A stretch of 64,000 nucleotides of DNA from Bdellovibrio bacteriovorus (GTDB lineage: Bacteria; Bdellovibrionota; Bdellovibrionia; Bdellovibrionales; Bdellovibrionaceae). This document shows, one piece after another, positions 1 through 64,000 of the stretch. The number at the start of each line of letters is the position of its first letter. Within the stretch, counting starts at the first letter, position 1. The stretch lies in assembly GCF_001592745.1 (NCBI RefSeq), contig NZ_LUKD01000001.1, positions 751,384 through 815,383 on the forward strand, in the 5' to 3' direction. The translations under genes and the position numbers were made by a program. The notes below the pieces were generated by a model. The model did no database searches. It saw only the letters and a list, made by a program, of their open reading frames with translations, and was not told the origin of the DNA.

Positions 1-174
1 GCAATGCGATTCATAGCTGTATCTTAATCTATTTATGTATTTCGTGAAAGCCCCAAAACCCTGAATAATCAAGCAGTTACAATTTGTTACAAATATTAAC
101 AATCCGGCAACCACTTCGCCCTCGGAACCACCTAAACTTGTATTTAAGAAACCCACTCATCCGAAGGAGTTGAT

Positions 175-612
175 ATGAAAATCGTAAGTAAAAGAAAATG
201 GCCTCGTGTTTTAGGCGTTGTCTTAGCGGTCGCTGGAGTTGGTCTGATGACGGGTTGCCACCGCAGTCCGGAAGAACGAATCAATGCCGTCAGCGAAAAA
301 ATCGCGGATAAGTTTGATTTCAATGAACAACAAAAAGCTTTATTGAATGATATCGCCGCTGACGTGAAAAAAGACTTCGCAGAAGAAAAAGCCGTCCGTC
401 AGTCTTTGTACGGTGATTTCAAAACAATGCTGCTTTCTGAAGAACTTGATAAAGCCAAAATCAAAGAAGTGATCAAACAACGTCAGGCGCGCATGGACGC
501 AAGAACGGATAAATACATTGATAAGGTATCCGCTCTTCATAAAAGCTTAACGCCTGAACAGAAAAAAGAACTCGTCGAAAAAATCGAAAAGTTCCATAAG
601 AAGTGGGAGTAA
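175..612 (+). CDS. Spy/CpxP-like periplasmic lipoprotein
   Basis: This is a 145-residue protein with an N-terminal hydrophobic segment and a lipobox (LMTGC, Cys28), so it is probably a membrane-anchored lipoprotein. The mature part is highly charged and helical, and near the C-terminus it carries the LTPEQ signature (about residues 124-128) seen in Spy/CpxP-family periplasmic chaperones and stress sensors. The ATG follows a good Shine-Dalgarno sequence (GAAGGAG, about 165-171). It stands alone and converges on murF. The Spy/CpxP assignment rests on helical character and one LTPEQ motif, so the fold is likely but the function is inferred. No partner kinase or regulator lies nearby. Confidence 0.7.
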   Translation: MKIVSKRKWPRVLGVVLAVAGVGLMTGCHRSPEERINAVSEKIADKFDFNEQQKALLNDIAADVKKDFAEEKAVRQSLYGDFKTMLLSEELDKAKIKEVIKQRQARMDARTDKYIDKVSALHKSLTPEQKKELVEKIEKFHKKWE

Positions 613-640
613 TTTATGTATTTCGCGCTTTTTACCAGAG

Positions 641-665
641 CGCTGAACCTGCCAAAGGTTCAGCG
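641..665. terminator. Hairpin between convergent genes
   Basis: This is a perfect 9-bp inverted repeat (CGCTGAACC at 641-649, GGTTCAGCG at 657-665) with a 7-base loop. It lies between the stop of the lipoprotein gene and the end of murF. Neither side has a clear T-tract, so it may stabilise RNA ends or act as a weak bidirectional terminator. Confidence 0.45.
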
Positions 666-667
666 TG

Positions 668-2089
668 TTACTGCTTCTCCGCGAAATCTAAAGGTTCACA
701 AGGGAACACAAAGCGTTCCAGCTTTGTCCCGCGTGACGCCTTCACTACCGCGATATCTCCAGATTTTAAAAACTGACCCAGATCCTGGCCTGAAGATTCC
801 TTAAAATCTTTTTCGATCAGGGATGGATTCTTATAGCCGACTTTTTGCAGGCCTTTCCCGAAGGCCTCATAGTCGTCACCGATAAAATAAACCTTATCGA
901 ATCCCGCTTGCCCCACCCAGGTGCCCAGCTCTTCGTGTAAGGAGGCTGAGGCACTTCCTAGTTCACGCATTTGCCCGAAGACACCTACTTTGCGACCAGA
1001 AACCGTCAACAGTTTCATATTATCGATCAAAGCTTTCATACTGTCAGGATTGGCGTTGTAAGCATCAAAAATCATCTGCGCGCCTGATTTCAAATTCACA
1101 AGCTGATTGCGTCCCCAATTTGTTTTGCAGTGAGGAAGACCTGCCCACACCTGAGAAGGACTCATTCCTGCAGCAAGCCCCAAAGCGGCTGCTGCCATCA
1201 GATTCGTCAAATTCTGAGATCCAAAGACTTGAACATTGGCAGAGCCTGACTGACCGCCGATGCTTCCTTTGATTGATAGTTCGCCCATGCTCATGGAAGC
1301 AATCGTCAAATGCACATCGGCACGAGGGTCTTCTGATGAAAACGTCAGAAGTTTTTCGTGTGGGTATTTTTCGGTCGCTCGCACGTACATGTTATGAGTT
1401 TGCGTGTTGTCTAAATTGTAAATACGAAGAGTGTTAGCCCCAGAAGCGATATAGATTTCTTCTTTAGCTTCAGCAACTTTTTCAATTGTACCGAAGAATT
1501 CCATGTGCGCACGTCCCACCATCGTGCAGACAACCACATCGGGTTCCGCGATGTGCACTAGCTCTGTGATTTCTCCGGCGTGATTCATGCCCATTTCTAC
1601 AACGGCGACTTCGGCGTCCGCTGGAATTTGCAACAAGGTGAATGGAACACCCCAATGATTGTTGAAAGAACCTTTGTTGTAGTGAACTTTTTTAACAGAG
1701 CCGATCAAGGCAGCAGTGAATTCTTTCGTTGTCGTCTTACCATTAGAGCCCGTAATGCCCAAAACTTTGGCTTTAGATTGACGGCGGGCCCAAGTTCCCA
1801 ACTGCTGAAGAGCCTTTAATGTGTCAGGCACTTTCAAAATAGTCACTTGGCCCTTTAATTTTTGTACAAGATCGCTGTCTTCATGAACCAAAAGTCCTGA
1901 AGCTCCTTGCTGAACCGCTTTATCTAAAAATTGATGTGCATCGAAAGCTTCACCTTTGAGGGCGATGAAAAGTTGACCTTTTAGATCCGCTCGTGTGTCC
2001 GTTCCGATTCCTTGAAATTTATCTTCTTTCAGTCCCAGAGTTTCAGCTCCGGTGACTTTCACAATGGTTTGCACATCCATGGCTCTCAT
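668..2089 (-). CDS. murF: UDP-N-acetylmuramoyl-tripeptide--D-alanyl-D-alanine ligase
   Basis: MurF is the cytoplasmic ATP-dependent ligase that adds D-Ala-D-Ala to UDP-MurNAc-tripeptide, the last soluble step in making the peptidoglycan precursor. The 473-residue protein has the Mur-ligase P-loop (GITGSNGKTTTK, about residues 109-120), the central region with NNHWGVP, and the ligase C-terminal domain with FDAYNANP. The length is normal for the family. It starts 5 bases after the murE stop, with the Shine-Dalgarno sequence (AGGGAGA) inside the end of murE, so the two are translationally close. Met4 is an alternative start. Unlike most dcw clusters, no mraY follows, and the next gene is convergent. 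Confidence 0.95.
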   Translation of the reverse strand: MRAMDVQTIVKVTGAETLGLKEDKFQGIGTDTRADLKGQLFIALKGEAFDAHQFLDKAVQQGASGLLVHEDSDLVQKLKGQVTILKVPDTLKALQQLGTWARRQSKAKVLGITGSNGKTTTKEFTAALIGSVKKVHYNKGSFNNHWGVPFTLLQIPADAEVAVVEMGMNHAGEITELVHIAEPDVVVCTMVGRAHMEFFGTIEKVAEAKEEIYIASGANTLRIYNLDNTQTHNMYVRATEKYPHEKLLTFSSEDPRADVHLTIASMSMGELSIKGSIGGQSGSANVQVFGSQNLTNLMAAAALGLAAGMSPSQVWAGLPHCKTNWGRNQLVNLKSGAQMIFDAYNANPDSMKALIDNMKLLTVSGRKVGVFGQMRELGSASASLHEELGTWVGQAGFDKVYFIGDDYEAFGKGLQKVGYKNPSLIEKDFKESSGQDLGQFLKSGDIAVVKASRGTKLERFVFPCEPLDFAEKQ

Positions 2090-2094
2090 TGTTT

Positions 2095-3585
2095 TTATCT
2101 CCCTTGTAAGGCTTCTTCGGCCACTTTCACGTCACTGAACGGGAATTTTTCTTTGCCGATGATTTGATAGTCTTCATGGCCCTTGCCCGCGATCAAAACA
2201 ACATCGCCCGGCTGAGCCTTTTTCATAGTCTGATGAATGGCTTCTTTACGATCAACATAGACAGTGGCTTTTGATTTATCCGCGCCGGCAACACCAGCCA
2301 AAATATCATTGATAATACTTTGCGGATCTTCGGTGCGAGGATTGTCTGAGGTGATGACCACGTGATCCGAAAAACGCAACGCCATTTGCGCCATCAAAGG
2401 ACGTTTTCCTTTATCTCGATCGCCACCGCAACCAAATACTGTCCAAATTTTCGCTGGAGAATTTAAGTTCTCGCGCACTTTCGTTAAAGCCATTAAAACA
2501 TTTTCTAAAGCATCCGGAGAATGGGCGTAATCAACAAAGACTGCAAGATCCTGCTTATTGGGAACGGACTGCAAACGCCCCGGAACTCCCGTGAAACTAT
2601 CTAAAGCGCTGATGCAAATATCCAACGGGATTCCTGCCGATAAACCCGCCCCTAAAGCGGCCAAGGCATTCATCACGTTGTGCGTGCCGGACATAGGAAG
2701 ACGGATTTCCCCTTCCCCTATAGGCGTGTGGACTTTGAAATGAGTCAAAGCAAAATCCATCTTTAAAATTTCATAGCGAATATCGGAATCTTTGGAACCA
2801 TAGGTCCAAAGCACCGCGGGATCCGCCACTTTCAAACGACGTCCATACTTATCCGCTGTATTCACAATCGCGTAACAGGGAGACTTTTCGGTCTTCCAAA
2901 GAAGATCCGTGAAAAGTCTTTGTTTCGCTTCAAAATACTGATCCATGGTTTCGTGATAATCCAAGTGATCGCGCGTGAGGTTTGTAAAGATCACGGTATT
3001 GAATGGCACACTGTCGACACGCTTTTGATCAAGAGCATGGGAAGAAACTTCCATCGCCACGGCCATCGCTCCGTCATCACGGAATTCTCGCAAGCGTTTT
3101 TGTAAAAATACCGGATCCGGTGTTGTCATCTCAGAAGGCCAGACTTTATCTAACAAGTGATGATTGACGGTGCCGATAACTCCTGTCGGAATTTTTCCGG
3201 CATTCAAGATCGCTTCAGTCATGTAAGTGACGGAAGTTTTTCCATTCGTACCTGTAACACCGACACAGAAAAGTTCCTGCCCCGGATCCAGATAGAAGCG
3301 ACTGGCTAAAAGATCCAAAGTCTCGCGCGAGTTTTCTGTTTGCCATACAAAACCGGCATATCCTGCGGGAACTTTCGATTTATCTTCAACGACCAACGCC
3401 GCCGCCCCTTTGGCCACGGCATCGCCTAAGAAACTATGCCCATCCAATTTACTGCCACGGATTGCGACGAAAACAGAGCCAGGAACAACCAGACGTGCGT
3501 CATTAAAGACTCCGCTGACTTCCGTCTCAGACAAAGTGTAATTCGAAGTTCCTGGAATGATGGAAAAGAGATTATTCAGTTTCAT
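2095..3585 (-). CDS. murE: UDP-N-acetylmuramoyl-L-alanyl-D-glutamate--2,6-diaminopimelate ligase
   Basis: MurE adds the third amino acid to the peptidoglycan stem peptide in the cytoplasm. The 496-residue protein carries the P-loop TGTNGKTS (residues 111-118) and, in the C-terminal domain, the DNPR motif (residues 414-417). In characterised MurE enzymes DNPR marks specificity for meso-diaminopimelate over lysine, so the organism should have Gram-negative type peptidoglycan. It heads the murE-murF pair. The upstream gene diverges with only 34 bases between start codons, so the two promoters must overlap or lie within coding sequence. It is separated from ftsI by about 4 kb of unrelated genes. 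Confidence 0.96.
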   Translation of the reverse strand: MKLNNLFSIIPGTSNYTLSETEVSGVFNDARLVVPGSVFVAIRGSKLDGHSFLGDAVAKGAAALVVEDKSKVPAGYAGFVWQTENSRETLDLLASRFYLDPGQELFCVGVTGTNGKTSVTYMTEAILNAGKIPTGVIGTVNHHLLDKVWPSEMTTPDPVFLQKRLREFRDDGAMAVAMEVSSHALDQKRVDSVPFNTVIFTNLTRDHLDYHETMDQYFEAKQRLFTDLLWKTEKSPCYAIVNTADKYGRRLKVADPAVLWTYGSKDSDIRYEILKMDFALTHFKVHTPIGEGEIRLPMSGTHNVMNALAALGAGLSAGIPLDICISALDSFTGVPGRLQSVPNKQDLAVFVDYAHSPDALENVLMALTKVRENLNSPAKIWTVFGCGGDRDKGKRPLMAQMALRFSDHVVITSDNPRTEDPQSIINDILAGVAGADKSKATVYVDRKEAIHQTMKKAQPGDVVLIAGKGHEDYQIIGKEKFPFSDVKVAEEALQGR

Positions 3586-3619
3586 AGACTCGGTTTCAAG
3601 AATAGCGTATGACTAAGTT

Positions 3620-4306
3620 ATGAGACAACTCGGAAAGATACATTGCCAAGAAATAAATAAAGACGATAACGCGCCCTGGGTGATCTTCTTCCACGGCTTT
3701 GGCGCTGATTGTAATGACCTCTTTTCTTTAGGAGAGATGATTTCCACGAAGAAAACTTACAACTGGCTTTTCCCGAATGGAATTTTAGAAGTTCCCATTG
3801 GTCCGGCATGGATGGGACGCGCCTGGTGGACGATCAATATGATGGAAATCCAAGAAGCGCAATCCCGCGGTGAACATCGTGATTTTAGCAACGACACTCC
3901 GAAGGGTCTTTCTAAAGCTTACGATGCCGCCATGGAAATGATTCGCCAACTCAAAGTGCCTTGGAACAAAATTGTGCTGGGTGGCTTTAGCCAAGGTGCA
4001 ATGCTCGCCACCGAGCTTTACCTGCGTGCGCCCGAAACGCCAGCAGGACTTGTCATTATGTCAGGCACCTTGCTGCACCAGGAAGAATGGAAAAAGTTGG
4101 TGCCAGCCCGTGAAGGACGGCGTTTCTTTCAAAGCCATGGCGAGATGGATCAAGTTCTTGGCCACAAACAAGCACAGAAACTAAATACACTTTTGAATCA
4201 AAATGGAATGAAGGGCCCCATGCTGAGTTTCCGCGGCGGTCACGAAATCCCAGCTCCGGTGATTATTAAAATCGGCGAATATCTAAACTCGATTCAAACT
4301 GACTAA
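3620..4306 (+). CDS. Carboxylesterase/phospholipase-type alpha/beta hydrolase
   Basis: This is a 228-residue cytoplasmic alpha/beta hydrolase of the carboxylesterase/lysophospholipase (Abhydrolase_2) type. The nucleophile elbow GFSQG places the catalytic serine at residue 124. The likely Asp is 177 (GEMDQVL) and the likely His is 208 (GGHEI). The oxyanion-hole motif HGFGAD lies at about residues 25-30. There is no signal peptide. It diverges from murE and its last 24 bases overlap the end of the convergent epimerase gene. The family is clear; the substrate (short-chain ester, lysolipid or acyl-protein) cannot be told from sequence. Confidence 0.85.
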   Translation: MRQLGKIHCQEINKDDNAPWVIFFHGFGADCNDLFSLGEMISTKKTYNWLFPNGILEVPIGPAWMGRAWWTINMMEIQEAQSRGEHRDFSNDTPKGLSKAYDAAMEMIRQLKVPWNKIVLGGFSQGAMLATELYLRAPETPAGLVIMSGTLLHQEEWKKLVPAREGRRFFQSHGEMDQVLGHKQAQKLNTLLNQNGMKGPMLSFRGGHEIPAPVIIKIGEYLNSIQTD

Positions 4307-5152
4307 CAAAGAATGCAGCCATTCCCGTGCGGGTTTTGACTGAAAGCCCGCCGTCTTGGCTTTCTCGACGTTTAAAAACCAATCTTCAGAAATTCCATAA
4401 GGTGACCAGTTTTCTGGCGATGGCTCCGTCAGAAGCTGAGCTTTCTGTCCCGTGATGGACTCAATATCATTCACAAGCTCTTTCAAAGGAATGGCATCTT
4501 CAGAGGCAAAATTAAAAGGTCCTTCATGCTTCGTATGCACAAGCCACAACAGCGCTCGCGCCGCATCTTCAGAGGTGATAAAAGAAAATTTGGCGTTTAA
4601 GTTGGGAAAATACAAAGGTTGCCCCTTTTTTATTTTCTGAACATGACCTAACAATCTCCCGGTGTAATCGTCTTCTCCAACAACGACGGGGAAGCGGGCA
4701 AAAGAACATTTAAATGGTGCGTTCGTGGCAAAATAATTTTCTGCCGCTCTTTTGCCTTCTCCGTATTCTTCAGCGGGATTCGTAGGAGCGGTCGGTTGAT
4801 AAAGATAGGGGTTGTAGTCTTCCTCTTGAAGATCTCCACCTAAGGCATACACTGACATGGTCGAAGTCATGATGTAGTAAGAAGTTTTTTCCGCAAAAAT
4901 TTCGCAGCTCGCAGCGGCTTCTGCGGGAGTCATACAGACCTGATCGACGACAACATCAAAGCTCAAAGAACCTACGGCCGAAGCCAAGGACTCTTTGTTT
5001 TTTCGATCCCCTTTTAAGCGATGCACACGGGCGCCGAAATCATCTTCCTGTTGCCCACGGGAAAGAACCCAAATTTCATGACCTTCGTGAATCAAAGAAT
5101 GCACCAGTCTTTTACCGAAGTAGCGAGTTCCACCTAATACCAGAATCTTCAT
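4283..5152 (-). CDS. NAD-dependent epimerase/dehydratase family protein
   Basis: This is a 289-residue protein with an N-terminal Rossmann fold (GGTRYFG, residues 7-13). It resembles the atypical short-chain dehydrogenase branch that includes the plant chloroplast RNA-binding CSP41 proteins and bacterial sugar epimerase-like proteins. A complete Tyr-x-x-x-Lys catalytic pair is not obvious: EYGEGKRAAENYF in mid-protein gives Y-GEG-K, which could serve. The start overlaps the stop of the nucleotidyltransferase upstream (ATGA, 5149-5152), so the two genes are translationally coupled. The nucleotide-sugar substrate is unknown. Confidence 0.75.
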   Translation of the reverse strand: MKILVLGGTRYFGKRLVHSLIHEGHEIWVLSRGQQEDDFGARVHRLKGDRKNKESLASAVGSLSFDVVVDQVCMTPAEAAASCEIFAEKTSYYIMTSTMSVYALGGDLQEEDYNPYLYQPTAPTNPAEEYGEGKRAAENYFATNAPFKCSFARFPVVVGEDDYTGRLLGHVQKIKKGQPLYFPNLNAKFSFITSEDAARALLWLVHTKHEGPFNFASEDAIPLKELVNDIESITGQKAQLLTEPSPENWSPYGISEDWFLNVEKAKTAGFQSKPAREWLHSLLVSLNRV

Positions 5153-5910
5153 GCTGAAACGTCCTTCTGAAGCGTCAAAATTTTTGATCTTAATTCCGCA
5201 GCTGCGACCTGCATGGATTTCAAATCCGGCACTTGCAGCAGTTTTTCAATGTACTGCGACTCAGCCACTGGCAAATCGCGATACAGATATCGCAACCCGA
5301 AGTCATGCTTTTGTGGGGTCCTATGTCTACGCACCAATTGCACCCACATCATCACCAGTCTCTGATAGAACGTGTAGCTGTCAATGTACTTTCCCCGCAG
5401 CGATTCCTTTAGAAAAGTTCGGTACAGAATTTCAAATCGCGCAATCCATTGAGACCATTCGATATTTTTTGAACTTTCATAGCGAGGCTGTCGGGACGCT
5501 TGCTTAAGAATATCTGTTTTATCAAAAAGCACCTGAGGAGAACCGTGACGTTCGACATTGAAATATTCGGAATAATCCTCCGGAACCAAAGACTGAAAAA
5601 CGCCAACATCTAAATAATAGGTCTCGGAAGTTTGATCTAAGACATAAAATTTCTGAGCAAAGTTTTTCCATGGGGAATCTTCCACCTTCCATATATGGGT
5701 GATGGCAGCCATCTTCTGAAGTGTGTCTTCCACAGTTTGGAAAATTTCATCGGGAGCCGTACTTATAATGACAATATCGGTATCAGAAAGATCATCCTCG
5801 AAGCCGGTTGCGGAAGATCCCCCCAACCAAGCTCCTTCTGCATAATCAGACTGCTGAAGATTCTGAACTAAGGATTGAATGATTTTATTTTTATCAAATT
5901 CCATCGCCAT
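5149..5910 (-). CDS. Nucleotidyltransferase-domain protein
   Basis: This is a 253-residue protein with a minimal nucleotidyltransferase signature near the N-terminus: GGSSATGFEDDLSDTDIVI, about residues 30-48, with the GS...DxD metal-binding pattern. The rest is mostly helical, as in the nucleotidyltransferases related to aminoglycoside adenylyltransferases and lincosamide-modifying enzymes. It is coupled to the epimerase by a 4-base overlap and follows recQ by 73 bases. The substrate is unknown. A resistance role is possible by family, but nothing in the context supports it. Confidence 0.65.
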   Translation of the reverse strand: MAMEFDKNKIIQSLVQNLQQSDYAEGAWLGGSSATGFEDDLSDTDIVIISTAPDEIFQTVEDTLQKMAAITHIWKVEDSPWKNFAQKFYVLDQTSETYYLDVGVFQSLVPEDYSEYFNVERHGSPQVLFDKTDILKQASRQPRYESSKNIEWSQWIARFEILYRTFLKESLRGKYIDSYTFYQRLVMMWVQLVRRHRTPQKHDFGLRYLYRDLPVAESQYIEKLLQVPDLKSMQVAAAELRSKILTLQKDVSA

Positions 5911-5983
5911 ACAGAAAGTATGGCGGGTCGATGAAAGAATCTCTAGAGAGAATTTTAAGTACTACGATATAAGACGTGAAGTT

Positions 5984-7546
5984 TTAGCGGGTTAACTCTG
6001 CTAAAACATCCCAACCGAACTTTTCGATTTTTGCGTCTCCGATCCCGTAAACGGATTTCATTTCTTCCAAATTTCGTGGATTCTTAACTGCCAGGTGCTT
6101 CAAAGTCTGATCGCTGAACACCACAAAGGCCGGAGCATCGAGCTCTTTGGCTTTGGCTTTGCGCCATTGACGAAGAACTTCGTAACGCTTTTCCTGAATC
6201 TCATCCAAAACAAAATCCAAATCGGAAGCTTTAGGTTTCTTGGATTTCTTTAAGGACGTTTTGATTTTTTCTAATGTTTGATCCAAAACCAAAGAAGGCG
6301 TCAGTGGTTTTAAGATACGACGAGACGATTTCGGATCACAGTTATCACAGTGCCCACAGCGTTCAATACGCTGAGAATCCTTGTAATAAGTCAGAATCTC
6401 GGCATGACGGCATTCGCCACCTTCAGAGTAATTTACTAGAGCTTCTAAGTTTCTCCAGCGGGCGCTTTTTATTTCCTCGGGGGCTTCCGAACTGTGAATG
6501 AAGTAAGACTGCAGGCCTTTATCCTTTTTCGAATACAAAGCCATGCATGTCGACTCGGCACCATCACGACCACCCCGACCCATCTCCTGGTAAAGAGCGT
6601 CGATATTAGCTGGAATTTGATAGTGAACAACCAAACGCACATCCGGTTGGTCGATGCCCATGCCGAAAGCGTTTGTGGCCACAAGAATACGAAGATCCCC
6701 ATTGGCATAAGCTTCTTGGGTTTGCGCGCGAACTTCAGCCGTTAAACCCGCATGGTAAAAACCCACTTGCTTAAATTTCTTTTGCAAAAGAGCCGCTGTC
6801 GTTTCCGTTACCTTGCGAGTCCCGCAGTAAACGATAATGCGCCCCTGAGGCGTGGACTTAATGCTCTGAAGCAACAATTCCAGCTTCGCCTCTTCGTTTT
6901 CACAAAGCTCCACCTGATAGTAAAGATTGGAGCGATAAAATCCATGGACCATGCGTTCTGGATTTTTCAAATTCAAATGCTTTGAGATGTCATCTAAAAC
7001 GGTCGGTGTCGCTGATGCTGTCAACGCCAGGATCGGCACATGTGGGCAGATTTTTTTAAGAATACTTAATTGTGCATACTCCTCTCGGAAGTCATGCCCC
7101 CACTGAGACACACAGTGAGCTTCATCCACCGCAAAAAGGGCGATTTGACGATGCTGAATCCATTTCTGAAACCCTTCCTTCTGTGCTCTTTCCGGAGAAA
7201 GATACAAAACGAAAGCGCCGCCTTTGTTCAACTCTGCAAAAACATCGCGTTTTTCATCGTCTGACTGACCAGAGTGCAAGCATCCCGCCGGAATACCCAG
7301 CCTTTGTAAAGACATGACTTGGTCCTTCATCAAAGCGATCAAAGGCGAAATGACGATCACGAGTTTTTGAAAGTGAACAGCCGGATATTGATAGCATAAA
7401 GATTTACCGCCCCCCGTAGGCAGAACGGCTAAGACATCTTTTTTGGCTAGCACAGCATCGATGATCTCTTTTTGCCCGCGACGAAACTGCGGAAGATTGA
7501 AGTACTTTTTTAAAAGATCTGACTGCGACGCCTGCTGGATTTCCAT
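5984..7546 (-). CDS. recQ: ATP-dependent DNA helicase RecQ
   Basis: RecQ is a 3'-5' DNA helicase acting in recombinational repair and restart. With the start at 7546 the protein is 520 residues. It has the Walker A motif PTGGGKS (43-49), the DEAH box (141-144) followed by the RecQ-specific aromatic-rich loop (VSQWGHDFR), helicase C motifs, a four-cysteine zinc site in the RQC part, and a short HRDC-like C-terminal region ending in a helix-hairpin-type GIGDAKIEKFG. It is shorter than the roughly 600-residue E. coli enzyme. A longer reading frame runs up to 7717, but its extra N-terminus is non-conserved and crosses a terminator. It sits inside a cell-wall cluster but probably has its own promoter in 7547-7690. 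Confidence 0.92.
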   Translation of the reverse strand: MEIQQASQSDLLKKYFNLPQFRRGQKEIIDAVLAKKDVLAVLPTGGGKSLCYQYPAVHFQKLVIVISPLIALMKDQVMSLQRLGIPAGCLHSGQSDDEKRDVFAELNKGGAFVLYLSPERAQKEGFQKWIQHRQIALFAVDEAHCVSQWGHDFREEYAQLSILKKICPHVPILALTASATPTVLDDISKHLNLKNPERMVHGFYRSNLYYQVELCENEEAKLELLLQSIKSTPQGRIIVYCGTRKVTETTAALLQKKFKQVGFYHAGLTAEVRAQTQEAYANGDLRILVATNAFGMGIDQPDVRLVVHYQIPANIDALYQEMGRGGRDGAESTCMALYSKKDKGLQSYFIHSSEAPEEIKSARWRNLEALVNYSEGGECRHAEILTYYKDSQRIERCGHCDNCDPKSSRRILKPLTPSLVLDQTLEKIKTSLKKSKKPKASDLDFVLDEIQEKRYEVLRQWRKAKAKELDAPAFVVFSDQTLKHLAVKNPRNLEEMKSVYGIGDAKIEKFGWDVLAELTR

Positions 7547-7696
7547 ACCCGTGTACTTTCTGTGAAAGAATTCAGCGAGGCAACAACAATCTGGCCTTCG
7601 CTTTGAAACTCTTCGAGCAAAGAATGAACTGGGAATAGCTTTTAACTGGGGAGTAAAAGGCTGACACAAGTGGCCGATGTTTGAAGAAACCTCGGA

Positions 7697-7731
7697 CAAA
7701 AAAAAAGGGAAGATCACTGCAATCTTCCCTT
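7697..7731 (-). terminator. Rho-independent terminator after ftsI
   Basis: A 10-bp stem (AAGGGAAGAT at 7705-7714, ATCTTCCCTT at 7722-7731) is followed on the minus strand by a run of T (complement of 7697-7706). It lies just after the ftsI stop and ends the rsmH-ftsL-ftsI transcript before recQ. Confidence 0.85.
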
Positions 7732-7736
7732 TACTT

Positions 7737-9716
7737 TTATTTCATTATAACCGTGATTTCTTTTGTTTCCGGCACCAGGGAACCCGCATCCGGAATTGTA
7801 TCTGCGACAACACCTTGACCGACAAATTTCACTTTCAAGTCTTGACCGTTGATGCGACGAAGTACTTCACGAGTCGTCATGTTCTTTAAGTTCGGAACTG
7901 TTTCGCCCGTAACCACTTCCGTGGCTTTGTCTAACTCTGTCGCCGTTAAAACTTCTTTGGGTGGAATTTTCACAACTGGTTTCGGTTCGGCAGCAATACG
8001 ACGAACTTTTTTATCGACAGTCGAAACTTCGGCCATTGGAAGTGGGGCAATCCCTTCTTTACGAACCGCGTACGAAGCCATGCGCGAGAATAAAGGAGCC
8101 GCGACCGTCGCACCGTAATAGGCTTTGCGGGGAGAATCCACCGCCACGTAAATTACAAACTTCGGATCATTCGCAGGAATAAATCCGCCAAAGCTAGAAA
8201 TGTAGGCGCCCTTGAGGTAACCCCGTCCGTTCGGATTTACTTTTTGAGCCGTTCCAGTTTTACCACCGACCATGAATCCATCCACACGAGCATTGCCACC
8301 CGTACCACCCGTAGTAGTGACTCCAACAAGCATCGCACGCATTTGAGCGGCTTGCTCGGCAGTAAGAACGCGACGGATGGGTTTCACTTCCGTTTCTTTC
8401 AACTCTCCAGTTTCGGCGTCACGAATGCTTTGAACGATGTATGGTGTGTTCAACACCCCTCCGTTGGCAATGGCTGCAAATGCATTCGCCACTTGCAAAG
8501 GTGTCGCTGAAATACCGTGACCGAAAGAGATATTACTCAATAAGTGCTGTCTCCAAGGAAGGGCTTGCACCATGCCGCGAGCTTCACCCGGAAGATCTAC
8601 GCCCAGCCTTTGACCAAAGCCAAAATCCAAAAGACCTTGGCGAAGTTTGTCCGATCCCATCTTAAATGCGATCTTCGTAGTACCGACATTTGAAGAAACC
8701 GCGAGAATCTCGCTCACTGTCAGATCTTCGAACTTTTCTTTCGTTTCCGCTTCACGAATGATGCGATCACCTACTTTGAAGCTTCCTTTTTCACAATAGA
8801 ACTTCGTGTTTGGTTGAATCAAACCGTCACGCAAAGCGGCCGCAATCACGAAAGTCTTCATCGTTGAACCCGGCTCAAAAGCATCGGTCACGATTTTGTT
8901 ACGGCGATGCTCGCCCGGAGCCTTCATCGCTTTATTAACGTCAAACGTCGGCGCTGAAGCCAAAGCTAAAACCGCAGAAGTTTTTGCATCCAGGATCACA
9001 CCCACGGCATGATCGGCTTCAAACGTAGAAACCGCATTGGCGAGTTCACTTTCAAGTCGGTATTGAAGTTCAGAGTCCACGGTCAGACGAAGCTCACTGC
9101 CCTCTGGATTTTCAATAAACATCAAACCATCGTTGATTAGGGGACGTCCACGAGCATCTCTCTTCACGGATACTTTCTTTTGATTACCCGCAAGAAGTTG
9201 ATTGTATCCAAGCTCTAAGCCTTCAAGCCCCTGACCTTCAATTCCCAGAAATCCCAAAGTCTGCGCTAACAATGTTTCGTTCGGGTACACACGGCGCCAC
9301 TCTTCAACGAAAGAAAGGCCGCGAATATCCCAGGATTTGATTTCATCCGCCGTCGCCTGATCCAACATACGCTGGATCCAAACAAATCGACGATTGCCAT
9401 CTTTGATTTTTGCATAGACGGATTCATAAGACTGATTCAAAGCCTTCGCCAATTTTTTCGCAGCGACTTTGCGATTCTCAATAATTTTGGGATCTGCATA
9501 AAGAGAGTACGCTGCGGCTGACATCGCCAAGTCACGTCCATTGCTATCGACAATGGCTCCGCGGCGGGCCTGCAACGTGACCTTGGTTTGAAATTGACGG
9601 TTCTGCAAAGAATTCAATCGGTCGTTCGGAAGAAATTGCAAATATCCTGCACGCAGGATAAGCGCCGACCACAGAACCAATATACCAACAAAGATGATGA
9701 CAATACGTGATTTCAA
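7737..9716 (-). CDS. ftsI: Division-specific transpeptidase FtsI (PBP3) with PASTA domain
   Basis: FtsI is the septal peptidoglycan transpeptidase. The 659-residue protein has one N-terminal membrane segment (about 5-25), a PBP dimerisation region, and a transpeptidase domain with the active-site serine in STMK (284-287), SSN (341-343) and KTG (486-488). A single PASTA domain forms the C-terminus (about 602-659). PASTA is typical of Gram-positive PBPs and SpoVD and is less common in Gram-negative FtsI. The start is TTG, directly after the ftsL stop with no gap, with AAGGA upstream. It is the last gene of rsmH-ftsL-ftsI. Confidence 0.95.
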   Translation of the reverse strand: MKSRIVIIFVGILVLWSALILRAGYLQFLPNDRLNSLQNRQFQTKVTLQARRGAIVDSNGRDLAMSAAAYSLYADPKIIENRKVAAKKLAKALNQSYESVYAKIKDGNRRFVWIQRMLDQATADEIKSWDIRGLSFVEEWRRVYPNETLLAQTLGFLGIEGQGLEGLELGYNQLLAGNQKKVSVKRDARGRPLINDGLMFIENPEGSELRLTVDSELQYRLESELANAVSTFEADHAVGVILDAKTSAVLALASAPTFDVNKAMKAPGEHRRNKIVTDAFEPGSTMKTFVIAAALRDGLIQPNTKFYCEKGSFKVGDRIIREAETKEKFEDLTVSEILAVSSNVGTTKIAFKMGSDKLRQGLLDFGFGQRLGVDLPGEARGMVQALPWRQHLLSNISFGHGISATPLQVANAFAAIANGGVLNTPYIVQSIRDAETGELKETEVKPIRRVLTAEQAAQMRAMLVGVTTTGGTGGNARVDGFMVGGKTGTAQKVNPNGRGYLKGAYISSFGGFIPANDPKFVIYVAVDSPRKAYYGATVAAPLFSRMASYAVRKEGIAPLPMAEVSTVDKKVRRIAAEPKPVVKIPPKEVLTATELDKATEVVTGETVPNLKNMTTREVLRRINGQDLKVKFVGQGVVADTIPDAGSLVPETKEITVIMK

Positions 9717-10061
9717 CTACAGGTCCTTTTTCGCAATGTCTTTATTCACTACTTTTTCTACATCATTCGTCACGGGGCCCGTTAAGTGAATGATCTGATT
9801 GGCCTGCACCTTTTTAAGAGTGAACTTCTGCTGAGCCATCGTATCCAAAAGTTGGGGGCGTGTGATTTTCGCGAGCGCAATTTCTTTGGTGCGTTTTTCT
9901 TCCCACACTTTTTTATGCTCGCGAGTCAGCTTCAAAACGCTATAGCCCATGCGGCGTTCTTCCATTTGCAGGAAGACGATGGAAAACAAAGTAAAGATGA
10001 TAACTAGAATGCTAAAAAAAGGTTTTAGCTGCCTAAAGTTTTCCGAGCTCATCCTGAGCAC
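9717..10061 (-). CDS. ftsL: FtsL-like cell division protein
   Basis: This is a small bitopic protein of 114 residues with one transmembrane helix (about 13-31) followed by a charged, probably coiled-coil periplasmic part. That layout is expected of FtsL, which bridges FtsB/FtsQ and the FtsWI synthase. FtsL sequences are poorly conserved, so the call rests mainly on size, topology and position between rsmH and ftsI. The start overlaps the 3' end of rsmH by 29 bases, and Met4 (10052) is an alternative. The stop abuts the TTG of ftsI. Confidence 0.82.
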   Translation of the reverse strand: MLRMSSENFRQLKPFFSILVIIFTLFSIVFLQMEERRMGYSVLKLTREHKKVWEEKRTKEIALAKITRPQLLDTMAQQKFTLKKVQANQIIHLTGPVTNDVEKVVNKDIAKKDL

Positions 10062-11019
10062 TCCTCTCGAAGACTCTCAATTTCGCGGAACGCGAGCGAG
10101 AGTTTTTGTCACACTCTTCCTGAGTGGGAACGATCACTTTTTTATAAACGGATCTGCCAAGATCTTCCGCCTCTTTAAAGATATTTTTCACAATACGATC
10201 TTCCAAAGAGTGGAAAGAAATGACGGCCAAACGGCCACCGGGATTCAAAGCTTTCATCATCGCGGGCAAAGCTTGTTCGACAACTTCCAGTTCCGAATTC
10301 ACTGCCAGGCGCAGAGCCATAAAATATTTTGTAGCGGGATGATGACCTTTGATTTGCCAGCCATCAACGCGTTCAATGAGGCCCGCAAGCTGACTGGTTG
10401 ATTGGAATGCTTTGGTTTTGCGATCGTTAACAATCGCGCGTACGACACGAGCCGGACGATACACTTCGCCGTACTCTCTGAAGATTCGAATGAGTTCATC
10501 CTCTGAAGCCGTATTCACAAGCATCTCTGCTGTCATTCCTTGTTGCTGATTCATTCGCATATCTAGGGGGCCATCGTGATAAAAACTAAAGCCTCGTTCG
10601 GCCTGGTCTAATTGCGGAGAGCTCACACCTAGATCTAAGAGCATCATATCAAAGTTATTTAGATTGTGTTCTGAAAATTGAGAGAAATTTCCATGTATTA
10701 TCTTTAACTGGCCTTGCTCGACCTCCGTCTGGAAGCGCGTTTGCGCGAAGCCGATGGCTGCTAGATCTTGGTCCATGACCGTGGCTTTCATCTGGGGAAT
10801 CACATAGCGCATCGCTGAGTAATGTCCTCCACGCCCGAAAGTTCCATCGAAGTAAGTTGGATTTTCTTTTTCACGATAAGGATAAAATGCGGCTAACACT
10901 TCTTGCAGTAGAACTGGATAGTGCTCAGGCGAGAACTCAAATGGCAGCTCGACTTTGGGCGGGATCACTTCTTCTTTGATCTCTACTCTTTCGCCGGATT
11001 TCGGTTTGTACTTTTTCAT
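10033..11019 (-). CDS. rsmH: 16S rRNA (cytosine(1402)-N(4))-methyltransferase
   Basis: RsmH (MraW) methylates C1402 of 16S rRNA in the ribosomal P site using S-adenosylmethionine. The chosen start (ATG, 11019) gives 328 residues. A longer frame to 11091 adds a non-conserved leader. The SAM-binding motif (DGTFGRGGHYSA) lies near residue 40, LLDLGVSSPQLD and the family block RGFSFYHDGPLDMRM follow, and VISFHSLEDRIVK lies near the C-terminus. It begins a three-gene operon with ftsL and ftsI. The usual preceding gene mraZ is absent; the upstream neighbour is an unrelated divergent gene. Confidence 0.95.
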   Translation of the reverse strand: MKKYKPKSGERVEIKEEVIPPKVELPFEFSPEHYPVLLQEVLAAFYPYREKENPTYFDGTFGRGGHYSAMRYVIPQMKATVMDQDLAAIGFAQTRFQTEVEQGQLKIIHGNFSQFSEHNLNNFDMMLLDLGVSSPQLDQAERGFSFYHDGPLDMRMNQQQGMTAEMLVNTASEDELIRIFREYGEVYRPARVVRAIVNDRKTKAFQSTSQLAGLIERVDGWQIKGHHPATKYFMALRLAVNSELEVVEQALPAMMKALNPGGRLAVISFHSLEDRIVKNIFKEAEDLGRSVYKKVIVPTQEECDKNSRSRSAKLRVFERSAQDELGKL

Positions 11020-11115
11020 AGCTGCGGACTCTCTGATCTGTAAGGAATTCCCGTGAGATTTCAAGGTATGAATTATTCTATTGAGCGTCAAGTCGCTTTG
11101 TCTTAACCTGATTTT

Positions 11116-12150
11116 ATGTTAATCAACTGTCCACGCTGTGGATTCCAGCAACCGAAAGATAAATACTGCGCGCAGTGTGGCGTCGATATGGAGAACTTCA
11201 AACCCGCGACACCCCCGATGTGGAAAAGGGTTTTTGGAAATCCCCTGGTGCAACTGTCGCTTTTAGTTGTCGTTGCTGGTGGCGTCGGAATAAGTCTTTA
11301 CCAAAAAGGACAGCAAAATCTTGAGCGTCGTGTGAGTTATTTAAAATCCACGGTGCAAATCAATCCCTCGTCCACCACTTCTGTTGCCTCTTTAGCCGAA
11401 ACCGTTGATTCAGAGCCCACAGAACAAGCTTCACAAGAACCTGCAGAGACTGCTTCTGATAATGATGCCAGTGATGGCTCCGTGAGTGCCTTTAAAGTGG
11501 CTCCGGCTGCAGGGGCAAATCCAACGGCGACGGCAACTCCGACAACGACCCCTGCCGAAAAATCTGCGCGCGCGGGAGCTAAAGACGGTTCGCACTTGAT
11601 CGTGTACTACGCTGAAGTGGGACGTGGCAGTCTGAATGCTATCATGGGCGCCAGCCGCAGTACCGGTCAGTTCATGAACTTTAACGACTATGCCGCAGGA
11701 ATTCTTCCCACGGTCGACTCAAATATCAACCGCCCGCAGATCACAATTCTTCATAAAGAAGATCGCGCCTTGGATGGAGCACGTACGCTTCAGTGGTCAT
11801 ATTCGATCAAAGATCGCCGCGATCCGTCCGTGGAAATTGGTCTGACGACTTTTTTTGAGATCAGCGAAATTGAGGGCAACATCCTTCGCGGCAATTTGGA
11901 AATTCAAAGAACTTGGAAGGACCCGACTCCGGCTGGAACCTTTGAGGTTCAGCGCAAATCCTTTCCGGCGATTTTTGAGATCGGTGGCCGCACTGGATTT
12001 TTCTTAGCGGGAGTGATGCCTCCCCACTCGAATCTTGAAAACGAAGACGAACTGACAGCCATTGATGTTTTCAAAATTTTGCGCTCGCCACGCTTTAGAG
12101 CCGGTGACAGCGAGTTTGTGATTTTCATCGAGTTCGTTAAAGGCAACTAA
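11116..12150 (+). CDS. Zinc-ribbon membrane protein of unknown function
   Basis: This is a 344-residue protein with an N-terminal zinc ribbon (Cys5, Cys8, Cys18, Cys21), one transmembrane helix (about 43-62), a low-complexity Thr/Ala/Pro/Glu linker (about 75-155) and a C-terminal beta-rich domain. The topology suggests a cytoplasmic zinc ribbon with the C-terminal domain outside the inner membrane. I do not recognise the C-terminal domain. It diverges from rsmH, and the next plus-strand gene begins 16 bases after its stop, so the two may be co-transcribed. Confidence 0.7.
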   Translation: MLINCPRCGFQQPKDKYCAQCGVDMENFKPATPPMWKRVFGNPLVQLSLLVVVAGGVGISLYQKGQQNLERRVSYLKSTVQINPSSTTSVASLAETVDSEPTEQASQEPAETASDNDASDGSVSAFKVAPAAGANPTATATPTTTPAEKSARAGAKDGSHLIVYYAEVGRGSLNAIMGASRSTGQFMNFNDYAAGILPTVDSNINRPQITILHKEDRALDGARTLQWSYSIKDRRDPSVEIGLTTFFEISEIEGNILRGNLEIQRTWKDPTPAGTFEVQRKSFPAIFEIGGRTGFFLAGVMPPHSNLENEDELTAIDVFKILRSPRFRAGDSEFVIFIEFVKGN

Positions 12151-12166
12151 TCACCAAAGGTCATTT

Positions 12167-12955
12167 ATGGGATTTCATCAAGAGCTGGGACACAAATACG
12201 GGTCTCAGGTGCACATTATTGACAGCCCTTTTCTGAGTGGTCTTCTAGCCCGCTTGTGCTCTTCGGACTGCTATCAACCGGAAATCAATCGCATCGTGGA
12301 AGTGCTTTACACTCACTTGATATCCATCATTATGAATAATGAGTTCAAGCTTGAAAACTTCACTCAGCCTACACGTATGACGGATGTACATCCCGATAAA
12401 AAGCTTCAGGGCGTGCGTTTATCTGATGAGCAAAAGGCCGTCAGTGTAAACCTTGCCCGTGCCGGCACTTATCCTAGTCACATCTGTTACAATGCCCTGC
12501 ATTTTTCCCTAAAACCTCAAAATGTCCGCCAGGATCATATCTTTGCCGCGCGGGTGACGAACAACAAGGACAAGGTCACCGGGGCCGAATTTGGCGGGAT
12601 GAAAATCGGTGGCGATGTCAAAGACGCCCATGTCATCTTCCCGGACCCCATGGGTGCAACGGGAAATACTATGATTACAGCGGTCGACCACTATAAAACC
12701 CATATTGAGGGACCCGCGAAAAAGTTTATCGCGTTAAACCTGATAGTAACCCCTGAATATTTGAAGAATGTTCTCACCGCCCACCCTGATGTCGTGATCT
12801 ATGCCTTAAGGCTTGACCGAGGACTGTCTTCTGCGGCAGTTTTAGAGGCTATTCCTGGGGAATTTTGGGATCAAGAGCGCGGTCTGAACGATAAACAGTA
12901 CATCGTGCCTGGCGGCGGCGGCTTTGGCGAGATCATGAACAACTCTTTTGTGTAG
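12167..12955 (+). CDS. Uracil phosphoribosyltransferase-like protein
   Basis: This 262-residue phosphoribosyltransferase resembles uracil phosphoribosyltransferase, the salvage enzyme that joins uracil and PRPP to give UMP. It carries the PRPP-loop equivalent DPMGATGNT (usual form DPMLATGG), an upstream LARAG block, and a C-terminal YIVPGGGGFGE resembling the uracil-binding tail YIIPGLGDAGD. It is longer than the roughly 208-residue bacterial enzyme, with extra residues at the N-terminus and about 20 extra before the uracil-binding tail. It is followed closely by hpt, so the pair forms a base-salvage unit. The exact base specificity is inferred. Confidence 0.8.
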   Translation: MGFHQELGHKYGSQVHIIDSPFLSGLLARLCSSDCYQPEINRIVEVLYTHLISIIMNNEFKLENFTQPTRMTDVHPDKKLQGVRLSDEQKAVSVNLARAGTYPSHICYNALHFSLKPQNVRQDHIFAARVTNNKDKVTGAEFGGMKIGGDVKDAHVIFPDPMGATGNTMITAVDHYKTHIEGPAKKFIALNLIVTPEYLKNVLTAHPDVVIYALRLDRGLSSAAVLEAIPGEFWDQERGLNDKQYIVPGGGGFGEIMNNSFV

Positions 12956-12971
12956 ATATGGAGAGAGCACT

Positions 12972-13502
12972 ATGACAAACCTTTCACTGAAACCTTACAT
13001 CACTGAAGAACAAATTCAGGCAAAAGTAAAAGAGTTGGGCGAGACTCTTTCTAAGAAATTTAAAAACGAAAAAGTTGTCGCAGTCTGTGTCTTGAAGGGT
13101 TCCTTCATGTTCTATTCAGATTTGATCCGCAACATCAACGCCGACATCACTTGTGAGTTCTTTGGCGTGGCTTCTTATCACGGTGGTACTTCTTCTTCTG
13201 GCGAAGTGAAAGTGACGTTGGACCTTGCTAGCCCGGTTGAAAACTGCCACGTGATTTTGGTGGAAGACATCATCGACACGGGCCTAACAATGAACTACTT
13301 GAAGAACGCGATCCTATCGCGCAAACCAAAAAGCCTGACAACAGTGTCGCTTTTGGAAAAGCCGGATGCTTTGAAAGTAAAATGCGAAATTGACCATGTT
13401 GGTTTCAAAATTCCGAATGATTTCGTTGTCGGTTATGGCTTGGATTACCAAGGTTACTACCGCAATCTTCCTTACATTGCGCAAGTTCAAAACTTCCAGT
13501 AA
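12972..13502 (+). CDS. hpt: Hypoxanthine phosphoribosyltransferase
   Basis: This cytoplasmic salvage enzyme converts hypoxanthine (and often guanine) plus PRPP to IMP or GMP. The 176-residue protein has the PRPP-binding motif VILVEDIIDTG and the N-terminal VCVLKGSFMF that carries the conserved Lys-Gly. The start at 12972 follows GGAGAG; a longer frame begins at 12948 inside the preceding gene. It lies 16 bases after the uracil-phosphoribosyltransferase-like gene and is followed by a strong terminator. Salvage of prey-derived bases would suit a predator, but that link is inference. Confidence 0.93.
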   Translation: MTNLSLKPYITEEQIQAKVKELGETLSKKFKNEKVVAVCVLKGSFMFYSDLIRNINADITCEFFGVASYHGGTSSSGEVKVTLDLASPVENCHVILVEDIIDTGLTMNYLKNAILSRKPKSLTTVSLLEKPDALKVKCEIDHVGFKIPNDFVVGYGLDYQGYYRNLPYIAQVQNFQ

Positions 13503-13523
13503 TTCTTCGTTCAAAGTCAGATA

Positions 13524-13554
13524 AAAAAGGGAGCGCTCAGCTCCCTTTTTTATT
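13524..13554 (+). terminator. Rho-independent terminator after hpt
   Basis: An 11-bp stem (AAAAAGGGAGC at 13524-13534 with GCTCCCTTTTT at 13540-13550) and a 5-base loop are followed by a T-rich tail. It lies 22 bases after the hpt stop. A-tracts on the left would also let it work on the other strand. Confidence 0.9.
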
Positions 13555-13641
13555 TTGTTAATTCGCAAAACCTTTTTTGCATCTCAACAACCCCTCCCCT
13601 TGAAACATGACCAGTCAGCGCCTCAAGCTAAAATCATTTTT

Positions 13642-14256
13642 ATGGATGAAGCAGGAACGCCGACACGATATCTAGTTTGTGAAGTTTGTGGCTATCATAT
13701 GCCTGTACCAGTGCATGTGCGAGCGACGATTATTTGTGATCGCTGTGGCAGTCGCAACACCAGATTAAATCCCAAGTCCACTAAGCTGACCGCGGCATTT
13801 TCGTTCACGGCTTTGATTCTTTATCTTCCCGCGAACTTTTTTCCCTTCATGACTTTAGAAATTTACGGAAATCGCACAACGTCGACAATTTGGAGTGGAA
13901 TCGTTCAGCTTTCAGACACTGGTTACTGGCCTATCGCGATCATCGTGTTTCTAGCGAGCATTTTAATCCCGTTGATGAAGCTAATTATTCTGTTTTATTT
14001 ATCGGCTACCGCCAAAAACAATCAGAATCCCCGTTTTAAGACTACGCTCTATCACATCGTGGAGGCCATCGGGCGCTGGTCTATGTTGGATATTTTTTTA
14101 CTGGCTGTTCTGGTGGCGGTGATGAAATTGGGAAATCTGGCGGAGGTTCGTCCTGAAGCAGGTTCGATTATGTTTTTGCTTGTCGTGATATTTACAATGC
14201 TCGCTTCGGCGTACTTCGATCCACAAATGTTATGGGAAAGAGAAAGCGATGACTGA
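13642..14256 (+). CDS. Paraquat-inducible protein A-like membrane protein
   Basis: This is a 204-residue (from ATG 13642) inner-membrane protein. An N-terminal zinc-ribbon-like CxxC pair (Cys13/Cys16 and Cys32/Cys35) is followed by about four transmembrane helices, the single-domain PqiA layout. E. coli PqiA has two such modules, so this is a half-length version. PqiA works with the MCE protein PqiB in lipid handling at the envelope. The next gene is an MCE-domain protein overlapping it by 8 bases, which supports the assignment. A TTG at 13555 would extend the frame but lies in the hpt terminator. Confidence 0.83.
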   Translation: MDEAGTPTRYLVCEVCGYHMPVPVHVRATIICDRCGSRNTRLNPKSTKLTAAFSFTALILYLPANFFPFMTLEIYGNRTTSTIWSGIVQLSDTGYWPIAIIVFLASILIPLMKLIILFYLSATAKNNQNPRFKTTLYHIVEAIGRWSMLDIFLLAVLVAVMKLGNLAEVRPEAGSIMFLLVVIFTMLASAYFDPQMLWERESDD

Positions 14257-15106
14257 GACAGTAACAAAACAAAAATTAAAATCTCTGAGAGCCGGATGGT
14301 ATATCTGGTTATTTCCGGCCTTTGCGATTGCCATTTCGGTTTGGCTTTTCTGGGACTATTGGCAACAAAGAGGTCCCCATATCAAAATTTCTTTTGAGGA
14401 CGGATCGCAAATCCAACCGGGGAAGACACAAATTCGTTATCGGGGTGTGACTATTGGTGATGTCCAAAAGGTCACTATTTCTGAAGATAAAAAAGATGTG
14501 ATCGCCCACGCCATTTTACAGAAACACGCCGAAGAATTCGCCGTTGCTGGCACGCGGTTTTGGCTGGTGACTCCGAAGGTCAGCTTGCAAGGCGTTTCCG
14601 GTTTAGAAACACTGATCGAAGGTGCCTACATATCCGTGGATCCCGGAAAAATTGGCGGCGAATTAAAAACTGAGTTCAAAGGAAAAGAAGGTGGCGAATC
14701 GAAAGATCCGTTAGAGGACACGAGCACTTACCAGTTAGAAACCAATGACCTTGGATCCGTCAGCGCTGGAGATTCTGTGACATTCAGAGGAATGAAAATC
14801 GGAACCGTAACCAAAGAAACTTTGTCTAAAACGGGTCAAACCGTTCTTTTGCAAATCAATATTTTGAATCGTTATGTCCGAGTCATCAGAACGAACACTG
14901 TTTTCTGGAGATCATCAGGCATTAGTGCGAAGTTAGGACTGTTCAAGTCGGAACTAAAAATTGATGCCTTGGATACTGTTCTTCGCGGAGGTATCGAGTT
15001 AGCAACACCTTCGCCGGCGGGAGAAATCGCAAAGGCTCAAGCTAAGTTTCCTTTGCAAGCAGATCCTCCGAAGGAATATGAAAAGTGGAACACTGTTCTG
15101 GAATAA
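14249..15106 (+). CDS. PqiB/MlaD-like MCE-domain protein
   Basis: This is a 285-residue protein with an N-terminal membrane anchor (about 15-37) and two MCE-type repeats (about 45-130 and 165-255), each with the pattern of a VRYRGV/FRGMKIG start and a 'valid within a lipid-transport ring' fold. MCE proteins form hexameric rings or tubes that shuttle lipids between inner and outer membranes. E. coli PqiB has three MCE repeats and is about 546 residues, so this is a shorter version. It is coupled to the pqiA-like gene and followed by a bidirectional terminator. No PqiC lipoprotein is adjacent. Confidence 0.82.
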   Translation: MTETVTKQKLKSLRAGWYIWLFPAFAIAISVWLFWDYWQQRGPHIKISFEDGSQIQPGKTQIRYRGVTIGDVQKVTISEDKKDVIAHAILQKHAEEFAVAGTRFWLVTPKVSLQGVSGLETLIEGAYISVDPGKIGGELKTEFKGKEGGESKDPLEDTSTYQLETNDLGSVSAGDSVTFRGMKIGTVTKETLSKTGQTVLLQINILNRYVRVIRTNTVFWRSSGISAKLGLFKSELKIDALDTVLRGGIELATPSPAGEIAKAQAKFPLQADPPKEYEKWNTVLE

Positions 15107-15108
15107 AA

Positions 15109-15135
15109 AAGGGCCCACATAAGGGCCCTTATTTT
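15109..15135. terminator. Bidirectional terminator
   Basis: An 8-bp GC-rich stem (AAGGGCCC at 15109-15116, GGGCCCTT at 15123-15130) is flanked by A and T tracts on both sides. It serves the MCE gene on the plus strand and the pirin gene on the minus strand. Confidence 0.88.
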
Positions 15136-15836
15136 TAACGAAGATCAAAGAACAAAAATTCTGTTTCTTTATTGGCTTTTATATTCAACATCGTCTCGTT
15201 TTCTATCGCCAAGGCATCACCCGATTTTAGAGTTGTGCCGTTCACGACTAGCTCCCCTTCGGCCAACTGCACATAGGCGCCTCGGCCAGGACGAAGAGAG
15301 ACCTGCTGTTCAACTCCAGGTTCAAAGATTGCGGCATAAAGGTCGACGTCCTGATTTATTTTTTGACTGTCTCCGCGTCCATCTTTAGAAACCAAAAGCT
15401 TCAATTGATTTAACTTTTGTTCTCGTGTGAAAGATTGCTGAGTGTATCCCGGTTTTGCACCGACAACATCTGGCAAAACCCAGATTTGAAAAAGCTGAAG
15501 CTCTTCACTGTCGGAAGGATTGTATTCGCTGTGACGAATGCCTGTTCCCGCGTGCATAGTTTGAATTTCGCCGGCCTTGATTTCACCGACGTTTCCTAAA
15601 CTGTCTTTATGAGCCACCGTCCCCTTTAAAACATAGGTGATAATTTCCATGTCTTTGTGAGGATGCGCAGGAAAGCCTGCGGACTTTGCGATCCAATCCT
15701 GATTGATCACGCGAAGATCGCGAAAGCCCATAAACTGAGGATCATAGTAATCACTAAACGAAAAGGAATGCCGAGATTTCAACCAGCCGCCAAATTCTGC
15801 ATAGCCTCTGTCTTCAGATTTACGTAAATACATCAT
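15135..15836 (-). CDS. Pirin family protein
   Basis: This is a 233-residue bicupin of the pirin/YhaK group. The N-terminal cupin holds the usual iron ligands in PAHPHKDMEIITYVL, and the block HAGTGIRHSEYN is a family signature. Pirins bind Fe(II) and some members oxidise quercetin; the role in this organism is unknown. The ATG at 15836 has a strong Shine-Dalgarno (AAAGGAG) 6 bases upstream, which favours it over a frame starting at 15869. It stands alone, convergent with the pqi-like genes. Confidence 0.9.
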   Translation of the reverse strand: MMYLRKSEDRGYAEFGGWLKSRHSFSFSDYYDPQFMGFRDLRVINQDWIAKSAGFPAHPHKDMEIITYVLKGTVAHKDSLGNVGEIKAGEIQTMHAGTGIRHSEYNPSDSEELQLFQIWVLPDVVGAKPGYTQQSFTREQKLNQLKLLVSKDGRGDSQKINQDVDLYAAIFEPGVEQQVSLRPGRGAYVQLAEGELVVNGTTLKSGDALAIENETMLNIKANKETEFLFFDLR

Positions 15837-15997
15837 ATTAGGCTCCTTTCCTTTCCATAAGATGTGCACGAAGTAGGCAATGGCAAGCCCTCATGACACG
15901 ATACAGAACGTTGGACCCATGCGATATGCCTGTATTTCCATAGACAAAAAAGACAGCTTCAAAAATACTGTCATTGGGCACCTCTCAGGGAGGATCG

Positions 15998-16792
15998 ATG
16001 AAGCAGTACCACGATCTTATTAAATTCGTTCTTGAAAATGGCACAAAAAAAGAAGACCGCACTGGCACCGGAACTATTTCAACTTTCGGTTATCAAATGC
16101 GCTACAACCTTGAAGAAGGTTTTCCTCTTTTAACTACCAAGAAGTTACATACGCGCTCTATCTTTCATGAGCTTTTGTGGTTCCTAAAAGGTGAAACAAA
16201 TATCAAGTATCTTCACGACAATAAAGTGACGATCTGGGATGAGTGGGCTGACGAAAACGGCAACTTGGGTCCGGTGTATGGGAAACAATGGCGTTCGTGG
16301 GAAACTGCGGATGGTCGCACGATTGACCAGATTACCAACGTGGTTGAACAAATTAAAAAGAATCCAAATTCGCGCCGTTTGTTGGTCGTGGCGTTCAACC
16401 CTGGCGACGTAGATAAAATGGCGTTGCCGCCTTGCCACGCCTTCTTCCAGTTTTATGTCGCTAATGGAAAACTTTCTTGTCAGCTGTATCAACGTAGCGC
16501 GGATATTTTCTTGGGCGTGCCGTTTAATATCGCGAGCTATGCATTACTAACTCATATGATCGCACAGGTCTGCGGCTTGGGTGTTGGTGATTTCGTTCAC
16601 ACTTTGGGTGACGCTCACCTTTATACGAATCACTTAGAGCAAGCTCAGTTGCAGCTAACTCGTGACTTCCGTCCTCTTCCTCAATTGAAATTAAATCCCG
16701 ATGTGAAAGACCTTTTTGCGTTCACATATGAAGACATTGAAATCGTAGGTTACGATCCGCACCCAGCAATCAAAGCGCCGGTGGCCGTATGA
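15998..16792 (+). CDS. thyA: Thymidylate synthase
   Basis: ThyA makes dTMP from dUMP using methylene-tetrahydrofolate and releases dihydrofolate. With the start at 15998 (Shine-Dalgarno GGGAGG just upstream) the protein is 264 residues, exactly the E. coli length. The catalytic cysteine is Cys146 in [12 protein letters not shown], and [10 protein letters not shown] and [11 protein letters not shown] are the expected family blocks. It overlaps the next gene, folA, by 4 bases (ATGA). The pairing makes sense because folA recycles the dihydrofolate that ThyA produces. Confidence 0.97.
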
Positions 16793-17298
16793 TTTTAACC
16801 CATATTGTGGCTTGCTCAAAAAATCATGTGATCGGAACTCAAGGCGGTTTGCCGTGGGATCTTCCCGAGGATATGAAATTTTTCCGCGACACCACAAAGG
16901 GTCACATTATGATTATGGGAAGAAAGACTTTTGATTCTTTCAATGGCCGCGCTCTTCCCAACCGCTACCACATTGTGATCACGCGCGATCCATCCAAACA
17001 AAACTTTCCCTCGACGGAATCAAGTCCCGTCGTTTTTGTTTCTTCGATTGAAGAGGCCGTCGCCCATGCAAAACCACTGACGGCAAAATGGGGAGATGAA
17101 GTTTTCATTATCGGCGGCGGAGAAATCTATAAACAATCCCTGCCGATCACCAACAAAGTCTATCTAACCCTTATCCATCAAGACTTTCCGGGCGACACCT
17201 ATTACCCGCAAATTGACGAAAATGTTTTCACGCTGAGTGCACGTCGTGATGTGGAAGTGCCAATTCCATTTTCGTTTCTTACCTACATTCGCAAGTAG
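16789..17298 (+). CDS. folA: Dihydrofolate reductase
   Basis: FolA reduces dihydrofolate to tetrahydrofolate with NADPH and is the target of trimethoprim. The 169-residue protein has the N-terminal [20 protein letters not shown] block with the active-site acidic residue, IMGRKTFDS, and FIIGGGEIY for NADPH binding. Length is normal. The start overlaps the thyA stop, so the two genes are coupled. Confidence 0.96.
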
Positions 17299-17402
17299 GG
17301 TCTAGATTTACAGTCTCATTTTGAGAACAGGGAATTTTGGACTCTACGAACGCGATATTTCCTCCGACAATAGAATCAGCAACCATGCCTTTCGGAGTCG
17401 CG

Positions 17403-17708
17403 ATGAAAACGTCCAAACGATTTGCCACAAAAGAAACTGCGAAGATCGAAGTTTACGGGCATATTGGAATTCTGGTTGCGAGCCTCAAAAATCTTTCTGA
17501 AACCGGCGCTTTTCTTGAAGTCTCTCAAGGTGATTACGTCCCTCAAAAAGGGGACCTTTTGAACATGACCGTCCAACTTGACAGTCTTCGTCGTACTCAT
17601 AACGTCGCGGCCGAGGTTGTTTGGAGCAAAGGTTTGGGACTTGGCATTTGTTTCATTAACAAAGAACAGGTTCTGGAAAGAATGATGGCCAAAGCCGTTG
17701 GCTTCTAA
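17403..17708 (+). CDS. PilZ domain protein
   Basis: This is a 101-residue single-domain PilZ protein. PilZ domains bind cyclic di-GMP through an RxxxR motif and a DxSxxG motif. Here the second motif is NLSETG and the first is reduced to KRFATK, so the arginine pattern is incomplete and binding may be weak or absent. The ATG at 17403 follows GGAG with good spacing; a TTG at 17337 and an ATG at 17385 are alternatives. It lies between folA and murB in the same direction, 15 bases before murB. Confidence 0.75.
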   Translation: MKTSKRFATKETAKIEVYGHIGILVASLKNLSETGAFLEVSQGDYVPQKGDLLNMTVQLDSLRRTHNVAAEVVWSKGLGLGICFINKEQVLERMMAKAVGF

Positions 17709-17723
17709 TAAAATCTGTAAATC

Positions 17724-18737
17724 ATGCAGATCCGCACAAAAGTTGACTTAAGCTCATTTAACACTCTTCAATTGCGTTCCCAGGCAGAACACTATGCCGA
17801 GCTTCATTCGCCGTCGGATCTACATGCCATTCAAGATGACGCCTCTTTAAAAAAACTGACTTGGAATATTCTGGGTGGGGGCAGCAATCTGGTATTGCCC
17901 TCTTCGATCCCCGGCTTGGTTTTGAAAGTGTCCAATCGAGGTAAAGAACTTGTCGCCGATGACAAAGACTTCTGGTTCGTCAAAGTCCAAGCCGGTGAAG
18001 TTTGGAATGACTTTGTTCAGTGGACTTTGCAGCAAGGTTTCTGGGGACTGGAAAATCTATCCCTTATCCCTGGCACGTCAGGCGCGGCACCGATTCAGAA
18101 TATCGGCGCTTATGGAGTCGAGATCAAAGACACTCTTTGGGAAGTCACCTGCTTGGATTTAAAATCCGGAGAAACCAAAGTTCTTTCGAATAAAGAATGC
18201 CAGTTTGCTTATCGCGATAGCTTCTTTAAACAAGAAGGTGCGGGTCGCTATCTTGTCTGGGATGTCACGTTCCGTTTACCAAAGAAAAATGTTTTGCATT
18301 TGGAATACGGAGACATCCGTAAAGAACTTGAACGCCAGCAATTAGCGGCGGATCCTCGCACCATTGCCAATGCCGTGATTCACATACGTCAAACGAAACT
18401 CCCTGATCCACGCGTGATTGGTAACGCCGGCAGCTTCTTTAAGAACCCCATCGTTTCTAAAGAAATGCGTGATTCAATCTTGATGAAGCATACGGATCTG
18501 GTGAGTTATCCTTATCTAGATGCCAACTTTAAGCTTGCTGCCGGATGGTTGATTGATCGTGCAGGCTGGAAAGGGAAAAAACTGGGACCGGTCGGCATGT
18601 TTGAAAAGCAGGCTCTGGTATTAGTAAACCACGGCGGCGCTTCCGCTGATGACGTGTGGAAGCTTGCCAACCAAGTCAGTCTGGACGTAAAAAACATGTT
18701 CGGTGTTGAAATCGAGCCTGAACCTATTCGCTGGTAA
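17724..18737 (+). CDS. murB: UDP-N-acetylenolpyruvoylglucosamine reductase
   Basis: MurB reduces UDP-GlcNAc-enolpyruvate to UDP-MurNAc, an early cytoplasmic step of peptidoglycan synthesis, using FAD and NADPH. The 337-residue protein shows GGGSNLVL (51-58) for FAD binding, IPGTSGAAPIQNIGAYG and YRDSFFK in the middle, and the catalytic serine in GNAGSFFKNP (Ser237). YRDSFFK and the length fit the type I (E. coli-like) enzyme. It is away from the other mur genes of the window. Confidence 0.96.
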   Translation: MQIRTKVDLSSFNTLQLRSQAEHYAELHSPSDLHAIQDDASLKKLTWNILGGGSNLVLPSSIPGLVLKVSNRGKELVADDKDFWFVKVQAGEVWNDFVQWTLQQGFWGLENLSLIPGTSGAAPIQNIGAYGVEIKDTLWEVTCLDLKSGETKVLSNKECQFAYRDSFFKQEGAGRYLVWDVTFRLPKKNVLHLEYGDIRKELERQQLAADPRTIANAVIHIRQTKLPDPRVIGNAGSFFKNPIVSKEMRDSILMKHTDLVSYPYLDANFKLAAGWLIDRAGWKGKKLGPVGMFEKQALVLVNHGGASADDVWKLANQVSLDVKNMFGVEIEPEPIRW

Positions 18738-18846
18738 AATCCTCCTAGACCTAAGGCCGTGTGCACCGACTAAAGACTTGTACCTCAACATAGATCAAAG
18801 ACACTAAGGTATTCCTGACAGCAATGTCAGAACCCAAGGAGGGGTT

Positions 18847-20085
18847 ATGAAAATCACCAAGGTGCTCGTTGCGGCCGCATTTATTGCCGTAGGCTTTCTG
18901 CCTTTTCAAAATGCACACACTGTCGATTCCACTCAGTATTGGATGAAAGTTCGCGCCAAAGATAAATTCGAAAGATCTTTGATCGCAAACACCGGTCTTG
19001 CCATTGAAACTACTCGCGAAGATTTCGTCGTCGGCGTGGGAAGTTTGGAAGAAAAAAACGCGATTGAGCGTTTGGGCCTTTTAGAAGTCAGTTTTCCTTT
19101 AACAGATGCCATGGACTTCCCGGCGAAAGACGCTGCTTTCCACAACTATGCAGAGATGACCGAAAAGCTTCGCACGTTGGTGAATAATCACAGCTCTATT
19201 TCACAAATGACTTCGATTGGAAAATCCGTTGAAGGCCGTGATATTTGGGCTATACGCATTTCAGGAAACCTCGCAGAAGCTGATACGCTTCCCGCAACCG
19301 TATTCATGGGCGGACATCACGCACGTGAACATCTTTCGATCGAACTTCCCATTTACTATGTTGAATATCTTTTAACAGAATACTCCAAAGGCAACCCACG
19401 TATTCAGCGCTTGGTGAATGGTCGTGATATTCACTTCATTCCGATGGTAAACCCGGACGGAGCAGAATACGATATTTCGACGGGAAGTTACAAATCCTGG
19501 AGAAAAAATCGCACACGCAATAGCAACGGCACATATGGTGTGGATTTAAATCGCAACTACGCCTATGGCTGGGGTGGCGAAGGCGCTAGCACAAGTCCTA
19601 ACAGTGAAACTTATCGTGGTCCTCACGCTTTCAGTGAACCTGAGACTCAAGCTATTAAAAAGTACGTCGACACTCACGAAAACATCACGATCCTTCTTTC
19701 GTTCCACACGTACTCACAGTTGATCTTGTATCCTTGGGGTCACGTGTATGAAAGCATCGCAAATACCCAAGACAAACAAGTTCACGAAACAATGGCCAGA
19801 AAGATGGCCGAGTGGAACGGTTACACTCCCCAACAATCTTCTGAACTCTATATCGCGAGCGGAGACACGACAGACTGGTCCTATGCAGAACACAAAATCA
19901 TTTCTTTCACTTTCGAATTAGATCCCGGAAACAGCGGGTGGGGCTCGGGTGGTTTTTATCCCGGGGCGGGTGTGATTCCCGAAGTGCAAAGAAAGAACCT
20001 AGAACCGGTTCTATATTTAATTGAATACTCTGATAATCCCTACAGAGCCGTAGGATCTGGAAACGGTCCGATCTTTAAGCCCTAA
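18847..20085 (+). CDS. Secreted M14 zinc carboxypeptidase
   Basis: This is a 412-residue exported metallocarboxypeptidase that removes C-terminal residues from peptides. A signal-peptide-like N-terminus (about 1-25) and a propeptide-like region (to about 95) precede the catalytic domain. The zinc ligands are His158 and Glu161 in HHARE and His287 in SFHTYSQ, and the general base is Glu357 in FTFELDPG. VNPDGAEYD and the GVDLNRNY substrate-carboxylate site are typical. A strong Shine-Dalgarno (AAGGAGGGG) precedes the ATG. A bidirectional terminator follows. Prey protein digestion is a plausible but inferred role. Confidence 0.93.
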   Translation: MKITKVLVAAAFIAVGFLPFQNAHTVDSTQYWMKVRAKDKFERSLIANTGLAIETTREDFVVGVGSLEEKNAIERLGLLEVSFPLTDAMDFPAKDAAFHNYAEMTEKLRTLVNNHSSISQMTSIGKSVEGRDIWAIRISGNLAEADTLPATVFMGGHHAREHLSIELPIYYVEYLLTEYSKGNPRIQRLVNGRDIHFIPMVNPDGAEYDISTGSYKSWRKNRTRNSNGTYGVDLNRNYAYGWGGEGASTSPNSETYRGPHAFSEPETQAIKKYVDTHENITILLSFHTYSQLILYPWGHVYESIANTQDKQVHETMARKMAEWNGYTPQQSSELYIASGDTTDWSYAEHKIISFTFELDPGNSGWGSGGFYPGAGVIPEVQRKNLEPVLYLIEYSDNPYRAVGSGNGPIFKP

Positions 20086-20088
20086 AAT

Positions 20089-20118
20089 AAAAAACCCAGC
20101 TTCACGCTGGGTTTTTTA
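20089..20118. terminator. Bidirectional terminator
   Basis: An 11-bp stem (AAAAACCCAGC at 20090-20100, GCTGGGTTTTT at 20106-20116) has a 5-base loop and T-runs on both strands. It separates the carboxypeptidase from the convergent secreted protein. Confidence 0.92.
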
Positions 20119-20121
20119 TTT

Positions 20122-21129
20122 TTATCGTGTTCCTTCAAGAGCTTTTCCGCGCAGTCTGACATTGGACCCGCTAAATTCTTTCGCCCGTTTTTCTTTTGAA
20201 CCCAGATGTTCATTCACAAAACTTTCACACTCACCTGCTAAAGGATCACCGGAAGGCTTCTGACAGCAGCGAATCACGGCTGCCGGAAGTTTATTTAGTT
20301 TTACCTGAGGATCTTGCGCCATAGTTACAGAATAATCCGATGCACTGTGACCCTTGTTAAATCTTGTGACCTCTTCTCCATTGATCCAGATATGAGGACC
20401 TTCCCCTTTGTTACATGTGATTTCAACTGTCGATTTTGGAGTTTGCGCCAGCATTTCACTGATTTCTTGAATGCTCGAAAGAGCTTGGCTGTTTCCGTAC
20501 TGGGAAAGACACTTTTTCGTCATGTCTTGATTCTTGTTGAAATAATAATTGTCACGACAGCGCGCCAGTGGAGACTCTGACGAGGCTTCGCGCACAAGCC
20601 ACAACGAGGCCGCCATAGAAACTTCGAGACATCCTGAACTCACCACCATATTGCAGGTCAAAGAAGCCTGAGCATAGGGAAAGAACAAAGACCATAAGCC
20701 CGCCCCTTTTGACTTTGTCGGCAATAGCTTCATACTGACCAAGCGGCGCAAGTAGGACATCTTTTCTTCTAAAGACTTATAACGATCAACTTCGATCTTG
20801 TGACCGTTCACCAAGAACTCACCGCGAAAATAGTCCGTGATTTCCACAGAGATCTTCGTGCCATCAGAAAACTTGTAGTTAATGACTTGATCCTCGCTGG
20901 CAACTTCGGGCATCTCGACCCAGAGCTTTTTTTGAATGAGGCTTTCCAAATATCTCACTTCGCTTTCACTCAAGCGAGGTTTCAATTTTTCTAAGGCTTC
21001 CGTGGGAGACTTGATTCGCGAAAGGCTGAGAGCAGTGTCAGCGATGATCTTTTTTTCAACGTCCTGTCGGGGCGCCGCAAAGGACGCGATAGAAAAAAAC
21101 AAACTGAGGATCAGTGCAGAAACTTTCAT
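20122..21129 (-). CDS. Secreted protein of unknown function
   Basis: This is a 335-residue protein with a clear signal peptide (about 1-18, cleavage near SFAAP). The mature part has a charged N-terminal half and a C-terminal half rich in paired cysteines (for example LTCNMVVSSGCLEV and VIRCCQKPSGDPLAGEC), which suggests disulfide bonds in the periplasm or outside the cell. I do not recognise the family. It is transcribed away from the small cysteine-repeat protein on the other side of a 190-base divergent spacer. Confidence 0.65.
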   Translation of the reverse strand: MKVSALILSLFFSIASFAAPRQDVEKKIIADTALSLSRIKSPTEALEKLKPRLSESEVRYLESLIQKKLWVEMPEVASEDQVINYKFSDGTKISVEITDYFRGEFLVNGHKIEVDRYKSLEEKMSYLRRLVSMKLLPTKSKGAGLWSLFFPYAQASLTCNMVVSSGCLEVSMAASLWLVREASSESPLARCRDNYYFNKNQDMTKKCLSQYGNSQALSSIQEISEMLAQTPKSTVEITCNKGEGPHIWINGEEVTRFNKGHSASDYSVTMAQDPQVKLNKLPAAVIRCCQKPSGDPLAGECESFVNEHLGSKEKRAKEFSGSNVRLRGKALEGTR

Positions 21130-21219
21130 GGGAACCTCTAATTGTTATGACCCTTATCGTATCGGTTTGTTACACACCTGACTTTAGAAAGGGCGTCCTC
21201 TAGCCCCGCCATTTTCGCC

Positions 21220-21242
21220 CCCTGTCTCGAAGTTAGACAGGG
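21220..21242. other. Inverted repeat in divergent spacer
   Basis: A perfect 8-bp inverted repeat (CCCTGTCT at 21220-21227, AGACAGGG at 21235-21242) with a 7-base loop lies midway between two divergent secreted-protein genes. No T-tract follows, so an operator or RNA structure is as likely as a terminator. Confidence 0.4.
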
Positions 21243-21319
21243 ACCCTTGCCTAAAAACAAATATAAAGAAGCATACGGCGCCCTGGTTTTGCACTATACA
21301 GCCATGAGGGAAAATTCGT

Positions 21320-21766
21320 ATGCGCCAATTCAAGCTGTTCGTCGCCTTCATACTATGCTTTTCATTTACGTCGGCCTATGCCCAAAGCCTTTGCCAGGTT
21401 ACTGGTAAAAGTCGATTGGCTATGGATCAGCGTGATGACTTAAGACTGAAATGTCTGAAACAGAAAAAAGCGCAGCTCAATGTTTCTTCCTGCTTAAACA
21501 TCGCTAAAAAGATGGAATATTCTACCAACGCTGAAGACGCTCGCTTAGTTTGTCTTTATGATCTTCGCGGCATTACGATCAAAGAGTGCCACGCTATTTC
21601 AAAAAGCATGGAATACGCCGACACCGGCGATGAAGTTCGTTGGGAATGTCTTCGCCGTTTCAATCGTTCTTTGACGAAAAAACAGTGCAACACTTTCGCA
21701 AAGAACATGGCGTATCCCGCTAACACTCAACGAGCGGAAGTTTACTGCGCGCAAGAGCTCGAGTGA
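21320..21766 (+). CDS. Small secreted cysteine-repeat protein
   Basis: This is a 148-residue protein with a signal peptide (about 1-21, ending SAYAQ). The mature part has about three copies of a roughly 40-residue unit with the pattern C-x3-A-K-x-M-x-Y-x7-R-x3-C-L: a cysteine, a KKMEYS/KSMEYA/KNMAYP block, then an arginine and a second cysteine. The regular cysteines suggest one disulfide per repeat. I do not recognise the family. A Shine-Dalgarno-like GAGGGA lies upstream. Confidence 0.7.
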   Translation: MRQFKLFVAFILCFSFTSAYAQSLCQVTGKSRLAMDQRDDLRLKCLKQKKAQLNVSSCLNIAKKMEYSTNAEDARLVCLYDLRGITIKECHAISKSMEYADTGDEVRWECLRRFNRSLTKKQCNTFAKNMAYPANTQRAEVYCAQELE

Positions 21767-21805
21767 CCGAACTCTAATATAGATCACATTCAATACTAAG
21801 AGCCT

Positions 21806-21826
21806 GTTCATTACAGGTTCATTACA
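21806..21826. promoter_or_regulatory. Tandem 10-bp direct repeat, possible operator
   Basis: GTTCATTACA occurs at 21806-21815 and again at 21817-21826, an 11-base period (about one helical turn). It lies about 100 bases upstream of a TetR-family regulator and could be its autoregulatory operator, though TetR sites are usually palindromic. Confidence 0.35.
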
Positions 21827-21927
21827 ATTCTGTAAAAAACCAGACTTGCCCCTCTATGCAATGCTCCTTATTCTGTCCTCATAGGACACGAATCCAAAAG
21901 TGCGTATTTAGAAGGGATAACTCGGTC

Positions 21928-22611
21928 ATGACTCAATCTATTGAGAAAGAAAAAGCAAAGAAAACTAAGATCATCGTGAAAGCTCCGACACAAGAACGTT
22001 CAAGGCAAACTGTAGCCACGATCTTAGATGCTTGTTCTCGTCTTCTTATTTCAGAAGGCTTCTACTCTATTACTACAGACAAAATCGCGAAAGAAGCCGG
22101 CGTCAGTATCGGGTCTCTTTACCAATTCTTCGGAAACAAAGAATCCGTCGTTCAAGCTGTGGTCAAAAATATCGTGGAAGAAGATAAACGCATTATCAGC
22201 GAAAAAATGCGTGCGATTTCTCCATTGCCACCTGAACAGCGTGTAAAAGCGATGATTGAACTGGCTGTTGAAACAATCCGCCGCAACTCTGAGCTTCGCG
22301 CGAAACTGACAACGATCCAATATTATGTTGCTGAGGCATCTTATATGTCCGAGTCGATCCGATTCTTCCAGGAAGTTGTTCGTTACAACCTTCCGCAGAT
22401 CCCGGGTCGCGACATGGAAAAAGTGTCTTACCTCGTAGTGAATGCTTTCATCGGCTTGGTGAATACAATGTCTATCGATAGACCAGAAGCTATTCATGAT
22501 GCAGGCATCGTGCAAGAAATCACGCAAATGTTCTTCAAATATCTAGATATGGAACCTACTACCACAGCAACAGCCTCCGTAGGCGCGCGTGCTAAAGGCG
22601 ACTTTATCTAA
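21928..22611 (+). CDS. TetR family transcriptional regulator
   Basis: This is a 227-residue one-component regulator. The N-terminal helix-turn-helix reads TDKIAKEAGVSIGSLYQFF (about residues 50-68), the standard TetR DNA-binding signature followed by NKESVV. The C-terminal ligand-binding half is helical. The ATG at 21928 follows GAAGGGA; a longer frame from 21856 is unlikely. No obvious target gene sits beside it: the next gene is convergent, behind a terminator, so it may act elsewhere or on itself. Confidence 0.9.
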   Translation: MTQSIEKEKAKKTKIIVKAPTQERSRQTVATILDACSRLLISEGFYSITTDKIAKEAGVSIGSLYQFFGNKESVVQAVVKNIVEEDKRIISEKMRAISPLPPEQRVKAMIELAVETIRRNSELRAKLTTIQYYVAEASYMSESIRFFQEVVRYNLPQIPGRDMEKVSYLVVNAFIGLVNTMSIDRPEAIHDAGIVQEITQMFFKYLDMEPTTTATASVGARAKGDFI

Positions 22612-22633
22612 ATTAAATGATCACCCAGAAAAT

Positions 22634-22664
22634 AAAAAAGGGAGCGAAAGCTCCCTTTTTTATT
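22634..22664. terminator. Bidirectional terminator
   Basis: An AAAAAAGGGAGC / GCTCCCTTTTTT stem (22634-22645 and 22649-22660) has a short GAAA-type loop. It lies between the TetR gene and the convergent lytic transglycosylase. Confidence 0.92.
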
Positions 22665-22682
22665 CCGTTTTCGAAAAGTCTC

Positions 22683-23870
22683 TTAGCGACCTTTCTTATC
22701 TTCCATCGCCACTGTACGATCTTTTCTTGCCAACGAAATCAATGCCACATTGTATTTGTCTTTAGGAACTGAAATCACCGTTTGCGCTGGGATTGGATGC
22801 CCTTTGCGTGCCTTGTGTGTCAGATGTGGGTTGTAAACCTGTGCCTTAGAATCATCGCCATCAAACCAGCTGACGATTTCTTTGTACTTCACAGACACCG
22901 GAAGTTTTAAATCTTGCGCGGGCAATGGTTTCGACCAAACCACAGAACCGTAATACTTGTTGGCGTTTTTTTCCACTTCAAGTGCCGCCAGGAAGCTTGC
23001 ATAGAAGTTACGTGAAGCAAAACCGAAGCTCTTACGAGAGCGCACATTTTGAATCAACTCCCCCAACTCGCGAGTTTCATAACTCTTTGTCATTTTTAGA
23101 ACGCCCGTAGGTCCATGGTTGTAACCCGTCACCGCCAAAGGCCATGATTCAAGCATCCCATAGTTTTGACGAAGAAGTTTCGCTGCTAGCTTCGTTGCTT
23201 CCAAAGGATGATTTCGTTTATCCACCACCGGAGAAATCATTTTATAAGGACGAGCCGTGTAAGGCATGATTTGCCAGATACCGCTCGCTCCTACTTTTGA
23301 GCGCGCCATGATATTGAATGAACTTTCCACGAAAGCCAAACGAGTCAGCTCGACAGGAACTTTGCTGTCTCTGAAGATTTTTTCCATGTCTTCAAGATAG
23401 CGGCCGGAATAAAAGATCGCGTCTTGCATGCGGTCTTTTTGACCTAATTGAAAACGCAGACGTTCACCTTCTTCAGGAGTCGCCAAACGAGCCGCGATGA
23501 TCTTTTTAACTTCATCGACTTTCTTTTGCTTTTCGCGCTCGGTCTTTAAACCTTTAAGATCGACGATTTCATAAACGGTCTCTACGTTTTCCGCATCATG
23601 AATCACGCCTTGTTCCGTCGTGTACTTCGTATAGACGTCGATCCAAAACTGAACCTGTTTTTCCATACCCTTAGGAATCGAGAAGGCCGATTCGTTGTAC
23701 CCTAAGGCAGCTGATTGATCGGCAAAAATAGGCGCACGCCAAGGACGAATCTCCTCAGGGCTTCTGCCTAATACTTGCGGCACTACTTGCGCAGCAATAT
23801 CGCCTTGCGCTCCCGCGACTGGAGCAACAGATAAAATCGCGTATAAAATTGAGACACTCAGCTTTTTCAT
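22683..23870 (-). CDS. Membrane-exported lytic transglycosylase (SLT domain)
   Basis: This is a 395-residue exported peptidoglycan lyase. After a signal peptide (about 1-21), a charged helical region precedes an SLT/MltD-type catalytic domain with the catalytic Glu182 in FVESSFN and the GASGIWQIMP block (about 194-203). The C-terminal part contains YNPHLTHKARKGHPIPAQ, similar in placement to a LysM or LysM-linker end, but a full LysM is not evident. It follows a PBP4-type dacB by 31 bases in the same direction, forming a cell-wall remodelling pair. Confidence 0.9.
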   Translation of the reverse strand: MKKLSVSILYAILSVAPVAGAQGDIAAQVVPQVLGRSPEEIRPWRAPIFADQSAALGYNESAFSIPKGMEKQVQFWIDVYTKYTTEQGVIHDAENVETVYEIVDLKGLKTEREKQKKVDEVKKIIAARLATPEEGERLRFQLGQKDRMQDAIFYSGRYLEDMEKIFRDSKVPVELTRLAFVESSFNIMARSKVGASGIWQIMPYTARPYKMISPVVDKRNHPLEATKLAAKLLRQNYGMLESWPLAVTGYNHGPTGVLKMTKSYETRELGELIQNVRSRKSFGFASRNFYASFLAALEVEKNANKYYGSVVWSKPLPAQDLKLPVSVKYKEIVSWFDGDDSKAQVYNPHLTHKARKGHPIPAQTVISVPKDKYNVALISLARKDRTVAMEDKKGR

Positions 23871-23901
23871 CGAACGTCCACCTTCCTGGTTCTCATTCGG
23901 C

Positions 23902-25341
23902 TTATTTTACTAGATAGATAAGTAAATTATCAAAAAACGCACGAATCTTTGTTTCATCCGTAGACCCGTTATAAACAAACGAAAACGTGATCACCCGACC
24001 ATCCTCTAATCCCGCGTAACCCGCTAAGGATACGACGTTCGTGAGGAATCCCGTTTTAGCACGCACCCAACGTTCTGCCGCTGAGTTCTTCATTCGCTTT
24101 TTGAGCGTGCCATCGACGCCGGCAATGGGCAAGGACGTAAGAAATTCGGGCTGGACTCGGAAATCATCACGCAAGTGGTCTAAAACTTTCCACATGGCAA
24201 AAGATGAGATTCTATTTTCACGCGACAGACCCGACGGCGAGTTTATCTTATACTGATCCGCCGGAAGCCCGAGACCTTGCAAATGCTCATTGATGACTAA
24301 CACCCCGTCCGCCAAAGTCGCACCTTTTGTTTTTTTCGCAACGCCCAAGTTCTTTGTCAGCATTTCCGCCACGTAGTTGTTCGAAAACTTGTTCATGTCA
24401 GCAACCATCTGCTCAATCGGTTTGCTTTCCGACTCAGCTAAGACATCTGACTTCTCTGGTGTGACACCGTTCTTCACTTCTCCGGTGAGTTGAATTCCGC
24501 GCTGAGCAAGAAATGCTTTCAAATTGTACCCTGCCCAAAGGTCGGGCTGCTGTACGTTTTTGAAAACCACGATCTCTTTCAAGCCCTGTCCGATTGAACC
24601 GCCGACGATAATCACATCGCCGGGAAACTTTTTATCATCTTCACGATCAGCCAAAAGATTATTTCCAGATCCGGAAACTGTTTTTGAGCGATTGATCAAA
24701 CGGATGTATTCGTTTTCGGGATCAATAAAAACTTGCGCAGTAGAGCCTACACCATTGGGTCGGACGAAAATATTCACCGAGTTCCAGTTAAAACTCATCG
24801 CTCCCACCGGAGCGTCGTACGCGCGATCGACGCGTTCTTTTTGTCGACTGAGGTCGTAACGGACTTTGTCAAAAAGAGTGTCGTCAACGACGATATCACC
24901 TTCAATTTTCTTTACGTTATTACGAGTGAAAGCATTGACCAGATACCACATGTTTTCGGAGACGAAAGAAGGATCACCGCCGCCTTTTAGATAGAGGTTC
25001 CCTTTAAGAACACCGTTTTTTGGTTCTACATTCGATAAAAGCTGCGTTTTAAATTTGTGACCCGGAGGAAAGTGCTCGAGGACGGCCGAAGCCGTGGCGA
25101 TTTTGGAAATAGACGCCGGGATCATCACCTTCGTACCGTTGGTGTCCAGAAGAACTTTCATTTCCTCCCCTTCACCGACAGTCGCATACATGCCTAAGTC
25201 TTTAGCATCCACGCCGAACTTTTTTAAAAGGGCCTGATATTCTTTTTGCAGATCCGCGAATTTATCTTTGGATTCGGTCCCCGATGCTTGAGCGTTGGCG
25301 AAAACAGAAAAAAGCAGAATGGTGGCAATAAGATATTTCAA
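23902..25341 (-). CDS. dacB: D-alanyl-D-alanine carboxypeptidase/endopeptidase (PBP4 type)
   Basis: This is a 479-residue exported class C penicillin-binding protein. After a signal peptide (about 1-18) it has SISK (Ser77 and Lys80) as the SxxK motif, SNN in NKFSNNYVAEML, and KTG in RAKTGFLTNVVS, with the long insertion typical of the DacB/PBP4 family between the first two motifs. Such enzymes trim or cut peptide crosslinks. Bdellovibrio is known to use PBP4-type enzymes to round prey cells; whether this copy is a predatory or housekeeping one cannot be told. It is upstream of and probably co-transcribed with the lytic transglycosylase. Confidence 0.93.
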   Translation of the reverse strand: MKYLIATILLFSVFANAQASGTESKDKFADLQKEYQALLKKFGVDAKDLGMYATVGEGEEMKVLLDTNGTKVMIPASISKIATASAVLEHFPPGHKFKTQLLSNVEPKNGVLKGNLYLKGGGDPSFVSENMWYLVNAFTRNNVKKIEGDIVVDDTLFDKVRYDLSRQKERVDRAYDAPVGAMSFNWNSVNIFVRPNGVGSTAQVFIDPENEYIRLINRSKTVSGSGNNLLADREDDKKFPGDVIIVGGSIGQGLKEIVVFKNVQQPDLWAGYNLKAFLAQRGIQLTGEVKNGVTPEKSDVLAESESKPIEQMVADMNKFSNNYVAEMLTKNLGVAKKTKGATLADGVLVINEHLQGLGLPADQYKINSPSGLSRENRISSFAMWKVLDHLRDDFRVQPEFLTSLPIAGVDGTLKKRMKNSAAERWVRAKTGFLTNVVSLAGYAGLEDGRVITFSFVYNGSTDETKIRAFFDNLLIYLVK

Positions 25342-25432
25342 GTCCAGCTCCCCTCGGGCTTACCCGTCTAGGTATAGTAAAGGCTGAAGTTTTTCTTCGC
25401 AAGAACTGGTGTGAATTGTTAGACTGAAGTGC

Positions 25433-26365
25433 ATGAAAAAACGCGAATGGCTTATAGTGATTCTTCCTTTGCTCGCAACCTGGCTCGTGGACCGTGTCAC
25501 GAAAATCTGGGCGACAGGAATCACGCAGCTAAAATCTTTTGGTCCGGTTCACTTTGTTTTGCATCACAATCACGGCGCGATGCTGGGATTGTTTTCAGAT
25601 TTACCGTCAGTACTAAGAATCGTGTCTCTTTCTACGGGTGGAGCTTTCCTTCTTTGCACCTATGCTTTGATTCAATACCTTCTGCCGATCAAATCCTTAA
25701 CTTTGCGAAGCGGTCTTTCTATTCTTATTGGCGGGATCATTGGCAACGTGACCGATCGGATTATCTGGGGTTATGTCGTGGATTTCATTGTCCTGGGCAC
25801 GCCTTCTCTTTCCAGCCCGGCTTTCAACTTAGCGGATGCATTGCAATGGCTGGGTTATGCGCTGATCGTATATGCGATCATTCGCGAGGGTGAACTTCTG
25901 TGGCCCGAAAACAATGTTCGTAAGCAATACTGGGTGAACATGCCATTTCAGTTGAAGTACTGCTTCATTCTGATGGCCGTTGGTCTAAGCCTGACTTTGA
26001 TTTGCTTGGTGTTTTCGTACACGTATATGCGAGTGACGATTCAAGAGCTGGTGGGGAATAACGCTTTCTTATTGAATAAGTTTCTGGTTCCTTACGTCAT
26101 CACTTTTATAATTATCTGTATCGCCTTTTGCGCGATATTGTTTGCGGTGGGACGTTTGATCTCTCATCGAATCGCCGGCCCACTCTATGCCTTTGAGCGT
26201 TTTTTAAAGACTTCTTTGGAAGGAACATCGTCGCCTCTTAAACTTCGAGCCGGAGATGAGTTTAAACATCTGGAAGAACTGGCCGAACAAATCAATGAGC
26301 GGCTAAATCAAATTAAAAAAGAGCGCACCGTCAACGTCATCGAATACAAAGAAGATGAAAACTAA
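25433..26365 (+). CDS. Signal peptidase II fused to a transmembrane HAMP module
   Basis: Residues 1-155 form a complete lipoprotein signal peptidase: four membrane helices with GNVTDR (104-109), VVDF (catalytic Asp117) and FNLADA (catalytic Asp135). Normal LspA ends near residue 165, but here the frame continues with two more membrane helices (about 177-198 and 218-240) and a HAMP-like linker (about 241-292, with IAGPLYAFE and GDEF). The total is 310 residues. HAMP domains normally pass signals across the membrane in sensor kinases and chemoreceptors. No output domain follows. LspA is normally the sole maturation peptidase for lipoproteins; whether this is the only copy is unknown. A strong terminator follows. 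Confidence 0.85.
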   Translation: MKKREWLIVILPLLATWLVDRVTKIWATGITQLKSFGPVHFVLHHNHGAMLGLFSDLPSVLRIVSLSTGGAFLLCTYALIQYLLPIKSLTLRSGLSILIGGIIGNVTDRIIWGYVVDFIVLGTPSLSSPAFNLADALQWLGYALIVYAIIREGELLWPENNVRKQYWVNMPFQLKYCFILMAVGLSLTLICLVFSYTYMRVTIQELVGNNAFLLNKFLVPYVITFIIICIAFCAILFAVGRLISHRIAGPLYAFERFLKTSLEGTSSPLKLRAGDEFKHLEELAEQINERLNQIKKERTVNVIEYKEDEN

Positions 26366-26366
26366 A

Positions 26367-26396
26367 AAAAAGGGAATCTGTGAAGATTCCCTTTTT
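26367..26396. terminator. Bidirectional terminator
   Basis: A perfect 13-bp stem (26367-26379 with 26384-26396) has a 4-base loop and A/T tracts at both ends. It separates the LspA-HAMP gene from the convergent chemoreceptor gene. Confidence 0.92.
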
Positions 26397-26401
26397 CGTT
26401 A

Positions 26402-27949
26402 TTAAGCCACATCATTCAAGGGCAGTAAGTCTTCGTTCGTCTTTGCGACCGTTTTTTGTACGGCTGCAGATGAACGGGCTTTCGACGCCTTTACCGGAGG
26501 AGGCACCGGCGATGCCGCAACCTTCTGCTCCCCTTTGATTGTTTCTACCAATGTACCAATTACCTGAGTCATGCTATCAGCTTGCGCGGAAAGCTCCTCT
26601 GCCGCTGCGGCCGCCTCTTCTGATGTCCCGGCATTGATTTGGGTTACCTGATCTAACTGATTCATTGCTTTGCTAATCTGGGCAATACCATTGCTTTGCT
26701 CTGTACTTGCCGCCGCGATCTCATTGTTTAATTGAGTCACCTTCTTCACTGCATTTACGATTTCACTAAGAACAACACCACTGCGTTCAGCTTGCTCACT
26801 GCCCACTTCAATACGTTCGACAGAGGCTTTAATAAGATCCGTAATATCTTTGGCTGCCAATGAACTTCTTTGCGCTAAAGTTCTTACCGCTTCCGCCACG
26901 ACCGCAAAACCTTTACCCTGTTCACCCGCTCGAGCCGCTTCCACGGCCGCATTAAGGGCTAATAGATTTGTTTGGAAGGCAATATCATCAATCACGTTGA
27001 TGATCTCAGCAATTTTCTTAGAGTCTTGGGAGATGCCCGACATCGAACCTACTAGAGTGCGGATTTCCTGTTCGCCCCGAGTGGCAATGGAACTTGTCTC
27101 ATTCGACAAAGACGCTGCTTCCGCCGCGTTGTTGGAGTTGACCTTCACCATAGAAGAAAGCTCTTCGATGGTCGCCACTGTTTCCTCTAGCGAAGAGGCT
27201 TGTTCAGTGGAAGCCTGCGATAATTGTTCAGAGGAAGATGCGATCTGTTGAGCCGCTCCCGAAACTTGCATGGAAGCGCTTGAAAGATTTTCGATGACAG
27301 AATTAATCGCTCTTCCAAGTGAGACCAGGACAAAACCTGCCAAACCTGTCCCTAAAAGAATAGCGAACGCACTCACCAAGATCATCAGCATACGAGCGTG
27401 TTCGTAATTGCTTTGCGCCATTGCGGCTTCTTCTTCCATGCGCTTTTCATTGCGCTCTACCGTCGAATTGATGATTTCTTCACCGAACTTTCTAAGCGGA
27501 GCGCCCTTTTTTTGAGTCATCTCTAAAGCAGCCTTATCGTCACCTTTAGTAGAGTGATTTTTTACCTCCGCCGTTGTATTCCACCATGTCAGATAGTTTT
27601 CTTTGAATTGCTCCATCTCTTTTTTTCCAGTTTCGGTTGAAATGGCATGCAGAGAATCAATTTTTTTAAGCATTTCTTCATGACGTTTCTGCATCAATCC
27701 CCAGGCTGTTTCCATAGCCTCTGGGGAATCTTCTAAAATCAAATTCTTTTCATTCATCATTTGCAGATAGAACAACGCTTTAATGTCTTTAACTAAAGAA
27801 ACGCGCACGCTTTTTTCTTCGACAATGGATTTTAAAGACAGATTAATGCCTTCCATACGACTAAGACCAATACCTGCGATAGTTAATGAACCAAGAACAA
27901 GAATGGCCATCACAAAGGCCAACTTAAAGTTGAGACTTCTTTTTTTCAT
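26402..27949 (-). CDS. Methyl-accepting chemotaxis protein
   Basis: This is a 515-residue transmembrane chemoreceptor. It has a first membrane helix (about 9-30), a periplasmic four-helix-bundle sensor (about 31-190), a second helix (about 190-212), and a cytoplasmic signalling coiled coil with the conserved hairpin tip containing IDDIAFQTNLLALNAAVE (about residue 330). It ends in an unstructured Pro/Ala/Lys tail without the NWETF-type CheR tether. The ligand is not predictable. No che genes are adjacent. Confidence 0.94.
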   Translation of the reverse strand: MKKRSLNFKLAFVMAILVLGSLTIAGIGLSRMEGINLSLKSIVEEKSVRVSLVKDIKALFYLQMMNEKNLILEDSPEAMETAWGLMQKRHEEMLKKIDSLHAISTETGKKEMEQFKENYLTWWNTTAEVKNHSTKGDDKAALEMTQKKGAPLRKFGEEIINSTVERNEKRMEEEAAMAQSNYEHARMLMILVSAFAILLGTGLAGFVLVSLGRAINSVIENLSSASMQVSGAAQQIASSSEQLSQASTEQASSLEETVATIEELSSMVKVNSNNAAEAASLSNETSSIATRGEQEIRTLVGSMSGISQDSKKIAEIINVIDDIAFQTNLLALNAAVEAARAGEQGKGFAVVAEAVRTLAQRSSLAAKDITDLIKASVERIEVGSEQAERSGVVLSEIVNAVKKVTQLNNEIAAASTEQSNGIAQISKAMNQLDQVTQINAGTSEEAAAAAEELSAQADSMTQVIGTLVETIKGEQKVAASPVPPPVKASKARSSAAVQKTVAKTNEDLLPLNDVA

Positions 27950-28150
27950 TTAGATTTTTCCCCTTAATTACGCACAACACATCTTGCAATTGCATGCAAA
28001 ACGACGAGGGGATTTTCGGAAGATAAACAAACAACTAAAGTTTATTTTTAAACAAATTTTGTTAACACGTTGATGCGTCCACCTAAATAACTTCTCGGAA
28101 CACCTCGAACAAAAGTTCGATTTCTCCTCTGATAAAACTGCTATGGAATA

Positions 28151-28996
28151 TTAAGCGTAGACGACAGCGACGTCATTGATGCGATTTAGGTAATACCGCT
28201 TGGCTGTTTTTTCGTTGTGACAAAAGGCTTGCAAGTAATCCCCGTCCGGATTTCTTACAATACCGATAGGAGTGATTCGGCGAACTTCCCCTTTTGCAGA
28301 GCCTCCCATATAAACCATGTCGATATCTCGTTTAGCCAAAATGGCCTCTTTGATAAATTGAAACTTTGGTTCATTCAGCGCAGCTAACGAATAATCACGC
28401 CACCAAAGATTCTTCGCTTGGCTTTTGATCACTTCAGCCAGTGTGACATTTTCGTTCATCTTTTGAAAACAAGCTAACGCGACATAAAGACAAGACTTCG
28501 CATCATCATAAGCGCGATGTGCCTGGCCGCCATCGATGGTTAAATGCTTCACTAATGTTTGGAGTTTGTGATTTTCAACTCCATGTATCCACTTACGCGA
28601 AAGAAGACTTGTGCACAACGCCGGCTCGGAAGGTAACGGCAAATGATTTTTCTCGAAGTCTGCCGCCAAGAATCCCATGTCAAACGGGGCGTGGTGAGCC
28701 ATCACAATCGTCCCTTTGATAAAGTCATGAATCTCGCGAATTTTTTCTGACATCGGTGGCGCATCGGCGACCATCTCGTTTGTGATGCCGTGAATACCAA
28801 TGATGAAATCGGTCATTAACTCACGCGGCTTAATTAGAAATTGCAGCCGCCCAATTTCTTCCCCTTTATACCATTTCACCGCGCCGAATTCGACGATGTC
28901 ATGTCCCACCGGATAAGCTCCGCTGGTCTCGGTATCAAAAGCGACAAAGGTATATTCATTCAAAGGAAGATCTAAATTCATAGGAACAGGCACCAT
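28151..28996 (-). CDS. DnaQ-type 3'-5' exonuclease fused to a WYL-like domain
   Basis: This is a 281-residue protein. The N-terminal part (about 15-180) is a DEDDh exonuclease: motif I FDTETSG (Asp21, Glu23), motif II HHAPFDMGFL, motif III HRAYDDAK. The C-terminal part (about 205-281) has the pattern of a WYL-like domain: a helix with IKEAILAKRDIDMVY, a basic RRITPIG strand and a C-terminal block with RYYLNRI. WYL domains bind ligands or nucleic acid in transcription and defence regulators. The start at 28996 has AAGG upstream; Met6 is an alternative. It stands alone. Confidence 0.82.
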   Translation of the reverse strand: MVPVPMNLDLPLNEYTFVAFDTETSGAYPVGHDIVEFGAVKWYKGEEIGRLQFLIKPRELMTDFIIGIHGITNEMVADAPPMSEKIREIHDFIKGTIVMAHHAPFDMGFLAADFEKNHLPLPSEPALCTSLLSRKWIHGVENHKLQTLVKHLTIDGGQAHRAYDDAKSCLYVALACFQKMNENVTLAEVIKSQAKNLWWRDYSLAALNEPKFQFIKEAILAKRDIDMVYMGGSAKGEVRRITPIGIVRNPDGDYLQAFCHNEKTAKRYYLNRINDVAVVYA

Positions 28997-29106
28997 AACA
29001 CCTTTTTGTGTCAGCGACCAGAGCCAAAAGTCCAGTCCCCGAAATCTCTGGCAGTGAAGTCTTTGTTTTTCGCTCGCGATTAGTTCAGAATGAAAAGCAC
29101 TTATCT

Positions 29107-29787
29107 ATGCGAAGATACATTGCTTTTATAATTATTCTAATGAGTTCGTGGACAGCTCAAGCCGCCGACGGGACATCGCCGACGTTTGATCTATCTGGTG
29201 ACATCAACCTGCTATCTCATTACGTAGAAAACGGTTTATCCCAGTCCGATAAATCGCCTGCCTTGCAGGGTTCATTTTGGTTTCACTTTGGCTCTCAATT
29301 TCGTTTAGGAATTTGGGGTTCGAATACCAATTTTGAAAATAGTGATGATCACTTTAATTTAAGACTTCTTGGCGACATCAAAGTCTCTTTTTCTCAGAAC
29401 ACAAACCTGATCATCAGCTATGCCCAAAGCCAGTACTATAACGGTGGCGATCGCAATGGAAACATCATTGGTGTGCGTCTGAACTCATTCGATTATCGCA
29501 TTATGTACAGCAGTTTTAGTAACTGGGAAGGCACTGACGAGAATTCAAAACGCTATGCCTTTGGAAAGTTCTTCAATGTTTTCAATGGTTGGAAGTGGGA
29601 TAACGAGATTGGTTACAACACTCCCAATGTTGATGAAATTAATCCTTATTTTGATGCACGGACGGGGCTGGGAACAAAGTGGGGAGTGATCTTTTTTGAA
29701 GGAGCCCTCACTGGAACCAGTGAAAGCTCCCAATTTAATGGTGCCGGAGATTTCTTCTTTATTCTGTCGGCGTCGACGGAGTTGTAA
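29107..29787 (+). CDS. TorF/TIGR02001-like outer-membrane beta-rich protein
   Basis: This is a 226-residue protein with a signal peptide (about 1-19, ending AQAAD). The mature part is rich in alternating aromatic and polar residues ([30 protein letters not shown] and others) and ends in a hydrophobic strand, as expected for an outer-membrane beta-barrel of the TIGR02001 family of uncharacterised proteobacterial proteins. ATG 29107 is preferred because the longer frame from 29008 has a non-signal leader. The last 29 bases overlap the end of the convergent motB. Confidence 0.72.
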
Positions 29788-30721
29788 TTCCCGCGGCTTC
29801 GTTCAGCTCTTGATCCACTTGTTCTTTCAAGTTTTTCGGAGCTTCTTGTTCTTTTTTACGGTTGCTGATCTGATTCACGAAGTTGTCATACACAGACATA
29901 TCCACACGTGAAGGACCAAACAAAGTTTCTAGCTTACGCGGTTTACGACCGTCCGAAGTGATTTCTTTCTGCGCGATCTTCACGCGAATGAAACCCACAA
30001 GCTTCGCCGGATCGATCTCGCCTCTTTTTTCCTTCACACTGATTCCGCCGGTGACAGACACTGTGTTTGTTTCCAAAGAAGCTAGGATCTTGTTGCGAAC
30101 AATATCAAATCTTTCTGCCGCCACTTTGTTTGCCGTCATCACGTTGCCATCGGCCACCGCTTGCACAAACAATCCGGACGTTAATTTAATATCTGCGTCT
30201 TTCAAGCCCGTTGTAATGCCTTTGATCTTATCCATGACTTTGACAAAACTTGCATTTGGAGTCGACGTGCCTCTTTCAAAAAGCATGTAGTCAGGAATAT
30301 CAAAGTCATAACCTTCCGGAGTGACTTGCACGTTTTTGGCAACATCATTCATCTGGTCTGCCAAATAAGCCGCCACCACTTTTGTTGAACCCATATCCAA
30401 AAGATTTGGAGTTTGATCGGCAGGTTCCATAAAGCTTTGGAATGCCTTCAAAGGTTCATTCAAAATATCCAAGAATAGTTTTTCTAGAGTGATCTCGGCA
30501 CCGAAGTTCTGGAAATTGTATTCAATCACAGACGGTGTAGAGAAATAATCTGAAACGGCTTTTTTCGTTTCTTCGGATTGACCTAAAAGCCACATCACCA
30601 GGAAGAACGCCATGAGGGCCGTCATGAAGTCGGCCAAAGCCACCTTCCAGGAACCGCCGTGATGGCCGCCTCCTGAAACAATGATCTTTTTGATAACAAT
30701 GGTTTGCTTTTTTTCTGCCAT
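29759..30721 (-). CDS. motB: Flagellar motor stator protein MotB
   Basis: MotB anchors the stator to peptidoglycan and supplies the proton-binding aspartate. The 320-residue protein has one membrane helix with Asp31 in [15 protein letters not shown], the plug/linker region, and an OmpA-like C-terminal domain (about 135-265), in which the peptidoglycan-binding motif is altered ([15 protein letters not shown] in place of the usual SNWxLSxxRAxxVR). A Glu/Lys/Pro-rich tail follows. It lies downstream of motA with a 97-base gap containing a GC-rich hairpin. Bdellovibrio carries several motAB pairs. Confidence 0.93.
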
Positions 30722-30782
30722 TTCTTATCCAGTTTTCTTGAGGTTCCGTCCTCAGTACTTATTTCTCAATCCGTTCAGCTAC

Positions 30783-30798
30783 GCGGGCTGAAGCCCGC
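30783..30798. other. GC-rich hairpin between motA and motB
   Basis: GCGGGCT (30783-30789) and AGCCCGC (30792-30798) form a 7-bp inverted repeat with a 2-base spacer (or a 6-bp stem with a TGAA loop). No T-tract follows, so it may tune the ratio of MotA to MotB by stabilising the motA end of the transcript. Confidence 0.45.
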
Positions 30799-30818
30799 TT
30801 CGCCTGCTCGACAGCCGA

Positions 30819-31685
30819 TTACGCTGCCTTCTTAATTTCTTTAGTCGCTTTATCAACTTCGTCGAATGAAGGACGCTCTTCAGGCATGATTGTACGGCGA
30901 GCGTACTCAACACACACGATAGGAGGCGCACCTCTTTGCAAAGCAATCATCGCGGCTTTGATACAAGCAAGGTAACGACCTTCTGCTTCGATATCCGCAC
31001 CCATTTTTGATGCTGTTGGAGCAATCAAACCGTAGGCACAGAAAACCCCTAACATGGTTCCAACCAGGGCGCCGGCAACCAAGGAACCGATCTTTTCAAC
31101 CCCTTCAGTTAAGTGGGCCATGGTTTTTACGATACCCAGAACGGCGGCAACGATACCCAATCCAGGGAAACCGTCGGCGACTGTTTGCACCGCGTGCGCG
31201 GCCATGTGTTCTTCGTGGTGGATCGCTTTAATATCGGCATCAAGAAGATCATCCACATCATACGGAGACATCTCTGCTGACAATGTGATTTTCATCGTGT
31301 CACACAGAAAGTGAACCGCGTGGTGATTGTGCATGAAGCTTGGGTAAGCTTTGAAGATGTCACTCTTCTCTGGTTCCTCGATGTGTTTTTCAATTCCTTG
31401 CGGACCTTCTTTTCTGAACGCTTGGAAAAGTTGGAACATCATCTGCAACAATTCGACATAATCCTGCTTCTGAGGACCTTTTGCCGTCATCGCCTTGATA
31501 CTCAATTTGATACCAGATTTAATAATTTTCATCGGGTTCGCAATAATATACGCACCGAGTGCGGCTCCCCCGATAATCATCATTTCGATAGGCGCTGCTT
31601 TCAAGATAACGGACATGTGACCGCCGGCTATAATGAAGCCCCCGAACACCATCACGAATACGACTATGATACCTACAAATCCCAT
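30819..31685 (-). CDS. motA: Flagellar motor stator protein MotA
   Basis: MotA is the multispanning stator subunit that couples ion flow to flagellar rotation. The 288-residue protein has four membrane helices (about 2-24, 32-52, 170-190 and 205-225), the cytoplasmic loop with charged residues between helices 2 and 3, and the block GLGIVAAVLGIVKTM before helix 3 with VGTMLGVFCAYGLIAP at helix 4. Length is normal. It is transcribed with motB and diverges from a DsbD-like gene. Confidence 0.96.
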   Translation of the reverse strand: MGFVGIIVVFVMVFGGFIIAGGHMSVILKAAPIEMMIIGGAALGAYIIANPMKIIKSGIKLSIKAMTAKGPQKQDYVELLQMMFQLFQAFRKEGPQGIEKHIEEPEKSDIFKAYPSFMHNHHAVHFLCDTMKITLSAEMSPYDVDDLLDADIKAIHHEEHMAAHAVQTVADGFPGLGIVAAVLGIVKTMAHLTEGVEKIGSLVAGALVGTMLGVFCAYGLIAPTASKMGADIEAEGRYLACIKAAMIALQRGAPPIVCVEYARRTIMPEERPSFDEVDKATKEIKKAA

Positions 31686-31789
31686 AAGATATGACCTCTT
31701 CAGTTTCTCTATCGGAGACAGTTGTGGTAATATTGAGTCATTGCCGAATAAACTTGCCCATGGTCCGGACTGGGACTAAGAGGAAAAGC

Positions 31790-33598
31790 ATGAAACGCAG
31801 CCTGAAGTACATTTTAGCATTCACACTTTTACTTCTGACGAGTCCTTGGTCTTGGGCGCAGCTCAACACCAACGACACCGATCCTCTTCTTGTAGAAACG
31901 AAAGTAATTCCTTTTGAGTGGAACCCCGGCCAGGGTGGAACTCTTGAAATTAAAATGAAACTTCCACCGGGTTATCACGCCTACGACGATCAATTCAAAG
32001 TCGTTATCTTGGAGCCCGATGGATTTCAGGTGGCGCCACTGAATGTTGCACCCTTAAAAAAATGGTTCGATAAGTTTTCAAAAAAGGAGCGCTTGGGAAT
32101 TGAAAATGAGGCGACTCTGCAAGCGCATATTGAAGCTCCCAACCGGTTCTTGAAAAAACATGACAAGATGAAGCTTGAGCTGACTTATCAAGCTTGCTCT
32201 GACCAATTTTGTCTTTTCCCTACAACGAAGTTGATTGAAGTTCCTATCACAGTCACGGTTGTCGAAGGCTCACCGCAAATCGTTGAACAAGAAACCACAC
32301 CGGCCATGACCTCCCCTTCTTTCTTCGACTCTGGAAGTTTTCAAAAACTTCTGGGCGCCAGCATGTTCACCGGACTTCTGTTTGTTTTCTTGGCGGGAGT
32401 CTTCACAAGCTTCACACCTTGTATCTTCCCGATGATTCCTATCACCTTGGCCGTGTTAGGAAATCACGCGAATGAAAGAACACGTCTGCAAAACTTTATC
32501 ACGGCGTGTGTATATGTTTTGGGTATTGCCACGACTTATTCTGTCTTAGGCCTTGTAGCGGCTTCTACCGGCGGCGTTTTTGGCGCGACCTTAGGAAATC
32601 CCTATGTCCTTGCCGTGATCTGCACCATTTTCCTGGCGATGGCCTTAAGCATGTACGGACTTTATGAGATCCAAGTGCCTGCTGCAATTCGCAATCGCTT
32701 CGGAGCTGGTCAGCAGAAAAAAGGTTTGGGCGGCGCTTATCTAACCGGGTTGTTTGCAGGCATCGTGGCCAGCCCTTGCGTCGGTCCTGTGCTTGTTGCA
32801 ATTTTAACTTACGTCGCGTCTACGCAAAACAAAGTGATGGGTTTTCTTTTCCTATTCACTTACGCCGTCGGCTTGGGATTGATCTTTATCGCGATGGGAG
32901 TATTTACCGAGCTTAGTCGAGCCCTTCCCCGCTCAGGTCCTTGGATGAATGCTTTTAAATTCATTCTTGGCACTTTAATGTTGAGTGCCTTCTATTATTA
33001 CTTAGAACTTCTTCTGCCAGAGCGTTGGTTTGATCTGGCTTTGGGTGTGGGTTTAATTATATTGGCAAGCGTTTACGGTGCTTTCTTGGCGGCGGATCAG
33101 GTGGCCGCGCCTTTAAATAAAATCCGCAAAGGACTGATGCAAGCCGTGCTTCTTGTAGGTGTGGGTTACATCGCATTAGCAGCTTTTGAACTTCGTCCTT
33201 ACATCCGCGGTCGCATCATGGCTAACGACAGTCTGAATCAAATCCAAAAACTTCAGTGGCAAGTCTACTCGGAAGATCTTTTGGCAGAGGCCGCTAAAAA
33301 TGGAAAACCTGTGATCATCGACTTCTGGGCCGAATGGTGTGCCGCTTGCCACGAACTGGAAGAGCATACGTTTTCAGACGCTCGCGTGCGCGCGATGGGA
33401 CAAAATTTTGTGTTCTTAAAGTTTGATGCGACAAAAGACTCAGACAAATTGCGTGAGCTAAAAAAGAAATACAACATCCAAGGATTGCCCACGGTGATCT
33501 TTATTAATCCCAACGGTGTCTGGATTGATGCTCTGACACTGACGATGTTTGAAAAACCGGATGCGTTTTTAAAGCGCATGGAAAAAGCAGCTCAATAA
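31790..33598 (+). CDS. DsbD-like thiol:disulfide interchange protein
   Basis: DsbD carries electrons from cytoplasmic thioredoxin to periplasmic disulfide carriers. With the start at 31790 the 602-residue protein has a signal peptide (about 1-22), an N-terminal immunoglobulin-like domain with cysteines in TYQACSDQFC, an eight-helix membrane domain with cysteines in FTPCIFPM and ASPCVGPV, and a C-terminal thioredoxin domain with the redox pair in EWCAACHE. All three parts are complete. A frame from 31691 is longer but has no signal peptide. It diverges from motA and is followed by a terminator. Confidence 0.9.
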   Translation: MKRSLKYILAFTLLLLTSPWSWAQLNTNDTDPLLVETKVIPFEWNPGQGGTLEIKMKLPPGYHAYDDQFKVVILEPDGFQVAPLNVAPLKKWFDKFSKKERLGIENEATLQAHIEAPNRFLKKHDKMKLELTYQACSDQFCLFPTTKLIEVPITVTVVEGSPQIVEQETTPAMTSPSFFDSGSFQKLLGASMFTGLLFVFLAGVFTSFTPCIFPMIPITLAVLGNHANERTRLQNFITACVYVLGIATTYSVLGLVAASTGGVFGATLGNPYVLAVICTIFLAMALSMYGLYEIQVPAAIRNRFGAGQQKKGLGGAYLTGLFAGIVASPCVGPVLVAILTYVASTQNKVMGFLFLFTYAVGLGLIFIAMGVFTELSRALPRSGPWMNAFKFILGTLMLSAFYYYLELLLPERWFDLALGVGLIILASVYGAFLAADQVAAPLNKIRKGLMQAVLLVGVGYIALAAFELRPYIRGRIMANDSLNQIQKLQWQVYSEDLLAEAAKNGKPVIIDFWAEWCAACHELEEHTFSDARVRAMGQNFVFLKFDATKDSDKLRELKKKYNIQGLPTVIFINPNGVWIDALTLTMFEKPDAFLKRMEKAAQ

Positions 33599-33632
33599 AA
33601 AAAAGCCGGTTATGACACCGGCTTTTTTTTCT
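33597..33632. terminator. Bidirectional terminator
   Basis: A 14-bp stem (33597-33610 with 33617-33630, core AGCCGGT/ACCGGCT) has A and T runs on both sides. It lies between the DsbD-like gene and the convergent coiled-coil gene. Confidence 0.93.
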
Positions 33633-33654
33633 TTTAAAATATCTGAAATTTTTC

Positions 33655-34158
33655 TTACAGACGCTTTAAACGAGCGATTTCCATTTTTGCTTCATTCAAA
33701 GCGGCTTGCGAAGAAATCATCTGCGCTTCTTTTTCCGCCAAAAGTTTTTGCAAGTGGTTCATGCGAACTTCAAAACTTTTGATCACGTTGTTATGGCGAT
33801 CGACCATTTCTTGAACCTTCAGATCCAGGCTTTTACGCTCGTTCACACGTTGCGCCAGTTGCGTGATCTTTTGACCGGCTTCAGTGGCAAGCCCGTTATG
33901 GCTTTGCTCTAAGCGGCCCAAAAGCTGGCTTTGTTTTTCAAATTTGATGTTAGAAGATTTAATCAGTTCGTTCACCGTCGCCACCACCTTGTTCAGCTGG
34001 TCAGCTAAGGCCTGGTTCTGAGCTTTCAGCTCGAAAATCTGACGATCTGTGTTCAAATAGTTGTTTCCTACTGTGCTCATGTTCGTAGGAATTTCCATTG
34101 TAGGACTCTTGGCGACTTTCTTTTCCCCAAATAGTTCCGGATTTAGTTCTTTCTGCAT
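33655..34158 (-). CDS. Coiled-coil protein of unknown function
   Basis: This is a 167-residue cytoplasmic protein with no signal peptide or membrane helix. From about residue 35 to the end it is one long alternating hydrophobic/charged helix with heptad-like spacing, ending in NEAKMEIARLKRL, so a coiled coil is expected. The family is not recognised. A good Shine-Dalgarno (GGAGGGG, complement of about 34168-34174) precedes the start. It diverges from the next gene with about 100 bases between. Confidence 0.65.
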   Translation of the reverse strand: MQKELNPELFGEKKVAKSPTMEIPTNMSTVGNNYLNTDRQIFELKAQNQALADQLNKVVATVNELIKSSNIKFEKQSQLLGRLEQSHNGLATEAGQKITQLAQRVNERKSLDLKVQEMVDRHNNVIKSFEVRMNHLQKLLAEKEAQMISSQAALNEAKMEIARLKRL

Positions 34159-34264
34159 AAGACGCCCCTCCTAGGACTTCAAAAAAATCTACGTCTTCTA
34201 TCATATTTTTTCTGGACTAAAATTTCAAATGTTCATACTTTATGCGCGAAGGGGGAACCGCATT

Positions 34265-35314
34265 TTGCTTAAGGTTGGACAACTTTTAAAATTCGTATCT
34301 GATCTAAATCCGCAAAATACGCCCACGCGTCTGTCATTCTTCAATTTTTTGCGTGGTTTTCCTCATCCTGACGACGTTTTGACCCCAGAATTGATCGAAA
34401 TGTTTTTTAACTACTGCATGGACTACCCGCACTGGGCGTCCAATAAGCAGCAATTGGGTCATGAAGTTCAGTTTTTGTTAGAGAATTTCAATAGCTTCTA
34501 TCAGCAGAAGTTTGACTTGAGTCCCATTCGTTTCCCGCAAAACATGCAGTTGATCGAAATCGAGCATTTCCATGACTTGATTGACGCAGTCAGCTCTTAT
34601 GTTAAGACGCTTTGCGGCGAAAATGACAAGTTCCGCGTTCTTCCAGATCAGAACAAACGCGTGATCGTGATTCTTCTTCGCGAAGACAAATCTTTGGAAG
34701 TTCGCAGTTTTGATCGCAAGTTCACTTTGCGCAACGGTCAGTTGGAGCCTCTTCGCAAAGACTTGGTGCTTTACTACAACTCCGAATTGGAGTTGAGCAG
34801 CCAACACACCCACAAAATTGAAGTGGCTCCTTACATCACGGCTCAGTTCCGTGTGATGGGCGAAAAGGTCACAGGTTCTTTGCTTCGCGGGTATGTTTTT
34901 CAAAAACTTCAAGAAATGAAAAGCGAGCCTCTGGCTGAACAGACGCGCGTTTTGTTCCCGATTAAGCGCCTAGAACAGTTTTTTGTCGATCGCCGAACGG
35001 ATCCTTACTATCAGGATTTGGTCAGCCAACTTGAAAGAACTTGCGCTTTAATCCAACAGGGTGATTCTGAGGCGCTAAAATGGTCTTCCATCGTCTTGAA
35101 CAAAGCTGAAACCGCTCTCGATAATATCTTTATGGGAGACAAGCTCATGACTCTTCTTGTACGTGACCTCCGTCACGGCATTGGAGAATACGGCCGTAAG
35201 AATATCTCCTCTTCTGACCTCACTGGTGGTATATTGTCTTCACAACAATTACCCGAGGCCGATGAAGAATGTCTGAAAATAACTCCGCTCAAAGAGTTCG
35301 ACTTAATAAACTAA
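34265..35314 (+). CDS. Conserved cytoplasmic protein of unknown function
   Basis: This is a 349-residue protein (from TTG 34265) with no signal peptide or membrane helix. TTG is chosen because AAGGGGGA ends 8 bases before it; an ATG at 34229 would add 12 residues but has no ribosome-binding site. The sequence is helical and charged in the C-terminal half, with a beta-rich middle (RNGQLEPL, ELSSQHTHKIEVAPYITAQ). Its 3' end overlaps rluB by 46 bases in another frame, so the two are translationally coupled. The family is not recognised. Confidence 0.68.
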   Translation: MLKVGQLLKFVSDLNPQNTPTRLSFFNFLRGFPHPDDVLTPELIEMFFNYCMDYPHWASNKQQLGHEVQFLLENFNSFYQQKFDLSPIRFPQNMQLIEIEHFHDLIDAVSSYVKTLCGENDKFRVLPDQNKRVIVILLREDKSLEVRSFDRKFTLRNGQLEPLRKDLVLYYNSELELSSQHTHKIEVAPYITAQFRVMGEKVTGSLLRGYVFQKLQEMKSEPLAEQTRVLFPIKRLEQFFVDRRTDPYYQDLVSQLERTCALIQQGDSEALKWSSIVLNKAETALDNIFMGDKLMTLLVRDLRHGIGEYGRKNISSSDLTGGILSSQQLPEADEECLKITPLKEFDLIN

Positions 35315-36135
35315 TAGCTGATTCAGGATTAGCATCCCGTCGTCATGCCGACCGCATGATTGAAGAGGGACAAGTCACTGTAAACGGAAAGCGCGTTTAC
35401 GAGTTGGGTATCAAAGTGGATCCTACCGCAGATCGCATCATGATTGACGGTAAGCCTCTTCGCAAACCTTTGTCGCAAAAATACTACCTTGTCTTTAACA
35501 AACCCAAAGGTGTCTTGACGACAATGGATGACCCTCATGGCCGCCCGACAGTCGCTGACTACTTGGGCGAGGTGCCTGCACGCGTATTCCCTGTGGGACG
35601 TCTCGACTGGGATTCAGAGGGCATGCTTCTTCTGACGAACGATGGTGATTTTGCAAACAAAGTCATGCATCCAAAAGCTGAAGTAACAAAAACTTATCTA
35701 GTCAAACTAGATGGTCAACCGCAACCTCACCAAATCGAAAAGCTAAAAAAAGGTGTTTCGATCGTGGGTGGTCGCGTGTCGGCTCGTCACATTGAAAAGA
35801 TTAAAAAATCCGGCGACAACAAATCTGATAAATACGAGTGGTACAAAATCGTGATCACTGAAGGTAAAAACCGTCAGATTCGTCAGATGTTTGCTAAAGT
35901 CGGATTCGATGTTTTGAAACTTCAGCGTGTGGCAATTGGTCGCTTGCGTATGGGGGCTTTGAAAGCTGGCGAACTTATTTTCTTAAACGAAGTGGCTGTA
36001 GAGCGCGTCTTCTTGGCGGATGATCCGGAAGAAGTAAAACAAAAGCGCACCTACAAAGGCCGCACGGCTTCTGTTAAAAAGACGGCCAAACCCGCTTCGC
36101 GTATCCGTGTGAAAAAAGAATCTAAAGGCAAATAG
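35269..36135 (+). CDS. rluB: 23S rRNA pseudouridine synthase, RluB/RsuA family
   Basis: This 288-residue RNA-modifying enzyme has an N-terminal S4 RNA-binding domain (about 9-60), a catalytic core with the aspartate nucleophile in GRLD (Asp113), and a Lys/Arg-rich C-terminal tail (about 255-288). RluB makes pseudouridine 2605 in 23S rRNA; RsuA and RluE/F share the fold, and the S4 plus basic tail favours RluB. The ATG lies inside the end of the upstream gene. Confidence 0.85.
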   Translation: MSENNSAQRVRLNKLIADSGLASRRHADRMIEEGQVTVNGKRVYELGIKVDPTADRIMIDGKPLRKPLSQKYYLVFNKPKGVLTTMDDPHGRPTVADYLGEVPARVFPVGRLDWDSEGMLLLTNDGDFANKVMHPKAEVTKTYLVKLDGQPQPHQIEKLKKGVSIVGGRVSARHIEKIKKSGDNKSDKYEWYKIVITEGKNRQIRQMFAKVGFDVLKLQRVAIGRLRMGALKAGELIFLNEVAVERVFLADDPEEVKQKRTYKGRTASVKKTAKPASRIRVKKESKGK

Positions 36136-36138
36136 TCC

Positions 36139-37026
36139 ATGTCTTCCATAAACCCACGCTTAAGAGGCACGATTGAGATCTCTATTGCCAGCGTGGGTTT
36201 TGGATTTTTAGGTATCTTCGGTAAGTGGGCTTTTGCTTCCGGTCTTTCGGTCGGCGAATTTCTTTCTTACCGATTTACTTTAGCCGCCCTTCTGATTTGG
36301 ATCTTCCTTCTTTTATTTAAACCTCAGTGGATCAAACTTACTCGTCGTCAGACGATGATTGCCGCTCTTTTAGGGGTTTTCGGTTACGCTTTATTCTCGA
36401 CTCTTTATTTTGAAGCCATCGATGGCTTGAGTGTCACACTCGCAGCTTTATTGCTATACACCTATCCGTTTTGGGTGAATGTGTTTTCTCACTTTTTCAC
36501 TCACGATAAAATTTCAAAAAAGGAAGCGCTCTGCCTGGTAGGAGCTTCTTTGGGATTGGTGCTTTTACTTTGGGGTCATATTGAGGTTCGTAACATCTGG
36601 GCGATTGCCGCAGGATTAGGTTCGGCCATCAGTTACGCGATCTACGTGATGTTATCTGGACGATTGCAACAGGGTGTGCGACCGATTTCCTCAAGTCTTT
36701 ATGTGATCACCTTTGGTGCGATCACGCTGTCATTATTTCACCGCACGGATTATTCGCACGTACAAAGTCTGACAAGCTTTCAGGCCAGCTGCATTTTTGG
36801 TATTGCGGTTATCTGCACGATCTTGCCTTTGACCTTAGAACTCGCGGCCCTTCAAAAATTGCGCAGCAAAGAAGTCGCGCTGCTGATGATGATTGAACCT
36901 CTGACCGCAGCTATTATGGGCGCGATGATCTTTCACGAAAGCCTTAGTCTTCGTCAACTTTCTGGGGCTCTTTTAATCACCGGTTCTTTAGTCATCAATA
37001 CTTTTAGCAAGCAAGACTCACCTTAG
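36139..37026 (+). CDS. EamA/DMT family transporter
   Basis: This is a 295-residue membrane protein with about ten hydrophobic segments in two repeated halves, the layout of drug/metabolite (EamA) transporters. The second half starts near residue 150 (NIWAIAAGLGSAISYAIYVM), and the end LSLRQLSGALLITGSLVI is a typical EamA last helix. The substrate is not predictable. It follows rluB by 3 bases, probably in one operon. Confidence 0.9.
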   Translation: MSSINPRLRGTIEISIASVGFGFLGIFGKWAFASGLSVGEFLSYRFTLAALLIWIFLLLFKPQWIKLTRRQTMIAALLGVFGYALFSTLYFEAIDGLSVTLAALLLYTYPFWVNVFSHFFTHDKISKKEALCLVGASLGLVLLLWGHIEVRNIWAIAAGLGSAISYAIYVMLSGRLQQGVRPISSSLYVITFGAITLSLFHRTDYSHVQSLTSFQASCIFGIAVICTILPLTLELAALQKLRSKEVALLMMIEPLTAAIMGAMIFHESLSLRQLSGALLITGSLVINTFSKQDSP

Positions 37027-37104
37027 GCCCTTCAGAAAATCTTTAACAGCCGTTTCAATCTGAGACGAAATACTTATAGTGACGCAATATCACGTCTTTT
37101 CTCT

Positions 37105-37131
37105 TACAAAATGCTGTTAAGAATCCGATAA
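37105..37131 (+). promoter_or_regulatory. Sigma-28 (FliA)-like promoter of fibre gene 1
   Basis: TCCGATAA (37124-37131) matches the sigma-28 -10 element GCCGATAA at 7 of 8 positions, with TACAAAAT (37105-37112) at the -35 distance. The -10 ends 7 bases before the ATG at 37139, so transcription would start at about the initiation codon and the message would be leaderless. GTTAAGAATCCGATAAG is shared with fibre gene 2. Confidence 0.55.
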
Positions 37132-37138
37132 GAAAGAT

Positions 37139-40100
37139 ATGAGATCCGGAACGTCCATCACATTCATTCTCATGATTTTCTTTGTTTTTTCGGCCCACTC
37201 TTCGCCGAGAACCTTCACGTATCAAGGACGTATTCTTAAATCCGACGGAACTCCTCTTGAATACAATAATGTTAGCTTTGCCTTTGAAATTACAAACGCC
37301 TCTGGAAATTGCGTTATCTATAAAGAGCAAAGAAACAATATCAATATGCAAGGGTCCGGTGGGGTTTTCGATGTTCCCATCGGCTCGGGCGTAAAACTTT
37401 ATCCGACGACAGCCGGTTATGATTTAAGAACTGCTTTTAACAATGCGGTTTCTCATAATTGTGAAGGTGGATCGACTTATCTTCCACAAGAAGATGACAT
37501 TCGTATTCTGCGCGTGCAGTTTCATGATGGAGTCGGCTGGAAAGCGATAACTCCCAACAATGAAATTCGTGCGGTGCCATTTGCTTCCTTTGCAACATCA
37601 GCGTCTAAATTGGGCGATAAAATCGCCGATGATTTCGTTTTAAAAACATCCGTTGGTGCGTGCGCCCTGGGACAGTATCTGACTTATGATGGCACAAGTT
37701 TTTCTTGTCAAAACGACGCCGGTGGCGCGGGTATGGTTAGCGATGTGAATGTGACAGCTCCGCTGACAAAAGGTGGAACGGCTTCTATTCCAAGTCTTGG
37801 CATTTCGGTAGGCACGAGTGCGGGAACAGTCGCTGCGGGAAATGATGCGCGCTTTTTGAATGCCGAACGTCTGCGTGGAGTGAATGTGTCGTCAACACTT
37901 CCGTCCTCGGGTGGACAAGTTCTTCAATATGATGGCAGCCAATGGGGTCCGGCAGCTTTAGGAATTTCGAGTATCACGGGATTGCAAACGGCTTTAAATG
38001 ACAAAGTGGCTGTCACAATGTTTCCAACGTCTTGTTCCGCAGGACAGTCTTTGGTTTTCGTCACACCGGCAAATAAGTTTGATTGCTACAATATTCAAAT
38101 CTCTGAATCGCAAATATCAGGAACGATTTCTGGCGCAAAAATTTCTGGAAATATCACTGGAAACGCCGCAGGCTTCACGGGGAATTTGAGTGGCGATGTC
38201 ACGGGAGCCCAAGCCGCAACGGTGGTTGGAAAAATTCAAGGCGTCGACATCGATACGACAGCGCCCACCGCAGGTCAGGTTTTAAAATTTGTCGGTGGCA
38301 AGTGGACTCCGGCTGCCGATATCGGGACATCTAATGCGGTTACCAATGGCGGCAACGCAACCAATATTAAGGTCGACACCAATGCGAACCGGCCCGCGAC
38401 AGGCGCCGTCGGTGACATTTACATCGCATCAGATATCAATACCACTTTCGTGGGCTCCGGCGCCGGTTGGAATACTGTCGGTACATCCAACTTAGCTTTT
38501 ACTTCAGGAACTCTGCCTATCGCGCGCGGTGGTACAAATAGTACGACAGCTTTGACGAACAATCGCGTGATGATGTCGTCAGGCGGTGCGATTGTTGAAG
38601 CCCCTGCTTTAACTGATGGACAGCTTCTAATTGGTCGAACTGGAAATTCTCCAGTCGCCGCGAATCTTGTCGCTGGCACTGGTGTGACATTGACGAATGC
38701 GGCAGGTTCAATCACTATTTCTGCAAATGGAGGACTAGCTCCAGGCGGAACTGCTGGTGGAGACCTCAGTGGCACTTATCCAAATCCGACAGTGGCAAAA
38801 ATCCAAGGAACTTCTGTTTCAGCGACGGCCCCATCAGGAACGGGACAAGTCTTACGTTACAATGGGACGAATTATGCCGCGAATTTTTTAAGTCTTGCGG
38901 ATATTCGTTCGACAGTGACTCCAGCAAATACTATTTTTCCTTCTTCACCGTGTGCAGCAGACAAGACTCTGAACTGGTCCGTCCTGACGGATACATTCAC
39001 CTGTCAGAATATTGGAATCGCGGATTCGCAAATCACTTATGCATCTAAATCAGCGAAAACTTTCTTGGCTGCTCCTACTGGGGCTGCGGGTGCTCCGACA
39101 TTTAGAACTTTAGCTTCCACAGATTTACCCACAAGTGGCGTGACTGCCGGAACTTACACTTCAGTGACTGTTGATACTTATGGTCGAGTGACCTCTGCTT
39201 CCAATCCTACAACAGCTTCTGGATATGGCATCACAGACACCTTCGTTCAGAATGGAAATTCATTCGCAGCGGGCGCCGTCTTAGGAACAAACAATGCTCA
39301 GCCTTTGAGTTTTGAAACAAATGGCACAACTCGAATGAACATTTTATCGACGGGAAATATCGGCGTGAATGTCGCGACTCCCCTGTCACCTTTGCATGTC
39401 GACGGAATATTCATGGCTGGTGAAAACAGCGAACGCGCTATTTCATTACAACCTGATGTGAGTTCAGGATTAACCGGGGCCGCTTCTGCCGCTCAAATTC
39501 GTATTTCCGAGCCCAACTTTGATGAAGGGACTGCGGGTTCCACGTTTCTGACTCACGAGTCCGATGGATCCACCGTTTTAGGAAATACAAGAAACAATGC
39601 AGGCTTATCAAGCGTGCGTTTTGTGACGACGCCAGATGCGGGTTCACCCACGGAAAGAATGCGCATTCACTCGGATGGCTCGGTGAGCGTGGGATCAACA
39701 GCCGCTCCCGTATTTATGACGGTGAATGCCGGAGGGACTGTTGCACCTTATGTTCCAACAACGGACCGAATGGCCGTGATTGGCACTGGCAACACTGTTA
39801 TTCAAGTCACGAGTCCAAATAATGCCGCTGGTGGCATTTACTTTTCGGATCCAGAAGACCGTGATCCAGGTGGGATTTCTTACTCTCATCTTTTGAATTC
39901 CATGGCATTCAGAGTGAATGACGCCATCAACATGTATATCGACTCGAACGGCTATGTCGGGGTCGGAACAACAACACCTGGGTTTAAGTTTGAAGTCAAA
40001 GGTGGAAATGCTCAGATAACTTCTAATACCACGATGGCTAATACTGGCGCCGTCGGCGGACTTCGTATTTTCAACTCGCAGTCTTCTAATGCCGCCGACT

Positions 40101-40882
40101 ATATCAACATCGGATGGATCGGTGAAAACAAATACGGAATTCAATCCGCAGATGAACTGACCAATCGTGATCTCTTTCTTAATCCGTTCGGAGGAAAAGT
40201 CGGCATTAACACGACGGCTTCAACTCATGCGTTGACGGTCGCGGGACAAGCTTATGTCACTGATGGAGCAGGCTTTGTAGAAATTCTTTCTCGCGCAGAT
40301 TCTGCACTTAATGTCACTAATGACAATGGATCTAAGCGTGGGTTCACTGTTCATCACAACGCGACCACCCTGCTATCGCAGTTCTATTATTGTCCCGGTG
40401 GCGCCTGTACCTCGAAGATGACTTTTGATTACAACGGCAATATGTGGATAGCTGGAACTTTAACTCAGGCTTCGGACCTGCGACTGAAAACCAATATCGC
40501 ACCTCTAGAAAATAGCTTGGATAAAATTCTTTCTTTGGAAGGCGTCAGTTATGACTGGAAAAATCCTGAAGGTCGAGGCCATCAGATCGGTCTTATCGCT
40601 CAAGATGTCGAAAAGGTTTTTCCCGAGGCGGTAGAAACCAATAAAGAAGGCTGGAAGGCCGTTGCTTATCAAAACTTAGTGGCTCCTTTGATTAATGCAA
40701 TAAAAGAACTTCATGCCTTGGTTATGACTCAAAATGGGAATCAAGATCGCGCTATTGCGTCCTTGCAAGAGTCTAACGAAGTTCTGAAAGCAGAAGTTCA
40801 AAACCTTTCAGAACAGAATCGTCTGCTGAAGGACGCCCTGTGTGAATCTCATCCTCAGTCTAAGATCTGTCAAAAAAAGTAA
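37139..40882 (+). CDS. Secreted MAT-like fibre protein 1, S74 chaperone C-terminus
   Basis: This is a 1247-residue secreted protein. A signal peptide (about 1-21) leads to a conserved head domain (about 24-155) with TYQGRI, GVFDVPIG and EIRAVPFA, shared with the three other fibres of this window. A long Gly/Thr/Ser-rich shaft of phage-tail-fibre-like repeats follows (DLSGTYPNPTVAKIQG, GTNSTTALTNN, VTAGTYTSVTVDTYGRVT). From residue 1112 (SDLRLK) comes an S74 intramolecular-chaperone domain with the Ser and Lys of the self-cleavage dyad. A coiled coil and a cysteine-bearing tail end the protein. It most resembles the mosaic adhesive trimer fibres of Bdellovibrio; prey binding is inferred. Confidence 0.82.
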   Translation: MRSGTSITFILMIFFVFSAHSSPRTFTYQGRILKSDGTPLEYNNVSFAFEITNASGNCVIYKEQRNNINMQGSGGVFDVPIGSGVKLYPTTAGYDLRTAFNNAVSHNCEGGSTYLPQEDDIRILRVQFHDGVGWKAITPNNEIRAVPFASFATSASKLGDKIADDFVLKTSVGACALGQYLTYDGTSFSCQNDAGGAGMVSDVNVTAPLTKGGTASIPSLGISVGTSAGTVAAGNDARFLNAERLRGVNVSSTLPSSGGQVLQYDGSQWGPAALGISSITGLQTALNDKVAVTMFPTSCSAGQSLVFVTPANKFDCYNIQISESQISGTISGAKISGNITGNAAGFTGNLSGDVTGAQAATVVGKIQGVDIDTTAPTAGQVLKFVGGKWTPAADIGTSNAVTNGGNATNIKVDTNANRPATGAVGDIYIASDINTTFVGSGAGWNTVGTSNLAFTSGTLPIARGGTNSTTALTNNRVMMSSGGAIVEAPALTDGQLLIGRTGNSPVAANLVAGTGVTLTNAAGSITISANGGLAPGGTAGGDLSGTYPNPTVAKIQGTSVSATAPSGTGQVLRYNGTNYAANFLSLADIRSTVTPANTIFPSSPCAADKTLNWSVLTDTFTCQNIGIADSQITYASKSAKTFLAAPTGAAGAPTFRTLASTDLPTSGVTAGTYTSVTVDTYGRVTSASNPTTASGYGITDTFVQNGNSFAAGAVLGTNNAQPLSFETNGTTRMNILSTGNIGVNVATPLSPLHVDGIFMAGENSERAISLQPDVSSGLTGAASAAQIRISEPNFDEGTAGSTFLTHESDGSTVLGNTRNNAGLSSVRFVTTPDAGSPTERMRIHSDGSVSVGSTAAPVFMTVNAGGTVAPYVPTTDRMAVIGTGNTVIQVTSPNNAAGGIYFSDPEDRDPGGISYSHLLNSMAFRVNDAINMYIDSNGYVGVGTTTPGFKFEVKGGNAQITSNTTMANTGAVGGLRIFNSQSSNAADYINIGWIGENKYGIQSADELTNRDLFLNPFGGKVGINTTASTHALTVAGQAYVTDGAGFVEILSRADSALNVTNDNGSKRGFTVHHNATTLLSQFYYCPGGACTSKMTFDYNGNMWIAGTLTQASDLRLKTNIAPLENSLDKILSLEGVSYDWKNPEGRGHQIGLIAQDVEKVFPEAVETNKEGWKAVAYQNLVAPLINAIKELHALVMTQNGNQDRAIASLQESNEVLKAEVQNLSEQNRLLKDALCESHPQSKICQKK

Positions 40883-40924
40883 AAAGCTTTGCTTCACAGA
40901 AGCAACAGAATAAAATAGAGATAT

Positions 40925-41524
40925 ATGCACGTTTTCACTGTGACCTTGCTCTTAATAACCTCTGTAGCAACGGCGGAAGTTTGTCCCGACGGTCGCAAAA
41001 GTTCCGACTTCATTCAAGGTTCCTTGCAGTTTGTTCGCTGCCAGAACATTCAAAATGCTTACTTTGAAAAAGATCTTCTAAAGGGAGCGGACGCTTCTGG
41101 AAGCCATTTCTATAAAGTCGGATTCAACAAAGTAAATTTTGATAATGTTCAAATGACGTCCGTCGAGTTCCGGGAAAACACTTTTGAAAAAGTAACGGGA
41201 CTGAACTGGAATATTCAAAATTCGCGATGGATGGGTGGGATAATAAAAGACAGCCATCTATCCAAGAATCGCCTCGACGCTTCCAAGCTAGGTGGAGTTA
41301 AAATCTATCGTACGAATTTAAGCGAAACCTCATTGAAGGACACGACTTGGAGCAACTGTTATTTCGAAGACGTAAATCTGGAAGGCGCTGACCTACGCGG
41401 AGCCCGCTTCGACATGTGTGTCTTCTTAAACGTACGTATGAAGGGAGCTATATTTAATAAATTCACGAAGCTTCCCATTTCTGACGCTCAAAGATCACTT
41501 CAGGGCATGGTGTACTCTCCATGA
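40925..41524 (+). CDS. Exported pentapeptide-repeat protein
   Basis: This is a 199-residue protein with a signal peptide (about 1-17). The mature part has loose pentapeptide repeats, A(D/N)LxX-like units seen in KGADASGSHF, GGVKIYRTNLSETSL and NLEGADLRGARF, which fold as a right-handed square beta-helix. Cysteines flank the helix. It starts 42 bases after fibre gene 1 and overlaps the next gene by 4 bases (ATGA), so all three are probably one operon. The role is unknown; a scaffold or adaptor for the fibre is possible. Confidence 0.72.
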   Translation: MHVFTVTLLLITSVATAEVCPDGRKSSDFIQGSLQFVRCQNIQNAYFEKDLLKGADASGSHFYKVGFNKVNFDNVQMTSVEFRENTFEKVTGLNWNIQNSRWMGGIIKDSHLSKNRLDASKLGGVKIYRTNLSETSLKDTTWSNCYFEDVNLEGADLRGARFDMCVFLNVRMKGAIFNKFTKLPISDAQRSLQGMVYSP

Positions 41525-43812
41525 ACAAGACACAACGGCTGTACGGCTTCTTTCTGTCTTTGACCCACATTGTGACCCTTTGGTTTTGGCGGGCCTTTGA
41601 TTTCGATTACGGGCTGTCGCACAAGCTTCAGAATTTAGAATGGAATCCTTGGCCATTTATTCCTGAAGGGCACGTCTTATTTATTCAGGAACATGCGGTC
41701 GCGGTCACAAGTGCCTATATACTTCTGTCCTTTCTGACACCTTTACTGTTTCTGTTTGAAAAGCCTAAAGACCCCCTTCGTCTTGGCGCTTTCACACTGA
41801 CTCTATTCATTAAGCTCGCGATCTTTTTTTCCTCTTATGATTTTATGGGTAACTATCACTATATGGGGAACTTGTTGTTGGCCCTTTATGTGGTCTCTGG
41901 TGCCAATCTGCTTTTTTTACAGATATCATTAGCGCTTTTTTATTTCGGCGCCGGACTTTTAAAGTTCAATGCCGAATGGATCACGGGTTCAGCTCTTCTT
42001 CGCGAAACATTTTTGCAAGGATTCTGGTTACAGGCAGCCTGCGTTTACGTCATCTTGTTAGAAACAGTCTTGATCTGGTTTTTATTTGCCAAAAATAAAT
42101 ATCTTCGCCTTATTACTTTCGCCCAACTCGTTGTCTTTCATATTTTCAGCTGGCACATCGTCGGATTTTACTATCCGTCGGTGATGTTTCTATTACTGAC
42201 TGTATTTCTTCTTTATCGGCCTACGGATTTTAATTTCAAAAATAGCCTTCCGAAATTTGCACCGGTCTACTTTGCCCTGTTCTTAGCGGCTCAGCTCTAT
42301 CCAAAGCTGCTTAATAAGAATGAAGCTTTGACCGCCGAGGGAAGAATGCTTTCCTTGAATATGCTTGATGCCAAAACGGAATGCCTGGCATCGTTTGAGC
42401 TTCCAACCCAAGACGGATATTTGTACCTGGATCAACCGCTTTCTTACGCGATTCGCATCCGCTGTGATCCGTTGGTTTATTTTAACTATGCAAAAAAACT
42501 GTGCGCGCAATCTTCAGATGTCACTATCCCCAGCGTTAAGATAAACCTGAAATCACGCAAACAGACCGATTATCAAGACACATGGGTCATTCGCGACCAA
42601 GAAATGTGCGATAAAGAAATTACCTATTCGATCTTCCTAAATGATTGGGTTCACGCGAGTCACGAACTTTCTGCGCCGACATCAGCACCGGAAAAAGCTT
42701 ACTCGCATTGGCGGGAAAATCCGCAACGGACCGGAGAATCTCGTCATCTGATGAAAACATCGTTTACTACCACCTCGCTGCCCTTTCCTTTTCAGGAAAA
42801 CATTCACTCCGCGGGTAAATCCAGTCCAATAGCCTTTAAGAGTCTTTGGTTTGTAGGAAGCGACAGTGGTTCGTTGTACGCCTTTGATAATTCCTCTTTT
42901 CTTTGGAGAGATTACTTCCCGAAGCCTGTCTTTGGCTTTCATGGCTCTGGTGTGACCACCGAAGATGGAGATCTCTATCTTGGTGCTTACGACGGAATTT
43001 TGCATAAGATCCGCAGTAAAGATGGAAAACGAATCTGGTCCGTAAAGTTGGGAAGTGCGATTGGCTCTTCTCCCCTTTTGGTAAATGGTTCGCTTTACGT
43101 CGCGGTAGAAAATCTGCCTGATAGCAGCACTTTCTTTGCGCTGGATCCGCGCAATGGCGCCATCCGCTGGAGTTCAAATAAAATCAAGGGACTTGCCCAC
43201 GCTTCGCTGAGCTATCACGCCAAAAGTGATCAGGTATTTGGGGCCACTGGTGCGGGCGAAGTGATTTCCTTTCACTCGAGATCCGGAAAAGAAATGTGGC
43301 GCATAAGCGTCTCGGGAAAGATTATTTCTACGCCTCTAGTCACTGACGAAACAGTGGTCATTGTAAGTACAGAGGGAGATGTCCAAGCACTGAATGTTCG
43401 TAACGGGACCTTGCGCTGGCATCATCAGTTAAGCTCGGGATCTCGGGCCTCTCCTTCTTATCATTCTAAAGAAAATATCCTGATAGTTCCCTCTGAAAAT
43501 GGCGACATCACGGCTTTACAAGCTTCCGACGGGGCCGAGCTTTGGCGGAAGGTGAATGCCCACCTTCACGTATCGAGCGGACTCATTGCCCGTTACGGTA
43601 AGGTCGATGTGTATATAGATCAGTGCCAGGAAAAGACTTTGTGTTTTCTAAATGTGAAATCCGGTGCGGTGCTGGAATCTTATTCCTTACCCGATAGCTT
43701 TTCATCAACGCCTATGCTTAAAGAAGACGGGCTCTACATCACTCTTGATGGGTCAGCGGGCTTATGGCGCTTGGGTGAGAACGTAAAGACCGCAAAACAG
43801 TCTGCAAAGTAG
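41521..43812 (+). CDS. HTTM-like membrane protein fused to PQQ-type beta-propeller
   Basis: This is a 763-residue protein. The N-terminal half (about 1-250) has several membrane helices and the block ISLALFYFGAGLLKFNAEW, similar to the HTTM membrane domain of vitamin-K gamma-carboxylase-like proteins. A linker with cysteines (about 280-390) follows, then a PQQ-like propeller (about 410-755) with repeated blades such as GSLYAFD, GILHKIRSKDGKRIWS, DVQALNVRNGTLRWH and DITALQASDGAELWR. The propeller should lie on the periplasmic side. It is coupled to the pentapeptide gene. The last 74 bases overlap the convergent GT-C-like gene. This domain pairing is unusual; function unknown. Confidence 0.7.
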   Translation: MNKTQRLYGFFLSLTHIVTLWFWRAFDFDYGLSHKLQNLEWNPWPFIPEGHVLFIQEHAVAVTSAYILLSFLTPLLFLFEKPKDPLRLGAFTLTLFIKLAIFFSSYDFMGNYHYMGNLLLALYVVSGANLLFLQISLALFYFGAGLLKFNAEWITGSALLRETFLQGFWLQAACVYVILLETVLIWFLFAKNKYLRLITFAQLVVFHIFSWHIVGFYYPSVMFLLLTVFLLYRPTDFNFKNSLPKFAPVYFALFLAAQLYPKLLNKNEALTAEGRMLSLNMLDAKTECLASFELPTQDGYLYLDQPLSYAIRIRCDPLVYFNYAKKLCAQSSDVTIPSVKINLKSRKQTDYQDTWVIRDQEMCDKEITYSIFLNDWVHASHELSAPTSAPEKAYSHWRENPQRTGESRHLMKTSFTTTSLPFPFQENIHSAGKSSPIAFKSLWFVGSDSGSLYAFDNSSFLWRDYFPKPVFGFHGSGVTTEDGDLYLGAYDGILHKIRSKDGKRIWSVKLGSAIGSSPLLVNGSLYVAVENLPDSSTFFALDPRNGAIRWSSNKIKGLAHASLSYHAKSDQVFGATGAGEVISFHSRSGKEMWRISVSGKIISTPLVTDETVVIVSTEGDVQALNVRNGTLRWHHQLSSGSRASPSYHSKENILIVPSENGDITALQASDGAELWRKVNAHLHVSSGLIARYGKVDVYIDQCQEKTLCFLNVKSGAVLESYSLPDSFSSTPMLKEDGLYITLDGSAGLWRLGENVKTAKQSAK

Positions 43813-45577
43813 TCTGGTAAATTTCTTGAGCCTTGTGAGAAGGCTCCGCTTTCTGCAGAGTCTCGACGACCTTGCCTAGGTACTCAGTGCGATTTAAAGT
43901 TGTTCGATGTTGATACTGCGTAAGTTGATAAAGCAAAGACTCATAGCTTTCCGGTATCGCCTCTGTCATATTCGCTTGCAAAGCCAAATCTGCATGCAAA
44001 AGCTGCCCCGCTATGGCCACAAGAGGATGGTTGTTCTCTACTCCCCCCGGCAAAGGGGAAGGCTTTTGAATAACATCCAATGGAAAATGAATCTGAAACT
44101 GATTGCGAATGTAGCTCATCGTTAAATTTCGACAGAACAGCTCTTCTTCCGTCATTGGCCGGTTGTTAACTTCACGGTAAGCCTTTATAAGACTTTTTTC
44201 ATCACAGTTATTGGACGTTTCAAGACAATTCAAAATCTTCGGAAGAACACCTTTACAGACACCCGGTGTTGCCCACGCCATGTGATCCGAAGACTTGGCG
44301 GAAATGATTTCCAAGCGGTTTTCCAACTCCGTTAGTTTTTCGTCCTTGGATTTAGACATAAAAAGATTTCGTTCAAAATTTCGAATCAATATGTCTGAGG
44401 ATGGAATCATCAAAAGTAGTGTGGTCAGAACAGCACTCAGCGCAAGAGGTCTTTGAAACTGAGAAAGGTTTTGGCTCGCGACGTATGCAAAGTTAATGGC
44501 TAAGATCGGAAGGAAAGAATAGATAAAGCGAGCTTCTCCGGGGTTCGAGAAGAAAACAGCAGCGCACTGACAGAGAATAAATAATAGGAAAAGCCGGGTT
44601 ATCGGATTTGAAAGAATTCGCGAAGCACAGAAGAGTGTACAAAGAAATGCAAAAAGATAAAGACCACCTAAGATCTTACTGAGGGCCGTCATTCTTCCTT
44701 TCATTGGATCAGGATAGAAAGGCCCGTCAAAGATGTTCAACAAACTGCGCGACTGCAAGGCCGCCACCCACGGTCGCTCTTGCACACATGCCTTCGCCGT
44801 TTGCACATAGTAAAGCGTGTCGCGAAAGTCATTTTCTAAAAATAAAGATCGCGTTTCTCTGAGAGACCAAAATGCAGGTGGCCGAAACCAGAATGAATTC
44901 TGCTCGTTTTTAAAATCCAACGTGGGTGCCTGACACCAGGCCTGAGCGATATTGGCACCACGATTTAAATTCAAAGACGCTGTTCCTTGCCGATCAAATC
45001 GACTGTTCACAAGCGAAAGACCCGCTAGCAGAAACACCATGAGCATCAAGCCCGCCAGAGTCTGCTTGCGGGACATCCTTGTTGCCTCGGTGGAGAAAGT
45101 GAGAGCGTAGAGCGGAAAAAGCAAAAGAAACGGCAGAATGATATTTCTTAACGCGAATGAGAGACCTAATAAAATGAAAATGCCTAAATGGCGTGTCCAC
45201 AATGACACTTTGAAAGTTTCAAAGTAAAGCCCCAGAGCCAACACCGTCAGAAACTGAAAAAGGCTTTCGCTTATGTTTAACGAATTCAAATAAATCTGCA
45301 TGGGATTAAGCAACAAAAAGAGTCCTAGAACGCCGTTTTGCCATCGTGAAGAGACATTAAGATGACCCAGAAATCGATAGACCAAATAGGCGGTGCCCAG
45401 CCCTAATCCCTGATTCAGCCAATAAAGAAGACTCAAGCGATATTCTAAAAGACCGATGGAATCTAAGATTTTATAAATAAAGGCCAGCCAAACCGGATAA
45501 GAACCCCATGCCGCAAAATTTCCGAAAACTTCGCCAGAAATCACAGCCAAGGCTCGCTCATCGAAGCGAAAAGCCAT
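43739..45577 (-). CDS. GT-C-like integral membrane protein
   Basis: This is a 612-residue protein from ATG 45577 with about ten membrane helices and a large C-terminal soluble region (about 400-612). The layout and an FRFDERAL block at the N-terminus fit GT-C glycosyltransferases (the PMT/ArnT type), where an acidic DE motif follows the first helix. The ATG falls after what looks like the first helix: the same frame is open upstream to a TAG at 45686-45688 and encodes a hydrophobic run, but it contains no ATG, GTG or TTG. See the separate finding. It follows the pilin-like operon by 86 bases and may belong to it. Confidence 0.6.
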   Translation of the reverse strand: MAFRFDERALAVISGEVFGNFAAWGSYPVWLAFIYKILDSIGLLEYRLSLLYWLNQGLGLGTAYLVYRFLGHLNVSSRWQNGVLGLFLLLNPMQIYLNSLNISESLFQFLTVLALGLYFETFKVSLWTRHLGIFILLGLSFALRNIILPFLLLFPLYALTFSTEATRMSRKQTLAGLMLMVFLLAGLSLVNSRFDRQGTASLNLNRGANIAQAWCQAPTLDFKNEQNSFWFRPPAFWSLRETRSLFLENDFRDTLYYVQTAKACVQERPWVAALQSRSLLNIFDGPFYPDPMKGRMTALSKILGGLYLFAFLCTLFCASRILSNPITRLFLLFILCQCAAVFFSNPGEARFIYSFLPILAINFAYVASQNLSQFQRPLALSAVLTTLLLMIPSSDILIRNFERNLFMSKSKDEKLTELENRLEIISAKSSDHMAWATPGVCKGVLPKILNCLETSNNCDEKSLIKAYREVNNRPMTEEELFCRNLTMSYIRNQFQIHFPLDVIQKPSPLPGGVENNHPLVAIAGQLLHADLALQANMTEAIPESYESLLYQLTQYQHRTTLNRTEYLGKVVETLQKAEPSHKAQEIYQTTLQTVLRSLRSHPSAISPLTHQE

Positions 45578-45663
45578 GTGAATATTCCACGTCTCGCTTT
45601 TATAAAAGAATACGAAGAAAGCGAATCGAAGAAGAATGCTAAGAAGAAAAAGTCCCCGTAAGC

Positions 45664-46659
45664 TTAAAGAGATATCACACCCGTCCTAAGAATGTCGTTA
45701 CTGATCGTCGTGGAAATACTTTTCGAAGTAACACGAACCAGATCTGTGTAGGTATCAATCATTTTCAGAAATTGTTTTAACTCAATCTGATTTTCACAGG
45801 CACCAGGGAAGGCGTTCTTCCTTAAGTAACAGTTGTTTTGCACAGTGAAAGTTTCAATGGCAACGTTCGTTCCCTCGACATTCTTAAAGAACATTCCAAA
45901 TCCCGCGCCTACAACAGGGTTTCCGGCATTAGATTTAGGGAACTCTTGAACGGAGATCACTCTTTCATTGTTATCGAGATCAATGGAGTAAGCCTTAAAG
46001 AAAAATTTAGAAACTGATCCTTCTGTACAATTGGGCGAGTTCGGAAGACAGCAGGTAACACTCATCGTGCCATCACTGCGATGAGTGATGAAGGGACGAC
46101 GTTTCATGGCGCCTAATACGTACAGTGCGGTGATACCCGGAAACTTATTATCTATCTCAAAAGCGTTATCCGCCTCATCACATCGTGCGACCATAAGGCG
46201 TTTGGTTCTTTTTTGCATTCCACCTTGGCTTCCGGTCAGACGATGTTCTTCCAACAAAAAAGAATCAAGAATAATATCGTAAGCCGTTCCTGATATGGCT
46301 TCCGTGGCTTTTTCATACAGGTGACTTCCCTGAGCATTCTTAGCCCATTCTTGAGGATTTATAATCATTGAAGGCGCAGGTGAAACTGCATTGCTACCTA
46401 GACTCGCTGCTCCCGTATTGAGGGTTTGATAGAAAGTTGTCGGCATATTCAGACGGCTCATGTTTAAGTTTCTTGCCGAACGACGAATAAACATATCCAT
46501 TTCTTGAATTTCACTGACCACTTCTTGCTTCTTTTCAATACGCTGCATCTCTTTTACGAAGACAATCGTTGCTTGGCTTGATGCTAAAAGCAGAATGGCC
46601 ATGATGGCACTGACCACCATGACCTCAACCAATGTGAATCCCTTCTTATCCAAAATCAT
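45664..46659 (-). CDS. Prepilin-like protein (class III signal)
   Basis: This is a 331-residue protein with a textbook prepilin N-terminus: a short basic leader, then G^FTLVEVMVV with the conserved Glu5 and a hydrophobic helix (about 8-30). This is cut and methylated by the prepilin peptidase in type IV pili and type II secretion pseudopilins. The rest is a globular domain with paired cysteines (RCDEAD, TCCLPNSPNCTE and others). Such length is typical of a minor pilin. It overlaps the next upstream gene by 4 bases (ATGA), so it is the third gene of the operon. Confidence 0.85.
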   Translation of the reverse strand: MILDKKGFTLVEVMVVSAIMAILLLASSQATIVFVKEMQRIEKKQEVVSEIQEMDMFIRRSARNLNMSRLNMPTTFYQTLNTGAASLGSNAVSPAPSMIINPQEWAKNAQGSHLYEKATEAISGTAYDIILDSFLLEEHRLTGSQGGMQKRTKRLMVARCDEADNAFEIDNKFPGITALYVLGAMKRRPFITHRSDGTMSVTCCLPNSPNCTEGSVSKFFFKAYSIDLDNNERVISVQEFPKSNAGNPVVGAGFGMFFKNVEGTNVAIETFTVQNNCYLRKNAFPGACENQIELKQFLKMIDTYTDLVRVTSKSISTTISNDILRTGVISL

Positions 46660-49517
46660 GGTTTCACCTTAATAAAATCCAGATACCCCAGATCAAAATT
46701 CGACTTCTTCATCACCCACAACATCGAAATCAAGGGCTTTTGTAAATCAGCTTCAAGTAGGCGGTCTTCATCGGTTCCACAGCCTTGCGCTATATCCCGA
46801 ACAGCAATGTTTCTATTTCTGCTTGAATAACAAGCGACCTTGATTTTCACCGAAGGATCTGGAACCCATTCAAACTCCTCTTGCTGTTGCGCTTGAGGCG
46901 AGCTTTGTGGGCCTTGGTTGCTCTTATCCACTTTGACTTTTTTCAGCAGTCGGCGCGCTTCAATAAAGGCACCGTCTCTATCGACAAGCTCCTGACTGAG
47001 CTCTTCAAATCCGGGCTTTTTAAACGCCAGCTTAGAAAACTCTCCTTGAAGCGCGGGTGCAAGATGCGCCCCTTGCAGAGCGACCCATACTGCACGCGGT
47101 TCGGAAGCTAACTCTGGAAACGGATAATAATTTCCATGAGGTGCCACCGCCATGAGCGAACTCAACCAACCCGAAGAAGAATGAGGCGCAACGAAAAATC
47201 CATTTGAAGATTCACAGGCGCTACCACCGTCCGCAAAGTTTTGCGATGACTTGCCGCGAGTGACGAAGAATCCACCGCTCTTATTCTGACAGAGGAATTC
47301 GTGCGAGCTTGTCTGTTCAGAGGCCACAGGAACAACGCCGCGGAATTTCACGTGATTGAAAAGCACGTAGGCTGTTCCACCACCGGCAGGCGCGCGCACG
47401 TAAGAATAAGGTGTTTCCGAAACAACCGTATGGGTCTGTACGCCAGCAGGACTATAATAAAGCATGTGCCGTTGATCGACGTCATTTGAAAGCATGGCTC
47501 TAGGCACATCTGCCACGACACCGGCGTCTTCTACTTTGAGCGCCGTCCAGAATTCGCTAGAAACTTTACTTCCAAAAGATTTTTTCAAATCACTTGCAGC
47601 CCGAGAACTCTCTTCTTCTCCTTGTGGAGAAACAAAGAATCCCATTTTTGCTAGATTCAGTAACTGATAACGATTCGATGCTTTTGGAATCTCATCTAAG
47701 CGGGCCACCGACCCACCTTGTTGCAGAATACCTTCGCGCAACTGAGTCACCGGATGCGATTCGCGTCCCATATTTCGGCAGGCCTCCGGAGCCTCGGCAA
47801 AACTCACGGAAGGAATCGTCGAACTTCCTAGAGTGCGCGCCAAAGTATATTCACCGAAGGCAAAACACATCGCAGGAAGCTTGTCGTTACAATTTCGCGA
47901 CTGATAGATCAGCTTTCCATTTTCAACCTTAGCCGAAATACAACGGCCTCCTCCTGCCAACGCAATGTTTTGTTCAGCATAAGGCAGGATTTTTTCGGCT
48001 TCGTCTTTGTTTTCAGCAGCACATTCAGGAATCTGCGCATCCAAAGGTTCTGGTGGTAACTCGTTCAATGGGCCAAAGGTTTCTAGCCCCATGCGAGTGC
48101 ATCCTTTAACAAAACACATCGTACAGTGGAGTGGCATTGAAGCGGCACCGATTTCTGCCGCCCACTTATCTTCGTTATCCAAGAAATCCGGAGTGGACAC
48201 GGTCAAAGAAGGTCGTGCCGAAATAGGATTGGTCTCAGAACACACTTTGCGACAAAGAGGTTCTGCATTATTCACTTTCACCTTCAAGCCATTGCCGCCC
48301 GGACTGAACGACATAGGAGCACTTGTATCCATTCCGCCTTGAGCATCTATCGGGTAAAAAAGCTGGTTGGAGTGTTGACGATAAGATGTCGTCGCTGAGT
48401 TTGTGTACTCTATCGCAGTTCCCGAATTGTTCAGAATATTCTTCCCATTAGTATCTAAAAACTCCAGCTTAGGACTGACACGGACGCGTTCTCTGTAACC
48501 ATACTTGTTTTTAGAAAAATAGTTCGCAAAAGCCGTGACGTTTATAAACGGTTTGTAGTCGCGCGTGTGATTTCGCGCCGGGCAACGAAAACGGGTTTCG
48601 GTACAAGCGGCGACGACGTTTTTAGTTCGATCTGCGGAAAGACGACCATCAATGTAACGACCTTGAACCACTTCCGTAGCTGAAAACGAAATTTCAAAAG
48701 GACTGACACCGGACTCTTCAAAAATAGTATTATTATAAATAGTCCGTCCCGAAGGGTCTCCGACACCGGTGCCTGCGGGTGACATCGAGAGAATCACACC
48801 ATTAGCATCGCGGACATCACACGAGCCCACGTCCAAAACTGAAATAAGATCTTTTGAATCTGCGGAACGCTTAGAGCGTTCTCCGTTGTCTAGAATACGG
48901 TCATAGTTCGTGACCGCCTCAACCATGAAGACGGCGGTCTTTGAATCGACTCTCTGCAAACCCATAGGTAACAGAGAAAATACGGCGCTGGATTTCGTCG
49001 GATCCATTGTACGAATGCTAATACTTAAATCGACTTGTAAAGTTTTGAAATCAATAGCTTGGCTGGTCGCCAAGGTGTTCTTGCCCTGAACGGGGGCTAA
49101 TGAGATTTTGATTTCGCCTCTATCTGAAACTTTATAATCTGATACCGACCACTCGGGTGCAAAAACCTTTTTCCACACGGTCAAAGAAAACGCGGTGTTC
49201 AATCGCGCCTTTGCCGTGACAAGATCTATGGGTTGAATTCCGGGTTTAATCTGCTTTGGCTCTAATAAAGAACAAATGCCTTTTGTTTTAAGGCCTCCCG
49301 ACGTCTCGGCTGTTTCTAAAAGGGCCGCCCGTGTGCGGTTTAAAACGTCAGTTCCGATTCCAGGCAGTTCCTGTTTTGCAACAGAACTTTTCGCCATCGT
49401 CGAATGCTGGCTGACTATGGCAGCAATGGATAGTATCGAAAGAGCTACGATACCCGCGGCGATCACGCCTTCAATCACGGAAAAACCTTGTATAGATTTG
49501 CTATTGTGTTTTTTCAT
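46656..49517 (-). CDS. Giant pilin-like protein with C-type-lectin-like regions
   Basis: This is a 953-residue protein from ATG 49517 (an ATG at 49532 adds 5 residues). The N-terminus IQGFSVIEGVIAAG has the prepilin pattern G^FSVIE with Glu5. The long extracellular part has many cysteines. Two stretches (about 530-750 and 753-880) show patterns like C-type lectin folds: a CxxxG helix, SEFWTALKVE, later EFLC, then a second round with ACESSNGFF and VWVALQG. Pilins this large are rare. It lies between two other pilin-like genes in one operon. Carbohydrate or prey-surface binding at a pilus tip is inferred; the lectin call is from motif reading only. Confidence 0.68.
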   Translation of the reverse strand: MKKHNSKSIQGFSVIEGVIAAGIVALSILSIAAIVSQHSTMAKSSVAKQELPGIGTDVLNRTRAALLETAETSGGLKTKGICSLLEPKQIKPGIQPIDLVTAKARLNTAFSLTVWKKVFAPEWSVSDYKVSDRGEIKISLAPVQGKNTLATSQAIDFKTLQVDLSISIRTMDPTKSSAVFSLLPMGLQRVDSKTAVFMVEAVTNYDRILDNGERSKRSADSKDLISVLDVGSCDVRDANGVILSMSPAGTGVGDPSGRTIYNNTIFEESGVSPFEISFSATEVVQGRYIDGRLSADRTKNVVAACTETRFRCPARNHTRDYKPFINVTAFANYFSKNKYGYRERVRVSPKLEFLDTNGKNILNNSGTAIEYTNSATTSYRQHSNQLFYPIDAQGGMDTSAPMSFSPGGNGLKVKVNNAEPLCRKVCSETNPISARPSLTVSTPDFLDNEDKWAAEIGAASMPLHCTMCFVKGCTRMGLETFGPLNELPPEPLDAQIPECAAENKDEAEKILPYAEQNIALAGGGRCISAKVENGKLIYQSRNCNDKLPAMCFAFGEYTLARTLGSSTIPSVSFAEAPEACRNMGRESHPVTQLREGILQQGGSVARLDEIPKASNRYQLLNLAKMGFFVSPQGEEESSRAASDLKKSFGSKVSSEFWTALKVEDAGVVADVPRAMLSNDVDQRHMLYYSPAGVQTHTVVSETPYSYVRAPAGGGTAYVLFNHVKFRGVVPVASEQTSSHEFLCQNKSGGFFVTRGKSSQNFADGGSACESSNGFFVAPHSSSGWLSSLMAVAPHGNYYPFPELASEPRAVWVALQGAHLAPALQGEFSKLAFKKPGFEELSQELVDRDGAFIEARRLLKKVKVDKSNQGPQSSPQAQQQEEFEWVPDPSVKIKVACYSSRNRNIAVRDIAQGCGTDEDRLLEADLQKPLISMLWVMKKSNFDLGYLDFIKVKP

Positions 49518-49550
49518 AGATCTCCCGCACATAAACGTTCAAAAAAGAGT

Positions 49551-50849
49551 CTAGTTATCACCGTCGCCATCACCGTTCGACTGAAGGACTTCGACAGGGC
49601 GTGGTCGGACCACCATCGTTGTGACCGTCGTAGTTTCCGTGACGGACTCCTGAGGCGACGTCACTTCTATCTCAGGAAGTTGCACCCCCAGCCGCTTGGG
49701 CTCGATAACGGACAAAGTTGGATTCTTCACGAAGGTGCTTGCCACGTAGGGATTATAAGTATTTCTAAACGTAGGTTTCGTGGCTTCCATCGGTGAATAT
49801 CGAGAGACACTGATATCAAATTTTTCGTAGGAAAGACTTTTAAAGCTACTAGCCACAGTGACAGAGGTCGAAGTCGAGCTGCTTGCAGAGTCCCCTTCCA
49901 CTTCGCGACTGACCCGTTGAGTTTGGAATACGCGCACCGGCGAATAGCATTTGCGCTCAACTTCCGCGTTGAGTTTTTCCCCAGGCATGAAGACTTCTTG
50001 CTTACCCATGGCATCGACCAGCATCACGTCTTTTTCCCGATTCGGATAAATTTCGCTATTGTAGGTCGTCGTTCTTTCATACTTTAGCTTGTAGATAGCC
50101 CCTGGCCCCAAATTTGTGATGCGCACACCGATCATCGCCGATGCTCCATCTTGGGGAGCCCCCAAAGGACCGCGACATTCTGGATTGTTCGTCAGAACAC
50201 TTCCCGCTTCACATTCAAAGATGCAGGATTCTCTTCCCGTATTACTAATCACCTGCACGTCAGGAGTTCCGATAGGTCGGCGGATCGCTCCACTTTTACT
50301 GACTTCTTTGGCTCGGCCGTCTGTTCCCATGAACTGAGTCACTGCCGTCATCACAACCATAAACCGATCGTCATCCGAGAGAGAGTTAATGAATGGAATT
50401 TCGCCCACAAGAGATCTAAATGAGCTTTGTTTCGACCAATCAACAAGATCCATTTTCAATTCGGTGGTATAAACCTTCTTGTTCTCATCTTTGTTTTCCA
50501 CAACAAGAACCAAAACATCGTCCTCATGACGAACGGATTTTATATTGTACTTACTTTCAGGAATGCGCGGAGTATGGTATCCACCGCCCCAGCGGCATTT
50601 TTTTTTATTACTTCCTAAATCTTCCCAACCATCTTCGCGACACAATACCAGGTTATGAGCGACGAAATATCCGCCTAATCCCAAGGCTTTTTGATTACCT
50701 AGATTTGTCTCCCATTCAGAATAGGCGTAAGACGACCTTCTAAAGATATCCAGTCCCATCTGAGACATGGCAGCGACGCTCAATACGGAAATAACCGATA
50801 TCCCTGCGACCATTGGCAGAATGCCTGCGCCAGAGTGATTCAACTTCAC
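49551..50849 (-). CDS. Pilin-like secreted protein, first gene of operon
   Basis: This is a 432-residue protein whose N-terminus is a short basic leader (MKLNHSGAG) followed by a hydrophobic helix ILPMVAGISVISVLSVAAM. This resembles a class III prepilin signal (cleavage after Gly9) but lacks the usual Glu5, as in some PilX-like minor pilins. The C-terminal part is unstructured and rich in Val/Thr/Pro, and the last third contains CIFECEAGS and CRGPLG cysteines. It is the first gene of the operon; a GCCGATAA site lies about 55 bases upstream. Confidence 0.65.
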   Translation of the reverse strand: MKLNHSGAGILPMVAGISVISVLSVAAMSQMGLDIFRRSSYAYSEWETNLGNQKALGLGGYFVAHNLVLCREDGWEDLGSNKKKCRWGGGYHTPRIPESKYNIKSVRHEDDVLVLVVENKDENKKVYTTELKMDLVDWSKQSSFRSLVGEIPFINSLSDDDRFMVVMTAVTQFMGTDGRAKEVSKSGAIRRPIGTPDVQVISNTGRESCIFECEAGSVLTNNPECRGPLGAPQDGASAMIGVRITNLGPGAIYKLKYERTTTYNSEIYPNREKDVMLVDAMGKQEVFMPGEKLNAEVERKCYSPVRVFQTQRVSREVEGDSASSSTSTSVTVASSFKSLSYEKFDISVSRYSPMEATKPTFRNTYNPYVASTFVKNPTLSVIEPKRLGVQLPEIEVTSPQESVTETTTVTTMVVRPRPVEVLQSNGDGDGDN

Positions 50850-50904
50850 AAAAACCTCCGACCGAAACGCACAAATGAAGCATTTTAATGTTGATTCCCC
50901 AAAT

Positions 50905-50912
50905 TTATCGGC
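50905..50912 (-). promoter_or_regulatory. Sigma-28-like -10 site before pilin operon
   Basis: The minus strand reads GCCGATAA here, an exact match to the sigma-28 -10 element, ending 55 bases before the start of the first pilin-like gene. The expected -35 region reads TTATTCGC, a poor match to TAAAGTTT, so the site is supported by its -10 and its position only. Confidence 0.4.
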
Positions 50913-51065
50913 AATTTTTCGCGGCGAATAAACCCTAGGTGCATTACGATGTGTGGCTTAAATTTTTTTTGACTTCGCGTACTGCTTCAAAAGAAGACGA
51001 CGTTCCAGAATTTTTAAAACTGCGTAATATAACCGTCTCACTCATAAAAATGATTTGCTTTTAAC

Positions 51066-51401
51066 TCAGTAGAACTGATCTTCGTTCTCGACTTGCAAGA
51101 TGGCGCGAAAACCGTGGCGGCCCGCTATCGCCGTCACTAGATGGCGAAGGCAGTTGATAGTTCTACCTCCACTTCCCAAAACCCGGCCGAAGTTATCTTG
51201 ATCTGTTTTTATGTAATAGACGGTGGTCTGTTCCCCCACGGAGTATCTAAGACCTACACTATTCGGATCGCTGGCAATTTCTTTAAGTGCCAATTCGACA
51301 ATGCGCTGAATGTTTTCTCGCGCGATATTGAACCTTTCTGAAGATCCGTCTTCCATCTTCCGCACTTTAATCACCGCCACTTGCTTTCTTAGCGAACTCA
51401 T
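51066..51401 (-). CDS. KH-domain RNA-binding protein (KhpA-like)
   Basis: This is a 111-residue protein. The C-terminal part (about 66-105) matches the KH domain of the KhpA/YlqC group, with the GxxG loop GSGG (76-79) in FGRVLGSGGRTINCLRHLV. These proteins bind RNA and in other bacteria work with KhpB in post-transcriptional control. About 65 residues precede the KH domain, more than in KhpA, which is usually about 75-80 residues in all. It diverges from a TIGR02147-type regulator and follows a 216-base region with no gene. Confidence 0.8.
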   Translation of the reverse strand: MSSLRKQVAVIKVRKMEDGSSERFNIARENIQRIVELALKEIASDPNSVGLRYSVGEQTTVYYIKTDQDNFGRVLGSGGRTINCLRHLVTAIAGRHGFRAILQVENEDQFY

Positions 51402-51526
51402 TCCTTGGCCCCTTTTGTGACATAGTTCTTCATCTCTTGTGAAATGTCTTTAGCCGAGCTTAAGTTACTGTGTCGGACTCGACTGTATGCCCACAGATTC
51501 AAAAACTGCGACCATGCGAGGAGCAG

Positions 51527-52279
51527 ATGAACGAACTTTCAAAAATCCTGATTCGCGAGTTTGAAATGAAGCGCCAGCGAAATCTCAAATTTTCACTAAG
51601 GGCTTTTGCTAAGTTTTTGAAAACAGATGCCAGCAATCTTTCAAAGATCCTTCGTGGTGAGAGAATTCCTTCTGCTAGCTTTGCTTTGGAGCTTCTTCAA
51701 CGACTGAACATCAATACGGATGAAAGAAACATAGTCTTGAAATCACTTGTCGAAACTAAAAGTCATCTTAAAGAAGAAAAGAAAGAAAGGTCGAAAAATC
51801 TAGAACACAAAATCGTGGCGTCTTGTCATTGGCTTCACCTTATTTTACTGGAGCTCTCGCAAATAATGATTTTAACGCCAAATCAGCTTGAAAAGATCAG
51901 CCGAATTTTGAATGTCTCTTTGTATGAAGTTAAGGTGGCCTACGAGGAATTGGCAAGATGGGACTTATTAAATGAAGATGGTATCGATAATTATAGTACG
52001 ATGTGTGGGCCCATAACTGCGGAAAATCTTCGCGCGATTCAAAGACAATTTTTAAAGATGGCTGTGGATGCCATGGAAATCTACGACCTGACAGAACGGG
52101 AAAACACGACACTGACTTTCTCGATTCCCAAGGCGCACATTCCCGAAGTAAAAGAGATCTTAAAAAAGACTCGCGATCGGATCAATCGTTTATCCAACAT
52201 GAAGAAAAATCAGAAAAGCTGCATCTACAATATTTCTATGGCCCTTTATCCCGTCTGTGATAGCGCTGATCTATCCTAA
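51527..52279 (+). CDS. TIGR02147-family DNA-binding regulator
   Basis: This is a 250-residue protein. The N-terminal helix-turn-helix is LKFSLRAFAKFLKTDASNLS followed by KILRGERIP, typical of the TIGR02147 family, which is expanded in Bdellovibrio and Fibrobacter. The C-terminal half is helical and ends with a hydrophobic strand region. The start is uncertain: ATG 51527 follows AGGAG closely (3-base spacing) and matches the family's usual N-terminus; GTG 51470 adds 19 residues. It lies 100 bases upstream of fibre gene 2 in the same direction, so control of the fibre cluster is possible but inferred. Confidence 0.78.
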   Translation: MNELSKILIREFEMKRQRNLKFSLRAFAKFLKTDASNLSKILRGERIPSASFALELLQRLNINTDERNIVLKSLVETKSHLKEEKKERSKNLEHKIVASCHWLHLILLELSQIMILTPNQLEKISRILNVSLYEVKVAYEELARWDLLNEDGIDNYSTMCGPITAENLRAIQRQFLKMAVDAMEIYDLTERENTTLTFSIPKAHIPEVKEILKKTRDRINRLSNMKKNQKSCIYNISMALYPVCDSADLS

Positions 52280-52364
52280 GTTGTATCAAGTTGAAACAGT
52301 TTTCGTAAAAAGTATTACGTTCTGTCTATAATTCCGCTTTTCACTCGGACTTTCTTGTTAAGAA

Positions 52365-52372
52365 TCCGATAA
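52365..52372 (+). promoter_or_regulatory. Sigma-28-like -10 site of fibre gene 2
   Basis: TCCGATAA ends 7 bases before the ATG at 52380, as in fibre gene 1, and the block GTTAAGAATCCGATAAG is identical to that gene. A clear TAAA -35 is not seen at the expected distance (it reads CGGACTTT, which keeps the TTT end). Confidence 0.5.
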
Positions 52373-52379
52373 GAAGAAT

Positions 52380-55300
52380 ATGAAACACGGAACGTATCTT
52401 GTCTTGATTCATGTTTTTCTAGCATCCCTAGGAAGCTTCGCCGCTCCTAATCTTCTGACATATCAAGGCCGCATCGTGAAAGCGGACGGTTCCGCCCTTG
52501 AGTACAATAACGTCAGCTTTTTATTTGAAATCACTAACAACACCGGCGCCTGCGTGATCTATCGAGAGCAGAAAAACGGAATCAACATGACGAACAGTCA
52601 TGGTGTTTTCGATGTTCCAATTGGTGCCGGTACAAAACTTTTCCCTTCTTCACCGACGAAAACTCTTTTGAATGCGTTTAATAACAGTACGACTCACGAT
52701 TGTGCAGATGCTGATAACAATGTTGCGGGCTCTTATACACCCGCTGTCGGACACACGCGTCTTTTGCGCGTTCAGTTTCACGACGGAACAGGTTGGAAGG
52801 TCATCAGCCCGGATAATGAGATTCGCTCTGTTCCCTTTGCGGCCTACTCTCAATCCGCTGAAAAGCTTGGCGACTTAGGCGCCAATGACTTCATCGTAAA
52901 AACAGGCATTCCTTCTTGTAATACGGGTGAATTTTTAACTTGGAATGGAACCGCTTTAACTTGTGGCGCGGTTTCTGGAGCCAGTGGTGGAACGGTCACC
53001 AATGTCACATCGGCCAACTCTTATCTCACAGTGACTAACAACACATCCACGCCCCTTCTTACACTGAACGTGGGTACCACTGCTAACACCGTCGCTGCCG
53101 GAAATGATCCGCGTTTGTCAGACTCTCGTCCCCCGAATGGCGCCGCAACCGGTGATTTAAGTGGAAACTATCCAAATCCTACAGTGGCAAAAATTCAAAA
53201 TGTGGCAGTCGCGACGGCGGCGCCGACAACGGGGCAGTTTTTTAAGTTCGATGGTGCCCAATGGGCGGCTTCAGCCATTGCGATTTCTGATGTTACAAAC
53301 TTGAATTCCACATTCTCTAATTATCACACCACCGCGGCCTTCAATGCCGCTGTCGGAAGTGCGAACTGCGCCGCTTACCAAACTCCTTACTGGAATTCGG
53401 TTTCGGGCTCTTTTCAGTGCCAAGCGATCAACGTATCCGTCGCTGGCGATGTCAGTGGAAGTATTGGTGCCGTATCGGTTAATAAAATTAAAGGTGTCGA
53501 TGTTGATACGACCGGATTGTCTTCAGGACAAGTTTTAAAATACGACGGAACGAAGTGGGCGCCTGGAAATGACAGTAACGCCGGTGGTACAGTTACAAAT
53601 ATCACAACCGGCACGGGTCTTAGCGGTGGTCCGATCACTTCGACGGGAACTATTTCTTTGGCAAATACGACGGTGACAGCAGGTTCTTATACGCGCGCCA
53701 ATATTACGGTGGACGCTCAAGGTCGTTTGACTGCCGCAAGCAATGGCTCGGCCGTGAATCTTGCCACGGATATCACTGGAACTCTTCCAATTGCAAACGG
53801 CGGTACTGGCCAAACAAATGCGACAGAGGCCTTCAACGCGCTTTCTCCCCTGACAACAAAGGGCGATATTGTCGTGAACGACGGAACCAATGACATTCGT
53901 CTTCCAGTAGGTACGAATGGACAAGTTCTTTCCGCAAACTCGGCCCAGGCCTCGGGCTTACAATGGGTGACTCCCACGAATGGAACTGTCACCAATGTTT
54001 CAGGTACAGCACCTATTTCGGTTTCATCCGGCTCAACAACTCCTTCAATTTCAATCGCGGATGCGACGACCTCAGCAAAAGGGGCTGTTCAAGTAGGAGC
54101 TGGTATCGCAGTCACCTCAGGGACTATCAGTGCTGATCCCGCAAACTTTCCTTCAGCGGTGCCCGTTGCTAAAGGCGGTACGGGTGCCACTTCGTTAACG
54201 GCAAATAGACTTCTTGCTTCCAATGGAAGCGGCAGCGCGATCACCGCATTTAACTGCGCGACGGGACAGCTTCTTACTTTTGATGCGACAGGTATGATGA
54301 CTTGTACATCTTTTGCAAATGCATCGGTGTTTGTGAATGGCGGAAACTCTTTCGCAGCGGCAGGAACTTTGGGAACGAATGACTCCAATGCATTGAATTT
54401 AGAAACGAACAATGCGGTTCGACTTACAATCAGTGCTGCGGGTGACCTCGCCGTCAATACGACGGTCGACACAAATGCAAAACTCAAGATCCGTTCTGGA
54501 TCGGCGACTCAAGCCCCTCTGAGTTTAGACAGTCCGGCCTCAGGTATTCCTAGCATTGATTTTCTTCGCAATGGAACTTGGAAGGGAACTTTCGGGTTTA
54601 CAAATGGTGCGGGCGACGAACTTTATGTCTCTAACGGTGTTAACGGGCCGGTGATCTTTGATACGAATAACGACGAAAAAATGCGCATTCAAGCTGATGG
54701 TAAAGTTGGCATCGGTTCTAGTGGCCCAGGGGCTCTCTTGCAAGTCGGAGCTTGGGATGCGCAGGCGACTTACAACAGTATATTCGTTGGAAGTTATCAC
54801 AATACTTTGGGGCAAGCTCAGTTCGTTGGTAACTGGAACAGCACGGGATATTGGGGTATTGGTCCTGCGACAAATCCGGCTAACGGTGTTGTGCGTATCG
54901 GTAATGCGAATACAGCCGGCGACTGGAGAGCCACTCAAGATTTGGCGCTTCAAGTGCCCGGAAGAATTGGTCTTGGTCCTACGGTCACAGCTCCTGAAAG
55001 GGTGTTGCATATCAAAGGAACTGGCGGGCTTGACGATGATCTTTATATTCAATCGCAGCACAGTGCGAGTGGCGAAGGTTCTGTGATTATCACGCGCGCG
55101 CGCGATTCTGCGGGAGCTCCTGCCGCCGTTCTTGCTAATGACAGTTTGGGATTTCTGGCGATCCGTGGTTACGATGGATCTGCCTATGTACAAGCAGCAA
55201 GCATTAACGCCTACGCGGCATCTGACTTTGCGACTTCAAAATCATCAACGATGATTTTCAGTACAATAGCTTCGGGAACGTCTGCTGAAAGAATGAGAAT

Positions 55301-55967
55301 TCATTCTGACGGAAATGTTGGGATTGGAACCACGGCACCTACAGGACACCTTACAGTCTCCTCTGCGGCGGCCTATACGATGATCTATAATACCAACACC
55401 TCCGCCGGCGGCCAGGCGTGGCGATGGCTTTCCTCTTCTACCGCCGCTCCTCTTGGCGCCAATGCTATGTGCTTCGCACTCGGCGCCTGTTATTTTAGTT
55501 TATATGCTTCAGGTAACGCCACCCTCTCTGGCACCCTCACTCAAGCTTCAGATGTTCGTCTTAAAAACGATATCCAACCAATCCTTAATGCCTTGGATCG
55601 AATCACAAATATTCACGGCGTGACTTATCAATGGATCGACAAAAATAAAGACCAGACAAAACAAATGGGTCTTATCGCGCAAGAAGTGGAAGCTGTTTTC
55701 CCTGAGGTCGTGAAAACGGACAGCAAGGGATTTAAATCGGTCGCTTATCAAAATCTTGTTGCTCCGATCATCGAAGCCATTAAGGAGTTGAACCATAGAT
55801 GGTCTTCAGATTCGGAAGTCATTCATAAAGAATTAGTCGCGCAAAAACGAGAGATCGCTTCCCTCAAAGAAGAAAACGAAAAACTCAAAACGCAAGTTGA
55901 AGAAATCTCTTCGATCAAAAAAGCCTTGTGCAAGCAGGATAAGAGTCTCGACTTTTGTAAAAAATAA
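52380..55967 (+). CDS. Secreted MAT-like fibre protein 2, S74 chaperone C-terminus
   Basis: This is an 1195-residue secreted fibre with a signal peptide (about 1-20), the shared head (LTYQGRI, GVFDVPIG, EIRSVPFA) and a shaft of tail-fibre-like modules: DLSGNYPNPTVAKIQN, TGTGLSGGPITSTGTISL, LPIANGGTGQ, KGAVQVGAGIAV, GGTGATSLTANRLLASN. From residue 1057 (SDVRLK) an S74 chaperone domain follows, then a coiled coil and two cysteines near the end, very like fibre 1. The head and shaft are closest to fibre 3. A terminator follows. It is probably a trimeric, surface-exposed adhesin; host range and ligand cannot be read from the sequence. Confidence 0.83.
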   Translation: MKHGTYLVLIHVFLASLGSFAAPNLLTYQGRIVKADGSALEYNNVSFLFEITNNTGACVIYREQKNGINMTNSHGVFDVPIGAGTKLFPSSPTKTLLNAFNNSTTHDCADADNNVAGSYTPAVGHTRLLRVQFHDGTGWKVISPDNEIRSVPFAAYSQSAEKLGDLGANDFIVKTGIPSCNTGEFLTWNGTALTCGAVSGASGGTVTNVTSANSYLTVTNNTSTPLLTLNVGTTANTVAAGNDPRLSDSRPPNGAATGDLSGNYPNPTVAKIQNVAVATAAPTTGQFFKFDGAQWAASAIAISDVTNLNSTFSNYHTTAAFNAAVGSANCAAYQTPYWNSVSGSFQCQAINVSVAGDVSGSIGAVSVNKIKGVDVDTTGLSSGQVLKYDGTKWAPGNDSNAGGTVTNITTGTGLSGGPITSTGTISLANTTVTAGSYTRANITVDAQGRLTAASNGSAVNLATDITGTLPIANGGTGQTNATEAFNALSPLTTKGDIVVNDGTNDIRLPVGTNGQVLSANSAQASGLQWVTPTNGTVTNVSGTAPISVSSGSTTPSISIADATTSAKGAVQVGAGIAVTSGTISADPANFPSAVPVAKGGTGATSLTANRLLASNGSGSAITAFNCATGQLLTFDATGMMTCTSFANASVFVNGGNSFAAAGTLGTNDSNALNLETNNAVRLTISAAGDLAVNTTVDTNAKLKIRSGSATQAPLSLDSPASGIPSIDFLRNGTWKGTFGFTNGAGDELYVSNGVNGPVIFDTNNDEKMRIQADGKVGIGSSGPGALLQVGAWDAQATYNSIFVGSYHNTLGQAQFVGNWNSTGYWGIGPATNPANGVVRIGNANTAGDWRATQDLALQVPGRIGLGPTVTAPERVLHIKGTGGLDDDLYIQSQHSASGEGSVIITRARDSAGAPAAVLANDSLGFLAIRGYDGSAYVQAASINAYAASDFATSKSSTMIFSTIASGTSAERMRIHSDGNVGIGTTAPTGHLTVSSAAAYTMIYNTNTSAGGQAWRWLSSSTAAPLGANAMCFALGACYFSLYASGNATLSGTLTQASDVRLKNDIQPILNALDRITNIHGVTYQWIDKNKDQTKQMGLIAQEVEAVFPEVVKTDSKGFKSVAYQNLVAPIIEAIKELNHRWSSDSEVIHKELVAQKREIASLKEENEKLKTQVEEISSIKKALCKQDKSLDFCKK
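53583..54430 (+). repeat. Fibre shaft module, copy in fibre gene 2
   Basis: This stretch encodes TGTGLSGGP through LETNN and is closely matched, in order, by 57648-58500 in fibre gene 3. The encoded proteins are nearly the same over about 280 residues. A shorter related copy is at 57277-57450. Long similar DNA in neighbouring genes could recombine. Confidence 0.8.
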
Positions 55968-55988
55968 CTCACAGAAGTTCGCTAAACT

Positions 55989-56013
55989 GTGTCTCACTTC
56001 GAGACACTTTTTC
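55989..56013 (+). terminator. Rho-independent terminator after fibre gene 2
   Basis: GTGTCTC (55989-55995) and GAGACAC (56001-56007) form a 7-bp stem with a 5-base loop, followed by TTTTTCT. It separates fibre genes 2 and 3. Confidence 0.8.
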
Positions 56014-56073
56014 TAAATCGCGCTTACATTCGAATAATTCTGGCCCAAAGACCTTCGAAATAGTTGTTAAGAT

Positions 56074-56081
56074 TCCGATAA
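56074..56081 (+). promoter_or_regulatory. Sigma-28-like -10 site of fibre gene 3
   Basis: TCCGATAA ends 7 bases before the ATG at 56089, the same position as in fibre genes 1 and 2. GTTAAGATTCCGATAAG differs from theirs at one base. Confidence 0.5.
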
Positions 56082-56088
56082 GATAGGT

Positions 56089-59000
56089 ATGAGAACCGGT
56101 ACGTCGCTTATTCTATTTCTCGTTTTCTTCGCCATGCATGCAGCTGAAGCTGCTCCTGCGCTGTTCACTTATCAAGGACGTATCTTAAAAGCCGATGGTC
56201 AGGCCTTAGAGCACAACTCTGTCAGTTTTATTTTTGAAGTCACCAACCCTAATGGCACTTGCGTTATTTATCGCGAACAAAAAGACGGCATCAATATGGT
56301 GAATTCTAAAGGCGTCTTTGACGTGCCCATCGGTTCGGGCACAAAACTATTTCCAGCCGATCCGTTTTATTCCCTCTTAGACGCTTTCAATAACGCCAAG
56401 ACACATGACTGCGTTGGTGGCGCAACTTACTCGGCTTTATCCGGAGACATTCGCCTTCTTAAGGTGCAGTTTCATGATGGCAGCGGTTGGAAAGTCATTT
56501 CTCCCTCAAATGAAATTCGCACGGTTCCTTTTTCAGCTTATGCTCACTCGTCTGAAAGATTGGGCACTAAAACTGAAAATGATTTCTTCGTAAAAACAGG
56601 ATTACCCGCCTGTTCTGCCGGAGAATTCTTAAGCTGGGATGGAACTGCTCTGGGATGTGCGCCAGTATCAGGAGCCAGTGGCGGTACCGTCACAAACGTG
56701 ACTTCTGCCAACGCTTACATCACGGTTACTAGTGGGACTTCTACACCGCAATTGACTTTGAATGTGGGCACTGGAGCAGGCACCGTGGCTGCGGGAAATG
56801 ATTCGCGCTTGAGTGATGCACGTACTCCAACCGGAGCTGCCAGTGGAGATCTTAGCGGAACCTATCCAAATCCCTCCGTTGCCAAAATTCAGAATGTGAC
56901 GATCGCCAATGCCGCGCCTTCAGCGAATCAGTTTTTTAAGTTTGATGGATCACAGTGGATAGGATCCGCCATCGCTATTTCAGATGTTACAAACTTAAGC
57001 GCCACACTCGCGACTTACAAAACGAATGCTTCATTTAATACGGCAGTGGGCAGCGCGAACTGTGCGGCTCACCAAACTCCTTATTGGAATTCAGTGTCTA
57101 GTTCTTTTCAATGTCAGGCGATCAATGTTTCTGTTGCCGGAGACGTTAGCGGAACAATCGGCGCCGTTTCGGTTAATAAAATCAAAGGTGTTGATGTCGA
57201 TACAACAGGCTTAATATCTGGCCAAGTTTTAAAATACGATGGAACAAAGTGGGCTCCAGCTAATGATAGCAACGCTGGTGGAACCGTTACGAATATTGCA
57301 ACGGGCACAGGTCTTAGTGGCGGACCTATTACCACGACGGGAACTATTTCGCTTGCGAACACCGCAGTCACAGCGGGATCTTACGGTTCGACGACCCAAG
57401 TGGGAACTTTCACTGTGGATGCTCAAGGACGCTTAACTGCTGCAAGCAATACAGCAATCGCATTCCCCGTCACTTCTGTCGCAACAAAAACGGGAGCCGT
57501 CACTCTTGATTATGGTGACATTAATAGCGCCGCTTCAAAATATCTGACTTATCGTCCTAACAATGTCGCCTGTACCGACGGTCAAACTTTGAAATGGGTG
57601 ACGGCGAATTTACGCTGGGAATGTGCGAACGATACGGATACATCAAGTGGCGGAACCGTTACCAATATCGCCACAGGCACGGGCCTAAGTGGTGGTCCGA
57701 TTACTTCCACGGGAACTATTTCGCTTGCAAACACGGCAGTGACCGCGGGTTCTTATACTCGCGCAAATATCACTGTCGATGCCCAAGGCCGTTTAACTTC
57801 GGCAACAAATGGCGCCGCAATCAATCTTGCAACTGAAGTCACAGGCACCCTCCCTATTGCTAACGGCGGTACGGGACAAACTTCAGCAACAGCCGCTTTT
57901 AACGTTCTTTCTCCTCTGACAACCAAGGGTGATCTTGTTGTTAACGATGGCACAAATGATATTCGTCTGCCAGCAGGCACCAATGGACAAGTTCTTTCTG
58001 CAAACTCGGCACAAGCATCAGGCTTACAATGGGTGACACCTACTAATGGAACTGTGACCAGCGTTTCAGGAACAGCCCCTATCGCCGTCGCAACGGGAAC
58101 TTCAACGCCTGTTATTTCTATTAGTGATGCAACAACGAGTGCAAAAGGTGCCGTGCAAGTAGGCGCGGGTATTGCGGTCTCTAGTGGTACTATCAGTGCC
58201 GACCCAGCCAATTTTCCAACGGCAGTTCCCGTTTCCAAAGGCGGCACGGGAGCTACATCACTGACTGCGAATAGGCTGCTTGCATCGAATGGAACCGGAT
58301 CCGCTGTCACGGCATTTAACTGTGCGGTCGGACAGCTTTTAACATTCGATGGTACGGGAATGATGACGTGTACATCGTTTGCGAATGGCTCTGTGTTTGT
58401 AAATGGAGGCAACTCTTTTGCGGGTACAGCAACATTGGGAACGAACGATGCCAATTCACTTGTACTAGAAACTAACAACACCGCTCGAGTAACAATTCTA
58501 TCGGGTGGAAATGTCGGTATCAAAGAATCTGCTCCCGCAGGAAATTTGCACATCACTGACGCCGCGGGTGCAGACATTCGCTTACAAGACAATAACGCCA
58601 CGACCCCTGCGGCCCTCCGCATACTTTCAGAAGGTGGTGTAAACTACATCGAATCCGGTGCAAACTTCACCTCGGGTTCCGCGGCGGATCTTCACTTCAC
58701 GGATATGATGGGACAAAAACGTTGGATGACGGTTAAAGCCAATGGTTGGGTGGGTATCGGTGATACGACACCGTCCTCTCAACTAGAGGTCACAAGTGCA
58801 AGTACAAATCCTACCGTCGTTGCTCGCTTTAATATGCTTCCTGCGCCCACGGCCGATGTTGCAGGAAATCTGCACGGCTCATGGTCATCCATTACTCCAA
58901 ACAATGCCTTCAATTATACAGGCTCACTTTACGCGGCTGTGAACCGTGTTGAAACGGGAACAAGTCAAACAGGCTCTATCAATAGCGCTGTTGGTATGAC

Positions 59001-60219
59001 CGCAGATGTTTACAACAGATCTGCAGCAACATTCGGTACAGCAACGGGTGTTTATGGAGCTGTTTTAAATACTTCAACTGGTTCAATCTCTGCCGCAAGA
59101 GCTGGATATTTTACGGTAACAAACACTGGCGGTGGAACGCTCAACACTGGGTATGGCGTCTACATTGATGGCATCGCAGGCACATCCAAATACGGCCTGT
59201 ATCAGGCTGATGCTGGAGCAAACAATTACTTTGCTGGGAAATTGGGCGTCAACACGAATGCCCCTCTGGGCAACCTTCATATCGGAAGCACAGGAACTGG
59301 TGCTTTCGCCTACTCTTCCTTTCAGATGGGAAATGATGCCACGGCCACTCACAACTTTCATTGGGCGAACGAATACACGAATGGAGCGCGGTCACTGCGT
59401 CTCTATAACGGGAATCTGGGCTCAGGCACACCGTTAATGTCCGTGAATGCGGCTGGCGGAGTCACGATGGGTGAAGGAACTGGTGGCGCTGGACTTCTTA
59501 CGTTGAAACCAGGAAATATCGATCACGTTTACTTACAGTTGTTTGCGCGCACAGCATCGCCGAATACACGCTCCGCATGGATCGGTTACGGCGCAAGCGC
59601 GACGGTTGACCTTTCGATTACGAATGAGCTTGAAGGCGGCCAAATCTATTTCAACACAAAATCAGGCGGCGCTCAAAGTGCGCGAATTATCTTCGCTGCT
59701 GACGGAACGGCTTACAAACCTGGCGGTGGATCTTGGGCCGCTACTTCCGACGCTCGTCTTAAAACAGATATCAAAGATTTCAATCCGGGGCTCGAAGATC
59801 TTCTTAAAGTTCATCCGGTTAGCTTCCGCTACAACGGCAAAGGTGGGACTGTCGACGACGGTAAACACTATATCGGGGTTCTTGCACAGGAATTAGCTCC
59901 GATTGCTCCTTATATGATTCAAAAAGAAAAAGCGAAAATCAATAAGACGGACAAAGAAGAATCGGAAATTTATAAAGTGGATCCTTCTGCATTCACATAC
60001 ATGATTATCAACTCGATTAAAGAGCTTTCACAAAAGCTCTCCTCGTTCGAGAACAAAGTGAAATCCTGGTTCAACAATCATGAAGATCGTCTGCAGCGCC
60101 TAGAAAACCAGATGGTTTTATTGCAAAAGCAAAATGAAGAATTGAAAAGACAGAACGAAGAGCTTGTGAAGCATTTGAAGTCTCAAGGTGAGACACGTGC
60201 TCCGGCCTCTTCACAGTAA
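56089..60219 (+). CDS. Secreted MAT-like fibre protein 3, S74 chaperone C-terminus
   Basis: This is a 1376-residue secreted fibre. It has a signal peptide (about 1-21), the shared head with LFTYQGRI and EIRTVPFS, and a shaft very like that of fibre 2 but with one extra module (about residues 397-520) that duplicates TGTGLSGGP. Before the C-terminus it has a YGVYIDGIAGT block that also occurs in fibre 4. The S74 domain starts at residue 1220 (SDARLK) and differs from those of fibres 1 and 2; a coiled coil ends the protein. The mixed relationships suggest a mosaic built by recombination. Confidence 0.83.
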   Translation: MRTGTSLILFLVFFAMHAAEAAPALFTYQGRILKADGQALEHNSVSFIFEVTNPNGTCVIYREQKDGINMVNSKGVFDVPIGSGTKLFPADPFYSLLDAFNNAKTHDCVGGATYSALSGDIRLLKVQFHDGSGWKVISPSNEIRTVPFSAYAHSSERLGTKTENDFFVKTGLPACSAGEFLSWDGTALGCAPVSGASGGTVTNVTSANAYITVTSGTSTPQLTLNVGTGAGTVAAGNDSRLSDARTPTGAASGDLSGTYPNPSVAKIQNVTIANAAPSANQFFKFDGSQWIGSAIAISDVTNLSATLATYKTNASFNTAVGSANCAAHQTPYWNSVSSSFQCQAINVSVAGDVSGTIGAVSVNKIKGVDVDTTGLISGQVLKYDGTKWAPANDSNAGGTVTNIATGTGLSGGPITTTGTISLANTAVTAGSYGSTTQVGTFTVDAQGRLTAASNTAIAFPVTSVATKTGAVTLDYGDINSAASKYLTYRPNNVACTDGQTLKWVTANLRWECANDTDTSSGGTVTNIATGTGLSGGPITSTGTISLANTAVTAGSYTRANITVDAQGRLTSATNGAAINLATEVTGTLPIANGGTGQTSATAAFNVLSPLTTKGDLVVNDGTNDIRLPAGTNGQVLSANSAQASGLQWVTPTNGTVTSVSGTAPIAVATGTSTPVISISDATTSAKGAVQVGAGIAVSSGTISADPANFPTAVPVSKGGTGATSLTANRLLASNGTGSAVTAFNCAVGQLLTFDGTGMMTCTSFANGSVFVNGGNSFAGTATLGTNDANSLVLETNNTARVTILSGGNVGIKESAPAGNLHITDAAGADIRLQDNNATTPAALRILSEGGVNYIESGANFTSGSAADLHFTDMMGQKRWMTVKANGWVGIGDTTPSSQLEVTSASTNPTVVARFNMLPAPTADVAGNLHGSWSSITPNNAFNYTGSLYAAVNRVETGTSQTGSINSAVGMTADVYNRSAATFGTATGVYGAVLNTSTGSISAARAGYFTVTNTGGGTLNTGYGVYIDGIAGTSKYGLYQADAGANNYFAGKLGVNTNAPLGNLHIGSTGTGAFAYSSFQMGNDATATHNFHWANEYTNGARSLRLYNGNLGSGTPLMSVNAAGGVTMGEGTGGAGLLTLKPGNIDHVYLQLFARTASPNTRSAWIGYGASATVDLSITNELEGGQIYFNTKSGGAQSARIIFAADGTAYKPGGGSWAATSDARLKTDIKDFNPGLEDLLKVHPVSFRYNGKGGTVDDGKHYIGVLAQELAPIAPYMIQKEKAKINKTDKEESEIYKVDPSAFTYMIINSIKELSQKLSSFENKVKSWFNNHEDRLQRLENQMVLLQKQNEELKRQNEELVKHLKSQGETRAPASSQ
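57277..57450 (+). repeat. Extra shaft module inside fibre gene 3
   Basis: This copy of the TGTGLSGGP-to-DAQGRLT unit is repeated at 57648 onward in the same gene, about 371 bases away. Fibre gene 2 has only one copy, so an in-gene duplication or insertion is likely. Confidence 0.75.
57648..58500 (+). repeat. Fibre shaft module, copy in fibre gene 3
   Basis: This matches 53583-54430 in fibre gene 2 along its whole length at the protein level, with shared motifs TLPIANGGTGQ, GAVQVGAGIAV and GGTGATSLTANRLLASNG. Confidence 0.8.
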
Positions 60220-60243
60220 GTGCTTAGGAAAACATCAAATTCA

Positions 60244-60251
60244 ACCGATAA
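60244..60251 (+). promoter_or_regulatory. Sigma-28-like -10 site of lipoprotein gene
   Basis: ACCGATAA (6-7 of 8 to GCCGATAA) lies 21 bases before the GTG start of the small lipoprotein, so unlike the fibre genes a short leader with a good CGGAGG Shine-Dalgarno (60261-60266) would be present. Confidence 0.45.
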
Positions 60252-60272
60252 GTATGAAGTCGGAGGTTGTAC

Positions 60273-60560
60273 GTGAAAAAACTAATTCTGCTCTCGCTAG
60301 TAGTATTGGCTACGGGTTGTTCGATGGAAGCCTCCTTAGAGCAATTGGCGAAGGAAGTTCCGACCATTAAGTTTCAAGATCCTGCAAAAACAACGGGCTT
60401 GGTTTCTGGTTCTACACAGACGGGAACTGCGTCCGGTGGCGGTGTCACTTATCACGTGCAAAGCACAGTCGGTAACTACATGTCAGGAATCGAACAAACC
60501 ACTTCAGACAACTCTTACAAGGTTTATAGCTCCGTTCAAGGGGCGATCGTTTCTAACTAA
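60273..60560 (+). CDS. Small lipoprotein between fibre genes
   Basis: This is a 95-residue protein with GTG start (60273), CGGAGG just upstream, and a lipobox LATGC (about residues 12-16), so the mature lipoprotein is about 80 residues, mostly Gly/Ser/Thr/Val with no cysteine besides the lipid one. The family is not recognised. It is sandwiched between fibre genes 3 and 4 in the same direction with a sigma-28-like site upstream, which suggests it anchors or assists a fibre; this is inference. It has its own terminator. Confidence 0.72.
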   Translation: MKKLILLSLVVLATGCSMEASLEQLAKEVPTIKFQDPAKTTGLVSGSTQTGTASGGGVTYHVQSTVGNYMSGIEQTTSDNSYKVYSSVQGAIVSN

Positions 60561-60588
60561 TTTATTATCTTTACTGTAAGTTGGCGAC

Positions 60589-60622
60589 AAATCTCCTCTG
60601 TATCAAGAGGAGATTTTTTATT
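60589..60622 (+). terminator. Rho-independent terminator after lipoprotein gene
   Basis: An 11-bp stem (AAATCTCCTCT at 60589-60599, AGAGGAGATTT at 60606-60616) has a 6-base loop and is followed by T-rich sequence. Confidence 0.9.
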
Positions 60623-60691
60623 TATTAACATAGTAGTTCCTTACTGTTAGCGCTCTTGCGTTCTTGTAACATACAAAATCCCTCACAATAA

Positions 60692-60699
60692 ACCGATAA
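60692..60699 (+). promoter_or_regulatory. Sigma-28-like -10 site of fibre gene 4
   Basis: ACCGATAA ends 8 bases before the ATG at 60708. Upstream, TACAAAAT (60672-60679) sits at the -35 distance (12-base spacer) and equals the -35-position sequence of fibre gene 1. Confidence 0.5.
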
Positions 60700-60707
60700 G
60701 TCTTTAT

Positions 60708-62792
60708 ATGAAAATCTTGAGCGTTCTGGTTTTTTTCATGTCTCTATTAGGGGCTGCAACGACTCACGCAGTTCCAGGGTCTCTAACTTATCAGGGAAGA
60801 ATCAAAAATTCCGACGGACTTCCGCTGGAAGTTAATGGCGTTCGCTTTGAATTTTCTATCACGAATCCTTCGGGCTCTTGCGTACTCTATAAAGAAATAT
60901 CTTCGTCCATTGACATGCGCAATTCTTCCGGAGTCTTTGACGTGCCTATCGGAACAGGCACAAAAAATTATCCCGTCGATCCAGGATTTAAGCTCTTAGA
61001 TGCCTTCAATAATGCAGCGGCTTTGAATTGTGAAGGTGGAGGAACCTACACTCCTATCGCCGATGACAAAAGGCTTTTAAGAGTCCAATTCTATGATGGC
61101 ACAGGTTGGAAGCTCATCAGTCCCGACAGCGAAATCCGCAGTGTTCCATTTGCAGGCCATGCGCAGTACGCTGAGTCCGCGCAAAAACTAGGTTCAAATA
61201 CAGTCGCTGACTTTATTTTAAAATCCAGTGTGCCTCTTTGTGGCGCTGGCGAATATCTTCGACATATTGCGCCCGCTGGCACATTTCAATGCACAGTTCC
61301 CGTTGTGAATGGAAATGACGTCAGCGGAAATATTTCCGGTAGTTCCGCGGGCTTTACTGGAAATTTAAGCGGCGATGTCTCGGGAACTCAAAGTGCGACA
61401 AGCGTTGATAAAATCAAAGGCATCGCCGTTAATATGACGGGCCTGGCTTCTGGAAAAATTCTTAAATACAACGGAACAAATTGGGCGCCTGCAGATGACA
61501 CGGATACTAACACTGACGATAAAATCCGCGGTGTCGATGTTTCTGCAACCACACCGGTCAGTGGACAAGTTTTAGTTCACAACGGATCAGCGTGGGCTCC
61601 TCAATATTTCGGCATGGGGCAATTACGATCGACGGTTACGGGCACAGCGCAAGTTCCGGCATCGTGTTCAACTGCTGATAAAACTCTGACTTGGAATTCA
61701 ATCACAGACTCATTTGCTTGTACCACGATTGCAATCGCGAGCACTCAAGTAACAGGCCTTGGAACAGCGGCTACGAAAAACTTCGGAACCTCTTCCGGAA
61801 ATCTTGTAGAGCTTGATGGCACCGGAAGAATTCCGGCCTCACTTCTCCCTGCTTCTAGCGGAAACATCATAGATGGAGGCAACAGCACGGGCGCCACTTT
61901 GAACGTCGGCACCAACGACGGGCAAGCGCTGAATTTCGAGACCAACAATTCGGCACGAATGACTATCACGAGTAACGGAGATATTGGTATTGGCACAGCC
62001 TCCCCCGGCTATAGACTTCAGGTAAATAAAACCTCCAATGCGACGGCTGCCAGCAATATCGCTGCTTCTTTTAATTTCATGTGGGCAGCACCAACTAGTT
62101 CCAGCGCTAGTACTTTTGTCGGTCAGTATAACGGCGCTGAAAGTGACGGCACGTCGGCAGCTATCACTGGCGGTATTTTAGCGCAGATCAACTACACTCA
62201 CCACAACGGTTCAAATGCTTTAGCTAAACTCGTGGGCTCCTGGTCCGGTACTCACAATAAATCTTCGGCAACGGTGGGATCCTCACTGGCAGTTCAGGGT
62301 GAAGTGAACAATGACGCTTCGGGAGTTATTTCACAAGCAATAGGAATTCACTCGCGCATTACGAACAGCGGCAGCGGCTCGATCACGAATGCTTATGGAG
62401 TGTACGTTGATGGAGTGCAAGGGACGAACAAGTGGTCCATTTATACGAATGATCCTTCAGTGCCATCGTACTTTGCCGGTTATGTTGGTATCGGAACGAA
62501 CTCTCCAACAGCTCCACTGGATGTCAATGGAACGGTAAAGGCCACTAAGTTTTCGGTGGGTCCACAGATTGTCACCGCGACTTGCAGTAATAGCGCTGCA
62601 GCCTCTTGTATGGCCATCGCCACGTGTCCCGCGGGAAAAACACTTCTGTCAGGAGGTTATTCAACCTCTTGGGCGGCCACCAGTGTTGTTCAGTCTGCCC
62701 CCTCTTCAGGGACTACCTGGTCCTGCCAGTTTTACGGCGACAGCGCCCTCGGTCCGCATACCTGCTACGCCCTTTGCGCCAATTTCGAGTAA
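60708..62792 (+). CDS. Secreted MAT-like fibre protein 4, non-S74 C-terminus
   Basis: This is a 694-residue secreted fibre with a signal peptide (about 1-20) and the shared head (LTYQGRI, GVFDVPIG, EIRSVPFA). The shaft is shorter and includes a YGVYVDGVQGT block like fibre 3. Unlike the other three it has no S74 chaperone: the last 80 residues form a cysteine-rich domain with TCSNSAAASC, TCPAGKTLLSGGY and CYALCANFE. Similar CPAGK...GGG...CA endings occur in secreted and phage-tail-like proteins of actinobacteria and myxobacteria. How it trimerises without S74 is unclear. Confidence 0.8.
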   Translation: MKILSVLVFFMSLLGAATTHAVPGSLTYQGRIKNSDGLPLEVNGVRFEFSITNPSGSCVLYKEISSSIDMRNSSGVFDVPIGTGTKNYPVDPGFKLLDAFNNAAALNCEGGGTYTPIADDKRLLRVQFYDGTGWKLISPDSEIRSVPFAGHAQYAESAQKLGSNTVADFILKSSVPLCGAGEYLRHIAPAGTFQCTVPVVNGNDVSGNISGSSAGFTGNLSGDVSGTQSATSVDKIKGIAVNMTGLASGKILKYNGTNWAPADDTDTNTDDKIRGVDVSATTPVSGQVLVHNGSAWAPQYFGMGQLRSTVTGTAQVPASCSTADKTLTWNSITDSFACTTIAIASTQVTGLGTAATKNFGTSSGNLVELDGTGRIPASLLPASSGNIIDGGNSTGATLNVGTNDGQALNFETNNSARMTITSNGDIGIGTASPGYRLQVNKTSNATAASNIAASFNFMWAAPTSSSASTFVGQYNGAESDGTSAAITGGILAQINYTHHNGSNALAKLVGSWSGTHNKSSATVGSSLAVQGEVNNDASGVISQAIGIHSRITNSGSGSITNAYGVYVDGVQGTNKWSIYTNDPSVPSYFAGYVGIGTNSPTAPLDVNGTVKATKFSVGPQIVTATCSNSAAASCMAIATCPAGKTLLSGGYSTSWAATSVVQSAPSSGTTWSCQFYGDSALGPHTCYALCANFE

Positions 62793-62855
62793 GAAAGAAT
62801 TATGAGCGATCGCTAAACTCAAGTCGAGTCGGTGCCGCTATTTCTGCAACAGACC

Positions 62856-62883
62856 TTAAGTTTCATTTTAAGACAGCCGATAA
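62856..62883 (+). promoter_or_regulatory. Near-consensus sigma-28 promoter
   Basis: TTAAGTTT (62856-62863) and an exact GCCGATAA (62876-62883) are separated by 12 bases, against the sigma-28 consensus TAAAGTTT-N11-GCCGATAA. This is the best sigma-28 site in the window. It would start transcription about 25 bases before the ATG of the next gene. Confidence 0.75.
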
Positions 62884-62915
62884 AGCTTTTAGACAAACCA
62901 TGGAAGGGTTTTCTT

Positions 62916-63629
62916 ATGAAGTTTATAACTTTAATTCTGCTTCTTGCCGGTTTCACGATGAAATCTCAAGCCGCCGATATCACCATCGTCGATGTTCGTC
63001 GCAATATCACGATGTCTGAAGATGACACCGTTTACAAAGACTTCTACATCAATGCAGGTCCCTCTTCAGGATTAAAAAAGAATCTTGTCGTCACGGCCGT
63101 TCGCAAACTCAATATTCGTGATGCCAGTGGTGCCAACGCTGTCGGTGAAATCACCGTGCCGGTGGGCCAGCTAAAAATCATCGCCGTTTACGACAAAGTC
63201 GCGGTCGCGCGCGAGTACACTCTTTTATCTCGTGATGAACTTCCGATGCTTGAGCAAGTAGGGATGATGACCGGAGACCGCATAGATCTTCAAGGCTCAT
63301 TCATTGATAATTCTAAGCCCAAACCAAAACGCAAAGTAGCCGAAGCCTCTAGCGAAACGACCGCAACAACGGCCACGGTGGTTTCACTCACCGTCGCCCC
63401 TTCAGCCGCTGGTTTAAGCACAGGGGCAGGAGCCCTTTCCCCTACCCCGGCCTCCCCCGCGGGAGCGAACCCTGTAGTTTCTGCCAATTTAAAAGCGGAT
63501 AGTATCCTTTCTGCCGCAACTAATAGCAGTTCAGCCCCTGCCGCCCCTGCGGCTGCGGCATCCTCGGCTACCGCCGGGGAAACCCTTGAAAAAACGGCGG
63601 ATTCTGGTAACAACACTCTTCATGAGTGA
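62916..63629 (+). CDS. Secreted protein under sigma-28-type promoter, FlgT-C-like pattern
   Basis: This is a 237-residue protein from ATG 62916 with a signal peptide (about 1-19). The mature N-terminal half (to about residue 115) is beta-rich, with KNLVVTAVRKL, VGEITVPVGQLKI and YDKVAVAREY; the pattern resembles the C-terminal beta domain of the flagellar protein FlgT, which would suit the promoter, but this is only a similarity by eye. The C-terminal half is low-complexity Ala/Ser/Pro/Thr. The frame from 62832 is longer but unlikely. It overlaps the start of prmA by 8 bases. Confidence 0.72.
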   Translation: MKFITLILLLAGFTMKSQAADITIVDVRRNITMSEDDTVYKDFYINAGPSSGLKKNLVVTAVRKLNIRDASGANAVGEITVPVGQLKIIAVYDKVAVAREYTLLSRDELPMLEQVGMMTGDRIDLQGSFIDNSKPKPKRKVAEASSETTATTATVVSLTVAPSAAGLSTGAGALSPTPASPAGANPVVSANLKADSILSAATNSSSAPAAPAAAASSATAGETLEKTADSGNNTLHE

Positions 63630-64000
63630 CAATTCTTATTTCCGCGTCCGCCTAAGCCAAGTACCAGCAGAGCTGGAAGACATCATCACCACGCATAGTT
63701 TTGAATGTGGAGCCTCTGGAGTGACAGAGGCTTTGGCTTTTATTCAACCAGATCTTACCTACGACCCTAAACTTCTTCACGTCCGCTCTCACGAAGTCGA
63801 TGTGTTCTTCCCTGAAAAACCGGCACAAAATTTCTTTGATGGCCTTCTAGATATCAACGGTGGCATCAAATGGAATATTTTCGAAGAAGAAAACAAAGAC
63901 TGGCTGGAGGAGTGGAAAAAAGGTTTTAAACCTTTCAAGCTCGTCGGTGATTTCTGGGTTGTTCCAAGCTGGTTGCAACCTCCTGAAGAATGCAAACACG
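63622..64000 (+). CDS. prmA: Ribosomal protein L11 methyltransferase (partial)
   Basis: PrmA methylates ribosomal protein L11 using S-adenosylmethionine. About 126 residues are in the window, running off its right end. The N-terminal L11-recognition domain is recognised from VRLSQVPAEL, FECGASGVTE, and DWLEEWKKGFKPFKLVGDFWVVPSW, a PrmA signature that ends just before the SAM domain. The ATG lies inside the end of the preceding gene, in another frame. Confidence 0.9.
   Translation, partial: MSDNSYFRVRLSQVPAELEDIITTHSFECGASGVTEALAFIQPDLTYDPKLLHVRSHEVDVFFPEKPAQNFFDGLLDINGGIKWNIFEEENKDWLEEWKKGFKPFKLVGDFWVVPSWLQPPEECKH

Follow-up and report, generated by a model that had tools for sequence, protein, structure and literature searches.

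The window, i.e. the whole 64,000-nucleotide stretch of Bdellovibrio bacteriovorus DNA analyzed here, contains on its forward strand a single ORF of 310 amino acids (25433..26365, ATG to TAA), the product of which joins a signal peptidase II (LspA) to two further transmembrane helices and a HAMP-like module. Its neighbors are, as we take them to be from reading the sequences, dacB, an MCP gene, an exonuclease gene and mot genes. Downstream, between two convergent genes, lies a perfect inverted repeat bordered by runs of A and of T (26367..26396), which was read by eye without a program score and is a probable two-way terminator. The signal peptidase II domain comprises residues 1-160 (25433..25912) and includes the codons of the catalytic residues Asp117 (25781..25783) and Asp135 (25835..25837). 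A linker (25901..25951), with W157 conserved in 77/83, R163 in 82/83 and Q173 in 83/83 distinct fusions, leads to the fifth (approximately residues 170-200; 25940..26032) and the sixth transmembrane helix (approximately 216-240; 26078..26152), whose limits, derived from an AF2 model and a tail alignment, are approximate. The HAMP-like module (approximately residues 241-293; 26153..26311), recognized by alignment and profile comparison, reads SHRIAGP...LRAGDE...LE. All these coding features lie on the forward strand.

The identity of the N-terminal part was determined by profile, conserved residues and fold. Residues 14-150 match Pfam Peptidase_A8 (PF01252) with 80.5 bits against a cut-off of 25, and the protein has 14/14 of the residues rated highly conserved in S. 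aureus LspA, including Asp117 and Asp135, according to the list in PMC6952399. An AF2 monomer model obtained from 21 input sequences (mean pLDDT 73, pTM 0.52) was compared with known structures, and the LspA structures 5dir, 6ryo and 6ryp ranked at the top in both Foldseek and VIA-align (in the latter Z 15.7, rmsd 3.5, 141 aligned). On these three grounds the window protein is predicted to belong to signal peptidase II. With the known enzymes (PF01252, family A8; 6ryo from S. aureus, 5dir from P. aeruginosa) it has in common the fold, the 14 residues, the Asp pair and the first four helices, and it differs from them in the addition of two helices and the HAMP-like module. The complete LspA and the two extra helices read by the original prediction from the letters alone were therefore both recovered, the model having helices at 170-208, 211-262 and 279-302 C-terminal to the LspA part.

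The module is called HAMP-like because the Pfam gathering score was not reached: neither the window protein nor its tail by itself gave a HAMP match (PF00672), and in the Pfam scan of stand-alone tails HAMP appeared sub-threshold in 2/4. A profile built from 8 fusion tails and 16 stand-alone tails (24 in all) was, however, aligned by hhalign to 12 HAMP domains of the same genome at 95.6 % probability (E 1.2e-8, 53/53 columns), which bears out the HAMP-like linker proposed at the outset. The likeness to HAMP consists of this 53-column alignment, the position after a transmembrane helix and the GP and DE-like motifs, whereas the tail differs in staying below the Pfam threshold, in being fused to a protease, in having no output domain and in its strongly fixed SHRxxGP and LRxxD motif. 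VIA-align matches to residues 168-247 had Z 6-8 and were for the most part channels and receptors, which carries no weight for helix pairs; the HAMP protein NarQ (5jgp) stood in row 29 (Z 6.5, 126 aligned, 168-298), tied with channels and receptors. The tail is present in every close relative carrying the fusion gene, which settles the conservation check suggested earlier and indicates that its attachment is not due to chance. Moreover, 2TM-HAMP proteins that stand alone, about 140-200 aa long and with the same tail but no LspA part, occur in Bdellovibrionota, also where the fusion is missing; the tail is therefore a module in its own right. An invariant Gln before the first tail helix is common to both forms. 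Both termini of LspA are cytoplasmic, so that after two extra helices the HAMP-like module would again be on the cytoplasmic side; dimerisation or gating of the enzyme is its probable role, as a natural guess.

As the original prediction stated, no output domain follows the module in the 310-aa protein, which ends approximately 17 residues beyond it. Longer relatives were considered as possible carriers of such a domain, and this was ruled out. In genus g132 the fusion ORF (652-657 aa; L060 2130-4094 (-), L061 2963-4921 (+), L062 264-2237 (+)) continues in frame as a porin-like protein bearing a CLTCH motif, for which L068 and L069 have a gene of its own downstream, and in L063 (2921-4378 (-)) the fusion has an extra C-terminal AhpC/TSA (peroxiredoxin-like) domain; none of these is a signaling output.

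The possibility that the fusion is the sole LspA of its genome was rejected, as a separate housekeeping lspA was found at G000:C1:902315, scoring 136.6 bits vs 83.2 for the fused copy. The short lspA genes of the relatives L304, L308 and L312 presumably stand in an ileS-lspA-lgt-like setting, the names having been assigned by reading. A second lspA doing all the processing, or a tail missing from close relatives, had been named in advance as evidence against the original prediction; a housekeeping lspA does exist, which makes it unlikely that the fused gene encodes the general enzyme, but relatives do not lack the tail. The fusion was detected in 56/59 relatives. Within the phylum sample, to which the distribution counts are confined (98 genomes of the window's order/class and 192 others), it occurs beside a housekeeping LspA in 93/98 of the former and in about 50 of the latter (judged by eye, best E below 1e-18). 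In a tree of 67 LspA domains, all 36 fusions stood on one side of a 100/100 branch and 31 unfused domains on the other, so that the fusion appears as an old second LspA forming a single clade. Further tail-less LspAs outside this clade were observed in G258 and G285 (L305 2043-2744 (+), L311 1718-2341 (-)), and that of G285 adjoins an AFQNC precursor.

Residue counts refer to 83 distinct sequences, which remained of the 99 fusion ORFs once duplicates had been removed. In the LspA part, D20, K24, D108 and N132 are retained in 83/83, and N46, N105 and the catalytic D117 and D135 in 82/83 each; in the tail, Q173, G249 and D275 are found in 83/83 and R163 and R272 in 82/83. Judged by these retained residues, the fused LspA looks active. 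The presence of a HAMP-like module with no output domain and the existence of stand-alone 2TM-HAMP relatives would suit a receptor that has lost its output domain and whose LspA part was repurposed for binding. However, each catalytic Asp is kept in 82/83 fusions and the tail is conserved within a single old clade (100/100), so this reading can practically be dismissed, and with it the earlier suggestion of a remnant of a fused receptor.

The fusions differ sharply from 20 housekeeping copies in their commonest residue at six positions of the window protein, with M for A at 50, L for F at 51, I for A at 102, V for Y at 106, Q for I at 138 and W for V at 139. Positions 50-51 belong to the extracellular loop by which S. 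aureus LspA clamps globomycin, Trp57 being the clamping residue (PMC6952399), and positions 102, 106, 138 and 139 flank conserved active-site motifs. These residues may set the specificity of the fused enzyme. The residue equivalent to Trp57 is Phe in 17/20 housekeeping copies and Leu in 61/83 fusions, which would suit a spare LspA that makes the cell resistant to antibiotics aimed at LspA, e.g. globomycin or myxovirescin. Antibiotic producers carry extra lspA genes (PMC8689077), and the paralogues of Myxococcus xanthus and of a globomycin producer are, like the fusion, additional to a housekeeping copy. The extra lspA pair of M. xanthus is, however, located in an antibiotic gene cluster, with no tail mentioned in the passage on it (PMC8689077), whereas the fusion is near no such cluster, and no biosynthetic genes were recognized among its neighbors. 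Moreover, the fusion is nearly universal in the order, and resistance leaves the lipoboxes of its partners, described below, unexplained. A role in resistance is therefore very improbable.

The neighbors of divergent fusions provide an indication of what the fused enzyme may process. The canonical lipobox is [LVI][ASTVI][GAS]C. By consensus the residue before the Cys is G, A or S (PMC6952399 and PMC8689077). In a lipoprotein-signal scan these neighbors were found to carry YQNC, FQNC, FNQC, YNQC, LQNC, FTHC, YTHC and FTQC. The linked precursors thus have an abnormal lipobox, [FY]-[QNT]-[NQH]-C vs L-A-G-C, departing from the canonical form at -1, where N, Q or H replaces the consensus G, A or S, and at -2, and they are candidate substrates of the fused LspA. 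A strict scan was applied, for which a signal peptide (called by in-house rules, not SignalP) had to close with [FYLWIVM][QNTH][NQH]C and lie at a distance of <=3 kb from the fusion. A precursor was present at 15/32 distant fusion loci (167 kb), and 17/32 were without a strict match; L071 has YQNC yet failed the strict scan and is outside the 15/32. No match was found in the control, which consisted of two genomes only (400 kb of G092, with fusion, and 400 kb of G065, without fusion), and the window's own genome gave 4 matches in 864 kb. It was then predicted in writing, before 20 untouched loci (108.5 kb) were fetched as a hold-out, that about half of them would have a precursor. A strict precursor was present at 14/20 of them and absent from 6/20. 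The 14 are not independent events, as many come from related genera and are alike, and such genera enter the counts more than once. The partners of the exploratory set alone make up at least 9 families with no similarity outside the signal region, and CxxCH proteins are among the partners at distant fusion loci. An aromatic-x-Asn motif with no Cys was also seen at the end of the hydrophobic segment of some fusion neighbors, namely AFQN/FTDV (L064 4043-5470 (+)), VFQN/FTTV (L091 1-2813 (-)) and IFQN/M (L073 119-3172 (+)), where FQN is followed by F or M. The 20-locus hold-out contained two matches to this non-Cys motif, in short frames and judged to be chance, and lent it no support.

In one partner family the lipobox covaries with linkage to the fusion. 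This partner has 229 aa and matches no Pfam family; a search of 40 genomes recovered it in 13, at 15 places. In 14/15 homologues the signal peptide was readable, and L331, with no readable start, was left out. The seven homologues beside the fusion carry FTHC, FNHC, FTHC, FNQC, FTQC, FNQC and FNQC, those in five genomes without the fusion (A4 profile check) carry FISC, LMSC, TVSC, LTSC and VVSC, and one located away from the fusion in a fusion genome carries LASC. In G274, the copy beside the fusion has FNQC and a second copy elsewhere has LLSC. Q or H at -1 was therefore observed in 7/7 linked homologues and a canonical lipobox in 7/7 unlinked ones, a covariation that may reflect few events. 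Lipobox residues -1 to -3 are lost when the signal peptide is removed and hence matter only to secretion, Lgt or LspA, so that covariation at these positions points to Lgt or LspA and not to sorting of the mature protein. This evidence also bears on the proposal of the original prediction that the HAMP module senses the state of the envelope and tunes lipoprotein maturation, when this is combined with a general, redundant LspA. The coexistence of housekeeping and fused LspA and the confirmed HAMP-like module are in line with it, but it predicts neither the atypical lipoboxes next door nor their covariation, and the periplasmic loop between the two extra helices is short, with no obvious sensor domain. 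Taken as a whole, this reading seems improbable.

In the window's own order the usual fusion neighbors are dacB and the exonuclease, and no atypical-lipobox precursor was found beside the fusion at any of 16 loci in the strict scan; here the argument for a link rests on co-occurrence, orthology and counts. The pattern [FY]QNC after a hydrophobic stretch was counted per genome against a reversed-pattern control. In the 98 order/class genomes it occurred 1086 times vs 186 in the control (mean 11.1 vs 1.9) and exceeded the control in 94, and in the other 192 genomes 377 times vs 300. Nearly all genomes of the order have both the fusion and the motif. No motif excess was found in the small genomes G260 and G282, which have the fusion. 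Seven order genomes gave no fusion match. In two of them, G202 and G241 (1.2-1.3 Mb), dacB is inside the contig and the fusion is truly absent; neither has an [FY]QNC precursor, their single pattern matches not being signal peptides. The other five, which have the motif, were considered as a refutation and set aside: in G010 and G258 dacB is missing as well, and in G036, G285 and G056 the syntenic locus runs off the contig, which is assembly evidence, not proof (synteny matches were read for 30/41 places, those with DNA). The window's genome has the pattern at 10 places, 7 times in a true N-terminal signal peptide and 3 times outside one; beside the signal-peptide places there are two further [FY]QNC ORFs, and an FTNC subtilase is also present. 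At two places the precursors are paired in tandem (L172 559-1575 and 1594-2301 (-); L180 410-1423 and 1398-2573 (+)), and 2/9 scanned proteins of this type are cytochrome c-like, which recalls the CxxCH partners of the distant loci.

Two Lgt genes were found in 11/12 genomes tested, with or without the fusion (in the window's genome at G000:C8:196776 and G000:C1:910758), and one only in the reduced genome G202; Lgt could therefore take part in the handling of atypical lipoboxes. In Leptospira, Asn and other large residues are tolerated at -1, and an adaptation of Lgt and Lsp has been proposed (PMC4758666), so that a loose lipobox as such is already known. Both observations would agree with a housekeeping LspA that processes, or a second Lgt that recognizes, the atypical lipoboxes, the fusion being linked for another reason, e.g. 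as a chaperone. However, G065 and G112, which lack the fusion, keep two Lgt genes and show no motif excess, and the fused enzyme retains a complete active site. We consider this explanation quite improbable. Leptospira has one loosened enzyme (PMC4758666), whereas the fusion is a separate paralogue with linked cognate precursors.

The fusion is probably a specialized second signal peptidase II for a second lipobox, its cleavage activity being predicted from sequence. The housekeeping LspA would process the ordinary L-A-G-C lipoproteins, and the fused LspA, with its catalytic machinery kept and its pocket changed, would cleave precursors with [FY]-[QNT]-[NQH]-C, for the most part [FY]-Q-N-C within the window's order. 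Its substrate would be the neighboring precursor in distant lineages and several scattered precursors in Bdellovibrionales, including c-type cytochrome-like proteins. These precursors would be lipidated, and would be cleaved exclusively by the fused enzyme, the altered pocket would be the cause of the preference, and the tail may have a part in the process. That the peptidase reads aromatic-x-Asn itself, also processing non-lipoproteins under cytoplasmic HAMP control, is unlikely. Exosortase and PEP-CTERM are an enzyme-substrate sorting pair known from linkage and co-occurrence with a motif; they are likewise a case of a dedicated processing enzyme, with C-terminal sorting there and an N-terminal lipobox for the fusion. 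In the open-access literature, a scope outside which most subscription papers fall, no description of an LspA-HAMP fusion, in agreement with the original prediction, or of an FQNC lipobox was found; nor was one of a separate LspA paralogue with linked precursors in open-access literature.

LspA is usually seen as a single housekeeping enzyme with a single lipobox. If the proposed specialization is true, a cell would have two streams of lipoproteins, one of them defined by the lipobox of the LspA paralogue, and predictors based on the lipobox may overlook this class of lipoproteins in predatory bacteria. The paralogue would also be a naturally occurring LspA of altered specificity, which is of interest for LspA inhibitors, and the cytoplasmic HAMP-like module would be a possible control point of lipoprotein maturation. 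The second-lipobox reading is directly testable in Bdellovibrio.

Some further arrangements of tail and HAMP genes were observed. In G029 a stand-alone tail gene is located directly 3' of the fusion (L098 2952-3461 (-) and 3483-4478 (-)). In many genomes of family f18, the housekeeping lspA has a stand-alone 2TM-HAMP gene at a distance of approximately 13-25 kb, an observation resting on L320 together with G065, G097, G105, G112, G118, G206, G274 and G199. The window's genome also contains, at G000:C1:924927-928133, an 1848-aa frame with about 12 consecutive HAMP domains (L124-L134, L139, L141).

Follow-up and report, generated by a model that had tools for sequence, protein, structure and literature searches.

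The window, a stretch of 64,000 nucleotides of Bdellovibrio bacteriovorus DNA, contains four genes for secreted fibres (fibres 1 to 4, W1 to W4), which are open and intact at the positions given by a sequence-only reading of the same DNA (Table 1). The elements TYQGR, FDVPIG and EIRxVPF named there are common to all four and lie within a head of about 150 residues directly after the signal peptide. Each of the four fibres carries a signal peptide, but the claim that it is the same one did not hold: the peptides are similar, three starting with M(R/K)xGT and the fourth not. The heads of the other fibres are 54–64% identical to that of W2. Shafts and C-termini differ as described, with a Peptidase_S74 end in fibres 1–3 (Pfam E-values of 2e-20, 2e-18 and 1e-11, respectively) and no Pfam match for fibre 4.

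Table 1. Annotated features of the fibre locus (window positions, except for the duplicated block of W3)
Feature	Position	Strand	Remarks
EamA transporter gene	36139..37026	+	left edge of conserved MAT hotspot
MAT fibre W1 (1247 aa)	37139..40882	+	signal peptide, MAT head, beta-rich shaft, S74 chaperone/protease with SDLRLK, C-terminal coiled coil
W1 head	37202-37636	+	
HTTM-PQQ protein	41521..43812	+	fused multi-TM (HTTM-like) and PQQ/BamB-like beta-propeller protein
612-aa multi-TM protein	43739..45577	-	GT-C-like by eye, no Pfam match
Minor-pilin-like operon (331, 958, 432 aa)	45664..50849	-	lineage-specific block between W1 and W2
HTH-DUF4423 regulator	51470..52279	+	immediately upstream of W2
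MAT fibre W2 (1195 aa)	52380..55967	+	head, shaft, S74 with SDVRLK, coiled coil
W2 head	52443-52892	+	
MAT fibre W3 (1376 aa)	56089..60219	+	head, shaft, divergent S74 with SDARLK, coiled coil
W3 head	56152-56586	+	
W3 shaft, internal duplicated block	nt 1188-1357 and 1560-1717 of gene		
Small lipoprotein (97 aa)	60267..60560	+	adjoins MATs in 8 related genomes
MAT fibre W4 (694 aa)	60708..62792	+	non-S74 type, cysteine-rich tip
W4 head	60771..61214	+	
VGIGTNSPTAPL motif in W4	62484..62519	+	capping-loop type, left edge of tip swap
W4 segment replaced relative to G040	62526..62800	+	contains predicted resistin/PCSK9-like tip
g62832	62832..63629	+	signal peptide, low-complexity C-terminus; right edge of hotspot

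The four genes were confirmed as members of the mosaic adhesive trimer (MAT) family of Bdellovibrio. In the HMM search, all four matched the curated NCBIfam model of the MAT N-terminal domain, NF053851 (Bdello_MAT_N), with 226–231 bits at a cut-off of 60 bits, which is far above chance level. Because of these matches and the S74 ends, the earlier suggestion of MATs as the closest known system is right, and the family is one already described (Caulton et al., 2024; PMC10769870). All four fibres have the conserved beta-rich domain of ~130 aa after the signal peptide, followed by a beta-helix shaft and a capping-loop motif akin to those of solved MATs. VGIGTxxPxxxL-type motifs are present in each of them, and they end either in an S74 domain with SDxxxK (W1–W3) or in a non-S74 tip (W4). 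In a sequence search of the PDB with W1, W3 and W4, all three matched 8ojn (Bd3182) and W4 additionally 8ond (Bd2133), with E-values of 1e-4 to 3e-5. The structure predicted for the W2 head is nearly all beta (pLDDT 87.6) and gave no specific structural match in the PDB or the viral library: VIA reached Z 6.0 at best, and no Foldseek hit had E <=0.001. This result for a model is in line with the absence of homologues noted in the literature and is not proof of a new fold.

The synteny of the site, from the EamA gene over the small lipoprotein to g62832, shows that genomes throughout the genus use it as a MAT hotspot, with 2–4 fibres at the site. No RNA element was found with Rfam. In total, 23 MAT heads were detected in this genome, including the four described here, and MAT heads occur in 57 of 61 family genomes. 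The genome carrying Bd1334 (G034) has 21 heads, the same number as the MATs published for strain HD100 (PMC10769870).

The proposed exchange of parts between the fibres was borne out, also between alleles, and the mosaicism is genome-wide. The first ~240 residues of fibre 1 are closest to a paralogue located 1.3 Mb away (C1_2105630, 65–78%), the shaft of which is ~80–91% identical to that of fibre 2. Within the window, gene conversion in recent times was ruled out for the four fibres, since the DNA they share is only 69–76% identical.

For W4, the exchange of the tip can be followed at the DNA level. Compared with the orthologue in the sister species (G040), the DNA is ~87% identical up to window position 62525, the tips are unrelated in DNA in the segment that follows, and 90% identity resumes at 62801, just past the stop codon. 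The allelic replacement and its DNA edges show that the W4 tip was exchanged as a cassette, very likely after the split from the sister species. A divergence of the two tips by fast point mutation under selection could be suggested by their weak common pattern with about 34% identity, and by one other pair (C1_700947) with gradual divergence in the tip region. It is nevertheless very improbable, given the abrupt loss of identity at the motif and its return behind the gene. Furthermore, the tips measure about 88 and 188 aa from the break, a difference explained by gain or loss of a beta-helix module; the other tip is retained at 82% identity by G040 and G042, and W4 groups with a separate clade in the tip tree (support 1.000). 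The 24 genus genomes, phages and viral contigs yielded no close donor for this tip of W4, and the nearest tips, about 35% identical, belong to another genus.

A similar allelic tip swap was found for the crystallised Bd1334 of HD100, whose orthologues in two genomes (G031 and G006) bear a different tip, and the alignment of the HD100 and G031 alleles stops 13 nt into the VGIGTxxPxxxL motif. The break lies at a VGIGTxxPxxxL repeat in seven of nine tip-side events, with 2.0 expected (P about 5e-4, for a motif defined once the first examples were known, and for genomes whose relatedness makes them not fully independent). The fibre repertoire very likely changes in two ways: cassettes holding tip or beta-helix modules are gained, lost or replaced at this repeated motif, and blocks of the shaft undergo tandem duplication. 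Breaks at the capping-loop motif amount to a concrete rule for recombination. The allelic swaps, including that of HD100's own Bd1334, are natural fibre pairs which differ mainly in the tip, so that tip specificity can be tested on two real alleles.

The tip acquired by W4 is predicted to have the disulfide-rich jelly-roll fold of resistin and the PCSK9 C-terminal domain, a fold known mainly from animals and suited to a trimer. The model (mean pLDDT 75, built from 8 sequences) superimposes on PCSK9 with Z 9.6 and an rmsd of 1.8 A over 68 residues at about 15% sequence identity, the Foldseek E-value being 0.09, and the first row outside PCSK9/resistin follows at Z 6.0. Pfam Resistin matched the sister tips only and below its curated cut-off (E 0.0014), and a tip-only profile did not retrieve resistin or PCSK9 from the PDB by sequence. 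Fibrinogen gamma, obtained in that search with E 0.2, was judged a chance match. No link between resistin and Bdellovibrio fibres was found in the literature searched. If the model is correct, such a tip is not among the MAT tip folds in the main text of PMC10769870, namely novel beta-sandwiches, TNF-like, C-type lectin and S74 beta-helix domains.

The genes between the fibres had been proposed to form, together with them, an island for prey contact. In support of one dedicated machine, the fibres, the pilin operon, the GT-C-like protein and the HTTM-PQQ gene are adjacent both here and in G040, and a possible interplay of MATs and type IV pili was mentioned by Caulton et al. (PMC10769870). The 612-aa GT-C-like protein and the 958-aa prepilin are, on the other hand, limited to two of the 24 genus genomes (G000 and G040 for the former), the prepilin having one further distant relative at 24%; a scan of a contig collection, from which the window's own and very near genomes are possibly absent, gave no match to it. 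The other genomes examined have MATs at the site and lack the block. The pilin block is therefore not conserved with the fibres, as a common machine would demand; its part in the proposal, and that of the GT-C-like protein, was not sustained, and such a machine is improbable. Matters are different for the HTTM-PQQ gene, as relatives of it lie beside another MAT gene in at least seven genomes, which favours its association with the fibres; in HD100, HTTM and PQQ genes are located around Bd2872. It is a better partner candidate than the pilin operon, and these neighbours provide a named candidate for the missing partner of the MAT head domain.

Two further explanations concern the nature of the fibres themselves. 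The S74 ends match many tail-fibre families of PHROGs (E-values down to 8e-29), as would be expected if the genes were prophage or tailocin remnants encoding S74-chaperoned long tail fibres and no host adhesins. This is mostly refuted and highly improbable: each fibre has a Sec-type signal peptide and a MAT head, the head is conserved throughout most of the family as given above, neither 50,697 phage records nor the viral-contig scan yielded a match to it, and no phage genes were found around the fibres. A phage tail-fibre module would lie among phage structural genes and carry no secretion signal, which is not the picture at this locus. It could also be that the fibres attach to the surface or matrix of the predator itself, for example in vesicle or port sealing, and have no part in prey recognition. 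Some published MATs are located on the invasion vesicle or the flagellar pole, and single MAT deletions seldom alter predation (PMC10769870); as Bd2439 is published to bind prey glycans and the change of tips from one sister species to the other is in keeping with a diversification directed at external ligands, this appears unlikely, though less so than the alternatives above.

It is very likely that the locus is a genus-wide hotspot of MAT fibres with cassette turnover at VGIGTxxPxxxL, in which the tip of W4 was exchanged for one with a predicted resistin/PCSK9-like fold. By analogy with the MATs already published, W1–W4 may be expected to trimerise, to be displayed on the surface and to bind glycans, as may autoproteolysis and prey contact. 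Held on the predator surface by the conserved head, the secreted trimer would extend outward through its repetitive shaft and bind prey or self glycans with its C-terminal tip; in fibres 1–3, the S74 domain would template trimer folding and then cleave itself. A wider reading is tentative and rather doubtful as a whole: prey recognition would be diversified by recombination at the VGIGTxxPxxxL capping-loop codons, W4 would thereby have gained a trimeric tip of resistin/PCSK9 fold, and HTTM-PQQ, present in two kinds of loci, would be the assembly or anchoring partner. With capping-loop codons as recombination joints, the genetic modules would be the structural modules. MAT fibres are the leading candidates for the means by which Bdellovibrio recognises many kinds of prey.

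Among known systems, phage S74 tail fibres and spikes such as the K1F endosialidase and the T5 L-shaped fibre share the S74 chaperone with SDxxxK and triple beta-helix modules, whereas the MAT head, the signal peptide and the cell-surface role are not phage features. A likeness to resistin and the PCSK9 C-terminal domain would consist of the predicted W4 tip fold and the weak Pfam match to the sister tips; W4 differs by its low sequence identity and as a bacterial fibre tip with no known functional link. The MATs of HD100 (PMC10769870) have in common with the present fibres the signal peptide, the beta-rich head of ~130 aa, the repetitive shaft, the capping-loop motif, the S74 (SDxxxK) or non-S74 C-terminus, and a multigene family with tips swapped between paralogues. 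In contrast, four genes lie here in one genus-wide hotspot, and the replacement of a tip is seen from one orthologous allele to the other and delimited in the DNA. Among characterised proteins, Bd1334 and Bd2133 (PDB 8oml and 8ond) are closest to W4 and share the shaft and the beta-helix motif; the W4 head is 78% identical to that of Bd1334 (G034 L145), but both relatives bear another tip domain and are longer, with 1151 and 1031 aa compared to 694 aa.

The sequence-only reading had recognised four fibre genes (W1 to W4) with a common signal peptide and head domain, and all four ORFs were confirmed as intact at the positions given there. Each begins with a signal peptide and a head of about 150 residues containing TYQGR, FDVPIG and EIRxVPF, and each matches the NCBIfam model NF053851, titled 'mosaic adhesive trimer family chimeric fiber protein', with 226-231 bits (cut-off 60).

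Mosaic adhesive trimer (MAT) genes of the window and their neighbours
Feature	Position	Description
EamA gene	36139-37026	left flank of the hotspot
W1	37139-40882 (+)	ends in Peptidase_S74 with catalytic SDxxxK; coiled coil
HTTM-PQQ protein	41521-43812	fused HTTM and PQQ/BamB-like parts; adjoins W1
Extra block between W1 and W2		pentapeptide protein, HTTM-PQQ protein, 612-aa membrane protein, three prepilin-like genes, KH protein, DUF4423 regulator
958-aa prepilin-like protein	46656-49532	very large C-terminal part; almost no genus relatives
W2	52380-55967 (+)	ends in Peptidase_S74 with catalytic SDxxxK; coiled coil
W3	56089-60219 (+)	ends in Peptidase_S74 with catalytic SDxxxK; coiled coil
97-aa lipoprotein	60267-60560	kept next to MATs in 8 related genomes
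W4	60708-62792 (+)	without the S74 end
g62832	62832-63629	right flank of the hotspot

The comparison of W4 with its orthologue in the sister genome G040 revealed a replaced tip, the C-terminal, putatively adhesive end of the fibre. The DNA is 87.1% identical from 60501 to 62525, alignable DNA is absent between 62526 and 62800, and from 62801 onward the identity is 90.4%. The break is located directly 3' of VGIGTNSPTAPLDV. The alternative tip is retained in both G040 and G042 (82% identical), and in the tip tree W4 groups with the tips of G043, G046 and G032, separate from those of G040, G042, G015 and G047 (support 1.000). By parsimony, the tip in the window's genome is the newcomer.

Judged from the DNA alignments, Bd1334 shows the same kind of tip change. 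Genome G034, treated here as HD100, encodes a protein matching the Bd1334 crystal sequence over its full length (8oml, E 4.5e-218). The gene is 83.9% identical to that of G031 as far as 13 nt into the NGNVGVG codons, the match returns 92 nt 3' of the stop codon, and the orthologues of G031 and G006 align across the entire gene. Since the match between HD100 and G031 is lost at the motif, the crystallised Trp-cage tip is absent from the orthologues of G031 and G006. In total, seven of nine tip-side events, merged from close pairs of related genomes, have their left edge at the VGIGTxxPxxxL motif (2.0 expected, P about 5e-4), which was defined after the first cases and resembles the published capping-loop consensus.

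The proposed exchange of parts between fibres was borne out by a windowed comparison, in which the closest relatives shift along each fibre. Residues 1-240 of W1 are 65-78% identical to the paralogue C1_2105630, the shaft of which is instead about 80-91% identical to W2. The DNA identity among exchanged blocks is mostly 66-76%, so that the exchange within the genome is old. Between sister genomes exchange can be seen. Most of the 19 orthologous pairs between the window's genome and G040 are 88-97% identical over their full length, and the exceptions are mainly structural. C1_456023 has an additional 86-aa beta-helix module with a VGIG motif at each boundary and near-identical 17-nt DNA at its two ends (GGAAACGTCGGCATTGG and GGAAAAGTGGGCATTGG), and C1_627989 has a 67-aa module at a VGIG motif. 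The shaft blocks by which C1_1917176 (122 aa) and C8_182114 (292 aa) differ between both genomes look like tandem duplications.

The site between the EamA gene and the lipoprotein with g62832 is also found in G006, G031, G034, G046, G054 and G050 (cut off at its right end), with two to three MATs each, carrying tips that differ from those of the window. Four MATs and the extra block between W1 and W2 are present in the window's genome and G040. Of 24 genus genomes, only 2 have the 958-aa prepilin and the 612-aa membrane protein (one further prepilin is 24% identical). The pilin block at the hotspot is therefore lineage-specific and does not count as a conserved component of the fibre system. 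In G040 the 331-aa prepilin-like gene is divided into two ORFs (L055:9925-10921). In G042 the hotspot is interrupted inside W3: the W3 head remains on the EamA side (L062), and the W3 tail, W4 and g62832 are located behind a C1_1917176-type head at a distant place (L118), which is a rearrangement whose end falls within MAT shafts. A frameshift at shaft residue 385 divides the first hotspot MAT of G031 (L058:7288-11924), which may be a pseudogene or reflect phase variation or a sequencing error.

For the W4-type tips, a model built from eight aligned sequences (pLDDT 75) gave PCSK9 and resistin as best Foldseek matches (E 0.09, probability 0.96-1.00). Using VIA-align, this model was superimposed on the PCSK9 C-terminal domain with Z 9.6 and an rmsd of 1.8 over 68 residues, and on resistins with Z 7.1-7.2 and a large rmsd. 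Perforin APC-beta domains ranked next (Z 6.0 and 5.5), and the unrelated folds below them did not exceed 5.0. Pfam Resistin matched three sister tips with E 0.0014, 0.0024 and 0.023, all under the Pfam cut-off. The resistin/PCSK9 fold is a likely prediction for the W4 tip; resistin forms trimers.

Relatives of the HTTM-PQQ protein, encoded as separate HTTM and PQQ genes, flank a short MAT on both sides in at least seven genomes (the window's genome, HD100, G042, G044, G046, G061 and G059), and the coordinates in G040, G006 and G031 fit this arrangement. The HTTM annotation comes from one relative, whose match to PF05090 (E 2e-4) stays below the threshold. Furthermore, G059 has a fused copy about 4 kb from another MAT (L200), and in G054 the pair is present and an adjacent MAT was not found. 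The bracketed MAT of HD100 has 626 aa, the same length as Bd2872, which a Tn screen identified as required for predation (PMC6561027); from length and position we infer that the two are the same protein. The HTTM and PQQ/BamB-like proteins, whose genes recur next to MATs (41521-43812; L194, L195, L196, L197, L198, L199, L200, L201), are candidate assembly or anchoring partners of MATs and a lead for the partner of the head.

Heads are encoded by 23 genes in the 3.76-Mb genome of the window. Of the 61 family genomes 57 have them, as do 55 of the 192 from the phylum; none was found in the phage records and viral contigs searched. A MAT-like head lies on the 161-kb Bdellovibrio plasmid pBdHM1 (AP029175.1, 90001-90276; L193), a possible vehicle for exchange.

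The head model (49 sequences, pLDDT 87.6) is almost all-beta and had no specific match in the PDB or among viral models, in agreement with the published lack of a PDB homologue (PMC10769870), and the 21 heads of G034 equal the MAT count published for HD100 (PMC10769870). The shafts of W1, W3 and W4 match the solved MAT fibre Bd3182 (8ojn), and that of W4 additionally Bd2133 (8ond). Together with NF053851, these matches show that the assignment to the MATs was correct: W1 to W4 are real genes of the family that Caulton et al. had already reported in 2024 (PMC10769870). This analysis adds the hotspot and the replacement of tips between alleles at a defined joint, as well as a tip fold that is probably new and a candidate for the partner.

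Follow-up and report, generated by a model that had tools for sequence, protein, structure and literature searches.

Three adjacent minus-strand genes of Bdellovibrio bacteriovorus (g1, g2 and g3, Table 1) probably constitute an accessory HIJK-type minor-pilin tip cassette of a type IV pilus in which a binding module is grafted on the I-like member, g2, a reading that we hold with measured rather than strong confidence. The genes lie in a 64,000-nucleotide stretch of DNA (the window), in which an earlier note had claimed three neighboring genes of a pilin operon, and the ORF list returned the minus-strand reading frames where that note had placed them. All three genes are real and conserved. 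Compared with G001, a relative whose gene order is that of the window from 37139 to 55967, dN/dS is 0.012 for g1, 0.039 for g2 and 0.14 for a part of g3 (its first part), and the trio is thus under purifying selection (dN/dS 0.01-0.14). These low ratios, together with relatives at 21-25% identity, argue that the trio does not consist of chance ORFs. The processing of the proteins, their trimer, its tip position, its ligand and its role toward prey are inferred.

The length of g2 depends on the choice of start codon, being 958 aa with the first ATG and 953 aa with the second. We prefer the second ATG, at 49517, which has GGGAG directly 5′ and is the start used in G001; from this start the description of the middle gene as one of about 953 residues with many cysteines holds, 18 cysteines being encoded. 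The ATGA overlap that had been noted between these genes is present at one of the two junctions only (g2–g3), while g1 and g2 are separated by a gap of 33 bases, counted to the preferred g2 start. Each of the three proteins has one N-terminal hydrophobic segment. In G001 itself, g3 is split into two ORFs (L024, 7925-8921) by a frameshift or an assembly error.

Table 1. The pilin trio, the surrounding island and their neighbors in window coordinates (feature, positions, strand, remarks)
g1, GspK/PilX-like minor pilin	49551..50849	-	432 aa, GTG start, 6 Cys, without Glu5
g2, giant PilV/GspI-like pilin	46656..49532	-	preferred start 49517, giving 953 aa; 18 Cys
g2 residues 1-67, prepilin leader and long predicted N-terminal helix	49317..49517	-	AlphaFold2 model; hydrophobic 17-35
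g2 residues 520-925, cysteine-rich C-terminal region	46743..47960	-	AlphaFold2 model; C-type-lectin-like stretch of the earlier note
g3, PilW/GspJ-like minor pilin, canonical G/FTLVE	45664..46659	-	331 aa; PF07963, TIGR02532
Variable MAT-fibre island with the trio	37027..62831	.	flanks 36139-37026 (EamA transporter) and 62832-63629 conserved
MAT fibre gene	37139..40882	+	NF053851 E 7.6e-69, Peptidase_S74
MAT fibre gene	52380..55967	+	NF053851 E 2.8e-67, Peptidase_S74
MAT fibre gene	56089..60219	+	NF053851 E 1.2e-67, Peptidase_S74
MAT fibre gene	60708..62792	+	NF053851 E 1.3e-67
Pentapeptide-repeat protein	40925..41524	+	homologue adjoins the trio in G041
HTTM-like membrane domain fused to PQQ/BamB-type beta-propeller	41521..43812	+	
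g4, 612-aa membrane protein	43739..45577	-	86 bases 3′ of g3; 5 hydrophobic segments (crude scan)
Small KH-domain protein (KhpA/KhpB-type), upstream of g1	51066..51401	-	PF13083 E 1.2e-14
TIGR02147/DUF4423 helix-turn-helix regulator	51470..52279	+	

Prepilin-type N-termini had been proposed for all three proteins, and the proposal stands to a different degree for each. With significant matches to PF07963 (E 2.4e-8) and TIGR02532 (E 1.2e-7), g3 is clearly a pilin by its sequence. In g2 the prepilin motif (QG/FSVIEG) is read by eye; the window protein is unmatched by Pfam N_methyl even at E<=5 and its match to TIGR02523 (PilV; E 0.047) falls below the cut-off, while N_methyl is matched by 4 of the 11 members of the g2 alignment, the window g2 not among them. 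The full-length AlphaFold2 model of g2 has a helix at residues 9-67 followed by strands at 123-236, with a pLDDT of only 39-50 over residues 1-40. The N-terminus of g1 is G/AGILPMV, missing Glu5, and a Pfam scan gave it no family match, GspK/PilX included, so that its prepilin character is read by eye and from its relatives only, whose N-termini we take to resemble those of PilX/GspK (for example RG/SALVIALVV in L073). Pfam, NCBIfam and PHROGs yielded no significant family for g1 or for the g2 graft. The genome has a single gene for an A24 (A24_N) prepilin peptidase.

Glu5 is missing in all 11 g1 proteins and kept in all nine g3 proteins. Among the g2 rows, 6 of 15 have it and 9 do not, as read from the N-termini. 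In the available part of one account of minor pilins, the K subunit is without Glu5 and caps the HIJK complex (PMC9934059). Taken together with that account, the Glu5 pattern makes the operon look like a K-I-J set with a giant I-like member, and by N-termini and gene company g1 looks K-like and g2 I-like.

Relatives of g2 are sparse and diverged (about 21-25% identity), and mostly accompanied by g1 and g3. Of 79 genomes searched with the single sequence, 5 had g2. With a profile, matches were obtained in 46 of the 140 genomes of the order, though most of these cover only the first 40-80 residues, where any pilin would match. Requiring E <1e-10 and a match beyond the N-terminus, g2 relatives are present in 11 of the 140 genomes (G000, G001, G009, G041, G074, G102, G113, G130, G131, G132 and G133), a count from which G053 was left out for its weak C-terminal match (E 2.1e-4); within the genus, the family is found in 3 of 24 genomes. 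Public genomes scanned with the g2 alignment gave 13 loci, of which 8 coincide with loci of the order genomes and five are new: two in Bacteriovoracaceae, one in Bacteriovorax stolpii, one in Oligoflexia and one labelled Thioalkalivibrio that is close to the G074 locus. The same scan with the single g2 sequence found nothing, and no g2 locus was found in the viral contigs scanned. The search for the operon elsewhere, proposed beforehand as a check, thus recovered it in other predator lineages. By manual reading, g3 directly follows g2 in 11 of 16 distinct loci and g1 precedes g2 in most. The order is g2-g3-g1 in G009, a different gene follows g2 in G130, G131 and G132, and no g3 was seen in G113 and G133; these last five, in which g3 does not adjoin g2, are small-genome MAGs. 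In a five-sequence alignment of g2 none of the 18 cysteines varies, and G7, C70, C85, W87, C209, C213, C225 and C301 are conserved in the g1 alignment (n=11).

Several of these loci have further features. Two tandem g2-like giants occur at L075 (355-8670) with g3-like and broken g1-like genes in between, and at L076 (9766-14601) a second pilin trio (K-, I- and J-like genes plus one for a 494-aa protein) adjoins g1-g2-g3 on the opposite strand. A CCP_MauG-family di-haem peroxidase gene adjoins the trio in 3 of the 13 public-scan loci (L070, 3454-4802; L073, 8027-8713; L074, 5489-7189), in L074 on the strand opposite to the trio.

The setting of the trio in a fibre-adhesin locus, also put forward in the earlier note, was confirmed: the trio lies within an island with four MAT fibre genes (NF053851), where g4, the pentapeptide protein, the HTTM-propeller fusion, the KH protein and the TIGR02147 regulator are also encoded. 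The EamA gene on one flank has good matches (at least 49% identity) in 22 of 24 genus genomes, including G000. We compared the site in 12 relatives (L136-L147), searching about 20 kb of each with 52 window ORFs. Both flanks were found in 10 of these; in L138 and L147 the stretch was rearranged or of insufficient length. Among the ten, the site carries one to three MAT-type genes in eight and is empty in two (L139 and L146, with 459 and 559 bases from flank to flank). None of the 12 relatives has g1, g2 or g3 at the island site (E 1e-10).

It is possible that g4 is co-transcribed with the trio; by eye, g4 is GT-C glycosyltransferase-like and could be a candidate pilin modifier, and it has no Pfam or NCBIfam match and was not seen beside the trio in G041. 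KhpA-like KH proteins are multi-copy, with 3 to 13 matches per genus genome (E<=0.001) and 10 in the genome of the window, and the KH gene is therefore a poor synteny marker. An HTTM-like domain and a PQQ-type propeller, fused or adjacent and often with a pentapeptide protein, are MAT neighbors in the window, L102 and L104, and HTTM and PQQ-type propeller genes adjoin pilin trios in the window, L021 and L103. An obligate link between the HTTM-propeller-pentapeptide genes and the trio was rejected, as these genes also adjoin MAT genes where there is no trio (L102, L104) and, in G035, a trio with a giant K-like gene. A diversity-generating retroelement was likewise rejected: the genome has no RVT_1 or reverse transcriptase match, in a search whose controls matched in 3 of 14.

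Pilins of such size had been described as rare, which does not hold for this lineage. Of the further pilin operons of the same genome, three are trios that open with a gene for a giant K-like protein (931, 1007 and 857 aa), after which come short genes of I-like and J-like type. The family of the 1007-aa K-like protein is present in 22 of the 24 genomes of the genus, most of which also have a second member that is more distant, and that of the 857-aa protein in 12 of 24. The window locus stands apart in having the I-like member as its giant and in being an accessory cassette. The giant-K trios are followed in L027 (2049-3188), L030 (4737-5981) and L103 (11140-12699) by a gene for a secreted protein sharing CFGTNLR; the proteins of L027 and L030, the two scanned, gave weak EF-hand matches.

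We propose the following mechanism. PilD would process all three proteins, and the processed g1, g2 and g3 would form a K-I-J trimer that nucleates the filament at its tip, with g1 as the putative K/PilX-like cap and g3 as the J/PilW-like subunit. The I/PilV-like g2 would combine a short pilin part with a disulfide-rich graft of roughly 700 residues, and this large region may project outward from the pilus end as a contact module, replacing the job of PilY1, the separate adhesin of Myxococcus or Pseudomonas. The cassette itself appears to be exchanged in and out of the MAT-fibre island, and such swapping suggests that it probably tunes which surface a strain grips, most likely that of prey. 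Several points count against a tip cassette: g1 and g2 of the window are without a significant pilin-family match, the full-length model of g2 is poor, g2 relatives also occur in small-genome MAGs (G113, G130-G133) in which g3 does not adjoin them, and the operon is missing an H/FimU-like gene, a subunit that could be shared from elsewhere in the genome. A PilY1 search of the genome gave no match, but this result is uninformative since the control genomes were also unmatched.

Comparison with characterized systems, as described in the available parts of the cited papers, points to prey contact as the most probable use of the trio. PilY1, which is not a pilin, has a contact role in diderm models (PMC9934059, PMC13190605). 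Myxococcus has four exchangeable Tad-type KilLMN tip trimers with a part in prey killing, and fold-based prediction has pointed to tip-like complexes in Bdellovibrio (PMC12075869). MAT fibres recognize prey, one of them with a C-type-lectin tip, Bd2740 (PMC10769870). Taken together they favor prey contact, and the suggestion that the locus holds a second contact device fits the exchangeable minor-pilin tips of Myxococcus (PMC12075869).

A use of the pilus tip unrelated to prey, be it in self-aggregation, in the biofilm matrix, in DNA uptake or at a stage of life outside prey, has in its favor that relatives occur in Oligoflexia as well as in MAGs with small genomes, which are not known to be predators. 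We regard it as unlikely, as the trio lies within a MAT island and the tested MATs, in the part of PMC10769870 available, are prey-recognition adhesins.

The nature of the g2 graft is a separate question, on which the earlier note had gone further and described two stretches as resembling C-type lectin folds. The cysteine-rich C-terminal region has two putative units, C580-C743 and C768-C896 (delimited by analogy), in each of which a Cys-bearing helix is followed by GxFxxP, then by W-A-L and finally by a late Cys, and the C-type lectin fold has a like order of the same elements. Were g2 to carry two tandem C-type-lectin-like domains (about 553-747 and 748-925), the tip would bind prey glycans, with the proposed mechanism otherwise unchanged. 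The shared pattern, helices and strands that follow each other in a compatible order in the model of residues 520-925, and the use of a C-type-lectin fold by Bdellovibrio on the MAT tip Bd2740 (PMC10769870, in its available part) speak for such domains. So does an hhalign comparison of unit with unit, which was co-linear but weak (E 0.0057 and 0.055; probabilities 6.4% and 1.0%), although the reverse comparison gave a single match of 15 columns.

The searches for a lectin do not bear that reading out. The full-length AlphaFold model of g2 is poor (mean pLDDT 55, pTM 0.34) and that of residues 520-925 of moderate confidence (pLDDT 70, pTM 0.57). Foldseek against the PDB gave no match for either model at E<=0.001, and VIA-align of both models had no lectin among its rows, even though PDB entries with this fold are numerous; Foldseek of the 520-925 model against predicted viral proteins was also without a match at E<=0.001. 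Mixed beta-sandwiches aligned with residues ~270-470 of the poor full-length model (Z <=6.7) and were given no weight as the g2 fold. Pfam Lectin_C and its relatives matched none of the 11 g2 members at E<=5, a PHROGs scan of g2 gave no C-type lectin, and profile searches of PDB sequences with g2 gave no lectin and nothing useful, with phmmer performing likewise. Fold prediction of the C-terminal part, the check proposed for the two lectin stretches, together with the structure search and the profile libraries, therefore lends them no support. Given the weak similarity between the units and models without a lectin match, we consider a lectin fold in g2 unproven and rather improbable.

It is more doubtful still that the trio is the pseudopilus tip of a T2SS-like secretion or uptake machine that moves substrate and does not grip a surface: T2SS and pili alike have subunits of GspI/J/K-like type, and four adjacent prepilin motifs elsewhere in the genome (C6:116-118k) look by eye like a T2SS, but that run appears to own a minor set, the trio sits among fibre genes, and a pseudopilus in the periplasm would hardly accommodate an I subunit of 953 residues.

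The accessory pilus tip that we favor has counterparts in several systems. Like the HIJK and FimU-PilV-PilW-PilX tips of T2SS and type IV pili, the trio has operonic minor pilins, a cap-like member without Glu5 and a J-like member with a canonical N_methyl; it differs in its 953-aa I-like subunit with a cysteine-rich graft, in an operon without an H/FimU-like gene and in the absence of Glu5 from g2 itself in the majority of rows. Binding modules grafted on operonic minor pilins, with a proposed tip position, are described for Streptococcus sanguinis PilB and PilC, PilC carrying a lectin module (PMC9934059, in the part available). Those modules are a ConA-like lectin and a vWA domain, whereas here a disulfide-rich region without a family match is found in a diderm predator. 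The Kil system of Myxococcus, a Tad-type pilus, shares with the present case a predatory host, large C-terminal domains, many predicted disulfides and a genome with several trimeric tip cassettes. KilLMN are, however, TadE/F/G-type, while g3 has a type IVa N_methyl signature and g1-g3 have no Tad-family match in Pfam or NCBIfam; the giant is also a different subunit. Several alternative tip clusters per genome are likewise found in the minor pilin/PilY1 clusters 1-3 of Myxococcus, although the operon here is missing a PilY1-like gene and PilY1 is not a pilin. The MAT fibres of Bdellovibrio share the island with the trio and are adhesins with varied tips, among them the C-type-lectin fold of Bd2740 (PMC10769870, in the text available), but they are secreted trimeric fibres and not pilins. 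A literature search, with most subscription journals and preprints outside its reach, gave no report of a C-type-lectin pilin or of the trio operon.

What this work chiefly adds is the family-wide trio with its Glu5 pattern, a repertoire of trios that each have a giant pilin, and a MAT island that varies. The predator requires type IV pili for prey entry. As a tentative possibility, Bdellovibrio-type predators may hold an interchangeable set of pilus tips, with several trios per genome and one giant in each, usually K-like and here I-like, some belonging to the core genome and some carried as MAT-island cargo, and the choice of tip and fibre may set prey range without PilY1. If the proposed function is true, the predator would own a repertoire of tip subunits that are large and exchangeable, and at one locus such a tip would be paired with prey-recognizing fibre adhesins. 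The idea of exchangeable tips, known from the Kil pilus of Myxococcus with its Tad-type pilins, would then extend to type IVa-class pilins, and the trio would offer a concrete candidate, amenable to deletion, for what the pilus of Bdellovibrio touches.

Follow-up and report, generated by a model that had tools for sequence, protein, structure and literature searches.

A predicted resistin/PCSK9/APC-beta-like tip on a Bdellovibrio MAT fibre without an S74 chaperone

Our analysis of a 64,000-nucleotide window of the Bdellovibrio bacteriovorus genome suggests that the fourth of its fibre genes, fibre 4, encodes a mosaic adhesive trimer (MAT) fibre of the non-S74 type whose tip is disulphide-stabilised, trimeric and adhesive, and was gained by module exchange. 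We give this reading a probability of roughly 0.7. MATs that lack S74 and bear other tips have already been published (PMC10769870), so the general explanation of the missing chaperone is not new; what is new, relative to the parts of that paper available to us, is the particular tip.

Fibre 4 (60708-62792, 694 aa; like all fibre features given here, on the forward strand) is annotated as a MAT family gene without S74 (NS74) and is the shortest of the four fibre genes. A signal peptide read by eye (MKILSVLVFFMSLLGAATTHA, residues 1-21, 60708-60770) leads into the conserved beta-rich MAT N-terminal domain (residues 12-173, 60741-61226; NCBIfam NF053851, 226.7 bits against a cut-off of 60 bits, E 1.3e-67), and the same model also matches fibres 1, 2 and 3. 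At the start of the distal shaft (residues 401-447, 61908-62048), phmmer finds similarity to the beta-helix shafts solved for Bd3182 (E 3.4e-5) and Bd2133 (E 8.6e-5). A capping-loop-like motif, YVGIGTNSPTAPLDV (residues 592-606, 62481-62525), matches in sequence the VGxxxxxPxxxL consensus described in PMC10769870. The chain ends in the tip domain (residues 612-694, 62541-62789; resistin/PCSK9-module/APC-beta-like), with cysteines at 626, 634, 640, 673, 686 and 690. These are 6 of the 12 cysteines of the protein, a clustering in the last 83 aa with a hypergeometric P of 0.0013, in keeping with the cysteine-rich end of about 80 residues noticed in an earlier, sequence-only reading of this DNA. 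Pfam PF13884 places S74 chaperones in fibre 1 (residues 1112-1165, 40472-40633), fibre 2 (residues 1057-1112, 55548-55715) and fibre 3 (residues 1220-1274, 59746-59910), with SDxRLK at exactly the positions given in that reading (1112, 1057 and 1220), whereas fibre 4 has neither a PF13884 match nor an SDxxxK motif; the claimed difference between fibre 4 and its neighbours is thus borne out. The same reading had raised a frameshift or a disordered tail as possible objections. A frameshift or truncation is excluded by an ORF open across all 694 aa, by in-frame homology of the tail to the tails of other fibres and by flanking DNA that matches a sister species on both sides. Disorder is excluded by a tip model confidently predicted as folded (pLDDT 86.9).

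Several other ORFs lie close to the fibre cluster. Between fibres 3 and 4 a 95-aa ORF with a GTG start (60273-60560, forward strand) opens with a lipobox-like sequence, MKKLILLSLVVLATGCSME, and is likely a small lipoprotein; it was too short to enter the ORF list. Directly before fibre 2 lies a regulator-like ORF of the DASNLSKILRGERIPS type (51470-52279); the end of a similar ORF adjoins another MAT locus (L034), and at a further locus (L052) an ORF lies upstream of its MAT, so MAT genes may travel with a dedicated regulator. Three consecutive ORFs with prepilin-like N-termini (GFTLVEVMVVSAIMAILL, GFSVIEGVIAAGIVALS and a third, more distant) occupy the reverse strand beside the cluster (45664-50849); at 958 and 432 aa, two of these ORFs are of unusual length.

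On sequence grounds, the assignment of fibre 4 to the known MAT family, and within it to the known non-S74 class, is well supported. The N-terminal domain behind the signal peptide, the beta-helical shaft with its capping motif, the other C-terminal tip in the position of S74, and a conserved N-terminal part combined with exchanged tips are all found at this locus; the Peptidase_S74 domain with SDxxxK that ends chaperone-terminated fibres is not. The genome holding fibre 4 carries 23 MAT genes, 7 of which end without S74 (L041, L052 and L056, which have SDRRFK or SDQRFK, being counted as S74 MATs). For comparison, among the 21 MATs of B. bacteriovorus HD100, Caulton and colleagues counted 13 that carry S74 and 8 that lack it (PMC10769870). 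The non-S74 tips solved in that work are TNF-like, C-type lectin and two new beta-sandwiches; non-S74 tips fold independently, which may aid tip swapping, and the non-S74 MAT Bd2439 binds glycan (PMC10769870). The lack of S74 and the presence of a distinct tip are therefore ordinary within the MAT family. Elsewhere in the genus, proteins related to the N-terminal half of fibre 4 (73-78% across some 245 aa for the relatives read) finish variously with S74, a different cysteine-rich tip or other beta tips. Non-S74 MATs of the fibre 4 genome (L048, L049) and of the genus (L149, L151, L152) carry a second class of cysteine-rich tip (TVCSY...ECDNGxPsgnC...YxCD/N); by eye it is unrelated to the fibre 4 tip, and it matched no PDB sequence.

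The fibre 4 tip itself belongs to a domain that no Pfam or NCBIfam model covers. Searches of Pfam, NCBIfam, PHROGs and PDB sequences with the fibre 4 tip returned nothing useful, and the early weak matches were mostly antisense or chance frames. A tip profile run against relatives at the order and phylum level recovered the domain in several other genera, where it terminates long fibre-like frames in those instances that were read. Its signature comprises CPAGK, a GG turn, W/YxC and a terminal YAxC, and the two cysteines of CPAGK and YAxC are invariant among the relatives. In fibre 4 the second family cysteine is replaced by tyrosine (GGY) and an extra cysteine is found in HTC, so that fibre 4 may have a set of disulphides different from the one in G059 and G052; two members of a more distant family of the phylum (L103 and L105) likewise have a cysteine at the HTC position (TCYA). 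The wider relatives include secreted proteins of Saccharothrix and Kribbella, as well as viral-catalogue contigs (L112, L117, L129 and L118, cut short) in which a collagen-like GPQGPAG stretch precedes the domain. Many pattern matches in viral contigs arose by chance, and our alignment A2 was too diverse for pattern scans. In profile-profile comparisons the predator tips matched the three-copy forms described below with 96.7% probability and the collagen-borne forms with 97.3%. A tblastn search for tip relatives in named phages and plasmids found none. In L103 the domain sits on a fibre shaft matching Pfam Shufflon_N, the PilV constant region. A reverse-strand gene of another genus (L107) encodes a prepilin-like protein ending in the same domain (CPxGxxvxGG). 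The tip domain may thus occur on pilus-type proteins too.

Structure prediction provides the clearest clue to the nature of this domain. The fibre 4 model, for which the alignment included nine relatives, is a two-layer module of six beta strands (pTM 0.74). A structural second look placed modules of the PCSK9 C-terminal domain on top (Z 9.7-8.3; 2.1 A over 72 residues for 8fpq_B), followed by resistin (Z 7.2, 2.5 A over 61 residues, 18% identity) and RELM-beta (Z 7.1), so that the six-strand module scores Z 9.7-7.1 to PCSK9 and resistin. APC-beta of apicomplexan perforins scored Z 5.0-5.8, with other folds starting from Z 4.8. Foldseek on the tip ranked the same proteins first, with a weak E of 0.16. 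A three-copy relative (L121), modelled at a low pLDDT of 56, gave an alignment across the full PCSK9 C-terminal domain (Z 14.8; 198 residues at 3.5 A), and all 30 of its Foldseek matches below 1e-3 were PCSK9 or APC-beta. A sequence profile of the three-copy proteins reached Toxoplasma gondii APC-beta (E 0.0023) without any use of structure. Both APC-beta and the PCSK9 domain are described as beta-prisms built in two layers, which are pseudo-three-fold in symmetry and have their layers joined by disulphides (PMC6294395). As modelled, a resistin/PCSK9-C-terminal/APC-beta fold for the fibre 4 tip is well supported, and the model points to what looks like a link with this eukaryotic fold group. 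Set against the solved tips in the parts of PMC10769870 available to us, the modelled tip also looks like a new fold class among MAT fibres.

The copy number of the domain offers a clue to its assembly. Four secreted or phage-encoded proteins (L109 and L111, which are close relatives, L110 and L121) carry exactly three copies per chain, each with one CPAGK-type and one final cysteine. In single-copy chains the domain is mostly borne by a trimer-forming part, either collagen-like sequence or the shaft of a MAT. In the resistin homotrimer each chain contributes one such head, and the heads cap a coiled coil. Three copies in single chains and one copy on trimer-forming chains thus make a trimeric head likely, and the simplest reading would be a three-module head, the modules coming either from a single chain or from three chains. 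The two-copy, lipoprotein-like L106 and the prepilin-borne L107 are misfits to a strict rule of three. We infer that the fibre 4 tip is such a trimer, within which C640 and C690 would be the most likely disulphide pair. Among the weakest links of the argument is the small size of the domain. The sequence-only reading had offered another route of trimerisation or a binding tip as alternatives; the present data point to both at once, in a tip that would fold by itself and probably trimerise as well.

Comparison with related genomes indicates how the tip may have reached the locus. The sister species G001 matches the window unbroken over 48739-62525 (87.3%) and again over 62801-64000 (90.4%), leaving a forward-strand segment of 275 bp (62526-62800) without a match. 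In its place G001 has 551 bp that encode an additional shaft module together with a tip from another subgroup. The left border falls on the last base of the capping-loop motif (62525), that is, at the end of the conserved VGIGTNSPTAPLDV motif; 59 of the 60 bases before it are identical to G001, while further upstream identity is 22-27 of 30. In the more distant G007 a G001-type tip sits on a still longer shaft, and in both species the fibre 4 orthologue also lacks S74. In the tip tree (85 columns, some long branches) the G001 and G007 tips group with tips of two other genera (95/96), and the AU test rejects trees in which the three tips of this locus form one clade (p 0.0087). Against G001, dN 0.023 and dS 0.488 show purifying selection on the fibre body; the fibre 4 and G001 tips differ at dN 0.95. 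A tip exchange at the fibre 4 locus is therefore well supported by the sequence comparison, and the parsimonious history would be a recent gain by fibre 4. Within the genome of fibre 4 we found neither a second tip copy nor, allowing up to 3 mismatches, another copy of the 41-bp border motif that could mark a recombination partner, so the tip donor was not found. The extra G001 shaft module (GGSAYFTRSQNDAWGSNFVVRKDRAG, L090 13756-13990) recurs in a MAT-like fibre of G020 (L098, GGSAFFTRSQNDQWGS), again between VGIGTxxP motifs, which indicates that shaft modules are shuffled too.

Taken together, we propose that the conserved N-terminal domain would anchor fibre 4 at the predator surface, and that the beta-rich shaft would trimerise along its length and carry the tip outward. 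The last 83 residues are predicted to fold independently as a compact, disulphide-stabilised head, with one head per chain probably packing into a three-fold cap; this cap would close the fibre and offer a putative prey-binding surface, by which it would bind a ligand on prey. An S74 chaperone would not be needed, since the proposed tip folds on its own and caps the fibre. The head probably entered the locus by recombination at the conserved VGIGT capping-loop motif.

The most serious rival, although we hold it to be improbable, is that the tail is a passive trimerisation clamp that sets the register and caps the fibre as a foldon does, the binding surface lying on the beta-helix shaft or being absent. 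Such a clamp would fit a domain found on trimers as unrelated as MAT shafts and collagen-like chains, and the heads of resistin do cap a coiled coil; but tips that are exchanged and so highly diverged beside a conserved body suit a recognition surface better, and four other, solved non-S74 tips have adhesive or pocket-bearing folds (PMC10769870). Less probable still is a small beta-sandwich that merely resembles the resistin and PCSK9 modules and forms one monomeric, lectin-like knob per chain. Middling structural scores are indeed common for small beta-sandwiches, and the weak Foldseek result on the tip could be taken in the same sense. However, PCSK9, resistin and APC-beta rank clearly ahead of the folds that come next, the entire three-module PCSK9 domain is recovered with the three-copy relative, and APC-beta was reached by sequence profile.

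That fibre 4 is a decayed or truncated S74 fibre with an out-of-frame or random end we regard as very improbable. Its gene is the shortest of the four and the replaced segment is half the length of that in the sister species, as decay might leave it; yet the tail consists of a conserved domain that recurs on fibre ends across several genera, is homologous in its own frame and is predicted to fold, and neither orthologue has S74. We thus prefer the non-S74 fibre with an exchanged adhesive head.

If so, the tips through which predatory bacteria may recognise their prey gain a further candidate fold. The locus also shows a tip exchange caught between two close species, with its left border at an exact base. 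A widespread, unnamed bacterial domain would be tied to the resistin, PCSK9 and APC-beta fold, and its occurrence yields a rule that can be tested, namely single copies on trimers and three in any chain that stands alone. More tentatively, and with somewhat less than even confidence, we put forward that the tip is a member of a bacterial family of trimeric recognition heads not described so far. This family would be homologous to the modules of resistin, PCSK9 and APC-beta and form their bacterial counterpart, and the tip would be shuffled among the fibres of predators, PilV-like fibres, collagen-like proteins and proteins with three copies in one chain.

In relation to known systems, fibre 4 shares with the S74 ends of phages and neighbouring MATs the position at the fibre end, the shaft type and neighbouring paralogues, but not the Peptidase_S74 domain or its SDxxxK. 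Its predicted head has the fold and, presumably, the disulphide richness of resistin and RELM, probably also with one head per chain of a trimer; it differs in having six cysteines where resistin has a larger set, a beta fibre in place of a coiled coil, and no hormone context. The Pfam Resistin model (PF06954) has no match in fibre 4, and its E of 0.41 in the relative L110 is far below the cut-off. With the PCSK9 C-terminal (Cys-His-rich) domain the likeness lies in the module fold and in the bacterial relatives with three modules per chain, whereas fibre 4 contributes a single module per chain, is only about 12% identical and has no protease. The three-copy relatives resemble APC-beta, a three-fold double-layered beta-prism with CPxG repeats, by sequence profile; that domain, however, binds membranes within a pore former, and fibre 4 lacks any pore-forming part. 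As far as the available parts of PMC10769870 describe them, the solved non-S74 MAT tips have folds that differ from the one predicted here, but in its N-terminal domain, shaft type, capping-loop motif, substitution of a tip for S74 and mosaic tip exchange, fibre 4 resembles the non-S74 Bdellovibrio MATs.
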